Assembly: GCA_003614735.1 (NCBI GenBank)
Contig: KZ992462.1
Coordinates: forward strand, 1 to 52,479
Length of the DNA stretch: 52,479 bases
From: Thamnocephalis sphaerospora
Lineage: Eukaryota > Zoopagomycota > Zoopagomycetes > Zoopagales > Sigmoideomycetaceae
Reading direction: 5' to 3'
Shown: positions 1-52,479 of the stretch, piece by piece
Layout: each line of letters begins with the position of its first letter
Position numbering within the stretch: the stretch's first letter is position 1
Made by a program: the position numbers and the translations under genes
The notes under the pieces: model-generated
What the model saw: only the letters and a program-made list of their open reading frames with translations
Databases searched by the model: none
Told to the model about the DNA's origin: nothing

Positions 1-370
1 TCATCAGCCACACTGGCGCAGGCCAGTCGCACTTTTTGGATCGGATCCACAGTGCAGGCGGTGGTCACTACCGGGATGCGACAGAGAACGTCGCTGCTGG
101 TCAGCCTTCGGCCGATGCCGTCTTCCACAGCTGGATGAACTCGCCGCGTAAGTTGCTGTTTGCGCGCAGTTGTTACCGCCCATGACAGAAAGCTCACGTA
201 CCGGTGTGAACACAGAGCATCGCGCAAACATGATGAAGCCCACCAACACGCACATTGGCGTTGGCATTGCAGCGCGTGGTGGCCAGCTTTACTGGACGAT
301 GAACACCGGCAACAACGGTGGCCGGGTCAATTTTCCCGAGTGCCCCAACAGGATCGCCTTCCATGACTAG
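1..370 (+). CDS. CAP/SCP-domain secreted protein, 3' part
   Basis: Only the C-terminal part of the gene lies in the window; the reading frame begins at base 3. The visible protein starts ISHTGAGQSHF and continues with a GHYRDATENVAAG stretch and a W-M-N-S-P tail, which are the CAP (SCP/PR-1/YkwD) signature blocks (GENxAxG and W..SP.HR.N). A 68 bp intron (148-215) joins MNSP to QHRANMMKP, restoring the usual SPxHRxN motif, and the protein ends CPNRIAFHD at the stop 368-370. CAP proteins are normally secreted and bind sterols or act outside the cell; the signal peptide, if any, lies off the left edge. The gene converges on secreted kinase-like gene A, leaving a 363 bp gap. Family call is firm; the specific role is unknown. 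Confidence 0.8.
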
Positions 371-733
371 CGTATGCACGCAGTATGCCTATGGCATGTC
401 ACATGGCAGCTCTTCCGCTAAACTATGCTGGCCATTACAGCTTACCTTTGTAGTGCTTGACCATTCGGCAATAAAAGAGCGAGAATAATCAACGTAGATT
501 TGCGCAGGGGGCAGCAGTGCACAGGTGGACCGCTTGTGCGTGATAAACAGTCATCGACTCTACCTGGTTTACACATGTGAGCGTTTTGCACGCTTACCAT
601 TGCGTTGCAGCCACCGCACATCACCGCGCTTGAAGTGCGGTTGCACAGCATGTATTGCTTAAATTCGAAAAGCAAAAAGTACACGTGCAACGTTTACTGC
701 GCTATTGCAGTTGAATATTACAGATGGTGCCGA
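371..733. other. Intergenic, convergent 3' ends
   Basis: This stretch separates the stop of the CAP gene from the stop of kinase-like gene A. I see no open frame with recognisable content. An AATAAA-like A-rich string occurs near 470-490. It presumably holds the two 3' UTRs and poly(A) sites. Confidence 0.5.
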
Positions 734-1967
734 CTAGGATAGCGTTGTCAGCACTTTGGACCATACGTGCCCTAGATAGGCAAGCGGCTTATCCTTGCCG
801 GCCAGCGCAAAAATGAGCGACGCATCCAGCTCGCTGACGGTGGGCCGCTTTTCGGCCCTGCAGGTCATGAGCGCATCTAAAAGCTGGAGTAGATGGGCAT
901 TTTTTACAGCCAGGATTGGCTTGAATCGGTTTTCGCCCAGCTCTACAATGCTCCTCATCTTGAAGACCATGTATTTTTCGAGCCACTTTGTGTACTTTTC
1001 GTCTGCAGGAGAATAGTAGTAGCCGTAGGGCGGTGCTCCGGTCAACGCGTCGTAAAGCGTTGCACCAAGCATCCACGAGTCGCGCTTGAGCAAATTTGTC
1101 CGGGTCTCTAGATAATCCTCCGGCGGCCGATAGCCAAATGTGCCAGCTACTGCCGGCTGCAGCTGCCCCTTGCTGCGCTGCGATTTCTCAAGGTTCATAA
1201 TGGTGATCTGGGGCATATCATTTGGCGTTGCTTGCCAAACCATAATGTCTATTGGCCACACGGTCGCTGTAAGTTAAAGGAGCAATGTCGTTGCAGTACT
1301 TGGCCACCTACTGTCCGGCTGTATGTCACCGTGCGCCAGGTTGAGGCGATGCATGTATTTGAGTGCTGCGTGTGTCGAGCTCACATGAATTGCCGTGCAA
1401 GGCAGCGGTGGCAGCATCTATTCCACAACGTACCTGTAATAGCTTGTGCAAAAATGTCCGGCAGCAGCGCGTCCTTTTGTTCTCGCGACAGTGCCCCTGC
1501 ATATACCCGCAGACTAACGCCACTAGGGCGCTTGAAGATCAAGCAGTATTGGCCATTGGCCGATGGAAAGCCGGCCAGCAGGGTTGCAAACAAAGTTTTG
1601 GCACTCTGTGGTATACCGTACCATCCTGGATCTTCATTACGGATAGTCTGTATGTAGAACTGTAGGTGAACGCGTGCTTTGGCATCGCCCCCAAGCCAAG
1701 TGTTATACGTACCATGAGTGCAGAGTGTTCGCGCTGTGCATTCTCCCGTGTAGCGCACTTGAGAAGGATGGGCTCTCCAAAGTATAGTGCAGGCACAGTA
1801 TGTGACTTTCCCTTGTTGGCGCGGGGCAGCTTCTCAACCGCCAGTCCCGGTATGCTTTGAATAGACTGCGCGTCAACTTCTGCCGGCTGTGGCGTTGGTA
1901 TGGCGTATGAGAATGGAGACAAACATAGTATAGCGGCGACCAGCGCGCCGACAACGAGAAGACGCAT
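734..1967 (-). CDS. Secreted kinase-like protein A (likely pseudokinase)
   Basis: The four exons are 1713-1967, 1434-1659, 1312-1365 and 734-1266, giving 355 aa. All three introns (53, 68 and 45 bp) keep frame. The start is MRLLVVGALVAAILCLSPFS, a clear signal peptide with likely cleavage after Ala22. A short kinase fold follows. The beta3 lysine is K70 (ILLKC), the catalytic-loop equivalent is H-G-D-I-Q-P-D-T at 172-179, a PPE replaces APE near 226, and DSWMLG near 241 matches the subdomain IX D-x-W-x-x-G. The DFG position reads N-L-E (N203), and the catalytic-loop Lys and Asn are changed to Gln and Thr, so metal binding and catalysis are doubtful even though the HxD aspartate remains. There is no glycine-rich loop and no membrane segment after the signal peptide. 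Exon structure and motifs match genes B and C at 28.8 and 32.6 kb. Function is unknown; an extracellular or ER-lumen role is inferred from the signal peptide. Confidence 0.82.
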
Positions 1968-2719
1968 TGCTGAATGAAATGAATGCTGAAGGTAGCGCGT
2001 GGTATGGAGTAACCGTGGTAGATAGGGCGTGCGACTGCGCCGTACAGCCGCCAGACAATATATGTTTGCTCTACCCTATCGTGCATGTGCTGGAACAGCT
2101 ATAGGAAAGCCACATCGTGCTCGCTGCATTTGGCGGCGATTCGCCTGACCAGCTTACTATCTGCATCACGTTTGCCTTGCCACGTGTGTGGACGATCTGT
2201 TTTCCAGAGTAGGATAATCTGCACGTCGATTGCGCCACTCGTACAAGCTTGCGTTATTGTATGTGCCAGCACTAGCAATGATGTAGTGGATGCACGTGCT
2301 AGTGCACAAGTATAGTCGCTTGTACACTCCAGCGCAGTCTTGCGCCACTTGAGCGATTGTAAAGCTGCTCAGTTGGGCGACTAGTATGATGTAGTGGTCT
2401 CCAGTGGCCATGTCGTGCTGCGCAGCTTGATGACTGTGGTCTAGACGATTTGGAAACTGGTGGCACTATGTTGCTGGACCTCTTGTGCACCACTGTTTAC
2501 CACTCTGCGCGCGACGTGTCTTTTCCTTACATTCGACTGCCATTCAACGTCGTACGCATCCGCATGGCGTCTCTTACCCGTAGCACTGCTGGAAGCGCTG
2601 GCACTGATCTGGCTGGTCGTGTGCATGGCTGTTTGCACGCTTGGCGCCAAAGACAGCGCCGTTCGCGCGCAGCCAACACCGGCTGGCTGCAGTTCTCCTA
2701 TGGTAGGTTGTAGGCCGTA
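1968..2719. other. Unassigned 750 bp upstream of kinase-like gene A
   Basis: The region lies between the start of gene A (minus strand) and the likely start of the next plus-strand gene. Several frames of 60-100 codons exist on both strands (for example 2450-2713 plus and 2441-2770 minus), but none shows a recognisable motif or a clean intron-linked continuation. It probably contains the promoter of gene A (a TATATT-like string on the minus strand near 2055) and perhaps unrecognised 5' exons of the downstream gene. Confidence 0.35.
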
Positions 2720-3916
2720 ATGGCTCGTGGCTTGGCTGGCACTGGAAAAGCTAAAGACCAGCCATTGCACCAGCTCTTCTGGCAGTTGTATCTGGACTGC
2801 GGTGAGACGTGCCGCTACGTGCCAGCTGGCGCTTCACAGTGACGAACGGCGCATGCTATGCAGCTGTGCGTTCTTGGTGGATCAAGTGGCTCTTTCTTCT
2901 CAAGCTTCGCAAACACTGATTGCCAAGCTCGCTGATGAGGTGAATAGGCTGCAGAGTGCCTGTAAATCCGGTCGACTGATGCCACGCTCTGCTGCGGCCA
3001 ACGTGCAGCTGATCGATGTCGACCGGCTGTGCGGTTTGATGCTTCGTGAGCAATTGTTATTCATCGTGTCTAGTAAGTGACAGACTAGAACGGGCGGATC
3101 AACGACGTGCTGCTAAACAGTGCAATTGCTGTTGTGCGCAGGAGATCGACTGCTCAGCAGGCTCGAGCAGTGCATTTCCGAGGCATTTGGCGACACCCTA
3201 CTGATTACGGCTGATGCAGAGCGCGGTCGACCAAGTATGGTTGGTGGTCTAGTCGGGCAATATGCGCAGTGATCGCGCGCGCGCTAATTTTTGTGAGCAG
3301 CTGGAGAGCACAGAGCGAGATGCATTTGTTACGCAGCTCGTCAAAGTAGCCACCAAGGTACAGAGTGCACTGTCGGCACCTGGCGTACACGGTGGCGTGC
3401 TGGACTGTTCCAGCTTTGTCGAGTGAGCGACCACAGCATACCGCAGACAAGCATATCATATGTCGCTCTAACATTTCAGCTGTTTGTACTGGCGCACTCG
3501 CGACATGCAGCGACGCAACTGTGGTGGCATTTACCGGCTGGCTTTTGGAATATCCGGTCGTCTATGTACACCCGCGCCCTACCGAAAGCAACTGTTTGGG
3601 ATTGGAAGAGCTGCTTCTTGTACGCGCACACGCCGTGTGCACACATGAACGCCACAAGTGGGTAGCCATAATGACCAGCATCTCATTTGATCGAGCCAAA
3701 TACTGATACCGAGCTAGCGCTAGCGAGCTGACCGAAGAGTCCATGTATCTACTGCAAAGCTTTAGTCTCCCGACGAGCGCTGTTGACAGCCAGCATACTG
3801 ACGTGCTTGTAAAAGCATGGCAAGCACGATGGGGACTGCGCTTTGCCCGGCAGCAGGTCTGGTCCAATCTACGCACCACAGTGCAACATGTGACGCTATC
3901 ATATGTTGTTCTATGA
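2720..3916 (+). CDS. Probable DUF4504/UPF0739 (C1orf74-like) protein
   Basis: Coding segments are strung across short introns. MARGLAGTGKAKDQPLHQLF... runs from 2720 and leads into LYLDCG. A long frame follows to the GTAAGT at about 3075. Then comes GDRLLSRLEQCISEAFGDT, then LESTERDAFVTQLVKVATK (about 3300-3357). Next is a block reading VVAFTGWLLEYPVVYVH and SNCLGLEELLLVRAHA (about 3520-3635). The last segment, SFSLPTSAVDSQHTDVLVKA followed by QVWSNLRTTVQHVTLSYVVL, ends in TGA near 3914. The block TGWLLxYPVVYVxxPxxxxNCL followed by a VPxS-like and W-x-x-R segment resembles DUF4504 proteins, whose function is unknown. The first intron does not keep frame in any splice I tried, so the N-terminus and several boundaries are provisional. 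Confidence 0.42.
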
Positions 3917-4095
3917 TGGATGCGCACTTCATTTACGATACTACGCAGCTCGTCAGTCCGAGGCGCAGTGCTATAGGGCCGGCGGCAGTGGCGTTATTCA
4001 TACACAATTGAAGATGGAGGCAAAAAGACTGCGCAACGACGCAAAGCAAATAGTCGGGCGTCGACAGGCCGACGGCGGCGCACACGCCCTGATCG

Positions 4096-5205
4096 CTACT
4101 GTCCCAGCTTCACACGCTTAGTAAACTGCATCGCCTGTACCGGCTGCAGCTCGGCCGCCTTGCCATGCCCCACCGGCGTCGTTGGGCCGCAGTTCTCCTT
4201 GTTCTGTGCCGACATCGCACATCATTAGCGACATAATAGTATGTACGTGCACCCATTCTGCTTGAATACGCACCTCCATGCGTGTGCGTATCTCGTCAAT
4301 CTCAGCCACCACACGAGCCAGCTCTTCCTTGACTCGGCGCAGCCGTTGCCGCTTCTCTTCAAGCGCCACCAGTGGCTGTGCGGCGTAAATGTGTCATTAG
4401 TGCTTGCAATATCGATGACATTGAGGCAGCAATAGCTTACATCCTCCGGCTTGGGCAGTACAATGGCACGCCACTCCTCCTCTGAGACCTCGTAGCTGTC
4501 GTGTACTTTGATTAGCGCATTGAAGCGGAGAATAACATTTGCTGCGTAGTGTACTCACAGTTCACGGTTTTGCTGAATTCGCCGCTTGATCTCTTCGCGT
4601 GACGGCTTGTCTGTAGTTGCGTCAGTCCCAGCATCACCACTAACGCGTGCCATCGCCACCTACTGCCGGTGTTCACAATGCAGTTGTTCTTCCGCTTAAT
4701 GCCTGGACCCTGCTTCTCGGCGTTAATGGCACCGATGATCATGGGGTCAAGATGAAGACCCGCAAACTCTGTAGCGCAGTCCCATGTATGTGGCAACGTG
4801 AACAACGGCTCAGAACTAGCGCAAACCTGCAGGTTGTGCCGTACAGCACAGTCACACGTACCCGCAGTGCTCTGCTGGCCGAGCAGGCGTTGCAGCTGAA
4901 GGTTCATTTGTGCAATAGTTTTGCCGGGCAAGCAGCCGGCCTCTACAATGCGCGCCCAGCTGCCAATGCCAAATTTCATGACCGCCTTTCGTAGCACCTC
5001 TGCTTCGTCCTGCGACCAGCCTGCACAGATCTCCATCATTAGCTGGCTTCCAACCAAAAGAATACCACAGAGCGGTACAAAGGCCAGACTGCTGCTGCTT
5101 ACCGGGAGAGTAGGTGCAATTCCACAGGGATGGCGAGTCGTTGGCGCGAATAACGTTGCGCTGCCCCGTGGGCATACTGCGCGGCTTCGGGGCGGAGAAG
5201 GCCAT
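4096..5205 (-). CDS. SANT/Myb-like domain protein
   Basis: Seven exons (5103-5205, 4862-5020, 4664-4768, 4559-4610, 4441-4495, 4274-4375, 4096-4203) splice in frame to 227 aa; introns are 53-93 bp. The N-terminus reads MAFSAPKPRSMPTGQRNV. A SANT/Myb-type helix bundle begins at about residue 35 (WSQDEAEVLRKAVMKFGIGS, with a second Trp in SWARIV), followed by GCLPGKTIAQMNLQLQRLLG. A conserved-looking central block (EFAGLHLDP, then GPGIKRKNNCIVNTG) leads into a charged helix and a predicted coiled coil (LEEKRQRLRRVKEELARVVA). Proteins of this type are nuclear and bind DNA or histone tails; the exact family role is unknown to me. The start is chosen because the upstream exon splices in phase onto the SANT helix. 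Confidence 0.8.
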
Positions 5206-5409
5206 GTTGACGCACAAAGGCACTGTGGCGCTGCGGCAAGTAGGTTGACGGCGGAGCTGGAGTGCAACCGCGAAACAAGGTAGATGGAACAGGCCAAACA
5301 GCCGCGCAAGCGATGAAGCGATGAAAGAGTGGAAGAAAAGCAAAGCACAGGAGTGGCGAACGCGTTTTCCTTGGAAACACGCGTCACCTTTGCCTGTCGC
5401 TAGCCAACA

Positions 5410-7158
5410 ATGGCGCTTTCACCGCGCACTAGTGTCGTCTTTGTGCCGCGCAATGCATACGGCACTAGCTACCATGGTCTAGTGCAGATTGGCGTAGGTA
5501 CACAGTAGCGCAGCAGTGTGGTCGTGCTAGGCTAACTTGGGCTGGCCAGCAAACGGAACATGTTGTGCGCGTAGATTTGGGTGGCACGCCAGAGCATCCG
5601 CAGTGGCGTGGTGCGCGCTTACTCGGTAGCAGTGCTTTAAGAGAGTTGCTGAGCAGCCAAATGGACATACTGCAGGCGGTAGGATGCGCGTTCATGTTAC
5701 CATCCGCCACTGACCAACCATCGCTGTCATCGCTATTGCAAAGAAACTGGAGCTGTGCGAATCCATTGAGGCATTTACCGCAGAACTGGAGGATGTGCTA
5801 GTAGGTCGTGTGCCGCTGCCATGCCGAGACATGCTGTATTGACCCGCAGTATTCAGGAGAAGCAGCAGCAGCAGAAAACGGTCGAGTCTAGCCAAAGCGC
5901 AGTCAGTCTGGATAAGACGCCGACAGTACATGCCAGCTTTTACGCTGGTCTGATGGACGAGCTAGATGCAGTCGGATGGGACTTTGTGTTTGAGCTAGAC
6001 GACCACAGTGTGGTGCTGTGCATAGAGTAAGCCGCACGTCAATGTCCATGCTCACCATGTCTCGAGGCTCATGGAACTTGCAGCGACAGCAGCGGTCAAA
6101 GGCATACAGTGCGAGCCATTATGTTCGCAGACTTTCCCGCTGCACCGCCACGCCTTGAAAATGACTATGGCGTAGCGCTACGTGTTGAGCGAGATGTCAA
6201 TGGCCGTTGGTTGACCGGTGCACTAAGGCATATGAATGAGGTAGTCAGAGCATGGTTATCGCTGTGGTATTGTAGCCTGGCTATAGCTGCTTGAGCTTTC
6301 TGTAGATTGTTGCTCGCTATCAGCATGTCTGGCAAGTGCTTCGGCATGTGGATGAAAGTCTGTGGGTACTGGACGCTGAGGCTACCGCGTCCTTGAGACT
6401 TAGCCGACGTATTGTACTGGGTAAGCCGACCTGTTGCGGGTATTCATGCACATGTTGCTTATCTACCGTTGCTACTCTAGCCAACCTTGTACTGCTAGAG
6501 CTGACATTTCATCCAGAGCGCCCGGAGACGTTGCCTTCCTGGCGGTTTCTTGGCTCGGAAGCAAATATTGCACCGCTGCGCAGTCGCTGGCATGCGAACC
6601 GTGCATTGTGGTAAGCTGAATTGACCAGCACCATGTTTGACCAGCGACACGCTGACATCTGGCCTGCATGTCCATCCAGGTCCACCAATGCCACGACGCG
6701 AGAAAATTTGGAGGTGCTGCTGGGGTTCCCACCGCCAACTCGTCCAACCGAGACATCAGAAAGCGGCGGCTTTGAATGCGGCATCTGTTACGCCTACTCG
6801 CTTGAGGACGAGTTGACTGTCGCTTCAGGAGAGGGAGAGCGTACATCTTTGGTGCCTGATGTGCTGTGCGCAAACCAGCACTGTGGTCGACCGTTTCACC
6901 GGCCGTGCTTGATCGATGTAGGTCATGCTCGCTTAGTACGTTGTGCTTGGCTAACTGTACTGTGGCGAACAATGTTACAGTGGTTTCGTGCCGATCCAAC
7001 TGCGCGACAAAGCTTGGGCGTGATATTTGGCCAGTGCCCCTACTGCGAACAGGTACGTATCTATCGCATACAAACCACACACGCCCAGTACTGACGTGCT
7101 TTCGATGATACAGAGCATTTCGGCCAGTACACTGGCGAGCAGGACACCACGCATGTAA
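5410..7158 (+). CDS. FANCL: FANCL-type E3 ubiquitin ligase
   Basis: Ten exons join in frame to 392 aa (5410-5493, 5550-5678, 5744-5800, 5857-6026, 6084-6240, 6324-6420, 6481-6610, 6680-6917, 6981-7052, 7114-7158), close to the 375 aa of human FANCL. The N-terminal ELF-like part reads VVFVPRNAYGTSYHGLVQIG. The central double-RWD (URD) region includes VGWDFVFELDD and RHTVRAIMFADFPAAPPR, then SLWVLD, SRRIVLG and LTFHPERPETLPSWRFLG, which follow the order of animal FANCL. The C-terminal RING has all eight zinc ligands: CGIC, LC, HC, FH, PC and QCPYC. FANCL monoubiquitinates FANCD2/FANCI with UBE2T during interstrand-crosslink repair in the nucleus. The exon-3 acceptor (CAAAG) is the weakest splice call. 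A poly-Gln tract (QQQQ) sits in exon 4. Confidence 0.9.
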
Positions 7159-7284
7159 GTTCACCCAAGTAAAGTGTACATCTATTCCTTCATCACAGGC
7201 ACGCGCGGCGTAAAGTGTATCGGACAGCTGGCACGTTGGCCGTGCGCCGACACGTGTTACTCCATGCAACTTGCTAGTGCTTAT

Positions 7285-8728
7285 CTACCGGCTTCCTGAA
7301 CGGCGATGAGCTTCTCGCGGTATGCGCTGGAGAGTGCGTGCGAGGCGCATAAGCTGGCCCATATCGCCTTTAGACTGGGCACCGTCGACACTACGACAAT
7401 GCTATCGAGCACTTCGGCCAGACGACCGTTGTAGGTGCTGCGCACAGAAAGGGCTTACGTCAAGGCTAGTAATGGCGTACACATGCTGACCGCGCGTCAC
7501 AAACAAAGGATACTGCACTTGAGGTGGCTCCACCCAGCCGTGGATCAGCGACCGATAGCGCACCGGCGGAGTAGCGTGAAACTTGAGTGCGCGCACCTCG
7601 GCTATCAGATTGTCGGCATCGAGGTGAAATCCGATGGAAAGTGTATCCACCAATGCCGGCTCAAACGACTACACAACGCCCAACTTGGTGAGCAATTTCG
7701 AGCACACCCGGATGCAACTTGGCACGTACGTCTTCGTAGCTTGGCTGCTTTGGAAATAGCAGCTCTTCCTTTGGCTTTAAAATGGCCATGGTGTTGTTTA
7801 GATGGTCCAGCAGACAGCGTGCCGCCTACAGCACGCCATAATAAGCAATTCTGCAACATAATATGTATGCCCAGCGTATCCCAGCTACCTCTTTTCCCTG
7901 GTCAAGGCTGTCTGGTTTGGCCAGACTCTCCGTCACCACTCGCAGTACTTGTATGGACTCTTTCAGATCCGCAATCTGTGCAAGGACATGAGCACAGCCG
8001 TGTGCGCCACACATGCTATGGCTCACCCACCTGAGGCATTGGATAGGGCTGCTGCGCGCTAATGATGGTGTGGGTCGGATAACCACGAGCATGCTTGGGC
8101 ATCGTTGCCATAATTTCCTGCCGTAGCCCACGCGTCGTCAGTCAGACCCTCTGCTGCAGGTGCTGTCTGGCGCTATACATACACCTTTGGTAAGCTGCGG
8201 GCCGCAGAGCGTGACATATCCTTTGAGAACCTCAGAGCTACAGGCACGTCCTATCAGCACCGATGAAACGCACACGCGCATGCCGCATGCAGGCCTACCT
8301 TTTGGTGGTCAGCGCTAGCGTCTCTCCTGCACACTTTCCCGCATCATCTTCGGCGATATACGCAAAGCACGTGTTGAGCCGAAGCACCACAGCGTGCACA
8401 CGCGGCTGCGCATAAAATACCGACCTAATACGCTCGCTGCCAAAGCACTCTGTAGCGTGATGCGCTGCGTCAGTTGCATGCGCCAACAGTGCCGCACGGC
8501 CACCTCTATGCATGGCCACATACGTCAAACTCGCGATTCAGCTCGGCAACCAGCCCGTCAAACTCCTCGTTCAATAACCAGCGTGTCTCTGCTTCCTAAA
8601 CGACGGTGTGGTGCACTGCGTGAGCATGCTGTCCTCCGCACGCGGTCAACAGCTCCGTGCTCTACCAGGTCGCTCTGCTCGCTTGCCAGCAGCTCCGAGT
8701 CGTTGGGATTGGGTGGCAGGGGGATCAT
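7285..8728 (-). CDS. Rogdi/Rav2-like RAVE complex subunit
   Basis: Minus-strand exons start at MIPLPPNPNDSELLASEQSD. An intron leads to EAETRWLLNEEFDGLVAELN, matching the Rogdi N-terminal helix. Further on come VLKGYVTLCGPQLTKG (Rogdi: VKGVLTLQG...), then EIMATMPKHARGYPTHTII, IADLKESIQVLRVVTESLA and LLDHLNNTMAILKP. After LSIGFHLDADNLIAEVRALK the chain continues through YNGRLAEVLDSIVVVS and ends EAGR. Block order matches the Rogdi leucine-zipper family. The family acts in RAVE/rabconnectin to assemble V-ATPase V1 on V0. The last intron (donor GTACGC, 43 nt) is short. Two internal joins, around 8200-8540 and 7650-7720, are not resolved, so the protein is not fully read. The identification rests on distributed weak similarity, hence moderate confidence. 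Confidence 0.6.
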
Positions 8729-8960
8729 GGCGACTGAATGCAAGAGGTGTGTGACGCGGTCCTGCCAACCGCAGCCAGCGCGGCTGTCCAATAAATCTGC
8801 TCACATGTCGCCCGGTGGCCTGCGCTGGCTAAACGCCCTGCCACCACTCATTCTTGCACGTCAAGGCTACCGCCGCTTACATTACTCGTTGCCAGCGCAC
8901 AGCACGCTCTCCGGCAGCCTCTACTCCGCTGCGCGTGTCTACCAGCCAGCTCACGCTGTC

Positions 8961-10417
8961 ATGTCTGGGCTTACACAGCCATCTGTATCGCAGCAGCAGG
9001 GCGCACCGGCGACCGGCTATCCCTCGTCCAAGCCCATCTACACGGTCAAGTGTAGGTTAAGATGGCCTTGCAATGCGCAGCCTGTTCCAGCACACTCATA
9101 GGAGCGCGTTCCTAGCCAACTATGCGGGCGACATTCGCCGCATTGCCTTTGCAACGCTTCCAACGCTGAATGAGTAAGTGATGCGCGCCCGTCGCCTTGC
9201 GCGTGTCGCGCCATGGTGGCTTATCGCCGCATACAGCGTGCAGACCGCCATACGGCATCTCTACGTTTCGCAGCTATCGGGTGATGCTAGTAAGCATATT
9301 TTCAAGTATGTGGACGAAGGCAAGTGCATCGGCGACACGCATATACCAGTATTGCAACTGGCCGCTGATACATGTCGCTGGGTGCTATTCAGATGGCGAT
9401 CTAGTCACACTAAGTGATGATGCGGAGTTGCAGTTTGCTTATCAGACGTCACAAAAGCTTCGCGTTAGCGTCTACGGTAGGCGAGCCATCCGATGCTGTC
9501 AGCAGCCGTCTGGTTAAACTAACTCGCCTGATGAGCAGACCGCGAGCGGCATCCACCACCCACCAATGTGGCCTTTACGGGTACATCTACCACTGGCACC
9601 GTTGCTGGCAGTGTACGCGACGAGCTGTTTGAGCTGCGTCGCCGTCTGGACACGCTACTTTCTGGTAACGTTGCAAGTGGCGCTGCACCTTGTAAGTGCA
9701 CGTTGATCAGGACATGCTGTATTTGACGCTAACAGCGTCTATGCAATAGTGCCTGCAGCCTACAGCAGCGTTGCTCCTTCAAGCAACGGCCACAGCAATT
9801 ACATGGGCCAAACCAACGATACTCAGCAGCAGCAGCAGCCAAGTGCACCTGCCTATTCGCCCAAACCTACCAGTGCATCAGCTCATCCAACATCTGCTGC
9901 TACTACTGGCACCGTAGGCGCAGCATACAACGCCACACCCAGCACGCCAGGTTACCCGCCCACAGCGGCTACCGGCACATCTGCCTACCCGCCGCCTGTC
10001 GCGCCAGGCACATCGAGCTATCCGCCGCCACCGCCTGCCAGTGCGCCCGCCTATCCGCCACCACCAGCGGCAGCCAGCGGAGCGTATCCTCCGGCCAACA
10101 CCACGGCTACATCGAGCGCAGGCGCATCGCCGTCGCTCAGCAACGCTTCCAGCGTCTATCCATCCGCAGCATCCAGCTATCCGCCGCCATACGGCCAGCC
10201 GCCCAAGGTAACCAGCGCGCCCAGCTACCCGCCTCCACCAGGCGCACCCGGCCAGTCGCCAACCGCCACAGCACCTGGCGCAGGCTATGCTGCACCCGCG
10301 CTTGCACCTGGCTATGCGCCGCCGCCAGGTGCTGCCTCCGTCTACCCGCCACCACCGGGTCCGCCGGGTCAGACCAAACCACCCACCACTTTTTCGCCCA
10401 CTGGTAGCTACTACTAG
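8961..10417 (+). CDS. TFG-like PB1-domain protein with proline-rich tail
   Basis: Six exons (8961-9051, 9116-9173, 9237-9319, 9393-9476, 9539-9691, 9750-10417) give 378 aa. The PB1 domain covers about residues 25-107: IYTVKSNYAGDIRRIAF, then KYVDEDGDLVTLSDDAELQF, which contains the acidic OPCA motif. A short coiled coil (RDELFELRRRLDTLLSG) follows, and the last exon encodes a long Pro/Tyr/Ala/Ser-rich low-complexity region with repeated YPPP. PB1 plus coiled coil plus P/Q-rich tail is the layout of TFG, which organises COPII coats at ER exit sites. That function is inferred from layout. Intron 3 (9320-9392) uses a GC donor (G|GCAAGT); only this splice gives the required DEDGD sequence. Confidence 0.78.
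9320..9392 (+). other. GC-AG intron in the TFG-like gene
   Basis: The intron begins GCAAGT and ends TTCAG. Joining G at 9319 to AT at 9393 completes the PB1 acidic motif D-E-D-G-D; there is no in-phase GT donor nearby. Confidence 0.85.
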
Positions 10418-10699
10418 CTGTCCCACTAGCCAATTGTGTGTTTGTGCGTAAACAGCCACGGGCGTTGCCTGTGATGCTGTGTTTGCGTGGTATCAATATA
10501 CATCTCCTTGCCTCTATGCGCTTTGATGATTGCCGCAAAGGCCGACGCTGTTGTGTACTGCGTCATCCGCACCCTGTCCACAGCAGCTCTTGTCGCTCCA
10601 CCACGCTTCGTTATTGCTACTCGCACCGGCCACCCACTCACCGCCTGTCCGTTTGTTCGTAACACCCGCCGCCTGCCTGCATCCGACCGCCTTGCAACC

Positions 10700-12849
10700 A
10701 TGTCCGACGACGATTTCATGCTGGAAGACGATGACGTGTACAGCTTCGACTACAGCGAGGATGAGAGCGACGACCCTGACGTTGAGCTGCAAAACACCTA
10801 CTACAGCGCCAAGGGTAGGCTGTCGGCGCTTGCTTCTGCGACATGCATGCCTAAGCGCAGGTCTAACTTACATTGCCTTTGTGCGCGGCAACGCCGGTAG
10901 CGATAATGGAGGAAGACGAAGCCGGCGCCATCAGCGAGTTTTATGCGGTGGTCAAAGCGGAAGAAGAAAAGGGCGACTGGTGGGTAGAGCGGCGGTAGGC
11001 GCTGGCATGCGCGACGGGAAAGTGCCGCTTACAATGCTGGTCGGCGCAATTCAGGGGCTTTAAAGCGCTGCGACATATTGTTCAGCTGGAGATCAAGCTA
11101 AAACGATATGATGATGTATGTGTGTATGCAAGTTGCCGCGTTCTGGCCCTCAATGCTCACCTGTTTGGATTAGGCACTGAGCCACTACAGAGAGCTGCTC
11201 ACCTACATCAAGTCTGCCGTCACGCGAGACGATGCGCGAGATGGTGTGAGCCTTATTTTGGACGCTGCCTCCAGCATCACAGACGCTGCGCAGCTGCAAA
11301 GCTTTTACGAAGTCACATTAAGCGCGCTCAAGGAGGCAAAGAACGAGGTAAACACCTTGCACGGTCTGTGGCGTATAGCTTGCTGACACCAGTTTATGTA
11401 GCGCCTGTGGATGACAACGATGCTGCGGCTGGCCAATCTCAAGCTTGAGCGCGAGGAGCATCGTGATCTCACCAATCTAATTGCCGAGTTGCGCGAGGCG
11501 TGTGCAAAGGATGGCAACGCCGGTAATCAGATGCACGACAACAACCTGCTGGAGGTTTACGCGCTGGAGATTCAGATGTTGACGCGCGAGAAGAAGACAA
11601 AGAAGCTCAAGGTATGCGGGCACCATGCGGTGTGCTAGGGCGTACTACCGCAGATGCTAAGCTGTGTGAGGGCGTCCTGTATTGTTTTGCTACTGTAGGA
11701 GCTGTATCAGCAGTGCCTTACAGTGCGAGCGGCTATTCCGCATCCACGCACCATGGGCATCATTCGCGAGTGCGGTGGCAAGATGCACATGACCGAGCGT
11801 AAGTATGCGGCGTCTCTGACGCAACGCGCTTCGACAAATGGCACTAACGCTTGCACGCGCAGAGGAATGGGAAAAGGCACAGACCGACTTTTTCGAGTCC
11901 TTCAAGAACTACGACGAAGCGGGCAGCAAGCAGCGGATCCAGGTGCTAAAGTAAGCTAATCTGCCAGCATAAAGCGCCGGTACCGATGGGCTAATCCATC
12001 ACGACAGATACCTCGTACTGGCAAGCATGCTCACAGAGTCGCAGATCAATCCGTTCGACTCGCAGGAGACCAAGCCGTACGTAGTGGACCATGGCGAGCG
12101 AGCATAGTACACTGGCGGTCGCTAACTGTGTGTGCCTCTGCCCTTTGATCTGCAGCTACAAGTCAGATCCGCAGATTCAGGCCATGACCGATCTGGTCAA
12201 TGCCTATCAGCACAAGGAGATTCACGAGTTTGAGCGCATTCTGAGCAGTAAGTCTGGGACCGAGGTTGGCGACGAAGCCTGCACGGCTGGCGCCAATTCC
12301 CATGCCGATTGCCGTCTTTTACTGCCGAGCGACATCCATGATGCTCACCAGTGCGCATGGCATTACCGCTTGTAGAGAACAAAGAGTCCATTATGGGCGA
12401 TCCGTTTATTGAAGAGTACATTGCCGATGTACTGCGGACCATTCGCACACAGGTGCTACTGGAGCTCATCCGCCCGTACACGCGCATCGACATAGGCTCC
12501 ATTGCTCAGGTTAGCAGTGTGACACACGCTTGGCTGTCGCTAGCAAAGCGCTAATCTACGCCGGACGTAGCAACTAAACATCACCAGCAACGAGGTTGAG
12601 GAGCTGCTCATCGGCCTCGTGCTCGACGGCAAGATTGACGGCAGGATCGACCAGGTCAGCCAGCGTCTCGAGCTGAAGCGAAAGTAAGTGGCGCTGGATG
12701 CCAGTTTGCCGTGTACATGTCTCACCAGCAGTGTCTGCGCGCTTGCTAGTGACACGGACCGCGAAAAGTATGCCGTCATGGCCAAGTGGGCGGAATCGCT
12801 TGGGGCGCTGCAGCTTGGCGCTTTCAACCAGGTGTCTGCAAACGTCTAG
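10700..12849 (+). CDS. CSN2: COP9 signalosome subunit 2
   Basis: About 440 aa are encoded in roughly 12 exons. The acidic N-terminus MSDDDFMLEDDDVYSFDYSE and NTYYSAKAIMEEDE match CSN2 directly. The TPR-like solenoid continues with GFKALRHIVQLEIKLKRYDD, LLTYIKSAVTRDDAR, LEVYALEIQMLTREK, AAIPHPRTMGIIRECGGKMH, EWEKAQTDFFESFKNYDEAG and INPFDSQETKPYKSDP. The C-terminal PCI domain includes RTIRTQVLLELIRPYTRI, then ITSNEVEELLIGLVLDGKI and GRIDQVSQRLEL. CSN2 is a core subunit of the complex that removes NEDD8 from cullins and contacts the cullin-RBX1 arm. Length and order equal the family norm. It is a stand-alone gene with small introns; the stop is 12847-12849. Confidence 0.95.
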
Positions 12850-13159
12850 CGCTTTTCGGGCGAGCTTTGCGGCAGCCTGCATGTGACTGCTATTGCCTGC
12901 ATGGCTCTGTGCTTGCGTTAGTGATGGCGCGTCTTTGAAGAAACAATGCTCTTGGTTGTGTTTGCCAATGTCCGTCTTTGGGGCAAATGATCATGCGTCT
13001 ATCAGGTGGTTGATCAGTTGCTGGCGCAGGGGGATCAAAACCCAGTCATCTTTGCCGAGGCAACGCTTCCATCTCCACATCTGCTCTCGCCTGCCCATAC
13101 TGCGCATAGTAACGCTCCAGTCTTTCGCTCTCGTGTTCTTGAAGCGGCAAACGTACACA
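12850..13159. other. Intergenic between CSN2 and the first AIG1-like gene
   Basis: No coding frame with recognisable content was seen. It presumably holds the CSN2 3' UTR and the promoter of the downstream membrane-protein gene. Confidence 0.4.
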
Positions 13160-14174
13160 ATGATGGATACGGCGGCCATGGTGCATCGGCCTGCTTTGCA
13201 CGCAGCGAGCATCGCTTCGTTCACCTATTCTTTCTGGCTTCTCACCCAGCTGACCAACAAGGCTGACGATGCATTTGGCTGGCACTTTATCGTAAGAGTC
13301 CGCCGGCCACCTAAACTGCCCCAGTACTTATACACCTGCACGCGCAGTATCTCACCATTTTAGGCCTAGGCCTGAGCCTGCTGGTGTTTGCGCTGGCGCT
13401 CGTACATGACATGACTCTGATTTCTGGTAAGCCGCGCAGCGCCCTGAGCATGCCTTCACAGCACTCACTCTACCGACCGTCCCAGCTGTGGATCGCATCA
13501 AGCGCGCTGTGCTTGTCCTTGCGTTTCCGGTAAGCAACAATTCGGGACGCACCAGTCCGCTCTATCGCTCACCATGGCCTACGCCTAGCTTGAAGCACTG
13601 ATCAGCCTGCTGTACTGGGGCATAGTCCTCTACGACGACAGCTTGATGCACGGAGAGGGCCAGGAGCGGTGAGCATTGCAGAAGCGAGATTCACGTGCTG
13701 TAGCTTATGCGCGACAGCAGTCTACCCTTTCTGCAGGACGCCGGATACCACCTGCTACCCGTACTCGCACTTTGGTGCGAGCTACTCGTGTACAGCAGTA
13801 ACTTTAAGCGATCAATCAAACATGCGCAGGCGATCATTGGCTTTGCCGTTTTGTACGGTGCATGGTTGCAGGTCTGCTACCATCAGAATGGCTTTTGGGT
13901 AGGCTGCTAGAACACATGGTCATGTCCACCGCATCATCGCTAACCGCGTGCGCGCAGCCTTATCCGCTTCTTGGCCTGTTGGATCATCACCACAGGCTTG
14001 GTCTATATTTAGTGTGTGGCGCCCTTTGTGTTGTCATTTATGCGGCTGGCAAGTGTGCTCGGACACTTCCGCGTATGTGCTACTGTTTTGCTGACTCTTT
14101 GGTTAGGTGCCAGTATCCATCACAAAATCCACCGACGCGATCTGTACCAGATTGCTGCCAAACGTGCAATGTGA
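13160..14174 (+). CDS. FAR-17a/AIG1-like membrane hydrolase, copy 1
   Basis: About 225 aa in seven exons. The start MMDTAAMVHRPALHAAS is followed by about six hydrophobic helices. FGWHFI|YLT places Thr47 where human AIG1 has its catalytic Thr, and DAGYHLLP gives His122 in the place of the catalytic His. AIG1/ADTRP proteins hydrolyse fatty-acid esters of hydroxy fatty acids with this Thr/His pair, in membranes. Later blocks are DRIKRAVLVLAFP, LEALISLLYWGIVLYDDSL and YHQNGFW, and the C-terminus is HHKIHRRDLYQIAAKRAM, basic and cytosolic-looking. Intron positions match copy 2, which lies 266 bp downstream in the same direction. The last intron (14049-14106) is GC-AG. Confidence 0.85.
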
Positions 14175-14440
14175 GAGCAGAATGCGTCTTTCTGTCGACT
14201 GTTGCAGCAACAATGGTGTAACGACTGTACATTAAACACTGCCCTGCAAAGATCGTCCTTTTTGGTGCATGTCTAGCGTGCCAAAGATGCGTGACCTTTG
14301 CTAGGATGCTTGTGAATGAGTTTGTTTTATTCACTCGTGTGGATCAGCATGTGGATGTGGTGAGCTAAAGAATCGCAGATATCTTCCGATCAGTGTCGTA
14401 ATGTTTATCGGCCGACACGCACAACTCCTTCACCCAAACC

Positions 14441-15494
14441 ATGAGCGCTATTCGCTTCTCTGCACGCATTCTGGCCGTAGGCCTGCTAACCTACTTTTTC
14501 AACGCGGCTACCGCGCTAAAAAACAAGGCAGAATATGCGTTTGGCTGGCATTTCATGGTGTGGATGACCGTAGGTGCTGTCCGTAGACCGGCGCTAACAT
14601 GGCATGACGTTATCTTTGGCGGTGGTTCCTAGTACCTGACCATTACCTCACTGCTGGTGGCCATTCTTACACTAGCTGTTGCCTTGGTTGCCAGTATGAG
14701 TCGGTCTGCTGGTGGGTAGCGTTCGTTTTGTGTGCAGGCGCTGCCTTGCTGACCTGGCACGATCATTTTGCCATTGGATAGGGTTGGAACGGATGCGACG
14801 AGCCATGCTGGGTCTGGCATTCTCGGCAAGTAGCAAGTAGTGAGATGGACATGCAGTGCATGAAGCTGTCTTACACGCTGTTGCGCACAGTTGGAGACTA
14901 TCGTGACGCTTCTCTACTTTGCGATGATGACCATCGACCAAGGACTACTGTTTGACGACAGGGACACCACGTAAGAGCAACATGTGTGTTTTACGATGTA
15001 TACCATCATCTAACGCTGCAAACAACACAGCATCCCTCCACTGATAGACGCAGGCATTCATTTGCTACCGACAGCGCTACTTTGGCTGGAACTGTTGGTG
15101 TTCACGCCGGCATTCCACTATGCAATTGGCCATATTGTGCTCATTATGGCATTTTCGATGGGGTATTCAGGATGGATCGAGCTTTGTTTTCAGCGTAACG
15201 CATTCTGGGTAGGCAAGATGGTGTGGATAGAGATGCAGCCGTTTTGCTAATACCATGCGTGTCAGCCCTATCCGTTCCTCAGCGAACTCGACTCGTTCCA
15301 GCGCCTGGCGTTCTACGGCATTATCTGTGCACTGGCCATCGGCATCTACAGATGCGGCAAGTGCTGGCACTGCGCAAGCCAGTATGTCACGCACTAACAT
15401 TGATACCGCTTCTCCAGGTACTTCTGCTCACAAAAGCCTGGGCGCACGGACCCGTGCTCAGATAATCGCCGCAAAGCAACACAAGGCGTCGTAG
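14441..15494 (+). CDS. FAR-17a/AIG1-like membrane hydrolase, copy 2
   Basis: Tandem paralogue of the preceding gene, about 220 aa. It begins MSAIRFSARILAVGLLTYFF. FGWHFM|YLT supplies the putative catalytic Thr42, and DAGIHLLP supplies the His. The order of blocks is the same as in copy 1: ERMRRAMLGLAFS, LETIVTLLYF, RNAFW, then PYPFLSELDS, with a basic tail ending AAKQHKAS. Two introns use GC donors: 14826-14890 (TCG|GCAAGT) and 15357-15417 (G|GCAAGT). The first of these aligns with a GTAAGC intron in copy 1. The start at 14441 is preceded by ACC, and the signal-anchor-like first helix follows at once. Substrate is unknown; hydroxy-fatty-acid esters are the family precedent. Confidence 0.85.
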
Positions 15495-15701
15495 ATCTTG
15501 CACATCTAGCGTCAGGCGTAAAGCAATAGTGTTTAGTCAATAGCGCGTGATGTATATGCGGCCAAAGATGGGTAGGCACAATAAAGAAGCCAAGCTGGTC
15601 TGTACAGCACAACACATAGGAACAGACAGCTGGGGCGGCTACGGACAAACTGTACAAGCACCACAGCGCACTCGCCATTGGCGCAGCGGCTTTCATATTG
15701 T

Positions 15702-18700
15702 CTAGGCGTCAATCATACGCACAGTGCCGACAAACGACTCGTCCATCATAGGACTGCGAATCGTGCTGCCAACCAGGGAGATGTACCGGTCAGCAGTGGC
15801 ATGGGCGAGAATGGAGCGTCTCGGATGGAAGGCCAATGCAGTGGGCGCTGCGGGGCGCTGTCCAAGAATGCCGCTGTATGTGCGTCCGTTGCCGATGCAT
15901 TTGCCCATGGTGTTCCAGACCTGAAGACCACCCGCCAAGGAACCGCTGCGATCCAGCAAGTGCACAAGAAGAGATGGTAAGCGCACGCTAGATCTACTTC
16001 ACTGGCGCACCGCCATCACCATACCTTGCCATGACAGCAACGTGGTCGTGCACGACAAACGACGACATCTCCTCGCGATCCGCGTCGATCGTAATGACCG
16101 AGTCCGACTGTCTTACATCCCATATCTTGATGTCGCCAGCCATACTGTGCGCAAATGGCGGTGTCAATACAGGCAGATGGCTAGGTATGCATGCATACGG
16201 GCGCGCTCACCTTGCCGACATCAGATCCTGCTGCCCGCCGCGCTGCAGATGGACGTCCAGTACCCATGCCGGATGCTCGTTCCAGGTGATGACCAGACTG
16301 GCAGAAACGGGTAAGCCCACGAAATGCCCACCGTCGTTGCTGAACGAGCGCCGCCTACCTTTCGCGGGGCGGATTTCGCCGGTCAAATACACGGATAACA
16401 CCGTCGCCACAGCCGGCAATGAATATGTTGCTGGACATTGGATCACTCGTCAGACTGGTGATACAGCTGTCTGAATGCGTCGGGATTTCCTGTAGTCCGC
16501 CAAAAGAGCATACTTTGCCGTTAGCAGCACAGCAATGCACGCATTCACAGCCACAGTAGGTCATACCTCGGCGCACACTTCGCGCGCTGCATCCCAAACG
16601 CGAACAATCCTGGAGTCACCGCTAATCAGCAGCGTGCCATGACTCTGTTGCCAGTCGGTAATCAAACCGCTGCCGCGATTGCTAGGCAGCATCTCAATAA
16701 GGGCACGCCAGCTCGTCACCAGCTCTGTCTTTTGCGGCGCATGGTAATCTCGGTAAATCCGAATCATGCCGTCGTCTATACGCAAAACGTCAGACGATGC
16801 GGCGCAAGTGTACGACGGCTCGACAGACGCCTACCAGAGCCGACCATCAGCAGCGGCAGGTCTTCTTCATTGAGCAGGTCTAGCGCAGTAATACGGCTTC
16901 CGATGCTATTATCATTCCATAGCTTGTTGAGCCGTGCGCCCTCCTCCCAGCTCCAGATGCTATCGTAGTTTGGATCGAGTGGACGTCATGGCGTTATTAG
17001 AGCACCTGCAGCATAGCAAACCCTGATTGTCCCGATGCTTACCTTACAGCGTTCTTGCCGTCACTGGTAACCAAGTGTGGCTCAAATGTGTGGAACCGCA
17101 TCAGCTGTACATCTGTATCCTCGTGCAGTGTACCCATTTGCATATCCCAGCGTGCTTCAGATGCGCCTTCTTGCATGGGAATCGTCTCGTAGAGCACTCG
17201 CTCATTGCGTGACCGACGCCAAAGGCGAGCGTTGTAGCTCTCGCTTCCAGGCTCATCTGCCTCGGCGGGCTACAAGCCATAAACGTAGACACGCATTAGT
17301 ATGTGGTCTGAACATGGCGGGGCCATATGTTGCTACCCACCTTGGTTTGCGGCTCGAGAAAGTAGGTGCAACACCAGGTGAAAAACTTGGACGCAACGGG
17401 CAAACGCTCCACAGGTCCCAGCTTCTCTTCTGCTGCAAAAGATCCGTGCCATTGAGACGGTCCGTGGCGTGCCCCGGCATAGGGCCGGCCATTGGCGGCC
17501 GACCAGGTACGCGCGTATCCCGAGCCGCGACGGCCGTCCAGGTCAGACATTGGACGTAGACGTCCGCTTATTTCACCATCGCGAAGCCAGTCTCCACCGT
17601 CGCTGCTTGTGGTGCCGTGATATACGCCAGCAACCCCGCCACCTACGGTCCGACTAGGCACTTGTGCGTTCGGCGTTGCCAAACCAGTGGTAAAGCCGTA
17701 CCCAATGTTGTACAGATTGCGCAGCGTCGAGATGGTGCCAGACGCCGAGCGACGCAGGGTGCTGGTAATGCGCTGAGCGGCAGGTGCAGCCATCGGTGAC
17801 AGTGGCGGTCCACCCCGTTCCATCATGGACGGCATGCCGGGCGCATCGGCCATGTGTGGCGATCCAGTGCTGGTCAGATGAAGCGAGCGCACCGACGTTG
17901 GCGTACTGGGCGCATCATGGTTGTAGAAACCCGAGGTAACCCTTGGTGAAAGCACCGACTCTTGCGCACTGACAAGCACGGCGTTGACCAGACCGCTGTC
18001 GTAAATCTGATCGTGTACATAGTCGACAATGCCGGAAGCCAACGCGGCTACGCTGGGGAAGGGATCCACCGAGAGGACAAGGAGCGTGCACCAGACACAG
18101 GCGTACATGGTATCGCCGGCGCCCTCGCCATCAAGCGCGCTCACTCCTGCGCCCACGGCCTCATGTCTGCTGACTGTTGGTGGGGCGTTCGGCGTGTCGG
18201 CCAGTGTAAGCGCATTAAACACCGTGGCCAACGACTCGGAGCCGGCGCGCGAGCTAGGTCGATCTCGCCGACGCCGGTTCTGGCGCCGCTCGTTGGCCAC
18301 CACCGCCGCCGCTGCCAGTTTCTGTCGATCGTGCTCAAGCAGTGCAGTAGCGGCCGCTGTGAACTGGCTGGCGTAGCGATGCACAACGATTGATAGCATG
18401 CAGACAAGCTCGCGACGCACCAGCGGACTGGCATCACCGGCTGCCGCAAGCGCACGCACGGCAATGTTGTGTTCCACGTTGATGACCTGCTCCATCAGGT
18501 CCAGATCGCCCAGAAGCGTTCCAAGTGCGTACAGCGCAGCCGCGCGCACCTCCGGCATCGGATCGCCCAGCAGCTCAAACAGGTGCTCGTGTGCGTTCTC
18601 GCGAATCGCCACCCACTTTGCATCCGCATAGCCGCGCCACAGCTCGCCGATGCACAGGCAGCACCATTGGCGCAGCAGCGGATCAGGGTCGCGTGCATGC

Positions 18701-20658
18701 GTAATACACATGCTCATCACGTTTGCCCTAAGGCACGCGCGCTGGCCAAGATCGGCGTGCCGGCAAAAGACAGAGATGACAAAGGCGCACATGGCGCGGT
18801 GCTCCGACAAGCTGGCCGACGTTTGCTGCGACTGCGCGGTCTGTGCCGACGACTGCGATGCGTGAGCGCCGCTGGGTGCCAGCACATTGAGAAAATAGAG
18901 ATAGCCATTGTCCTTGCTGAGATCCTGCGCACAGCTGTGGTCGACGGCAAGCATCCGCGCCCAGATAAATATCAGCACCGGACGCAACTCAACGGCCGGA
19001 CTCTGCAGCAGCTTGAGCACGTAGGGGAAAATGCCGACTGCGAGCGCGTGATGCACAGCCCAAGCACCCAGATCCAGGAAGCGACTAAGTAGAAGCAGTG
19101 CGCGCAGACGATGCACCTGGCTCAGCAGCACCTGCAACACGATCGGCAGCTGTTCTGGCGGACTTCGCGTCACAGATCCGTGCTGCAGCCACGTCTCAAA
19201 CGCCGTCAGCTGTTCTGCAAAAAAGGTGGACGGCCGATATGGCAGCGGCGTATCATTTTGCGTCGCTTTGAGAAGGGCTGGAATTTGCATTACGCACATG
19301 TCCACCGCCAGATCCCAGGCCTGCCACATGGGGTGCTGGTGGGTGGACGGCAACGCGGGACTGCTGACGGGCGTGCATTTGTAGCTGCGCATCACACGAT
19401 CGGCCAGCAGGAAATTGCGAAACAGCGCCGCCACCACCATATCCTGCCGAAATAGCCGTTTGAACAGCGGCTGCGGCAGCACGTTCCACGCAATGGTGTC
19501 GGTCACCGCGGTAAAAATCCAGTTGAGCTCGCCCAGCGGCGTGCGCCGGTCGTTCAGGCGGCCCGGCAGCTTCATCACATCCTCGGGCGAAATCGAGATA
19601 CCAAGAATCGGATTCTGCAGTACGAACCAGCGCAGCGCCACGGGAATAGGCGTGGTGAGACAGGCGGAGAATAGGTCGGCCGGCAGGTTTGGATTCATCG
19701 GCAGCACCTCGTTGGCCCCGCACGCTGCCAGCTGGATGCATTCCCGCATGGGCGCGTGCAACTCTGCCGGAGCGGGTGCATGCGCTGACTTTGGTGTCGA
19801 CGCTGCCGAGCCAGCTGCCGATGCTGGTTGGCTGTGCGGCGTGTGGTGGCCTGCCTGAGCGCGTCTACGCTCTGTTTCGGCGTCGCGCTGGGCGGCAAAG
19901 CGGTCAAACGCCGCGACAATGTTTCCTGCCGCCGAGCAATCGTACACGTAGATACACGGTGAGCCTAGCCAAGTCTGCAGGTCGTAGAGCGAGACTGGAA
20001 TGTACTGGGTGTAGGACCGATTGAACACCCAGATTTCACCACTAGCGGTGGGCTTTGGCACGCCGTGGCCGTTGTAGTGAAAGAGAATGCGGTCTTCGCG
20101 CGTGCCACGCCTCAGCGCCGTACACAGCCGTTTCGCCTCTTCGACCGCCGGATCCAGCAGGAGCTTGTATCGTGCGCGTGGCTGCCACACCTCATACTGC
20201 TGCTGAAGTGCACGTGCAATCGCATCCAACGATTTTTGCACTGGCATCGCAAACGGATCCATCCAGCATTCAAGGCGAGCACACGGGCTGGTCTTGACCA
20301 CGTCGGGCGGATCGACGCCGATGTTGAGGCAAAGCGTAAGTAGCACAGAGACCGTCTTGACGCGTTCACGCATGCGCCAGTCGGGAAGAGACGGGTACTG
20401 CGCCTTCTGGTCGGCCTTGTCCTTTGAGCCAGCGGCTGCCACTGCCGCCGCCGCATGGACGCCAACGCCGTTGTCATCGGACGCCGCTGCTCCTCCGCCT
20501 GCGCCTTGCTCCAGCGCGCGGCTTGACGTCACGCGCGCCGGATCGCCCTGGCTCTCATGGCGCCTTTCGGCAAAGTACAGATAGTAGTAACCCTCCAGCG
20601 GCTGGCCGACCACCTCGGCCGGAGCAGCCGCCTGCTGCGCGTTTTGCATGTCAAGCAT
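15702..20658 (-). CDS. KOG1: Raptor/Kog1, TORC1 subunit
   Basis: The first exon (17341-20658) alone encodes 1106 aa. The Raptor N-terminal conserved, caspase-like domain shows LEGYYYLYFAERRHE, MRERVKTVSVLLTLCLNIGV, ILFHYNGHGVPKPTASGEIW and YVYDCSAAGNIV. A HEAT/armadillo region follows (ILIFIWARMLAVDHS, ALYALGTLLGD). A long Ser/Gly/Arg-rich linker then leads to several short exons carrying the C-terminal WD40 propeller: QLMRFHTFEPHLVTSDGKN, RIVRVWDAAREVCAEV, GDGVIRVFDRRNPP and LAFHPRRSILAHATAD. The stop is at 15702-15704. Kog1 presents substrates to TOR kinase at the vacuole. The upstream start (20658) and an internal Met three codons later are both possible. The gene is divergent from Fox2 across 641 bp. 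Confidence 0.95.
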
Positions 20659-20819
20659 GTGGTTACGCAGGCGATGATCAACCTGCCGGCCTGCGCCCCA
20701 ACCTCGCCACAGGGACAGTCACCGTGGTAGTGTCGTGGAATGAAGAGGAGCGTGTGGGCGTGTGAATACGACGGGTACGTGAGGCAGGCCACCAGAGGAT
20801 GATATGCTAGTGAGACGTA

Positions 20820-20820
<1 letters not shown>

Positions 20821-20850
<30 letters not shown>

Positions 20851-20860
20851 TGGTGGTGGT
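20821..20860. repeat. (GGTGGC)n/(GGT)n simple repeat
   Basis: About 40 bp of TGGCGG units passing into GGT units, in the divergent promoter between Raptor and Fox2. Confidence 0.95.
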
Positions 20861-20892
20861 GACGGGTATGAGAGAGACAGGCTGCGTGCAGG

Positions 20893-20913
20893 TGAGTGTG
20901 TGTGTGTGTGTGT
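20893..20913. repeat. (GT)n microsatellite
   Basis: About ten GT units, also in the Raptor/Fox2 intergenic region. Confidence 0.95.
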
Positions 20914-21299
20914 ACGCATACAAGGCATTACATTCCGTGGCGGTTATGGTTGGGCTAAAATGCATTAATCCATGCGACCCCATGACTGGCAGACTCTATG
21001 ATCCACTAACTCTGTGATCCACGTTCTTTCACGTGAATCGTGTTACGCAGCCACGGATCCATCGGCAACTGGAGCCCCCGGATGCACACACCGCGTCATC
21101 CGACCGACCGACCGACTTAAAGCCCACGCGCCACGTAGCGCGTCGCTCTGCTTCCTCTTCTTCTTCGCACGCCACCTGTTAACCGCGTCTGCTTCTCGCT
21201 ATTCCGACCACCATATCCTCCTCCTTTCGCTTTCTTTCGCACTCTCTGTAACATCTTGTACGCTGTTCCGCAGCAGACGCAAACTCGCTCGTCTACATC

Positions 21300-24111
21300 A
21301 TGGCCGATCTGCGCTTTGACAACCGCGTTGTTCTGGTGACTGGCGCTGGTGGCGGTAAGTCCGTCGGCACTTCGCCCGCCGCAGCAAAGTAGCCCGTTAC
21401 TAACCAGCGCTGCTCGGCACACATTGTCGCTAGGTCTGGGCCGTGCCTATGCGCTGTTCTTCGCTGCTCGCGGTGCCTCGGTGGTCGTCAACGACCTGGG
21501 CACCATCAAGACCGAGAACGGCGCCTCTGTCCGCGCGGCTGACCGCGTTGTTGAGGAAATCGTGCGCGCCGGCGGCAAGGCTGTGGCCAACTACGACTCG
21601 GTCAACGATGGCGATCGCATCGTCAAGCAGACCGTCGACACCTTTGGTCGCATCGATGTGATCATCAACAACGCCGGCATTCTGCGCGACAAGTCTCTCT
21701 CGCGCATGACCGACGCCGACTGGGACCTTGTCCAGGAGGTGCACGTGCGTGGCTCGTACAAGGTCACCAAGGCTGCCTGGGACCAGCTTCGCAAGCAAAA
21801 GTTTGGCCGCATCATCATGACCGCGTCCGCCGCCGGCATCTACGGCAACTTTGGCCAGTCCAACTACAGCGCCGCCAAGCTGGCGCTCGCCAGTCTGAGC
21901 AGCACGCTGGCGCGCGAGGGTGCAAAGTACAACATCCACTGCAACTGCATCGCTCCGGTGGCCGCTTCCCGCATGACCGAGACGATTCTTCCGCCAGAGA
22001 TTCTCAAGGCCCTCAAGCCCGAGTATGTCGCCGGCCTGGTCGGCTACCTGACTCACGAGTCGACCGAAGAGAACGGCGGCCTGTTCGAGGTGGGCGCTGG
22101 CTACGTGGGCAAGCTCCGCTGGGAGCGCAGCGAGGGTGTTGTCTTCAAGGCCGACAAGACCTTTACGCCTGGTGCGGTTGGCGCCAAGTGGGCCGACATC
22201 AACGACTTTTCGCGTCCCGTCTACCCGGAGAACATCACCGATACCGACTGGGTCGGTCTGCTCGAGCGCGCCAAGGAGCTGCCGGGCAACCCCAAGGGCG
22301 CCGACCTGCGCTTTGACGGCCAGGTGGCCATTGTCACCGGTGCTGGTGGCGGTCTGGGCCGTGCGTACGCTCTTCTGCTCGGATCGCTCGGCGCCTCGGT
22401 GGTGGTGAACGACCTTGGCGGCAGTGCCGTCGGCAGCGGCAGCGACAAGCGCGCTGCTGACGTTGTCGTCGACGAGATTGTCCGTGCCGGCGGCAAGGCT
22501 GTGGCCAACTACGACTCGGTCGAGGAGGGCGAGAAGGTGGTGGAGACGGCCATCAAGGCGTTCGGCCGCGTGGACATTCTCGTCAACAACGCCGGTATCC
22601 TGCGCGATAAGTCCTTTGTCCGCATGACCGACGCCGACTGGGATCTGGTGCAGCGCGTCCATCTGCGCGGCACCTACAAGGTCACCAAGGCTGCCTGGCC
22701 GTATCTGGTCAAGCAAAAGTACGGCCGCATTGTCAACACCGCGTCGGCGGTCGGTCTGTACGGCAACTTTGGCCAGGCCAACTACAGCGCCGCCAAGCTC
22801 GGCATCCTGGGCCTGACCAACACGATTGCGCTTGAAGGCCGCAAGTACAACATCATCGCCAACACCATCGCGCCCAACGCCGGTACGCGCATGACCGCCA
22901 CGATCATGCCGCCCGAGATGGTGGAGGCGCTCAAGCCGGACTATGTTGCTCCGCTGGTTGCCTTCCTGGCGCACAACGAGTGCCCCGACAGCGGCAAGGT
23001 GTTTGAGGTCGGCAGCGGCTGGATTGCCAACGTGCGCCGTCAGCGCAGCGGTGGTGTCGGCTTCCCGATCGACCGGCCGCTGGCGCCGGAAAGCATTGCT
23101 GCCAAGTGGGCGCAGGTCATCGACTTTGAGGATGGCCGCGCCACGTATCCGACCTCGGCTCAGGAGTCGCTGCAGAGCATCTACGGCAACTACCTTGCTC
23201 AGCAGGAGGCTGGCGGTGAAGAGGATGAGGTAAACAAGACCGCACGCAGCCTCGAGATTCCGCCGCAGGTGCACGAGTACACTGAGCGCGACTCGATCCT
23301 GTACGCGCTGGGTGCCGGCTGCACGCGCAAGGACCTGCAGTTTGTCTACGAAAACTCGTCCGACTTTTCGGTGCTGCCGACCTACGGTGTGGTGCCGGGT
23401 CTGGCTGCCGCCACCGTCACGCCCTACAGCGACTTTTTGCCGTCGTTCAACCCGATGATGCTGCTGCACGGCGAGCAGTACCTTGAGATCCGCCGTCCGC
23501 TGCCCACTTCTGGCAAGCTGACGCAGCACGCGCGCGTACTCGACGTGCTCGACAAGGGCAAGGCTGCCGCTGTCACGGTCGGCATCACTAGCAAGGACGA
23601 GCAGGGCCGCGACGTGCTCTACGGCGAAGGCACCATGTTCATCCGCGGCTCGGGCGGCTTTGGCGGCCCCAAGAAGCGGAGCAACCCGATTCCGGCTGCG
23701 GTTGCGACCAACACGCCGCCCAAGCGCCAGCCGGACGCTGTCATCAAGGAGAAGACCAGCGAGGACCAGGCGGCGCTCTACCGCCTCAGCGGCGACCTGA
23801 ACCCGCTCCACATTGATCCGAGCATGAGCTCGATTGGTGGCTTTGACGTGCCGATCCTCCACGGCCTGTGCACCTTTGCCATCTCCGGCAAGCACGTCCT
23901 CAAGGCATTCTGCAACAACGACACCTCCAAGTTCAAGAGCATCAAGGCCCGCTTTGCCAAGCACGTATTTCCGGGCGAGACCCTGGAGACCAGCATGTGG
24001 CGCGAGGGTAACAAGGTGATCTTCCAGACCCGTGTGCTGGAGCGCGACACGCTTGCCATCACCAACGCTGCAGTGGAGATTGCGGCCGATGCGGCCAAGG
24101 CCAAGCTGTAA
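21300..24111 (+). CDS. FOX2: Peroxisomal multifunctional beta-oxidation enzyme (MFE-2)
   Basis: Two exons (21300-21354 and 21434-24111, intron 79 bp) encode 910 aa, typical for Fox2. Two tandem short-chain dehydrogenase domains each show TGAGGGLGRAYA and NNAGILRDKS, and each has a YSAAK active site (about residues 7-250 and 315-560). The C-terminal hot-dog enoyl-CoA hydratase 2 domain carries the catalytic pattern SGDLNPLHIDP. The protein ends AKAKL; AKL is a good PTS1 peroxisomal signal. The enzyme hydrates trans-2-enoyl-CoA and oxidises (3R)-hydroxyacyl-CoA in peroxisomes. There is no SCP2 domain, as usual in fungi. Codon use is strongly biased to C-ending codons, unlike neighbouring genes, which suggests high expression. 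The bias also creates a long open antisense frame. Confidence 0.97.
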
Positions 24112-24711
24112 GCCGCGGCTGTCTGCTCTCCTTCTTTCTACCCGCAGTGCATATCTGCACTGGGACCTGCACCATTTCGTATTGCACGCGCCCACCTGTT
24201 CATCTTTCCATCTGCTGCTACTGGAGCCCAACGTGCTCCAATAAACGTCCATACGCTAGTTGTTTTCGGGTCCAATGCAGCGGTCGCACATTACTGGTTG
24301 CTGTGTGCATGCTAAAGGGTGCGTCACAGGATTCGACCTGCGGCTGCGGCTGCGGCTGCTGCTGCTGTTGCTGCTACTGCTGCTACTGCCGTCGCTGCCG
24401 TCGCTGCCGTCGCTGCTGCTGCGTGACCATGGCGCATGGGTGGCGGAGACTCATTCTCGTCACTATCGCCGCTGCTCAGCACATTTGTCAGGTACTTGAC
24501 AGTGACGGCACAGCAGCCGCTTCCAGCCAGCGGTGTACCCTTTCCTCTCCTTCTCTCCCTCTCCTTGTTCACCTTGGCCTCCGTTGCCAGCTCTCCTGAG
24601 CCCACGCAATCTCACCAGACACGCGCCTGCCTCTTTCCGCCTGTGCGCCCAATACCACGCTCCAGTTGTACTTGATAGGCGCGCTATAGCGCTGCAGCAT
24701 TGCATCAACCT
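24112..24711. other. Intergenic with CTG/CCG repeat
   Basis: This holds the 3' UTR of Fox2 (an AATAAA at about 24240) and the upstream region of the WD40 gene. A trinucleotide-rich tract occupies 24337-24423. Small frames crossing the tract encode only poly-Leu, poly-Cys or poly-Ala and are not credible genes. Confidence 0.5.
24337..24423. repeat. Imperfect (CTG)n/(CGG)n trinucleotide repeat
   Basis: CTGCGG, CTGCTG, CTACTG and CCGTCG units follow each other for about 87 bp between Fox2 and the WD40 gene. Confidence 0.9.
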
Positions 24712-27700
24712 ATGGTTACGTTGCAGGATGAGCGCGTGGAGCCACTGGTGCCGCCAAGCCTGCAGCTGGACGGCTGGCGAGTAGCACCTGCCGTTCGCAG
24801 TGCAAAGTAGGTTCTACCAAAGAGTCAGGGCGCAGACAGGGAGCCAAACTGACCGTGTATGCACTCGGGACTGTCCTGACTGGCACTCTGCTGGTGGAAA
24901 TGGACGCGACACCAGCTCGGTGGATAGCACGCGTATGCTACTTCCGGATGAGTATCGATGCACCAACTCGCTAGCTGTGTCCAGCGTACGTATTAGTGCT
25001 GGACCGCATATAACGAACAGGAGCGGCACGTTAATGTTGGCTAACAACCACGCATATAGCTGGGGGAAGCACTGGTGGTAGGCTCGGCTGGTCGTGATAA
25101 GAATCTGTTTGTCGTGCGGACGCCCGACGCGACCGAAACGCGCAAGTTTTCGGTAAGTTGCGCGTTGCTCCTTGGACAACTACGGCGGCGTGCAAGAACA
25201 CCAGCTGATTGCGACTCGGCGTTCAGCTCTTCACCGCACTTTCGGCGCCAGGGCCGGTACATTCGCTGGCGTGGTCGGGAAATACGCTGCTGGCTGGCTC
25301 CATTGACGGCACGGTGAACGTGTACGATGTAGATCAGGGGCGCTTCTTTGGCGGTGACGGCGCCACCAACGGCGCCATCTCTTACTATGGCCAGGCGGTT
25401 CAGCGGCCAAGCAAGGTATGCTAGGAGCAAAATGCGCGCTAGTCTGCTGCATATTGCATAGTCTAGTTACTGACGAAAAAACGACTAGGCAAGCATGACG
25501 ACGTCGGGTAGCCATGTGCAGACAATGCGCGTGCAAAATGTCGCCTTTGCCGCCAGTGAGGATCCGCTGGCGTCTGCCGGCCAGTTTGCCTTCACAGTCG
25601 GACCTTCCGTTAGTTTATGGGACGTTAACCGCCTTGACGCACCTGTGCGCACTGACAAGGTAAGCGGTGTAGGCAATGAGTATACTGGTGCGCCAGCCTT
25701 TGCGCAGAGATGGCTGTTTGCTAACTACCGTCATGGACAGGTGGCACCCGATGTCAACTTTGCATTAGCGTGGCATCCGCAGCCCGCCTACCAGCTGATC
25801 ATTACTGGTGGTGCCGACCGTAGCGTGACCATGTTGGATCCGCGCAAGCAGGGCAAGCCGATTGTATGTGGTGTACAGGGCGCACTCTATTCTACACATT
25901 GCTGATTTGGAGACAACGTATAGATATGGAAGAGTCGCAACGTGCACGAAGGTATCATTCGCGACGTTGCCTGGCATCCGTACGTTTCCTACTGGCTGGC
26001 TAGCGCTTCAGACGATGGCACTGTGCAGCTGCACGATGCCCGTTACAATGCACGGCCCTTGTATGCAATTCGTGATCACTATAGCGCGGTCAATGCGGTA
26101 TGTGGCCGTAGTAAGCGTAATGACTGGCTAGGGACTGACATTGGCGGCAATGGCTAGGTTGTCTGGTCCAATTCGCACTGCGACATGCTGGCCACCGCGT
26201 CGCAGGACCGGCGTTTCCGTCTCTGGCGGCTGAAATCCGAGAAATCCGAGTCGGGCCCACGCGAAGTCTCTACAGATTTGACGATAGAGACGTCGCCGCT
26301 GTTCGACAGCTCTGTCGTGCGGGGTAAGTGGCATCCATTGCAAAGCCACGGCACACCAAACTTGTTGGTTTGCTTTTTGCTGACACTCTTGCTAGCGGTC
26401 AGCTCGAAAACCATGCCGGACACGTATTACGCGCTCTCTGCACTGGGTGAACTTCGTAGCTTTAGCATGACAGCCGATATGCTGCAGATGGCTACAATGC
26501 ATCGGTATGCTAGCCCACCTGTCGCGCAGCTTAGATGTGCTTCTAACACGCAGCACACGATAGCTATGACGAACGCGACTATCCCGTCGAGTTTTCCATT
26601 GAGACGAGCGTCTATGCACGAGATCTGGATACCGGTCACAGACAGGTGGCAGCGTGGATCAAGCGCCCAGGCAATGACCAGCGGTACGTATCTGCAGGCT
26701 GTTGCGTGGGTGTATGCTGCACTTACCTCTTGCTTTATGCTAATTGCGATTGTCCGTGTAGCATGCAGGAGGCAAAAACGTTCCTGGAATTGCTGGTGCC
26801 CAAGCCACCCATCGATCCCAGCACATGGGCCATTCCGCCACCGTCCAGCGGGCGCCGACCATCCTCGGCCTCTGAAGCGGCAGAAGGATTTCCGCGTGAG
26901 CTGGCTCGACGTGCCTGGTTCCTTCCGCCGGGCTTTGACATGCGCTTTGCCAAGCAGGTAAACCTGCATTGTAAGCCCCAGTATGCTGCACAACTGTTAT
27001 ACTAAGACTGCCGCATTTAATGTATTCCAGGCAAGCAAAGACGCAAAAGAGGAGCTGGATATGATGCTGGTCAAGATCAATCTGCGTGACTATATTCAAC
27101 GAGGCGACGTTGAACGGCTGTTGTCGCTAGAGTCGTACGTAGCACGCGGTGTGCATTTTGGGTCGCTACTACTAATAACATTGCTACTCATGGGCACTAC
27201 AGCACCATTATCAAGGTGCTCTCTCTAGACTCACGTGCGCTCGACTCGAGCCTGATCAAGGTAGGCTGTCTACGGCGTTGTCTGGGCGGTATAACTAGTC
27301 TGCTGCATACTCAAGCTGCCACGTACTTTTATTTGCTGCGCAGGATATGCTCAAAGTGGTGATGAAATCCGATCGCATTCGTGGTCTAAGATTTGGTCTG
27401 GCGCTGCTGGAATGCAGGAGCGCGCGTACATCGACGCTAGCCTCAGTGGTGCACCTTTTACTCTTTCCGACGGTGTTTGAGCCTGCAAACGACAGCGCAA
27501 GCGACGGTGTCGACAGTCCCGCTGCAGTATCGCCACGTGATTCTGTGCGCTCCCCTGTAGACAGCGGCGCGCGCCAGACACGTCGCGACGAGCGCCGCCT
27601 GGTGCTGCGGCACATGGAAGAGATCGTTTCTGACCCCAAGACTGCCGCGGCAATGATTCAAGTGGAGATGTGCGTATCATTGCTACGCGGCGAAAAGTAC

Positions 27701-28544
27701 CGCGGCTTGCTACTAATACATGGTGGCGTTTTTGCGCAGTGAGCTTCAAAAGCTTCATCAAAAGACTGGCGATCCTCGGCCTGGCGATTTGGTACACCTA
27801 CTTCGCGGTCATCGCACCGTTTCTGCCAATGCAAATCGACTTTTTGTCAATGCGCTGGCAGGCCTCGAGCTTTACGATGAATATTTTGAGGCGGCGCTAC
27901 GACTGATTGCGGTAAGTGGTCTTTAGTCTGGCGTAGCAGCAGACTGTACTGATGATATAACGCGTCAACACCATAGGAATATGCACGCTTTCCGTTCGCT
28001 CGCACGCTACTTCACCAGTTGGCGGTCGAGGTGGCGCCACGCTGTAAGGAGGACTTGTCGTCGATTTCAGCTGCGGCGAGAGAAAATCCACGTTCGATTA
28101 GCGTCAAAGACTATCGCAGCTCGGCGCTGATGTGCATGCGCATCATCATGCTGCCGGGATCGGAAATTCCAGGCTTGAATCGTAAATCGCTTACCCAGCA
28201 TCTTGTGTAAGTGACGGCGCTGACTACCATTCAAACAGCGCCCCTAACTTGTGGGCGCACGGCAATGCGCATTTTGCCTTTTAGAGAGATTTTGGCAGGT
28301 ATGTGTGAGCTGCTCAATATTCTAGTAAACGAGCGCAAGGACTACTCCCAGGCAGCAAGGTAGGTGCAGTGCGGACTGTGAAATGTCACTACAGATCGTA
28401 TTATCTGGCCGAGACTGACATGTACACAACAGAGAGTCGCAGCAGATTATGCGCGGCATCAAGGAGGCGGCGGGTGGCAGTCAAAATATCCCCGATGAAG
28501 TACGCCGACAGCTGGAGATGATGCAGCAGTTTACACGCGTATAG
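24712..28544 (+). CDS. WD40-propeller plus helical C-terminal protein, unidentified
   Basis: The start is taken as MVTLQDERVEPLVPPSLQLD. About a dozen introns of 50-80 bp follow. The N-terminal half is a WD40 propeller: VGSAGRDKNLFVVRT, LLAGSIDGTVNVYDV, VGPSVSLWDVNRLD, ITGGADRSVTMLDPRK, LASASDDGTVQLHDARY and LATASQDRRFRLWRLK. The second half is helical: DMMLVKINLRDYIQRGDVE, DMLKVVMKSDRIRGLRFG, LVLRHMEEIVSDPKTAAAM and EILAGMCELLNILVNERKDY, ending DEVRRQLEMMQQFTRV. A low-complexity insert rich in Ser, Asp and Pro sits between helices near 27500. A propeller followed by an alpha-solenoid recalls coat, nucleoporin and tethering proteins, but I do not recognise this family. The exon 1 to exon 2 join (about 24807-24950) is uncertain. 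Confidence 0.7.
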
Positions 28545-28825
28545 CACGCGCACACTACTTTACCTCGGTTTCCGCTGTCGCACATATGTTGTAGCCGTGA
28601 TGGCAGCGACCAGGACTATTGTCCAGGCCAGACATTAACCTTATTAAACGCGCCACTGCCATCCACATGGATATCTTTGCACGGACCCTCCATACTGGCG
28701 TTTTCACGCCATACTAGCTTGTTACCAAGGCAAAGAGTTATGCAACATCCAGCACCAGATGAAGGAGTGTTTACTGCGTGATACGACGGTATACCACATT
28801 GAATATGGTTAGCGTGCAAAGCCTG
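28545..28825. other. Convergent intergenic gap
   Basis: About 280 bp lie between the stops of the WD40 gene and kinase-like gene B. No features were seen. Confidence 0.4.
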
Positions 28826-30054
28826 TCAGTTAGGCGTATCCTTGGGCGGCATTTTTGTCTTTAGCTTGTCACGCATGTTTTCGAGGAACGGCCTTTTTGT
28901 CGGCGCACCCCCCAGCATAATCCTTATCTTCCGCAAATCGCTATATTCCAATACTTTGAGTCGATCCTCGGTTTTGCCAGCTAGGAATTCCTTGATCACA
29001 TCGAGCAAAGCCTGATTCTTTGTCTGGATGGGTGAGTATGAGTTTCGGCCGTGCACCGCTGCCTCATTCATCGCATTCTGCAAGTCCTTTGTAGGAACCG
29101 GAAGGAGCACAGGATGATTTTTCGAGTAGGTGTAGCCGTAGGGTGGCATACCGTTTGTCGCAAAGTAGAGCGTTGCGCCGAGCATCCATGCATCGCGCTC
29201 GTACGGATGCACTCTCAGTGCTGCGTATTCCTCTGGTGGAATGTAACCGTACATACCACGCTTTGGCGGTGTGTTTCTGTCTATTGGTTCAAAGCCTGTG
29301 AAGGTAACCTTGAAATCGAGCGATCCATCTCTAGATTTGACAAAAATGTCTACAACAAAGACGAATGCATTGTAAGATACGATGAAATGCCACGCAACTA
29401 TGATAGGCGAGGCTTACTGTCTGGATTGATGTTTCCGTGGGTGATGCCCTCCTGATGCATGTGCTTGACTCCTGTATAATTCAGCGCAATAACACTTAGC
29501 ATACGCGCTGCATATAAATAGTATGGCGCAAGCATACATACCGTCCACTATTGGCATAGCAAGTCTTGCCAACAAGGCTTCGCTCTTCTCATTCTTCAAA
29601 GACAGGATATATTTGCGTAGCGTTATTCCGTCAGTTGCTTCCAGAACCATGCAGTAGTAGCCATCCCCCGTGGAAAACGTATGCAGAACACGTGGGACAA
29701 ACACATCTCCCAATGGCTCAAACCTGCGACCGAGAGTCTGTTTGCCAGGTCAGCACACGCACTCACGTCATGTGATAGCGCTACGCCTACTTCAAGTGCT
29801 TTGACCTCGCCGTTGTGTCGACTCAGCTGCGGGGTGCACTTAAGGAGGCCTTGGTTGCCGTTGTACTTGACAGTAACAGTGCGTAGCCCGTCTTCTCTCT
29901 CGGAATACTTTCCCACAGTCTCGACGTCGTTCTGATTTGGCCAATTGTTTAAAGCGGACCCGGCAGTCTGCGCTAGTGCGGTCGGTGTCAGATGGCTGCC
30001 CAGTAGCACGACAGCTGCCATGGATAGCAGTATAGTGGCGGAAAGAAGGCGCAT
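28826..30054 (-). CDS. Secreted pseudokinase B
   Basis: The four exons are 29791-30054, 29542-29737, 29418-29471 and 28826-29349, giving 345 aa; introns are 53, 70 and 68 bp. The signal peptide MRLLSATILLSMAAVVLLGS is likely cleaved after ALA28. Kinase-fold landmarks are K72 (GLLKC) and a catalytic loop H-G-N-I-N-P-D-N at 165-172, in which the catalytic Asp is Asn167. The DFG position reads T-G-F at 189-191. GYIPPEEY stands at the APE position, and RDAWMLG matches subdomain IX. Both catalytic aspartates are gone, so phosphotransfer is unlikely. The alternative 29 nt first intron (donor GTGAGT) was rejected because it is too short. The chosen donor gives a 53 bp intron in the same phase as in genes A and C. 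It is close to gene C in sequence, even in introns. Confidence 0.85.
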
Positions 30055-30817
30055 GGTGGACGGGTGTTGTATGTGGTAAGCGTTGGTTGTAGCGTTATTC
30101 GTATCGGCGTAATGCGGCTTAAGACTGAGCAATAGTGCGTTTCTAGGGCGCGGTGTGCATGATTCTCTGCTGCTGCGGTGAGCACTCGCGCCAGTTTATG
30201 TATTGCGGAAAGTCGGTATGCGGAGCATGGTAGAGCGGTGTATGTAGCGGGTTCTCATGGCACTCATACGCGGTAAACCGCTATGGAAAGCCGTTTAAAG
30301 CCAATCGTAACTGGCCCAAGAGGTGCACCAATAAGCGCCCTACTACAGACGTTTATTCGTTGAGGAGTGCAAACAGCCCGTTCAAGTCAAACATATCCTT
30401 GCCAAAATGGGAAGGCTACGCGTGTTTGCTGCTGGCACTTGTTATAAATGCTTCAAAACGGGCGCTATGCTATGTGCAAACGGGGGGCGGTTTAAGCTGC
30501 GATAAGCTGTCATCTTTAAGGAGTCATCGCAGCAGGGTAAACGCCGGCTACTTTAGCGAATGTTTATTGAGCAATTGCGTCCAATCGACCATTTCAAAAA
30601 AGAAAAGTGATGGTGGCATGTCTTCCGGATAGTATTTGTGTTTTTCCTACATACCTAGCTGCGCTTCTTTACCATGAAATGAAAAGAGCGCTAAAAGGCT
30701 TGCCTGTGTATGATGCGCCAATCTGGGCTGTACCAAGTGCACGCTATATTTGTGTGGTAGTCGGATTTAGCTCAAACAGCTCTATGCCGGTGTAGCAGCC
30801 GGCGCCACGCGAGGCCG
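30055..30817. other. Long intergenic gap, AT-richer
   Basis: This lies between pseudokinase B and the oxygenase gene. It has a few open frames (for example 30360-30632) but no recognisable motif, start context or intron linkage. It probably contains the pseudokinase B promoter and the oxygenase 3' UTR. Confidence 0.4.
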
Positions 30818-32088
30818 CTACACATGAGATGTAGCAGGGTCTGATAGCACCATGGCTTTTGAATTAATGTACGCGCGTTCCTGTTCCAAGTGTATATCAC
30901 CGTAAAGCGCAAGTGTGTGCTTGGTTGAATCCTCGCCAACAGCAGCAAGCTCCGGCAGCGGGTCAAGAGGCGCATCAAAGGGTGGAGCGATAAATGTCGC
31001 CACGCTAATGCGCGGCTTTTCAGAGCAATGAACCACACGGTGCTGCACATCAATATATCGGCCGGCGGTCAATCGCTGAAGATAATGCAGCATGTGAGAA
31101 GCACGTCTAGCAACAGCTGAACAGCTCAGCACTTACATTGAACGCCGTCCCAACATTGACGACAAATGCACCGGGGATGGGCGGCACATCGTGCCATTTG
31201 CCACCACAATCTTGAATCTGAAGAGATACAGAGTCAGAATCCTATGTATAATCTGTATTAGCTATGTGCATGTATTTCACACTATTGCGGTCATACCTGA
31301 TTCAGAAACGTCAGGCAGCTTAATACGCAGTGTCGACAGAGGTAAGCTAGCTGGCTGTGTCAGCATATTAACCGTTACTAACCCGGCATCCGCGTGTGCA
31401 GCCAAATTGATTCCTCCTTGCTCTATCTCGGCTTGGGTAAGCGCATTGTATCCGTTGAAGCCTATGTGTGCCACCGCTTTCTGTAGCTGATTGCGCGATA
31501 CATCAGCTAGACCCAGGCTGTCTGCAATAGAGTCAAACACACGCTCGTTAAGCTGCAGGATATGATCCGTGTACTCCTTTGTCAATGCGCGGAACTCTTT
31601 GCTTGGCCACGAGTCTTGCTCGCCAAGTGCATCAGGGACTGTCGGCAGTCTAGCACTTGGTGAGGCTGGATCAGCATCAGGCAAAAGTCCGTTGTGATAG
31701 CAATTGACAGGTGGATGAAATGAGAGCGTCTCAATTTGAACCTTATCTGTTTGCAGTACGCCGCTGCTAGACCAGTAGCCGCGAGCAAGGCTGCCAACCT
31801 TGTGTTTGTGCTTTTCTTCCATAGAAAGCTGAAAAAAGCTGCGACCAAGGGTGCGTATTTTATCGCAAAGTTCCTGAGGCACTTCATGGTTCACGAGATA
31901 AAATGTGCTGAAGTGACGTGACAGAAGTTAGTGCCATTGTCACTTGAATCGCGGTCAATAAGCGACACCTACCCGTACTGGCTACAGGCCTTGTCAACTG
32001 CGCATGCTACTGTTTGCCGTTGTTCAGAGCTGGAATCGGAGCTTAGGTATGCCCCAATGTCGATGACAGGCAGTGAATAAACAGCCAT
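30818..32088 (-). CDS. 2-oxoglutarate/Fe(II) oxygenase, IPNS-like
   Basis: Exon 1 reads MAVYSLPVIDIGAYL. An intron joins SQYG to TFYLVNHEVPQELCDKIR, the usual DIOX_N motif. The second exon includes LARGYWSSSGVLQTDK, LSFHPP and HIGFNGYNA, then LAAHADAGLVTVNML, whose H-x-D binds iron. After another intron come DCGGKWHDVPPIPGAFVVNV and GRYIDVQHRVVH (distal His), with PRISVATFIAPP giving the R-x-S that binds 2-oxoglutarate. The total is about 340 aa, ending SDPATSHV. Such enzymes hydroxylate or oxidise small molecules; related fungal ones act in specialised metabolism, but no substrate can be named. The splice at the 3' end of exon 2 (about 31300) is uncertain. It lies between pseudokinases B and C, all three on the minus strand. 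Confidence 0.88.
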
Positions 32089-32637
32089 GATGCCGATTTG
32101 GTGATGACAGAAGCAGTAGAGTGCAAGGCGATATCCCAGCTAGGTGTAAGCAGATAGCTTGCAGCAGAAAAAGAATAATGGATATGTATCAAGAGCAGCT
32201 AGCGTATGGTGTGCCGGAAAAGTAGCGATGACGGCGATCTGCTGCAGTTGCTTGCTTAAATGGAAAGAGTGCAGATGCGTAATGATACCGACATAGCGGC
32301 TAACGATGCTGACGTGGCGGCTGACGTTGCCGCTCACGATCACCGTGGAGATGACGCGTACATGATGTATGCCCACCATTCACCAGTATGTATGCATGCC
32401 GTGCTTCAACCAGCTACTACGCCGCAACACAAAAACTTTCTATGCGTTTACCTTTTGTCCAGTGTTTTCCTTGGTTCCCCCACGGTTATGCGGTAGTCTC
32501 AGAGAACGCTAAAATTACCACACTAACCACCCAAATAAATAAGGATGGCATCACATGGTGCGCTGTATTTGGGTTGAATATGTTTACTATGTGCTGTGCT
32601 CGCGCGCCAGGCCCCAGCACTTTTGCTTGCAAACTCG
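32089..32637. other. Intergenic upstream of the oxygenase
   Basis: About 550 bp with no supported gene. It contains the oxygenase promoter and the 3' flank of pseudokinase C. A GACATxGCGGCTxACG-like unit is repeated loosely at 32289-32340. Confidence 0.4.
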
Positions 32638-33858
32638 TTAGCTAATGGTCTTTTTGATAATCATTACAGCTCTTAGCTTGTTCATGGCACTCTTAAAGGG
32701 CGTCTTTGCCAGTGGCATAACGCCCATAGCAATTTTTAGGATTTGGTCATCGTCAATCTGCGATACCTCAAGCCGGTCCTCGACCTTGCAGCTCAGCAGC
32801 TGCTTTACCACGTCGACCAAGGCCTGGTTCTTTGCCTTGATGGGTGAAAACGAACTTTGACCGGTCACCGCTTCCTCCTTCATCGTGCGCTCCAAGTCCT
32901 CGACAGGAACTGGAATAAGCATGTGTTGCTTTTTCGAGTAGGTGTAGCCGTAGGGTGGCATGCCGTTTGCCACAAAGTACAGCGTTGCGCCGAGCATCCA
33001 TGCATCGCGCTTGTACGGATGCACGCCCAATGCTGCGTATTCCTCTGGTGGAATGTAACCGTACATGCCATGGCCCCGCTGTGTGTTCGCTGGCTCAATA
33101 CCCGTGAAGACAAGCTTAACGCTGCCCCATTCGCTTCCAGGCTTGACAATAATGTCTGCAACAAAGACGAGTGCATTGTGAGATGCGATGAAAGACCGCG
33201 CCGCCATAGTGAGCGATACTTACTATCCGGATTGATGTTTCCGTAAACGATACCCTCTTGGTGCATAAACTTGACACCTGTGCAATTCAACATAGCATCC
33301 GTCAGTTCACGACGCACACTAGCTGCATCGTCTGGTGACGCGTACCCAGTATTGTCTGAGTGGCAAGGTATTCCAGAAAAGGTCCATTGTCTTCATCCTT
33401 CAGGAAAGGAATAAATTCACGTAGCGTCGGGCCGTAGACCGACTCCAGAACCATACAGTGGTCACCTTCTTTTGTGGAAAACACGCCCAGCACACGCGGG
33501 ACAAGCACATCTCCCAATGGCTCAAACTTGCGACCAAGCGTCTGTTTATCCGGTCAGCACACGCACTCACGTCATACGATAGCGTTGTACCTACTTCAAG
33601 CATTTTAACCTCGTCGTTGCGCCGCATCAAGTGTTTGGTGCACTTGAGGAGGCCTCGGCCGTTATTGTACTTGACGGCGGCAGTGCGTAGCCCATCTTCC
33701 CTGTCTGGATACCATTCTTCAATTTCAAGGCCACTCCGACTTGGCCAGCTGCTTGGGGTGGGTCCAGCAATCTGCGCTAGTGCGGCCGGTGTCAGATGGC
33801 TGCTCATTAGCACGACAGCTGCCATGGAAAGTAGCACACTGGCGGAGAGGAGACGCAT
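32638..33858 (-). CDS. Secreted pseudokinase C
   Basis: Exons 33595-33858, 33346-33541, 33224-33277 and 32638-33155 encode 343 aa. The first three exons are exactly the same lengths as in gene B (264, 196 and 54 bp), and introns are 53, 68 and 68 bp. The signal peptide MRLLSASVLLSMAAVVLMSS ends at ALA28. The beta3 Lys is K72. The catalytic loop is Y-G-N-I-N-P-D-N: HRD has become YGN, so both the His and the Asp are lost. The DFG position is T-G-I. GYIPPEEY and RDAWMLG are kept. The C-terminal lobe ends with a basic stretch (NKLRAVMIIKKTIS). Gene C is the closest relative of gene B, and together they flank the oxygenase gene. An extracellular scaffold or effector role is inferred only from the signal peptide and the dead active site. 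Confidence 0.85.
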
Positions 33859-35009
33859 GGTGGATAAGTGTCGTGTACGGTGGATGCGAATCGTGATGCT
33901 ATTCGTGCCAAAGTATTACGATTTGATATCGCGTACAGTGGTTTCTAGGCGAGAAAAGAAGTGAATCTCTGTTGTTACAGCTTGCACTTGCTTTGCCTTA
34001 TATCCTGCAACAAATCGCCGCCTGGGCGCATGATGAGATGGCATATATGGCAAGTCCACATGGACCGTACCACAACACGAGGTCTGTGTGATGCTCGTTT
34101 TATTTCGCGCCACGCGCTTCCGACATCACCTGATCGTGTGTTCGGCAGAATTCGACGATCCAACGAAATAAGCGCATTTATGCCATCTCTCTCACCTGCG
34201 CCATCACCCCGGTCATTTCCGCATTGCCAGACCCGCGTCTCGGTCAACATTATTTGCATATGCCTGCCCACGAAAGACTGTGGCAAAGCGGTGGCCATTG
34301 CTAGACTGGTTAGGAGTCAAGTCATGATAGCCAAGCATATTCTGTTAACGGGAAGCACTAAGCACGTCTAAAGCCGATGGTCAGTCGTGAACGATTTCAA
34401 ATGAGCGCGATATCACGCACAAGCAGATTAGGGCGGTCTATTTGCGTTACAAAAACCGCTTTCTAGTGTATACCCACGGGGACATAAGACTACGAGGCTT
34501 CAGCATAGCCATAGCTGGTAATTGCTCAAGAGCGTGGCTATATGGTCTCGTTAAGGACAAGCCACTGCCTATTTAGTGCTAGGCAAGCATGCGCCTTCGT
34601 ACATACCTAGCCACATGATGTCGTCACAAAATGTAAAAAGCAGGAAAACGCCTGCCTGTGCGTGATTTACCGATAGGTAATGAGGCGCACTTTGAGCAAC
34701 TCTGTGCCAACACGAAAAGCGGGGCATATGGAGGGATAGCGTAGCGGCGGTTGCAAACGTGGGCACCAAAGCAGAAGGATGGCGCCAGCATGTGTCTGCG
34801 GGCCCACCACCGGTACTCCGAGGTGACCGCTATTTACTAGGCTTGGCTGACGGCTAAAGTCGCCATCTGCTCTGTGGAAAACCGGTAACCGCAGGCCTGT
34901 GGAGCACGCACACATGTGAGCTGACACATTGGTCGTATCGTAGCGACTTTGACTTTCACAAGCGTCAGGTAGACATAGCGGATGCATGACAGCGTTTTCG
35001 GATGCTCAC
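33859..35009. other. Longest gene-free stretch in the window
   Basis: About 1.15 kb lie between pseudokinase C and the P450 remnant. Both strands are broken by stops. Frames of 60-130 codons exist (for example 33961-34371) but carry no motif. The region should contain the N-terminal exons of the P450 if that gene were complete; I could not find a membrane anchor or proline hinge. Confidence 0.45.
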
Positions 35010-36360
35010 AGCCCTACTGCACACAGCACCGTCTGATGAGCCCAGTTTTTTCCGCAAGCTCCGTTGCCGACATAGAGCCACTACTGCGCGCATCCGGCGT
35101 GGACAGAATGGCCGAGCGTACCGCAGAATATGCGGCAACTGGCGATACCTTTGACATTATGAGGCTGTTTTTCTGCATGGCGCTGGCAAGTCATTGTTCG
35201 AGGCTATGCCCACTCGCTTACGCTCACCTACGTCTTTAAAGGACTCTATTGGTGAGGTGTCATCTGGAAGGTCATTTGAAACGCTGTTGATGGAAAAAGA
35301 CGGACGTGAGCCTAAAGTGATTCACTGGATCAACGACACAGCCGCTTTGGGGGTCGCAGTAAGCTCGGCAAAGCAATAGTAGGGCGCTTGCTAAAGCGCG
35401 CTCACCGACCATCTCTTCAGAAATACGCGCTGGGTGATTTATGTCAGCCGTGGTTGCTACCGCGCATGTTTGATTCGGAGCGCCAGCTAGTGGAGGTGCG
35501 TGATGCACACATACAGCACGTAGCATCATCTAATAATGCACCCGCCGCAGTTTGCACGCAGTGCTATTCAGCAGCGATACAGCGACAAACTTGGCCAGAA
35601 TGGTCGCCCAAAGGATGTGCTTCAGCGCTTAATCGATGCGGTAGATCCAGAGACCGGCGGATGTCTTACCGAGGACCAGCTCATTGCCGAGTCCATCGTT
35701 CAACTGCAAGCTGACAGCAGCAATAGTGGAAAGTGCTACGGGCTGGCCTAAAAGCTTACCCGTGGTGCCATCGCACAACAGGATTGGCGGCACCGAGACT
35801 GCGGGTCGTACGCTCACCTGGTAGGTCGAATGTACGCTGTATCTGCACTGCGCTGCCTATCGTTGATATGCTTGCCGTCCACCAAGGTCAGTCAACTTTT
35901 TAATGGAGAATCCGCAGAGTGCAGAGCGCTTAGCCGAAGAACTGCGCCAGGCGTTGCCAGATCGTGACCAGCCGGTAACGTATGCGCAAGTCAAGAACCT
36001 CCCGTATTTAGATGCAGTGCTTCACGAAACGTTGCGCATGCGTTCTCCTGCAGTAGGCACCATGCGAGCGACTCTGCCCGGTGGTGTCGACCTTTGTGGC
36101 CACTTTATTCCCGAAGGTGTAAGTATCGGTACTGGGCCGCACGGTTATTCCTGTAGCTGCTAACCTGTGCCCCTTATAGCGCACCATTTTTGTCTCATTC
36201 TACTGCATTCATCATTTTCCCAAAGTATACGGCAAGGATGCTAGCCAGTTCCGGCCAGAGCGCTGGATAGATTCCTCAGCAGAACAGCTTGCACACATGC
36301 GCCGAATGTTTTTCGCGTTTTCTATGGCACACGTGCATGTATTGGTCGCAAGTAAGTCGA
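35010..36360 (+). pseudogene. Cytochrome P450, probably broken
   Basis: P450 landmarks appear in order. HRLMSPVFSASSVADIEPLL (C helix onward) is followed by DSIGEVSSGRSFETL, DVLQRLIDAVDPETGGCLT and the I-helix IGGTETAGRTLTW. Then come the K-helix HETLRMRSPA, VDLCGHFIPEG, PKVYGKDASQFRPERW and MFFAFSM. Introns are short; two use GC donors (35186-35241 and 35706-35781). Two faults suggest inactivation. First, no N-terminal anchor or first 100 or so residues can be found upstream. Second, the heme loop T-R-A-C-I-G-R follows FFAFSM only after a one-base shift (around 36328), which puts the cysteine ligand out of frame. A base missing in the assembly is the alternative. P450s are heme monooxygenases of the ER; the substrate is unknown. 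Confidence 0.7.
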
Positions 36361-37046
36361 CAGTGCTGCGTGGACAACACGCAAAAAGCTTGCGCTTTAA
36401 CCGCGCGGTGGCCAGCTGTGTCTAGTGGCCACAGCCCGCAACGACTAGTCTGCAAACTGCGCGCCCGCCGTGTTGTACGTCAAGACCGCCATGTAGGCAC
36501 GAACCAAACTGCTTTTGCTGGATGGTGAATTACATTGGACGTGCAAGAGATTGGTGCTGGACGGTGAGGCAATGGCTATGCACCAGTCCTCGTTGCAAGT
36601 AGACTTGGTATACTATTTGGCTGCCAACATGTGGAACTGCGTGCAGCATCAAGTGCATCTGCGTGACTAGTTGATCTGTCGCCCTATTCTTACTGTCCGA
36701 CGCTCATGCCGGTAGTGGTCAATGAAAATATCGCCGTGCTCCCTGTTGGTGTAGAATGGTGCTCGTTGAATGCACTACATCGTCCATAATGTTGCCGCTA
36801 AACTGTGTGGCGCACAATGCATTCAGTCATGCCAGCAATCCTGACGCGCTGGTTTTTACCGCGCTATACCGCCTATCGCGTTCTGGGTCCGCCCGCGTTC
36901 CACAGCCTACCCCTCCGCCTAGTAGCACTGATAACAATGGCAGCGGATGCATCCGGGAAAATAGCAAAGACGGCGTGTGATCGCATTTAGCATGTCGAGT
37001 ACAAAATGGAAGCAGGAATGGGACAAACACAAGTCAGCTGGCGACT
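36361..37046. other. Unassigned gap downstream of the P450
   Basis: No convincing exon was seen. A stretch AMAMHQSSLQVDLVYY near 36570 could be post-heme P450 sequence but is not linked by a clear splice. The minus-strand Pob3 stop lies at 37047. Confidence 0.35.
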
Positions 37047-39386
37047 TTAGTCCTCCTCAAAATCAGAGTCGTCCGTGTCGTCGTGACGACTGCCTCCACC
37101 GCCAGCGCCAGCTCCAGGGGCACCGGATGTACCGTCGTCGGAACTATTGGCACCCTCATAGTCTTCGTCAAACTCTTCCGGCACGTCGCTGCCCGAGTCG
37201 CCAGCCACAAAGTCATCATCAGCTGCGACGACAAACGTTACATGTAAGCGCACTGCAACGTCGCAAGGTGGATGTTTCCTGCCCGCTTCAACTTACCACT
37301 TTCTTCGTCATCCTCGTCTCCGCTGCGTGCCCGCTTCCGAGGCGACTCGTTGCCACTCTCCTCATCCGATCCATCGTCCGCATCCATGCCAGCGTACGAG
37401 GTGATTTTCTAACCGCCAGAGACGACAACGTTAGCTATCAAGGCAAGCTGACAGCGCCTAGCTCATCCGTCACTTGCCTCCTCGGCCATATCCTTGCGCA
37501 CAGTAACTCCCTTGGCGTTAAGAAAAGCGAGCAAGTTGGCATACTCCTCGCTACGCAGGTGATGCAAACGCGTGAGTACGCCGTTCATCCTGCATGCGTG
37601 CATCCTAACACTGCACACACCGATTCAAATTGGAAAACTGATAGCCAACGCCCGATCGCGTATTGATCTTGACATCAAAGAAGCGAGAGCCCGTCATGGC
37701 GCTGCCAACACTGCACGCCGGAAACGATGCACACACAATCTCGTTAGCCACACGGAGTGCTGCTCTCGATGAGATCAGCGCAGCATGCCTACCGTGAAAA
37801 GGTTGCGTTGCTGATGTCGCGCAGCGGGATCAGCGTGACAGGCTTGGGAAGGAAGAGAAGGTAGTTTTCAAGCGGATAGAGGAAGCCCTCGTTGGCCTTC
37901 ATCGAACACTTGACACCCTTTTGGTTGTGATGGCTGCAACATGTGGGTGTAAGTGTTGGCCAACGCTGGCAATGCTGGCGTGTCTCACCTGTTGAATGAA
38001 TTGCCAGGCACTGTAATCTTCTTGTCGGTGAGGGCGCGTAGCACCGTGCTGACAATCACATAAGTAAGGTTCTGGTAGCTCGGCTCCAGGCGATCCTTGT
38101 ACTTTTCCAGCTCCACGCTACGACAATCATGTGCATGAGCCGCTAGCTACCGATGCTGCTCCAAGCCACCATCAACCTACGCATCCATGTTCAGATCCAC
38201 CTTTGACTCGTCCTCGTTGTGGAACTGGAAGACCAAGAACGGATAGCGTGTCTGACCCTGTCGGATAGGCGGGTCGATGCCAATCTAACCGAGCAAACAC
38301 ATCAGCATGCGGATATTCACCGCTCTACAGCCGACCAGCCATTCAACAAGTGTCTGTGGTCGCTACTTACCACAAAGTAGACGTGCATGTCGTTTGGACG
38401 CGGGACCAGAAACATGCGTGTGATGGTGTCGTAAAGCACCTTGTAGTCATAAGTCTTGCCGCGCATCCGCAGGAAGGTCGGGAACAGCTCAACATCGAAG
38501 CGCGCACTGAAGACCGCAACAGCAACTGCTCGTAAGTACAGTCTGCATAACATAGCGCACGCAGCGACAATGCGTACCGTGGCGAAAGGCTAAACACCTC
38601 ACGGAAGCGCACCACCGACTCGCCAGCCACCTGGCCGAGCTCGGCCTTGGTCTTGACCGTTTCGCAAAAGAGCTGGGCCGCGGTCTGCTCCTCCTCGCCC
38701 TCACCGTCCTCCACCTGAACCATGCCCGGCACGTAGAAGCGAATCTCCATTGGCTGATCGCCACGCGCCCGCATGCGATTGCGCCGTTCGGCGGCTGATC
38801 CGGTGCCCTCATTCAGCGCCAGCTCAATGCTGACCTCGCTCTTGCCGCTCACGTTAGAGTTGGACACCTCGTTCATCGGCAGCTCAAATGCCTGCCGATT
38901 CGCCACGTTGAACTGAAGATAGTTGCCTGCTCGCCCGTTGCCGTCAGCGCCAGCGCACACGACACGCCCAGCTACATCCACGCACCGCTAAACTCGGTTC
39001 TGCCCCAATTCCATCCCTTCAGACTCAGTTCCTTGGTCTCTAGTGGCAGGTGGTAGTTGTGTTTGATGCTGCTGCGAAGGCGGTCAAACGCCTGCCCGTA
39101 CGCGCGCGCGTCAGCCCTACCTCGTGCGCGCTCGCTCACCGCTGCTTACATCTTCGTCAAAGCCGTCGAATTTGATGATCGTGCCGTCCTTGAGCTGAAT
39201 GCGCAGCTGGTAGCCACGTGCTGCGCGCAGCCACTGTGTTTTGCGCAGATCGTCGCGCTTGATCGTAAACACTTGGCCGGTCGGCGATTTCCAGCCGAGA
39301 CCACTGGCCGCGAGCCGAAACTGGCCGGCATCGACGTCCTGGTGGCCGAGAAAGACGTGGTCAAAGTGCTCGATCTGCTCGCTCAT
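37047..39386 (-). CDS. POB3: FACT complex subunit Pob3/SSRP1
   Basis: The start is [20 protein letters not shown]. The first exon continues through [17 protein letters not shown] and [18 protein letters not shown], matching the SSRP1/Pob3 N-terminal and Spt16-dimerising domain. Later exons give [20 protein letters not shown] and [10 protein letters not shown], then tandem PH-like domain blocks ([23 protein letters not shown]). The gene ends in an acidic tail ([11 protein letters not shown], stop TAA at 37047). There are about eight exons. An HMG box, present in animal SSRP1, is absent, as in yeast Pob3. FACT moves histones H2A-H2B during transcription and replication in the nucleus. The start is 165 bp from the MsrA start on the other strand, so the two probably share a promoter. 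Confidence 0.93.
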
Positions 39387-39551
39387 GGCCGACAACACGT
39401 GCAGAGAGCAGGGCGGAGGGCAAGGAAGACGGCAATAGGCCTGCAGACGGCCAGGGGAGGGCAAATGTTGGGGCTGCGCGTGGAAAGAAGGCGAGCGTGT
39501 GCGTGACGCGTTGTTAGTGTTTTCGATATCAGCAACACAGACACTGGCGTC

Positions 39552-40439
39552 ATGAAGACAGGCACTGGCGCCATACCGTTGCTCTTAAACCGCCGCCTCG
39601 CTCCTGCACGCCGCTGCACCACCATGTTCCCCGCCTCTTGCTTACGCCAACTACTGCCACACGCACGTACCGTTGCATCACGTATCTGTCCGTTGTCTGT
39701 CTACACGACTGCCGCTGCCGCCACTACCATGTCTGAGCAGGCCACGTTTGCCGCCGGCTGCTTCTGGAGCGTTGAGCTGGCGTTTCAGCGTCTGCCAGGT
39801 GTGGAAAAGACTGCCGTAGGATATATTGGTGGCAGCAAGGAGAATCCAACTTATCAGGATGTCTGGTAGGCCTGACATATATTCACGCGCAAAGCCCCGA
39901 CCCATGACGACGGCTGACCACGCTGCGCAAACGGCCCACAGCACGGGCACCACAGGTCATGCGGAAGCGGTACAGCTAGAATTTGATCCGGCCAAGATCA
40001 GTTACCGGGAGCTGCTGGACGCCTTTTGGAAAAAGCACGATCCGACCACGCCAGATCGCCAGGTAGGTGCGCTTATGCAGCGTGCGACGGCATGGCCACC
40101 GCTGACCTAGCGCTGGCGGCCACACATCAGGGCAACGACGTGGGCACGCAGTACCGCTCGGCCATCTTCTACCACAGCGAGACGCAGCACCGCGAGGCTG
40201 TCGCCAGCCGTGATGAGGAGCAGCAGCGTCGGGGCGACGCGACCGTTGTGACGCAAATTGTGCCGGCGACTCAATTCTGGCCGGCCGAGGAGCACCATCA
40301 GCGCTACCTGGAAAAGGTAAGGGCATGCGTGGGTGCGGTGCGCCTACAACATGCCAACGTTGACGCACCACCGTTGCTGCTGCAGGGAGGACAGTGTTCA
40401 CGCAAGGGATGCACAGACCCCATCCGCTGCTACGGCTGA
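39552..40439 (+). CDS. MSRA: Peptide methionine sulfoxide reductase A
   Basis: The catalytic motif [12 protein letters not shown] and the blocks [61 protein letters not shown] and [17 protein letters not shown] define MsrA. Exon 1 is 39552-39865, and the intron joins DV to CTGTTGHAE. Three more exons follow, the last ending with Cys residues ([14 protein letters not shown]) that may act as resolving cysteines. MsrA reduces the S-epimer of methionine sulfoxide with thioredoxin. The first 59 codons before MSEQATFAA are rich in Arg, Ala, Ser and Leu and lack acidic residues, like a mitochondrial presequence. Met codons at 39552, 39624 and 39729 could give mitochondrial and cytosolic forms (inference). 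Confidence 0.93.
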
Positions 40440-41154
40440 TGCGCCTCGGCCTGCAAACGGCCCGGGTCGTGCGATACGTGCCGCATACCCCGCCGCCCAG
40501 CCAGAGCCGGACGCATGGGCGCTGACACGGACCAGTGGGCGGTCATTGTGGCCGTAGTGAGCCAAAGTAAAACTCTTTGTGCGTGAGCCAAACACTGACG
40601 CAGTCGCCATGGCCAATCCTGATTGAGGCGATGCGTGTAACTGGGAAGAACTAGCTGATCCACTCGACTCGATACGCCAAGAGAAAAGGGCGCCACCGCG
40701 CGGTTTTTTACCTCGGCCGGCTCTTCACCCACCCACCCACACGCACACGCACGCCAGTGTGCTTGCACGTTTGCTGCGTACTCGTCTGTCGCCCTTGCCC
40801 ACGCTGTCCAACGCTATATTTTGTGCTCGCCCTATCCGAGGCAGACGGTCTGCTCGTCCTGCCAACCTTCTTTGGTAACAAGCTGTGCCTGCCTGTTTGC
40901 GCACCTAAACGCCCAGACTATCGTCGGCTGCTTGGCTGGGCTGCTACCTGCTGCAGCCGCCCCTGTCCGCACGACACCCGCTTTCTTTTCGCGCTGGCCT
41001 TTACCGTAGTCACCGCCGTGGCGAGTGGCCGTGGCTGTCGTCGACGCCGGCGCCTAGTCGCCGCGTGCTGCATGCCCCCAGGGCCTGCTATTTTTCCACG
41101 GATACCGTCGTAACACCAGGCTTATGGCCATTTTGCCGCACCATCCTCCTCACT
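40440..41154. other. Intergenic/5' leader of the HAL-type kinase
   Basis: About 715 bp carry a CACCCACCCACACGCACACG string near 40726-40755 and open frames without motifs. A long leader and promoter for the kinase downstream are likely. Confidence 0.4.
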
Positions 41155-43010
41155 ATGACGTCTGCGTCCACCGAGTCCAACCACAGCATGCCACCCAACA
41201 TCACGCCAGAGTCCCTGGCCACCGTGCCGCTCGTCGCTAAACCGCAGCCTTCTCGGCCGGCAGTTGTGGCGAGCGGCCCTATTGTGCATCTTGTAGGCAC
41301 CAGTGCCTCGCATTTCATCACCAGTTTGGATCGTGCTGCAGCAACATCGCCTCTACCATCGGCCAACGCGTCTACCGCCAGTGCCAAAAGCGCCGGCGAT
41401 GCCACTGCTACGACGCCATGCCACGAGCCGACCATGCCAACGTCGCCCTTGCGTGCATCATCCGAACACATATCTGCTCGCAAGGAATCGGCTTTTGAGC
41501 CGCTGCGACGCTTCTTTCACTTTCGCCTGCCGCTAGGTCGTCCCACCACCACGACCGGCGCGTCAGACGTTCACGGCACCCAGCCGACCACGACGACGAC
41601 ACCGCCCATGTCATCCTCGTCTGCCGACGGTTCGCTGCGTGAGCGCTATGGCCGACAGTGCCGCGTGCTTGGTCATGGCACGGGCGGCACAGTCCGTGTC
41701 TTTCGCCGTTCGCTAGCCACACGTCCACGTGTCACAGGGTTTGGCGCACCGATCGCCAGCATGATGCGGGATGCCGGCGAGTCCAGCAAGTTGTACGCCG
41801 TCAAGGAATTTCGCAAGCGCAACAACAGCGAAGACCAACGGCAGTACGTGAAGCGACTCACGGCCGAGTACTGCATTGCGTCAACGTTGCATCATGAGGT
41901 AAGCATAATGTAGCGTTTTTGGCCGCCTGTCTGCTGACGCACCATGTCCCTGCGCAGAATATCATCGAGACGCTGGACATTGTGTTTGAGCATAACCGCG
42001 CGCATGTTATCATGGACTATTGCCCACACGATCTCTTCCAGCTGCTTACGGCACGGCGCCCAGCACCCATCAGCGACAAGACGATTGACTGTTACTTTTC
42101 TCAGCTGCTCCAGGGCGTGAGCTACCTACACGAAGCTGGCATCGCTCACCTTGACCTAAAGCTGGAAAACTGCGTGGTATCGCCCAACGGCATTCTCAAG
42201 ATTATCGACTTTGGCTGCGCTGAGGTGGTGCGCGCGCCATGGGAGACGCAGACGCGTCTGTGCCGAGAGATCCGAGGCAGCCGGCCGTACATTGCTCCTG
42301 AGGTGTTTTTGCAGACAAGCTACGATGGGCAGCGCGCGGATGCCTGGGCCATCGGTATCATGTACATTGGCATGATCGAGCGCCACTATCCATGGCGCGT
42401 GGCGCGCACCAATGCCGACGATATCTTCCGCTACTACTTGGAACTGCGCAGTACCGCCAGGATGGCAGCACCGCCCCATCGCGCCTCTTCGCTGCAGTCG
42501 TCTCGCAGCACGCTGATCGACCGCCCTGAACCGCCGCAACGTGGTGCATCACAGCGCACGGTGCGCTTTGTGGCGCCAGAGACGGACGTGGGACGGGCCA
42601 AGCCGCCAGCATCCATTGCCTCGCACGCGCCCAGTCACGTGTCGCTGCTCACTACCTCGCGTGCAACCGCGTCAGAAAGCGATTTGTCAAACGTATCGCC
42701 CATCTCCAGCCGCTCGCCCTCGCCGGCACCTTCGCGCTCGTTCTCTCGCCCGCCGTCTGCACGCACGCTGGCCGCTCCGTTGTCGCCCATGATGCACGAA
42801 GATGTTGCCGTGTACATGCGTAAAATGCTGCCGACACGGCCTGAAGCATGGAACCTAGTTGCCGGTCTCCTGTGTCCTGACGCGTCGCAGCGGTGGACGG
42901 TAGCGCAGGCGCTGGACGACCCGTGGCTGCGTGAGCTAGAGCAGTGTCACGAGGGTCGACCTGCCCGCTACCACCAACATCTTGGCTGCGAAGGACCGCA
43001 CATCAAGTAG
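41155..43010 (+). CDS. HAL/NPR1-type serine/threonine kinase
   Basis: Two exons (41155-41898, 41958-43010) encode 598 aa. The first 160 residues are Ser/Thr/Pro-rich and disordered, as in Hal4/Hal5/Npr1 kinases. The kinase domain starts at about residue 165: GHGTGGTVRVF (glycine loop), YAVKEFRKR (catalytic Lys), AHLDLKLENCVV (catalytic loop with HLD), IIDFGCAEV (DFG) and GSRPYIAPEVF. YDGQRADAWAIGIMY and IERHYPWRVA are typical of this fungal family. A Ser/Pro-rich insertion (about residues 440-525) splits the C-lobe before DEDVAVYMRKML-like and DASQRWTVAQALDDPW blocks. All catalytic residues are present. Family members control plasma-membrane transporters, often downstream of TORC1, consistent with Raptor nearby but not proof of a link. 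Confidence 0.9.
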
Positions 43011-43281
43011 CCAACGCTGCCTCTGGCCAGTATCGCTTTGGTCATACTAGTGGTGGTAGTGGTGGTAGTAGTATGGTTTATCCACTCTATAGACTTTTTA
43101 CACAACGACTAAACGCACTCTCGGCATTATCCCGTATTTCTTCTGTTTGTGCACTGGCTATTTGTGAGCAACGTGTTTGGTGGTCGTGAAATAGACGCTG
43201 CCTCGTCACTCTTCTGCCGCCCCCTCGACGCCCTCTTCCCTTTCACTCTTTGCTCGCCACACGCGAATCGACACGGTCATC

Positions 43282-43932
43282 ATGCGCATCAACTGGGCCC
43301 AGGTTCTGGTCTTGCTGCCAGTTGTATACGGCGGCTGTCTGCTTCTGACGGTTCATCTGCAGACAACGACGCTGGTCCGCTCATTGTCAAGAATGCTTAG
43401 CGGGAATCCAGAACATGTACCATTTGTCGCTTTGGGGCTAGTCTTTCTGCTGACCTACACTGGCAGCTCGTTTGTTAGCGTCGTGGCTAACGCTGCCGGC
43501 ACGGCCGGCGGTCTGGACAACAAGGTGAGTAAGCCTTGTGTATGCATACAAACGGATACTTGTCTATGCATTTGCTGACGGTTTACATACGCACAGGCAC
43601 CGCGACTAGGACGGGCTCATTTGCGTGGCTGGGCGCATCGTGCGGTGGCAGCACACCAGAACTTGCTGGAAGGGTTTCCTGGCTTTGCCGCGGCTGTGTT
43701 TGCGGCCTTTCTACGCGGCGCACCAAACTCGTACACCGCTTCGTTGGCAACCCTCCATCTGCTTGCACGCTGCGTCTATTATCCAGCTTATGTGCTCAAT
43801 CTAGACCAAGTACGCACTGGCTCATATGGCGTGTCACTGGCAGCCAGCGTACTGCTGTTTGGCTTTGCCTGTGTGCCTGACTTTGAGTCTTTCTACCTTG
43901 GCCTTGTGCACGTGGCGAAGCCATGGGCCTGA
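43282..43932 (+). CDS. MAPEG-family membrane protein
   Basis: Exons 43282-43524 and 43597-43932 (intron 72 bp) give 192 aa with four hydrophobic segments. MRINWAQVLVLLPVVYGGCL starts the first. The hallmark is the cytosolic loop and second helix: DNKAPRLGRAHLRGW, then RAVAAHQNLLEGFPGFAAAV, followed by LATLHLLARCVYYPAYVLNL. MAPEG proteins include microsomal glutathione transferases and leukotriene synthase; fungal single-domain members of this subtype are mostly uncharacterised. Length is slightly above the usual 130-160 aa because of an N-terminal helix. The start codon lies just after a CATC leader and opens the hydrophobic segment. Confidence 0.85.
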
Positions 43933-44085
43933 CGCAAGTACACCGTCACTACGTGAGCTAAACTGACATTACGATGGCCGTAATGCTACGGTAGCCGAGC
44001 ATATATTCGCGGGCATTCTACAATACACGAGCGGATGTGTCTATCATGTCTGACCATTGGTTGGCCTCGGCCATGCCTGGCTTTA

Positions 44086-45428
44086 TTACCGCTTTCCTTT
44101 CCGCTTGCCGCCACGTCCACGTCCGCCTCGGCCAGACTGACGGCCTTCCCGGTTGATACGCTTAATGTCTTGTTCGCTAATGTGGAGCGCACCATCCCGA
44201 TACCGGCCAGTCGCCATCTTGAGACCACGGTCCTTGCGCAAGCCATTCTCCTTTTTGCGCATGACGCCCATCTCATCTTCCAGCTCGCGTCGCATCGAAC
44301 GGCGGTACATGCCCAGATTCCGCGCCTACGTGTTGCGCACAACAGACAAACGTAAGACATGCTCGTCACAAGGTTATATCGTAGTCTCTGGCGCATACAT
44401 ACCTCCTCCAGCTTCTTTTCCACCTTTTCCTTGCGACTATTCTGGATGCCCATGTGCATATTGAACGGCATCCGCCCCTTTTGCTTGAGCGGCTACAAAT
44501 AACATGGCGCCATGTAAGCTGCCGTCGCTGCAGACAGACTGCAACACGCATCGTTCACCTTGGCACCAAGGTCCACCAGCTTATCCGTGAGATATTTGCG
44601 TCGATCTTTACCCTGCAAATTCTCCGTCGCTATCATTGACAAATATCACGCCAATGCTGTGCGTCAGTGCCGCACCGACAGCAACAGCATACAGCATGCT
44701 TTCCTACCAATGCGTTCAACAAGATTGGCACTCTTCAGCAGATCATTCAAGGCCTGGTCGTTGATGCGATCTTCGCTGTAAACGCGTGCAAGGTAAGCGT
44801 ACGCTGCGTCGCTCGGTATACGCGGATCCCTACATTTCCTCCTCCTGTTCCCGCTTGTTGCGCGGCTTTTTGGTAGGTACTGGTGCTTCGCCGGCAATCT
44901 TTTCCACCTTGGACGACTGAGCAAGCAGCGCAAAACACGCGTCAGTTGTCTACGACAACCCGGTGTTTGTAGCGCCATGTCTGCGCATCATCCACTCACC
45001 ATAAACGCCCTGTAGTCACGCTTGCTGCTCTTTACACTCTGCCGCGCGGTTGGATCTTCAAATACGACCACCGAGGCCTGCGCAGTTGCAGTTTGGCCGT
45101 GTTTTGGATCATGCTGCTCATCCTCAGACGAATCACTGTCGTCGCTGTCATCATCGCTGCTAGCACTGTCATCCTCACCATCGACGGTGCTGCTCTGCTC
45201 GCTAGCGACCTCTGCAGATGCATCATCGCTGGCGTCCTCGTCAAGGCCGAGCGAAGCCATGAATTGCGCGCCAAACGCCTGCAGCTTTGCCATGGCAGCA
45301 GCCGCACGCTCCTGCTCCTCCTGCTCTGTCGCGCTGTCGGACACATTGCTCTGATTCTTCTTGACGCGAGTAGCCTTGTCCTTGGCAGACCGCGCGCCAG
45401 ACTTTGCTACTTTGCTAACAACATGCAT
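44086..45428 (-). CDS. FAF1-like ribosome assembly factor (DUF4602)
   Basis: Exon 1 (about 45001-45428) encodes a basic start, then AMAKLQAFGAQFMASLGLDE and a long Asp/Glu/Ser acidic tract, ending SSKRDYRAFM. Following exons read KVEKIAGEAPVPTKKPRNKR, EDRINDQALNDLLKSANLVE, ATENLQGKDRRKYLTDKLVD, PLKQKGRMPFNMHMGIQNSR and ARNLGMYRRSMRREL. The last is GLKMATGRYRDGALHISEQD with an R/G-rich tail. The helix plus GxxxxGALxISxxDIxRI end corresponds to yeast Faf1/human C1orf131, a factor of the small-subunit processome in the nucleolus. The Met at 45428 is the first in frame; MAKLQAF is a possible alternative. An R/G/K-rich tail fits nucleolar targeting. Confidence 0.7.
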
Positions 45429-45472
45429 GCGAATCAGACGGCCACCGTTGACCGGCGCGCTGCATTCATCGC

Positions 45473-45873
45473 TTACCGGCCCTCGTCCTCGCCCCGCGCA
45501 GACTTGTTTAGAAACCGCATCTTTCTAGACAGTAGACGAGACAGATGCGTGGCTGAAAGGAATGCACACGCGGAAAAGAAAAAAGACGACGACTCACTGC
45601 GGACTGCCATGGCGACCCGCACCACGCTAATAGCAGCACACATACCACCGTCTGCCAACCGACCATTCTGCACGCTTTATCATACATGGTATGGGAAGAT
45701 ACTGAGCCAAAGGATGTAATAAAGCTGGAGGCGCCGGCAATAGCGCACAGAATAACGACAAACATGGAGCCAATGATAGGCCAACCCTTAGGCGAAAGCA
45801 TCTGTCTACGGACCAGTACGGTAGGCGTGAATGCAAAGAGCAGCGACAAAGGCAGCTGTAGCATTGTCACCAC
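45473..45873 (-). CDS. Small hydrophobic protein or transporter remnant
   Basis: A frame from about 45873 encodes LPLSLLFAFTPTVLV, then SPKGWPIIGSMFVVILCAIA and GASSFITSFGSVSSHTMYDK, two likely membrane segments. A possible intron leads to ATHLSRLLSRKMRFLNKSAR ending in TAA at 45473. Further upstream, in the 3' flank of the endosulfine gene, SIVRVLLPVASASL looks like another helix of the same protein, cut by a stop. The pattern recalls the C-terminal helices of amino-acid permeases, so it may be a decayed 3' fragment rather than a gene. No family match is certain. Confidence 0.3.
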
Positions 45874-45987
45874 CTACAGCGATGCACTAGCCACTGGTAA
45901 CAACACTCGCACAATACTGGAGACCCATAGGCGTAAAAAGTGGCGACCTGACCAGTGTTTGTCGCGCCCTGCGCCATCTCACTCGGA

Positions 45988-46516
45988 CTACGCCAGTGTC
46001 GTCTTGTCGGCAGACGCCTTTTCATCGGCAATCACTTCGTTGGTGGCATCGTGCGTCAGGTGGCTCTCTCGCTGCACGCCCGTGGCGTTCTTGTGGCCAT
46101 GCTGGCCGGTGGCTGCGGCACCAGAGGACGCGCTCGATGCACTCGATGCCGAGTGCGGGATTTGCTCCGGCGACGGATGCTGCAGACCAACGGCAGTGCC
46201 TGACCGGCCAGCCTTTTGTAGCTCATAGTCGCCCGAGTCAAAGTACTTGCGCTCCTACAGAACGACATGTCCAGGTCAGCGATAGAACGGCGCAGCGTTG
46301 TCGCTGCTCCTGTGCACCGGCGCCACCTACCTCGACCTTGTTGCGAAGAATAGGGCGCTGCGGTAGCTTGCCGTACTTGCGAAACACCGCCTTCTCCTCC
46401 TCGCTCAGTTGCTACGCCAGCATCCGTAGCCGGTTAGCGGGTCCAGCATGACCGCCGACCACGATGAGACCACCACTTACGCTGAGGTCAACCTTGTTTC
46501 GGCGCGCGGGATTCAT
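45988..46516 (-). CDS. IGO1: Endosulfine/Igo1-type PP2A inhibitor
   Basis: Three exons (46481-46516, 46331-46411, 45988-46254; introns 69 and 76 bp) encode 127 aa. MNPARRNKVDLS is joined to QLSEEEKAVFRKYGKLPQRP, then ERKYFDSGDYELQKAG. FDSGDY is the invariant endosulfine motif; its Ser is phosphorylated by Greatwall/Rim15, and the phosphoprotein then inhibits PP2A-B55. The rest is a low-complexity His/Ser/Ala tail. Small size and exon 1 of only 12 codons are normal. In fungi Igo proteins act in quiescence downstream of TORC1 and Rim15, so it joins Raptor and the HAL-type kinase in the nutrient-signalling theme of this window. Confidence 0.93.
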
Positions 46517-46790
46517 GCTGTGCGTGGATGAGGAGAAGCAACGGACGAGTGGACGACGACTGACGGGCGTAGCAAGTCGCGCTCAGACAGTACGGATGGC
46601 GACAAGTGGACACTGATGACGTGGAGTGCAGGACACGCTAGACGGTGCGTTTACGGCAGCGTCGAAAGATGCAACAAGGACGATCTGGTCGATAGCTTCC
46701 GCAGACAAAGAGGCGCGGCAAACGTGGATGACGACAGGCAAGTGTGCAGACTAGTGCGTGTACGGGAGAGCAAGCGGAATGCGCACGCGC

Positions 46791-46824
<34 letters not shown>

Positions 46825-47396
46825 ACGAGTGGTGATGACGATAACAGTCTACGCGGCGCATTATCCCTTTCTCCTCCCACTGGTCCAATACAATGCCAGC
46901 AGGCCACATGCATTCGCCACCACCACCACGGCGGTTCACCTACAACAGTATCCGCCAACGCCCACGCAACGCCCATAGCCTGGCGTCGCGTCTGCTCGCC
47001 TACGTCGCCATTCGGCCACTACCGCCTGTTCTCATTCTCGTGTTTCGCCTCGTGCTGCCACGACAGCATGCACCATGACCGTGCACGCCCAATGACCTGC
47101 GTGCCGCAACTGACAGGGCTTCCGGATGCACAATGATTGGCCAGTATTCGGCAGGGGTTCAACAACATGCCGGTCACAAGACGTGCCAACGCAGCGGATT
47201 GTTACTGCGATGCTCTGACGCCTCACTACATATGCTTGCGTACCAGCTGCTCAATATTCACACAAAGGCAACGCTATCTTGGGCCACTACCGCTGCGCAC
47301 ACTCCTTGACACCCACCTGCATACCTACTGTTGGCCCACGGTCACCGCTACCGTCGCCATTCAATTCCACCTCTTTCCTGCTCCTGCTGGCTTAAT
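46517..47396. other. Divergent intergenic region with GT repeat
   Basis: This 880 bp stretch lies between the endosulfine and glutamine synthetase-like starts, so it probably holds both promoters. It includes a GT microsatellite; frames crossing that repeat encode only Val/Cys or Thr/His runs. Confidence 0.5.
46791..46823. repeat. (CG)n-(GT)n microsatellite
   Basis: A short CG run passes directly into about 15 GT units, in a divergent promoter region. Confidence 0.95.
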
Positions 47397-49210
47397 ATGT
47401 CTACTGCTACGGCTTTAACGCGCGCTGACGTGGAGGAATTGCTGGAGGACGACCTCCAGGTCAAAGTGGCAGGCGTTGATATCGATGGCGTGCTGCGCGG
47501 CAAAATCATGTCCAAAAAGAAGTTTCTCTCGGTGCTGGACGATGGCTTTGGCAAGTGCACAAAAGTATCGGCAGGCAAGTTGCTGTGCGCTGACCTCCAT
47601 GCGTGAGGTACCGATAGGCTTCTGCAGCGTTGTCTTTGGCTGGGACCTCCACGATCGGCCGTATGTCGAAAAGACCAGCATTGCCAGCACAGAAACCGGT
47701 GTGTAGCGAGCGTCCGTGTCGAGGGGCGGGAAAACCTACTGACGGCAGTTCTGCCCAACGGAACTGCGTAGGCTACGGTGACGTGCTTGCTCGCGTGGAT
47801 CTAAACAGCTTTCGCCGTATTCCATGGGAAAACAACATTGCGCTCTTCCTTGTCGAGTTTCTGGAGCCAGACACGCGCAGGCCGCTTTCAGCATGTCCGC
47901 GCGGGCTGCTGCGCAGTATACTCGGCGAGCTGCAGCAGCTTGGTCTGGAGGCCATGTGTGGCAGCGAGTTTGAGTTTTTCCACTTTCAAGGTAGATGAAC
48001 GTCAACACTGCAGAATGCTGGTGTGTGTGTATGTGTGTGTGCGTGTGTGTGCGCTAAGTCGACGACTGCGCGTAGAAACGCCACGCACGCTGGTGGAGAA
48101 GGAGCACCAAAAGCTTGCGCCTATGACGCCAGGCATGTTTGGCTACTCGCTACTGCGTCCTTCCCTGCAGCAAGACTACTACTACGCGCTGATCAACGAG
48201 TGTCGCCAGTTTGGCATTCCTCTAGAGGCGCTGCACACCGAAACTGGTGAGTGCACAATCACGCTATCGATGGCCGTGATGCCACGCCTTACCGATACCA
48301 TTCTAGGCCCTGGTGTGTACGAGGCCGCGCTGGAATATACAGGCGCATTGGAGGCGGCCGACCGCGCGCAGCTCTTCAAGACAGCCGTCAAGCAGATTGG
48401 CCTGCGTCACGGAGTTATCGCGTCCTTTATGGCCAAGCCGTATGTGGATCAACCGGGGTGTAGTGGTCACATGCACATCAGTTTGCGGGATATCGCCACG
48501 GGCAAGAGTGCATTTGCGGGCGACGAAAACGCCAGTGCTTTTGGCGCGACCAGTGGTATGAGCGAGGTGATGCAGTGGTTTGTGGCCGGCATGCTCAAGG
48601 GTCTGCCCAGCGTTCTGGCCATTCTCGCGCCCAATGTCAACAGGCAAGTGGATGTGCTGCGTTGCACTGCGCATACTGTTGATACTGATCGGCGCATGCG
48701 TGCTCAGCTACAAGCGTTTGGTGGCTAATTACTGGGCACCGATTGCCGTGTCCTGGGGTCGCGAGAATCGCACTGCCGCCATCCGTGTCATCACGCCGCC
48801 CTCTTGCTCCCGGGAGAGTACTCGGTTGGAAATGGTGGGTGGCTTGCATTACGCCATCTAGGGCACTTGCTTATAGTGCGTGTGTGTCATCCCAGCGTGT
48901 GACTGGTGCCGATATCAACGTGCATCTGGCGCTGGCCGCCTGTCTGGGGTGTGGTCTGTACGGCGTTCGCCATCAGATAGCATTGCCGCCGCCAGTCACA
49001 GGCAGCGCAGAGGCTGGCGATGAGCATCCGCGGCTGGCGCGCGATCTTCGCGATGCCACAGCTATTCTCACCGAGCCGGAGAGCATTGCACGTCAAGTGC
49101 TGGGATCTGCTTTTGTTGACCACTACGCAGCAACAAGACGGCACGAGTGGGCGCTGTGGGCCGACTCAGTCACCGACTGGGAGCTCAAGCGCTACCTCGA
49201 GCTGGCGTGA
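47397..49210 (+). CDS. Glutamine synthetase-family enzyme (GSI/FluG-like)
   Basis: The start MSTATALTRADVEELL is followed by VKVAGVDIDGVLRGK, the beta-grasp domain. Exons continue with FCSVVFGWDLHDRP, DLNSFRRIPWENNIALFLVE, MCGSEFEFFHF (metal-binding Glu), GMFGYSLLRPSLQQDYYYAL, GIPLEALHTETG, PGVYEAALEY and CSGHMHISLRD (GHMHIS signature). YKRLVANYWAPIAVSWGREN and RTAAIRVITPPSC close the active site, and WALWADSVTDWELKRYLELA ends the protein. Unlike fungal GSII this is the class I/FluG C-terminal type. It likely ligates an amine to glutamate or a related acid, but the acceptor is unknown. The first intron (47551-47618) is GC-AG and is needed to restore GFGFCS. A GT-rich tract (48021-48050) lies in an intron. 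Confidence 0.88.
47551..47618 (+). other. GC-AG intron in the glutamine synthetase-like gene
   Basis: G|GCAAGT...GATAG. It joins GAT GGC TTT G to GC TTC TGC, giving DGFGFCSVVFG. Reading through would add a stop. Confidence 0.85.
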
Positions 49211-49328
49211 GGCGGCAGCATGTGGTGGTCGTCTGTTATGCGCCGCTGGTGGGACAGATGCCATGCACGACCGCCTACCGATGTGATGCCTGCCTACGAC
49301 TGGACTATCATCCACCCTGTCCGACGCT

Positions 49329-51149
49329 TTATTGTAGTCTATGCCACAACGGCACATCGCCATTATTCCTGCTGTCACCACTATCGTCGCCACTGCTGTC
49401 TTTATCCCAATCCTCATCCTCGCTAGTGCCGTCTTCGCCCATGATAGCATCCGTATCGCCTTCTTCCATGGTCACATCCGTGTCGGTCGTCTCCATGTCC
49501 GTTGAGTCGGTTGTAGGGGTGAAGATGTCGGCCTGTAGCGCCGTGCAATATGCTTCTGGCTCGCTTTCCTCGGTATCCCAGTCCGAAAAAGACGTGCTTG
49601 TTGACACTACAGAGGGGCTGCGCGTTGTACGGGCACGCACCATCCGCTGGGACGCAGTATTGCACCGTGTCGTTCGCTGTGTCTTGTGTGTGTGTTGAGC
49701 TATATTGCCTCTGCGTCATGTGCCACTAGTCTGCTGACCTACCTGTCCGGCCTGACGGCGTGCAAGCAAAAGCAATGCATCGGCCACATGTTGCGACCAT
49801 GCTTGCCTTGGCTCATGCTGTTCTCTTTCCAGCGGATGAACAGTTAGCGGTGTGTCTGTACCAGTGCCACTTGTCTGTGCTGCACATGCTATGCTTGCTA
49901 CAGCACCATTCTCTAGCGTGGAAGGTGCAAACAGTTGGACACATCGTTGCTCCAGTGTCTTACACCGTCGTGCAATGCATTCCAAAGCACGCACAGCAGG
50001 CGGTATGGCGCAGCTGTATGCTAGCACTTGTCGTTGATAGGCTGGCCGGAAGATGAGCGGATAACGACACCGCCATACGTGATTGATTAATCGTTTTAAC
50101 GTACGATGTGAGAGAACGCGCAGTGCGTCGCTAAATGCCGCTTGCGTAGTCAGTTCTTTTGGCTCTTTTGCGGATGGTACTAGCCTGTAGACGAGCTGGA
50201 TGCGATCTAGTCGAGCAGTGTAGGATGGTGGTGGCAGACCAGCTGTATGCGATAGATTGCTGTGTCCAGACACTGCATGGACGTCAAGCGCTGCTGCTGC
50301 ATGAGCGACCGGGCGTATACTGTATGCTCACAAAGGTGTTGCTTACTCTGGCGGTCCAGGCGTGCTACGGTACAGCCTACATTACGCCAGCACTGTAGGA
50401 AAGCGCATGGTTGGATACATGGTATATGCGGCGCATAACGCATACATGGGCCGTAAACGCACCGCAGCACCTAGTATAGCGCGTTGCACCAACGCTTCTG
50501 CCTGTGCCTTCGTCATAGGCGGCGTATTGCGCATGCGCACTGGCCAATCTACGCGAACGTGGGGTATATGCGATGTACAGAGACTGCGCTTGTCAATGTA
50601 TGCGTACGACCAGACGCCGGCAAAGGATATTTCCAGCTTCACTGGACCATCGCAAACCACATCCTGCAAGCAGGGCGTGCTACAGTGCCTTGGCTGTAGG
50701 CGGGTCGGTTGCCGTGGCACTTGGGTATATCCACTGCCGGCCTCATCGTCTACGTCATAATCCCTGCTGCTGCCACTGTTGTCGCGGTCGTTGTTACTAC
50801 TACTACTGCTGCTGCTGCTGTTGTTGCTGCTGCTGCTGCTGCATAGTGCTAGTTGGCTACGCAAAAGTGGACGCGCCTCCTGGGCTGCCGCATCCATCGC
50901 ATTCACATGAAGGTCGGGCCGCCAGTGTGCATCGCCGGCGGTGCTTTCACAGGGAGTTACGACCACTGTCTCAGTGCAGTGAAGACGCACGCCAAGGGTT
51001 CCAGATTGTGCTGGCCTTTGCCGCGTGTGCATTTCTGCGCTCGTTGCCGGCCTGGATCCATGGCCACTCGGGTGGCCGGCATAGGCGCGTAGTTCTGTCT
51101 CGCGGCAAATGTACTGCGCAGGTGGCGTCGTTTGCGTAGCGGCATCCAT
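49329..51149 (-). CDS. Unrecognised low-complexity protein
   Basis: The start is MDAATQTTPPAQYICRETEL (51149). The frame holds a long Ser/Asn tract encoded by the trinucleotide repeat at 50790-50842, then DYDVDDEAGSGYTQVPRQPT and VKLEISFAGVWSYAYIDKRS. After a likely intron near 50400-50300 comes SYTARLDRIQLVYRLVPSAK, then ALRVLSHRTLKRLINHVWRC, and a third block (ADALLLLARRQAGQ). An intron around 49730-49640 leads to a Ser/Thr/Asp/Glu-rich C-terminal part with TDMETTDTDVTMEEGD. I recognise no domain. Helix VLSHRTLKRLINHVW and an acidic tail suggest a nuclear regulator, but that is guesswork. Exon boundaries are not firm. Confidence 0.5.
50790..50842. repeat. Imperfect (CTG/TTG)n tract encoding poly-Ser/Asn on the minus strand
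   Basis: GTTGTTACTACTACTACTGC followed by repeated CTG and TTG units, 53 bp, inside the coding region of the unrecognised minus-strand gene. Confidence 0.9.
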
Positions 51150-51424
51150 GCGGTTTCACGAGATTAGATGGTCACGGCTACGGTAATCCGTTTCCGCCAC
51201 CGTCTTCCCGCACTTTTGCTACCTCTTGCAAATTCCAGCTGGCTACCATACCGCCTGTCCTGCGCTAATCGCTTGCCACCTTGTTCAGTGTACCATATCC
51301 CTGTCTGCCTGCGCCGACCTTTTTTCTTGCATTCCTCTGATTCGCTTGTCAACAGCTGGTTTATTCGCCTGCTGCTACCGGTTTTCCGTTCTTGTCGCTT
51401 GCCATAGCAATCGCGGTCGCAGCC
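51150..51424. promoter_or_regulatory. Divergent promoter of the unknown gene and the PEX5-like gene
   Basis: 275 bp lie between two divergent starts. A pyrimidine-rich run (about 51318-51345) precedes the PEX5-like start. No other signal was recognised. Confidence 0.4.
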
Positions 51425-52479
51425 ATGGTGATGCACGACCACAGCCTGACCGAGGCGCACTGCGCAAATGGTACCGCGGCAAGCGCTTTTAAACGGCTCA
51501 CAGACAATGCTACAGAAGGTGTGCATTCGGCTCTGGAGGTGGCAGGAACAAGCCGTCAGCATGGTCAACGACCGTTGCAAACAAATCTGCCGCACGGTCA
51601 GCGTAGCGTGTTTCGCACTACATCCATAGACACTGCCGCGCCAAGAAGGTTGGAAGAGAGTTGGCAGCGCGAGTGGCAAAACAGCGGTGATACCGCCACG
51701 GCGCAGCCTGGTGCCTGCACAACGACGCTGGACGAACTGGATGATGACTATAGCGAAGCATGGAGCGACGAAGCGATGACACGTGCCTATTTGGCGCAAC
51801 ACGCCGTGCCACACGGCAGTACCGTCGAATGGGGCGAGTCAGCATATCCCGCCGTGGAGGAGGACGCGGTGCTTGCGCAGGCGTGGGATGCTACCGGTGG
51901 CGTCGACCGCCCAATGGGCAACGGCTGGGATTCGACCTGGTCCGCCAGCATGGCGCATCGGCCTTTTCCCGCTAACGAGTACGGCGCTGACTGGGCACAG
52001 AACTTTCGGTCGGGGTCGGCAGCGAGCGACTGGTCGGCAGAGTTTGCGAACCACCCGGTGCAGACACATGCACCATCGCGGCTGCACACCACGCAGGCTA
52101 CAGAACTGTCGGCTGCAGAACGCCTCATCATGGATGCGCGTGCAGGCTTGGACACACGCCGCTGGTCGTGGCGCTGGGAGCAGCTGTTTGGCGTAAGACG
52201 GCACCAGCAGCTGCAGAATCGCATATGCGCCGACGGTCGGACGGAAGATTGCGCGCAGATCCCAGCCAAACATTCGCATGTGTCAGCAGCTCCATCGCTC
52301 ACGTGGGCTAGCGCCAGTCCAGCTGCCGACGCCAACTTGGAACAGGCATGGCTCGGGTCAGAATCCCAGAGCGATGGCCATGCGGCCTCCTATCTGGCCA
52401 GTTTGAATGTAGCACGTTCGAGAGGCCGCCTGCAGCAGCTGCTTGATCAGCTGGTACCACCAAATACAACCAGAAAGAC
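51425..52479 (+). CDS. PEX5/PEX20-like peroxisomal import receptor, 5' part
   Basis: The frame opens at MVMHDHSLTEAHCANGTAAS and stays open to the window end, so only the first 351 residues are seen. The N-terminal Cys followed by a Leu/Phe-rich helix (AHCANGTAASAFKRLTDNA) resembles the conserved ubiquitinated-cysteine motif of PEX5 and PEX20. Three W-x-x-x-F motifs (WAQNF near 51992, WSAEF near 52031, WEQLF near 52175) and W-rich repeats (WQREW, WDSTW) match the PEX13/PEX14-binding region. The TPR domain that would separate PEX5 from PEX20 lies beyond the edge. The protein would carry PTS1 or PTS2 cargo into peroxisomes, and Fox2 in this window ends in a PTS1. Confidence 0.7.
   Translation, partial: MVMHDHSLTEAHCANGTAASAFKRLTDNATEGVHSALEVAGTSRQHGQRPLQTNLPHGQRSVFRTTSIDTAAPRRLEESWQREWQNSGDTATAQPGACTTTLDELDDDYSEAWSDEAMTRAYLAQHAVPHGSTVEWGESAYPAVEEDAVLAQAWDATGGVDRPMGNGWDSTWSASMAHRPFPANEYGADWAQNFRSGSAASDWSAEFANHPVQTHAPSRLHTTQATELSAAERLIMDARAGLDTRRWSWRWEQLFGVRRHQQLQNRICADGRTEDCAQIPAKHSHVSAAPSLTWASASPAADANLEQAWLGSESQSDGHAASYLASLNVARSRGRLQQLLDQLVPPNTTRK

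What the first reader, a model, noticed from the sequence alone, without database searches (positions are those of the whole stretch)
734..33858. A family of three secreted kinase-like proteins with decayed active sites
Genes at 734-1967, 28826-30054 and 32638-33858 (all minus strand) each encode a signal peptide followed directly by a 290-330 aa kinase-like fold with no membrane segment. They keep the beta3 Lys, the PPE (APE) and the DxWMLG motif but lose the DFG aspartate. Secreted kinase-fold proteins are rare in fungi, and a multi-copy family points to an extracellular job such as host or prey contact, cell-wall signalling or scaffolding. I know of no described family with this layout; whether it is truly new must be tested by search.
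Basis: partly seen in the sequence, partly recalled or inferred. Interest (0 to 1): 0.88.

Follow-up and report, generated by a model that had tools for sequence, protein, structure and literature searches.

The report
Secreted kinase-like gene family in mycoparasite
A fungus that lives by parasitising other fungi carries more than fifty genes for kinase-shaped proteins that look built for secretion, most of those examined having lost parts needed to be enzymes, which suggests that a fungus independently evolved something like the secreted kinase arsenal known from Toxoplasma.

Summary
The window is contig C39 of a 14.46-Mb assembly; public names assign its proteins to Thamnocephalis sphaerospora (Zoopagales), an obligate mycoparasite. 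K1-K3 are four-exon genes with kinase-like domains. The AlphaFold model of K2 is a kinase (pTM 0.71; best PDB match the STK40 kinase homology domain). The same assembly holds 54 loci of this family by my hand count. I modelled 44. All 44 have a Cys right after the beta3 Lys position and a Cys in beta5, against none of 56 generic kinases, so a family-specific disulfide is likely. Three intron positions recur in 40, 41 and 44 of 44. Of 41 models with a start Met, 37 pass a signal-peptide heuristic. Nine of 44, plus annotated P0012, keep all four catalytic residues. The tree needs three label changes; K1 lost its site apart from K2/K3. Omega of 0.23-0.52 in the closest pairs argues against pseudogenes. 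A 13-gene subclade carries a PPxY-type motif after its signal. Word-limited protein searches found no family members outside this species; ten paper searches listed no description. Most likely these are secreted kinase/pseudokinase effectors, resembling Toxoplasma ROP kinases by convergence. Secretion, host targeting and activity are untested.

The parts
734..1967 (-). K1 gene, 345 aa; exons 1967-1713, 1647-1434, 1365-1312, 1248-734
   Evidence: Spliced model (intron 1 acceptor placed by comparison with other members); annotated counterpart P0002 has another first exon and another intron 1 acceptor but the same later exons
1902..1967 (-). K1 signal-peptide-like segment MRLLVVGALVAAILCLSPFSYA
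   Evidence: heuristic only, SignalP not run
1755..1766 (-). K1 LLKC: beta3 Lys and family Cys 1
1534..1551 (-). K1 beta5 QYCLIF: family Cys 2
1247..1333 (-). K1 catalytic loop HGDIQPDN (split by intron 1311-1249): catalytic Asp and Asn kept
1187..1195 (-). K1 NLE in place of DFG
28826..30054 (-). K2 gene, 345 aa; exons 30054-29791, 29737-29542, 29471-29418, 29349-28826
   Evidence: identical to public protein P0001; AlphaFold kinase fold
29971..30054 (-). K2 signal-peptide-like segment
   Evidence: heuristic only
29836..29847 (-). K2 LLKC: beta3 Lys and family Cys 1
29642..29659 (-). K2 beta5 YYCMVL: family Cys 2
29348..29439 (-). K2 HGNINPDN (split by intron 29417-29350): catalytic Asp replaced by Asn
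29288..29296 (-). K2 GFE in place of DFG
32638..33858 (-). K3 gene, 343 aa; exons 33858-33595, 33541-33346, 33277-33224, 33155-32638
   Evidence: no protein corresponding to K3 was seen among the hits
33775..33858 (-). K3 signal-peptide-like segment
   Evidence: heuristic only
33640..33651 (-). K3 LLKC: beta3 Lys and family Cys 1
33446..33463 (-). K3 beta5 DHCMVL: family Cys 2
33154..33245 (-). K3 YGNINPDN (split by intron 33223-33156)
33094..33102 (-). K3 GIE in place of DFG

Best explanation
K1-K3 belong to a large family of secretory-type kinase-fold proteins (54 loci by hand count) in the mycoparasite Thamnocephalis sphaerospora. SHOWN by sequence: a common origin; a protein-kinase domain; a hydrophobic signal-peptide-like start in the models that reach their start codon; two invariant cysteines; a minority of members with an intact catalytic quartet at the base of the tree; loss of catalysis in at least three places if intact is ancestral; and purifying selection. 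INFERRED: the proteins are exported through the secretory pathway. The two cysteines lie in adjacent N-lobe strands (beta3 and beta5) and form a disulfide that stabilises the N-lobe outside the cytosol. The intact members phosphorylate targets at the parasite-host interface. The many inactive members, including K1-K3, act as binders, decoys or allosteric partners of host proteins or of the active paralogs, as ROP5 does for ROP18 in Toxoplasma. For the 13-gene subclade with a PPxY-type motif I infer a WW-domain partner, which would place those proteins in a cytosol after delivery.
Against: There are no expression, secretion or localisation data. SignalP was not available, and my signal test picks the most hydrophobic Met at or upstream of the aligned start. 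Four of 41 fail the stricter test, and the public models P0002 and P0008 lack the full segment. The N-glycosylation sequon count is somewhat below chance (61 against 80.8 expected over 41 models). No window of the 12 subclade genes examined has omega above 1, so there is no direct sign of an arms race. Host targeting rests on lifestyle and analogy only. The disulfide is not seen in a structure. Three of 41 models have a second hydrophobic stretch above 1.6.
Confidence: 0.55

Rival explanations
1. Secreted, but serving the fungus itself: wall-associated scaffolds, adhesins, or self/non-self recognition proteins in its own wall or spore surface, with no host target.
For: Signal-peptide-like starts, and Ser- or Pro-rich linkers in a number of members; purifying selection without a detected omega above 1.
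Against: A second membrane-like stretch was seen in only 3 of 41 models; GPI signals were not tested. An expansion to 54 loci with repeated loss of catalysis is easier to explain by diverse partners (inference). The PPxY motif has no obvious wall role (inference).
Confidence: 0.22
2. Secretory-pathway residents: lumenal kinases and pseudokinase partners that modify the fungus's own secreted proteins, as Fam20C/Fam20A do in animals.
For: Signal-like starts, a likely disulfide, and a mix of active-looking and inactive paralogs; Fam20A is a secreted pseudokinase that activates Fam20C (PMC7948968, passages).
Against: None of the 44 models ends in an HDEL/KDEL-type retrieval signal. A housekeeping role does not call for dozens of paralogs in one species (inference). 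No Fam20 or VLK Pfam family was listed at E up to 1 for the 10 members scanned.
Confidence: 0.15
3. Decaying or redundant copies with no function left (pseudogenes or assembly duplicates).
For: Two of 44 models carry an internal stop (C312, C182a), which may be real or due to my splice model. Two contig pairs carry apparent duplicate copies (C425/C500 and C89/C428). C111 and C54 could not be modelled cleanly.
Against: 42 of 44 models are stop-free, three intron sites are kept in 40, 41 and 44 of 44, and omega is 0.23-0.52 in the 22 closest pairs.
Confidence: 0.03
4. The sequence comes from the host fungus in the dual culture, not from the mycoparasite.
For: The sample was a dual culture with Cokeromyces recurvatus.
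Against: Public names assign the proteins to T. sphaerospora, and family members lie on dozens of contigs of one assembly with the same short-intron gene structure.
Confidence: 0.04

Closest known systems
Toxoplasma rhoptry kinases (ROPK; ROP18 active, ROP5 and others pseudokinase)
   Same: A parasite-specific expanded family of secreted kinases and pseudokinases, with clustered copies and loss of catalysis in most members (PMC3635977, passages). K2, P0010 and P0008 pass the cut-off of Pfam PF14531 'Kinase-like'; that this model was built on ROP proteins is recalled.
   Different: Fungus, not apicomplexan; fungi have no rhoptries (recalled). The sequence match is weak (K2 25.9, P0010 25.6, P0008 32.2 against a cut-off of 25; K1 11.1 and K3 21.3 fail), so convergence is more likely than membership.
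Toxoplasma WNG kinases (WNG1/ROP35, BPK1)
   Same: Secreted kinase plus pseudokinase family; an acidic residue in the third DFG position (34 of 44 here; a Glu needed for activity in WNG1, PMC6442604, passages).
   Different: WNG kinases lack the Gly-loop and beta1 strand; the P0010 model has both beta1 and beta2 strands.
Fam20A/Fam20C and VLK secretory-pathway kinases of animals
   Same: Kinase folds in the secretory pathway, disulfides in Fam20A and Fam20B; Fam20A is a secreted pseudokinase (PMC7948968, passages).
   Different: No Pfam hit to these families for 10 members scanned; far higher copy number.
Fungal FunK1 kinases (Pfam PF17667)
   Same: Fungal kinase family; P0010 matches 77 of 387 model positions at 30.8 bits, above the cut-off of 24.1.
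   Different: The match covers only the stretch up to the catalytic loop and DFG; K1 scores 11.4 and K2/K3 are not listed. That FunK1 proteins are not secreted is recalled.

Membership tests
Protein kinase superfamily (PF00069) | Significant match to the protein-kinase profile | tested here: met
   K1-K3 49.5-61.1 bits, cut-off 31.7; 7 of 7 further members tested 34.0-104.8 bits
Protein kinase superfamily (PF00069) | Bilobed kinase fold | tested here: met
Active protein kinase | beta3 Lys, catalytic-loop Asp and Asn, DFG Asp all present | tested here: not met
   K1 lacks the DFG Asp; K2 and K3 lack both Asp. For the family: met in 9 of 44 models and in P0012
Secreted protein | Cleavable signal peptide, no membrane anchor | tested here: inconclusive
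   Heuristic only: 37 of 41 models pass, 3 of 56 generic kinases pass; SignalP and experiments not available
ROP kinases (ROPK) | Match to PF14531 kinase-like family (link to ROP proteins recalled) | tested here: inconclusive
   K2 25.9, P0010 25.6, P0008 32.2 bits pass 25.0; the other 7 of 10 scanned do not, among them K1 11.1 and K3 21.3
ROP kinases (ROPK) | Rhoptry origin and injection into the host | not testable with these tools
   Fungi lack rhoptries (recalled)
WNG kinases | No Gly-loop/beta1 strand | tested here: not met
   Strands 34-40 and 47-54, read as beta1 and beta2, present in the P0010 model; the K2 model has strands 44-46 and 58-64 there
FunK1 (PF17667) | Match over the whole FunK1 model | tested here: not met
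   Only 77 of 387 positions in P0010; below cut-off in K1 and P0012; not listed for the other 7 of 10
Fam20/VLK secretory kinases | Match to their Pfam families | tested here: not met
   No such family listed at E up to 1 for the 10 members scanned

The most novel reading that the evidence does not exclude
A fungus has independently evolved a Toxoplasma-like arsenal of secreted kinases and pseudokinases, with a disulfide built into the N-lobe, that is delivered into the cells of a fungal host. One subclade uses a PPxY tail to engage host WW-domain proteins, such as Rsp5-type ubiquitin ligases. To my knowledge these would be the first kinase-fold effectors in fungus-on-fungus parasitism.
Probability: 0.25. 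Interest if true: 0.92.

Novelty: new variant of a known kind. Interest (0 to 1): 0.76.

Why it matters
How obligate mycoparasites control a host so similar to themselves is an open question; PMC6784888 (passage) reports no orthologous genes that signal mycoparasitism across all its taxa. A family of more than fifty loci for secretory-type kinase-fold proteins is a concrete candidate toolkit. It also gives a natural series from intact to degraded active sites with at least three apparent losses, useful for studying how kinases become pseudokinases. The invariant cysteine pair, if it forms a disulfide, would show how a kinase N-lobe adapts to life outside the cytosol. If the intact members work outside cells, extracellular or host-directed phosphorylation would extend to fungi.

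Tried and rejected
Rejected readings: (1) 'A family of three': rejected. (2) 'All inactive': rejected. (3) Membership in FunK1, WNG or Fam20: see Membership tests. No FunK1, Fam20, VLK or ROP chain is among the 50 rows shown, which excludes nothing. (4) Positive selection: windowed omega peaked at 0.67 (alphaC-beta4 region) and about 0.6 near the C-terminus, never above 1 (12 of the 13 subclade genes). (5) First-exon introns of 69-90 bp that my aligner called in five subclade members were rejected because they are in frame, open, and encode the Ser-rich linker; in C500, C167 and C61 that stretch contains the PPxY motif. The tree, omega and residue counts used the models before this correction; the PPxY count used the corrected linkers. 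(6) A viral-library fold search gave, in the rows that carry a name, ordinary viral kinases.

Limits: the count of 54 loci was made by hand from the match tables. I left out canonical-kinase matches and two doubtful ones (C102, C148) and counted C425/C500 and C89/C428 once each. Of the 54, 44 went into the model alignment. C54 and C111 were modelled but dropped (partial or unclean). C182b is taken to be public protein P0012 from its contig length. Seven were not fetched (C562, C161, C153, C421b, C284, C574, C452). P0008 lies on a 4,637-base contig and was not matched to any of the 54. The control set of 56 kinases is P0003-P0006 plus P0013-P0064, hits of my own searches, so it is biased to intact kinases. 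C58's model skips part of the alphaE region. The protein searches scored only the 8,000 candidates sharing most words or had 9 candidates, so absence elsewhere, including other Zoopagales, is not shown. Of the papers listed by the ten searches I opened only five (PMC6784888, PMC6442604, PMC7948968, PMC3635977, PMC10386755), and saw passages of each plus one section of the first. Models of K1-K3 used other intron 1 splice sites and were corrected; searches used those early versions, and searches used an early K1.
Full report
IDENTITY. The window is contig C39 (52,479 bases) of a 14.46-Mb, 594-contig assembly. Public names give two of its proteins as 'kinase-like domain-containing protein [Thamnocephalis sphaerospora]', a Zoopagales fungus. 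PMC6784888 counts it among obligate mycoparasites and grew it in dual culture with Cokeromyces recurvatus (section 18, read).

THE THREE GENES. K1, K2 and K3 splice into four exons each (345, 345 and 343 aa). K2 is identical to the public protein P0001. K1's public model P0002 uses a different first exon and lacks the signal-like start. I prefer the in-frame start because it aligns with K2, K3 and the sister gene C357. All three hit PF00069 above cut-off (done on the earlier splice versions). DFG is NLE, GFE and GIE; the catalytic loop is HGD (K1), HGN (K2) and YGN (K3).

FAMILY SIZE. Searching the assembly with K3 and K1 gave 98 matches each at E up to 0.01, many of them separate exons of one gene and some of them canonical kinases. 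Merged by hand they give 54 family loci, five of them close together on C150. I wrote a spliced profile aligner and obtained 44 models used in the alignment. Independent checks: my C545 model equals public P0010 letter for letter, and the final K2 equals P0001. Three introns sit at the same alignment positions (within two columns) in 40, 41 and 44 of 44 models. The public proteins P0002, P0007, P0009 and P0011 differ from my models at some splice sites or starts.

SECRETION. Three of the 44 models (C67, C435, C422) are cut by an edge before the start Met. The other 41 all have a hydrophobic nine-residue core of mean hydropathy at least 2.0; 13 of 53 generic kinases do. With an AxA-like site added, 37 of 41 pass, against 3 of 56 generic kinases tested from any Met in the first 60 residues. 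My Met choice favours hydrophobic starts. The public models P0001, P0007, P0009, P0010, P0011 and P0012 begin with such a segment; P0002 and P0008 do not, or only in part. None of 44 ends in a KDEL-type signal. Sequons are 61 against 80.8 expected in 41 models, which does not support heavy glycosylation.

TWO CYSTEINES. The residue after the beta3 Lys position and a residue at the start of beta5 are Cys in 44 of 44 models. Of 56 generic kinases none has Cys at either place; 5 of the 56 have a gap at the second. Among the catalytic quartet no residue reaches 44 of 44. Fourteen of 44 models have only two Cys after residue 28, hence only this pair. In the K2 model C73 lies in strand 67-74 and C117 in strand 116-121. 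That these strands are neighbours in kinases and that these two positions face each other is recalled, so the disulfide is an inference.

CATALYTIC SPECTRUM. The beta3 Lys is kept in 36 of 44, the catalytic-loop Asp in 13, the Asn in 27, the DFG Asp in 16; all four in 9; both Asp are missing in 25. P0012 adds a tenth member with all four and a true DFG. Of the nine, eight read HGD with DFD, and C126 reads HND with DFG. The third DFG position is acidic in 34 of 44. In Toxoplasma WNG1 an acidic residue there is needed for activity, and in the RNaseL pseudokinase a DFD motif binds Mg (PMC6442604, passages), so 'DFD' does not rule out activity.

HISTORY. In a tree of 46 family members and four other kinases, the family is one side of a 99/99 branch. 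Intact members form a basal grade, and the loss label needs three changes (shuffled mean 12.3; starred branches alone force two). K1 and C357 group with the intact C126 (98/95), apart from the 32-member inactive clade (98/87) that holds K2 and K3. Some inner branches are weak, and two of the long outgroup branches meet, so the root is not firm. Nei-Gojobori omega for the 22 closest pairs is 0.23-0.52. In 12 of the 13 subclade genes overall omega is 0.35, highest 0.67 in the alphaC-beta4 region and about 0.6 near the C-terminus, nowhere above 1.

A SHORT MOTIF. In a 13-gene subclade (not K1-K3) the Ser-rich linker after the signal carries P-x-Y-[DE] in 13 of 13 and PPxY in 10 of 13; shuffled linkers give a mean of 0.23 genes and at most 3 in 5,000. 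Five of these linkers depend on my dropping a called intron. The genes are related, so the shuffle overstates significance. PPxY as a WW-domain ligand is recalled knowledge.

OUTSIDE THE SPECIES. Three protein searches returned high-scoring, family-level hits from T. sphaerospora only. With the intact-class profile, scores fall from 298 bits (P0012) to 71 bits for an ordinary animal kinase. The search is word-limited and I could not confirm that other Zoopagales are in the database. Ten paper searches listed no paper whose title or abstract start describes such a family; the listed papers were mostly not opened. In the main text of PMC6784888 'kinase' occurs twice, both metabolic. I saw passages and section 18 of that paper, not the whole, and no supplements.

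MECHANISM. Secretory-type kinase-fold proteins with a probably stabilised N-lobe, a few perhaps active and most reduced to binding, multiplied in an obligate parasite: the closest parallel I know is the ROP kinase set of Toxoplasma, where most members are predicted pseudokinases in gene clusters and ROP5 controls ROP18 (PMC3635977, passages). I judge identity as a kinase-fold family near certain, a secretory route likely, and a host-directed role about even.

Noticed in passing
window 41919-43010 (+): An ORF of an ordinary protein kinase (PF00069, 133.6 bits), starting inside the kinase profile; its true N-terminus was not worked out. It scores far below K1-K3 against the family profile (97).
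   Followed up: partly
window 17296-20658 (-): A 1120-aa ORF with Raptor N-terminal caspase-like domain and HEAT repeats, so probably the TORC1 subunit Raptor/Kog1.
   Followed up: partly
window 21349-24111 (+) and 21430-24252 (-): Two very long overlapping ORFs on opposite strands (920 and 940 aa); the minus-strand one has no Pfam hit at E up to 0.001, the plus-strand one was not scanned.
   Followed up: no
window 47838-48728 (+) and 4512-5387 (-): ORFs with a partial glutamine synthetase catalytic domain and a Myb-like domain.
   Followed up: no
L021/L022 (C500/C425) and L036/L083 (C89/C428): Family genes with the same model on two contigs each: probably haplotypes or assembly duplicates; C89's copy is cut by the contig end.
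   Followed up: partly
L053 (C195b), upstream of the kinase domain: A long Pro-rich linker after the signal with a direct repeat (NEFSDDNVPLINQIAGR twice) before a kinase domain with all four catalytic residues.
   Followed up: no
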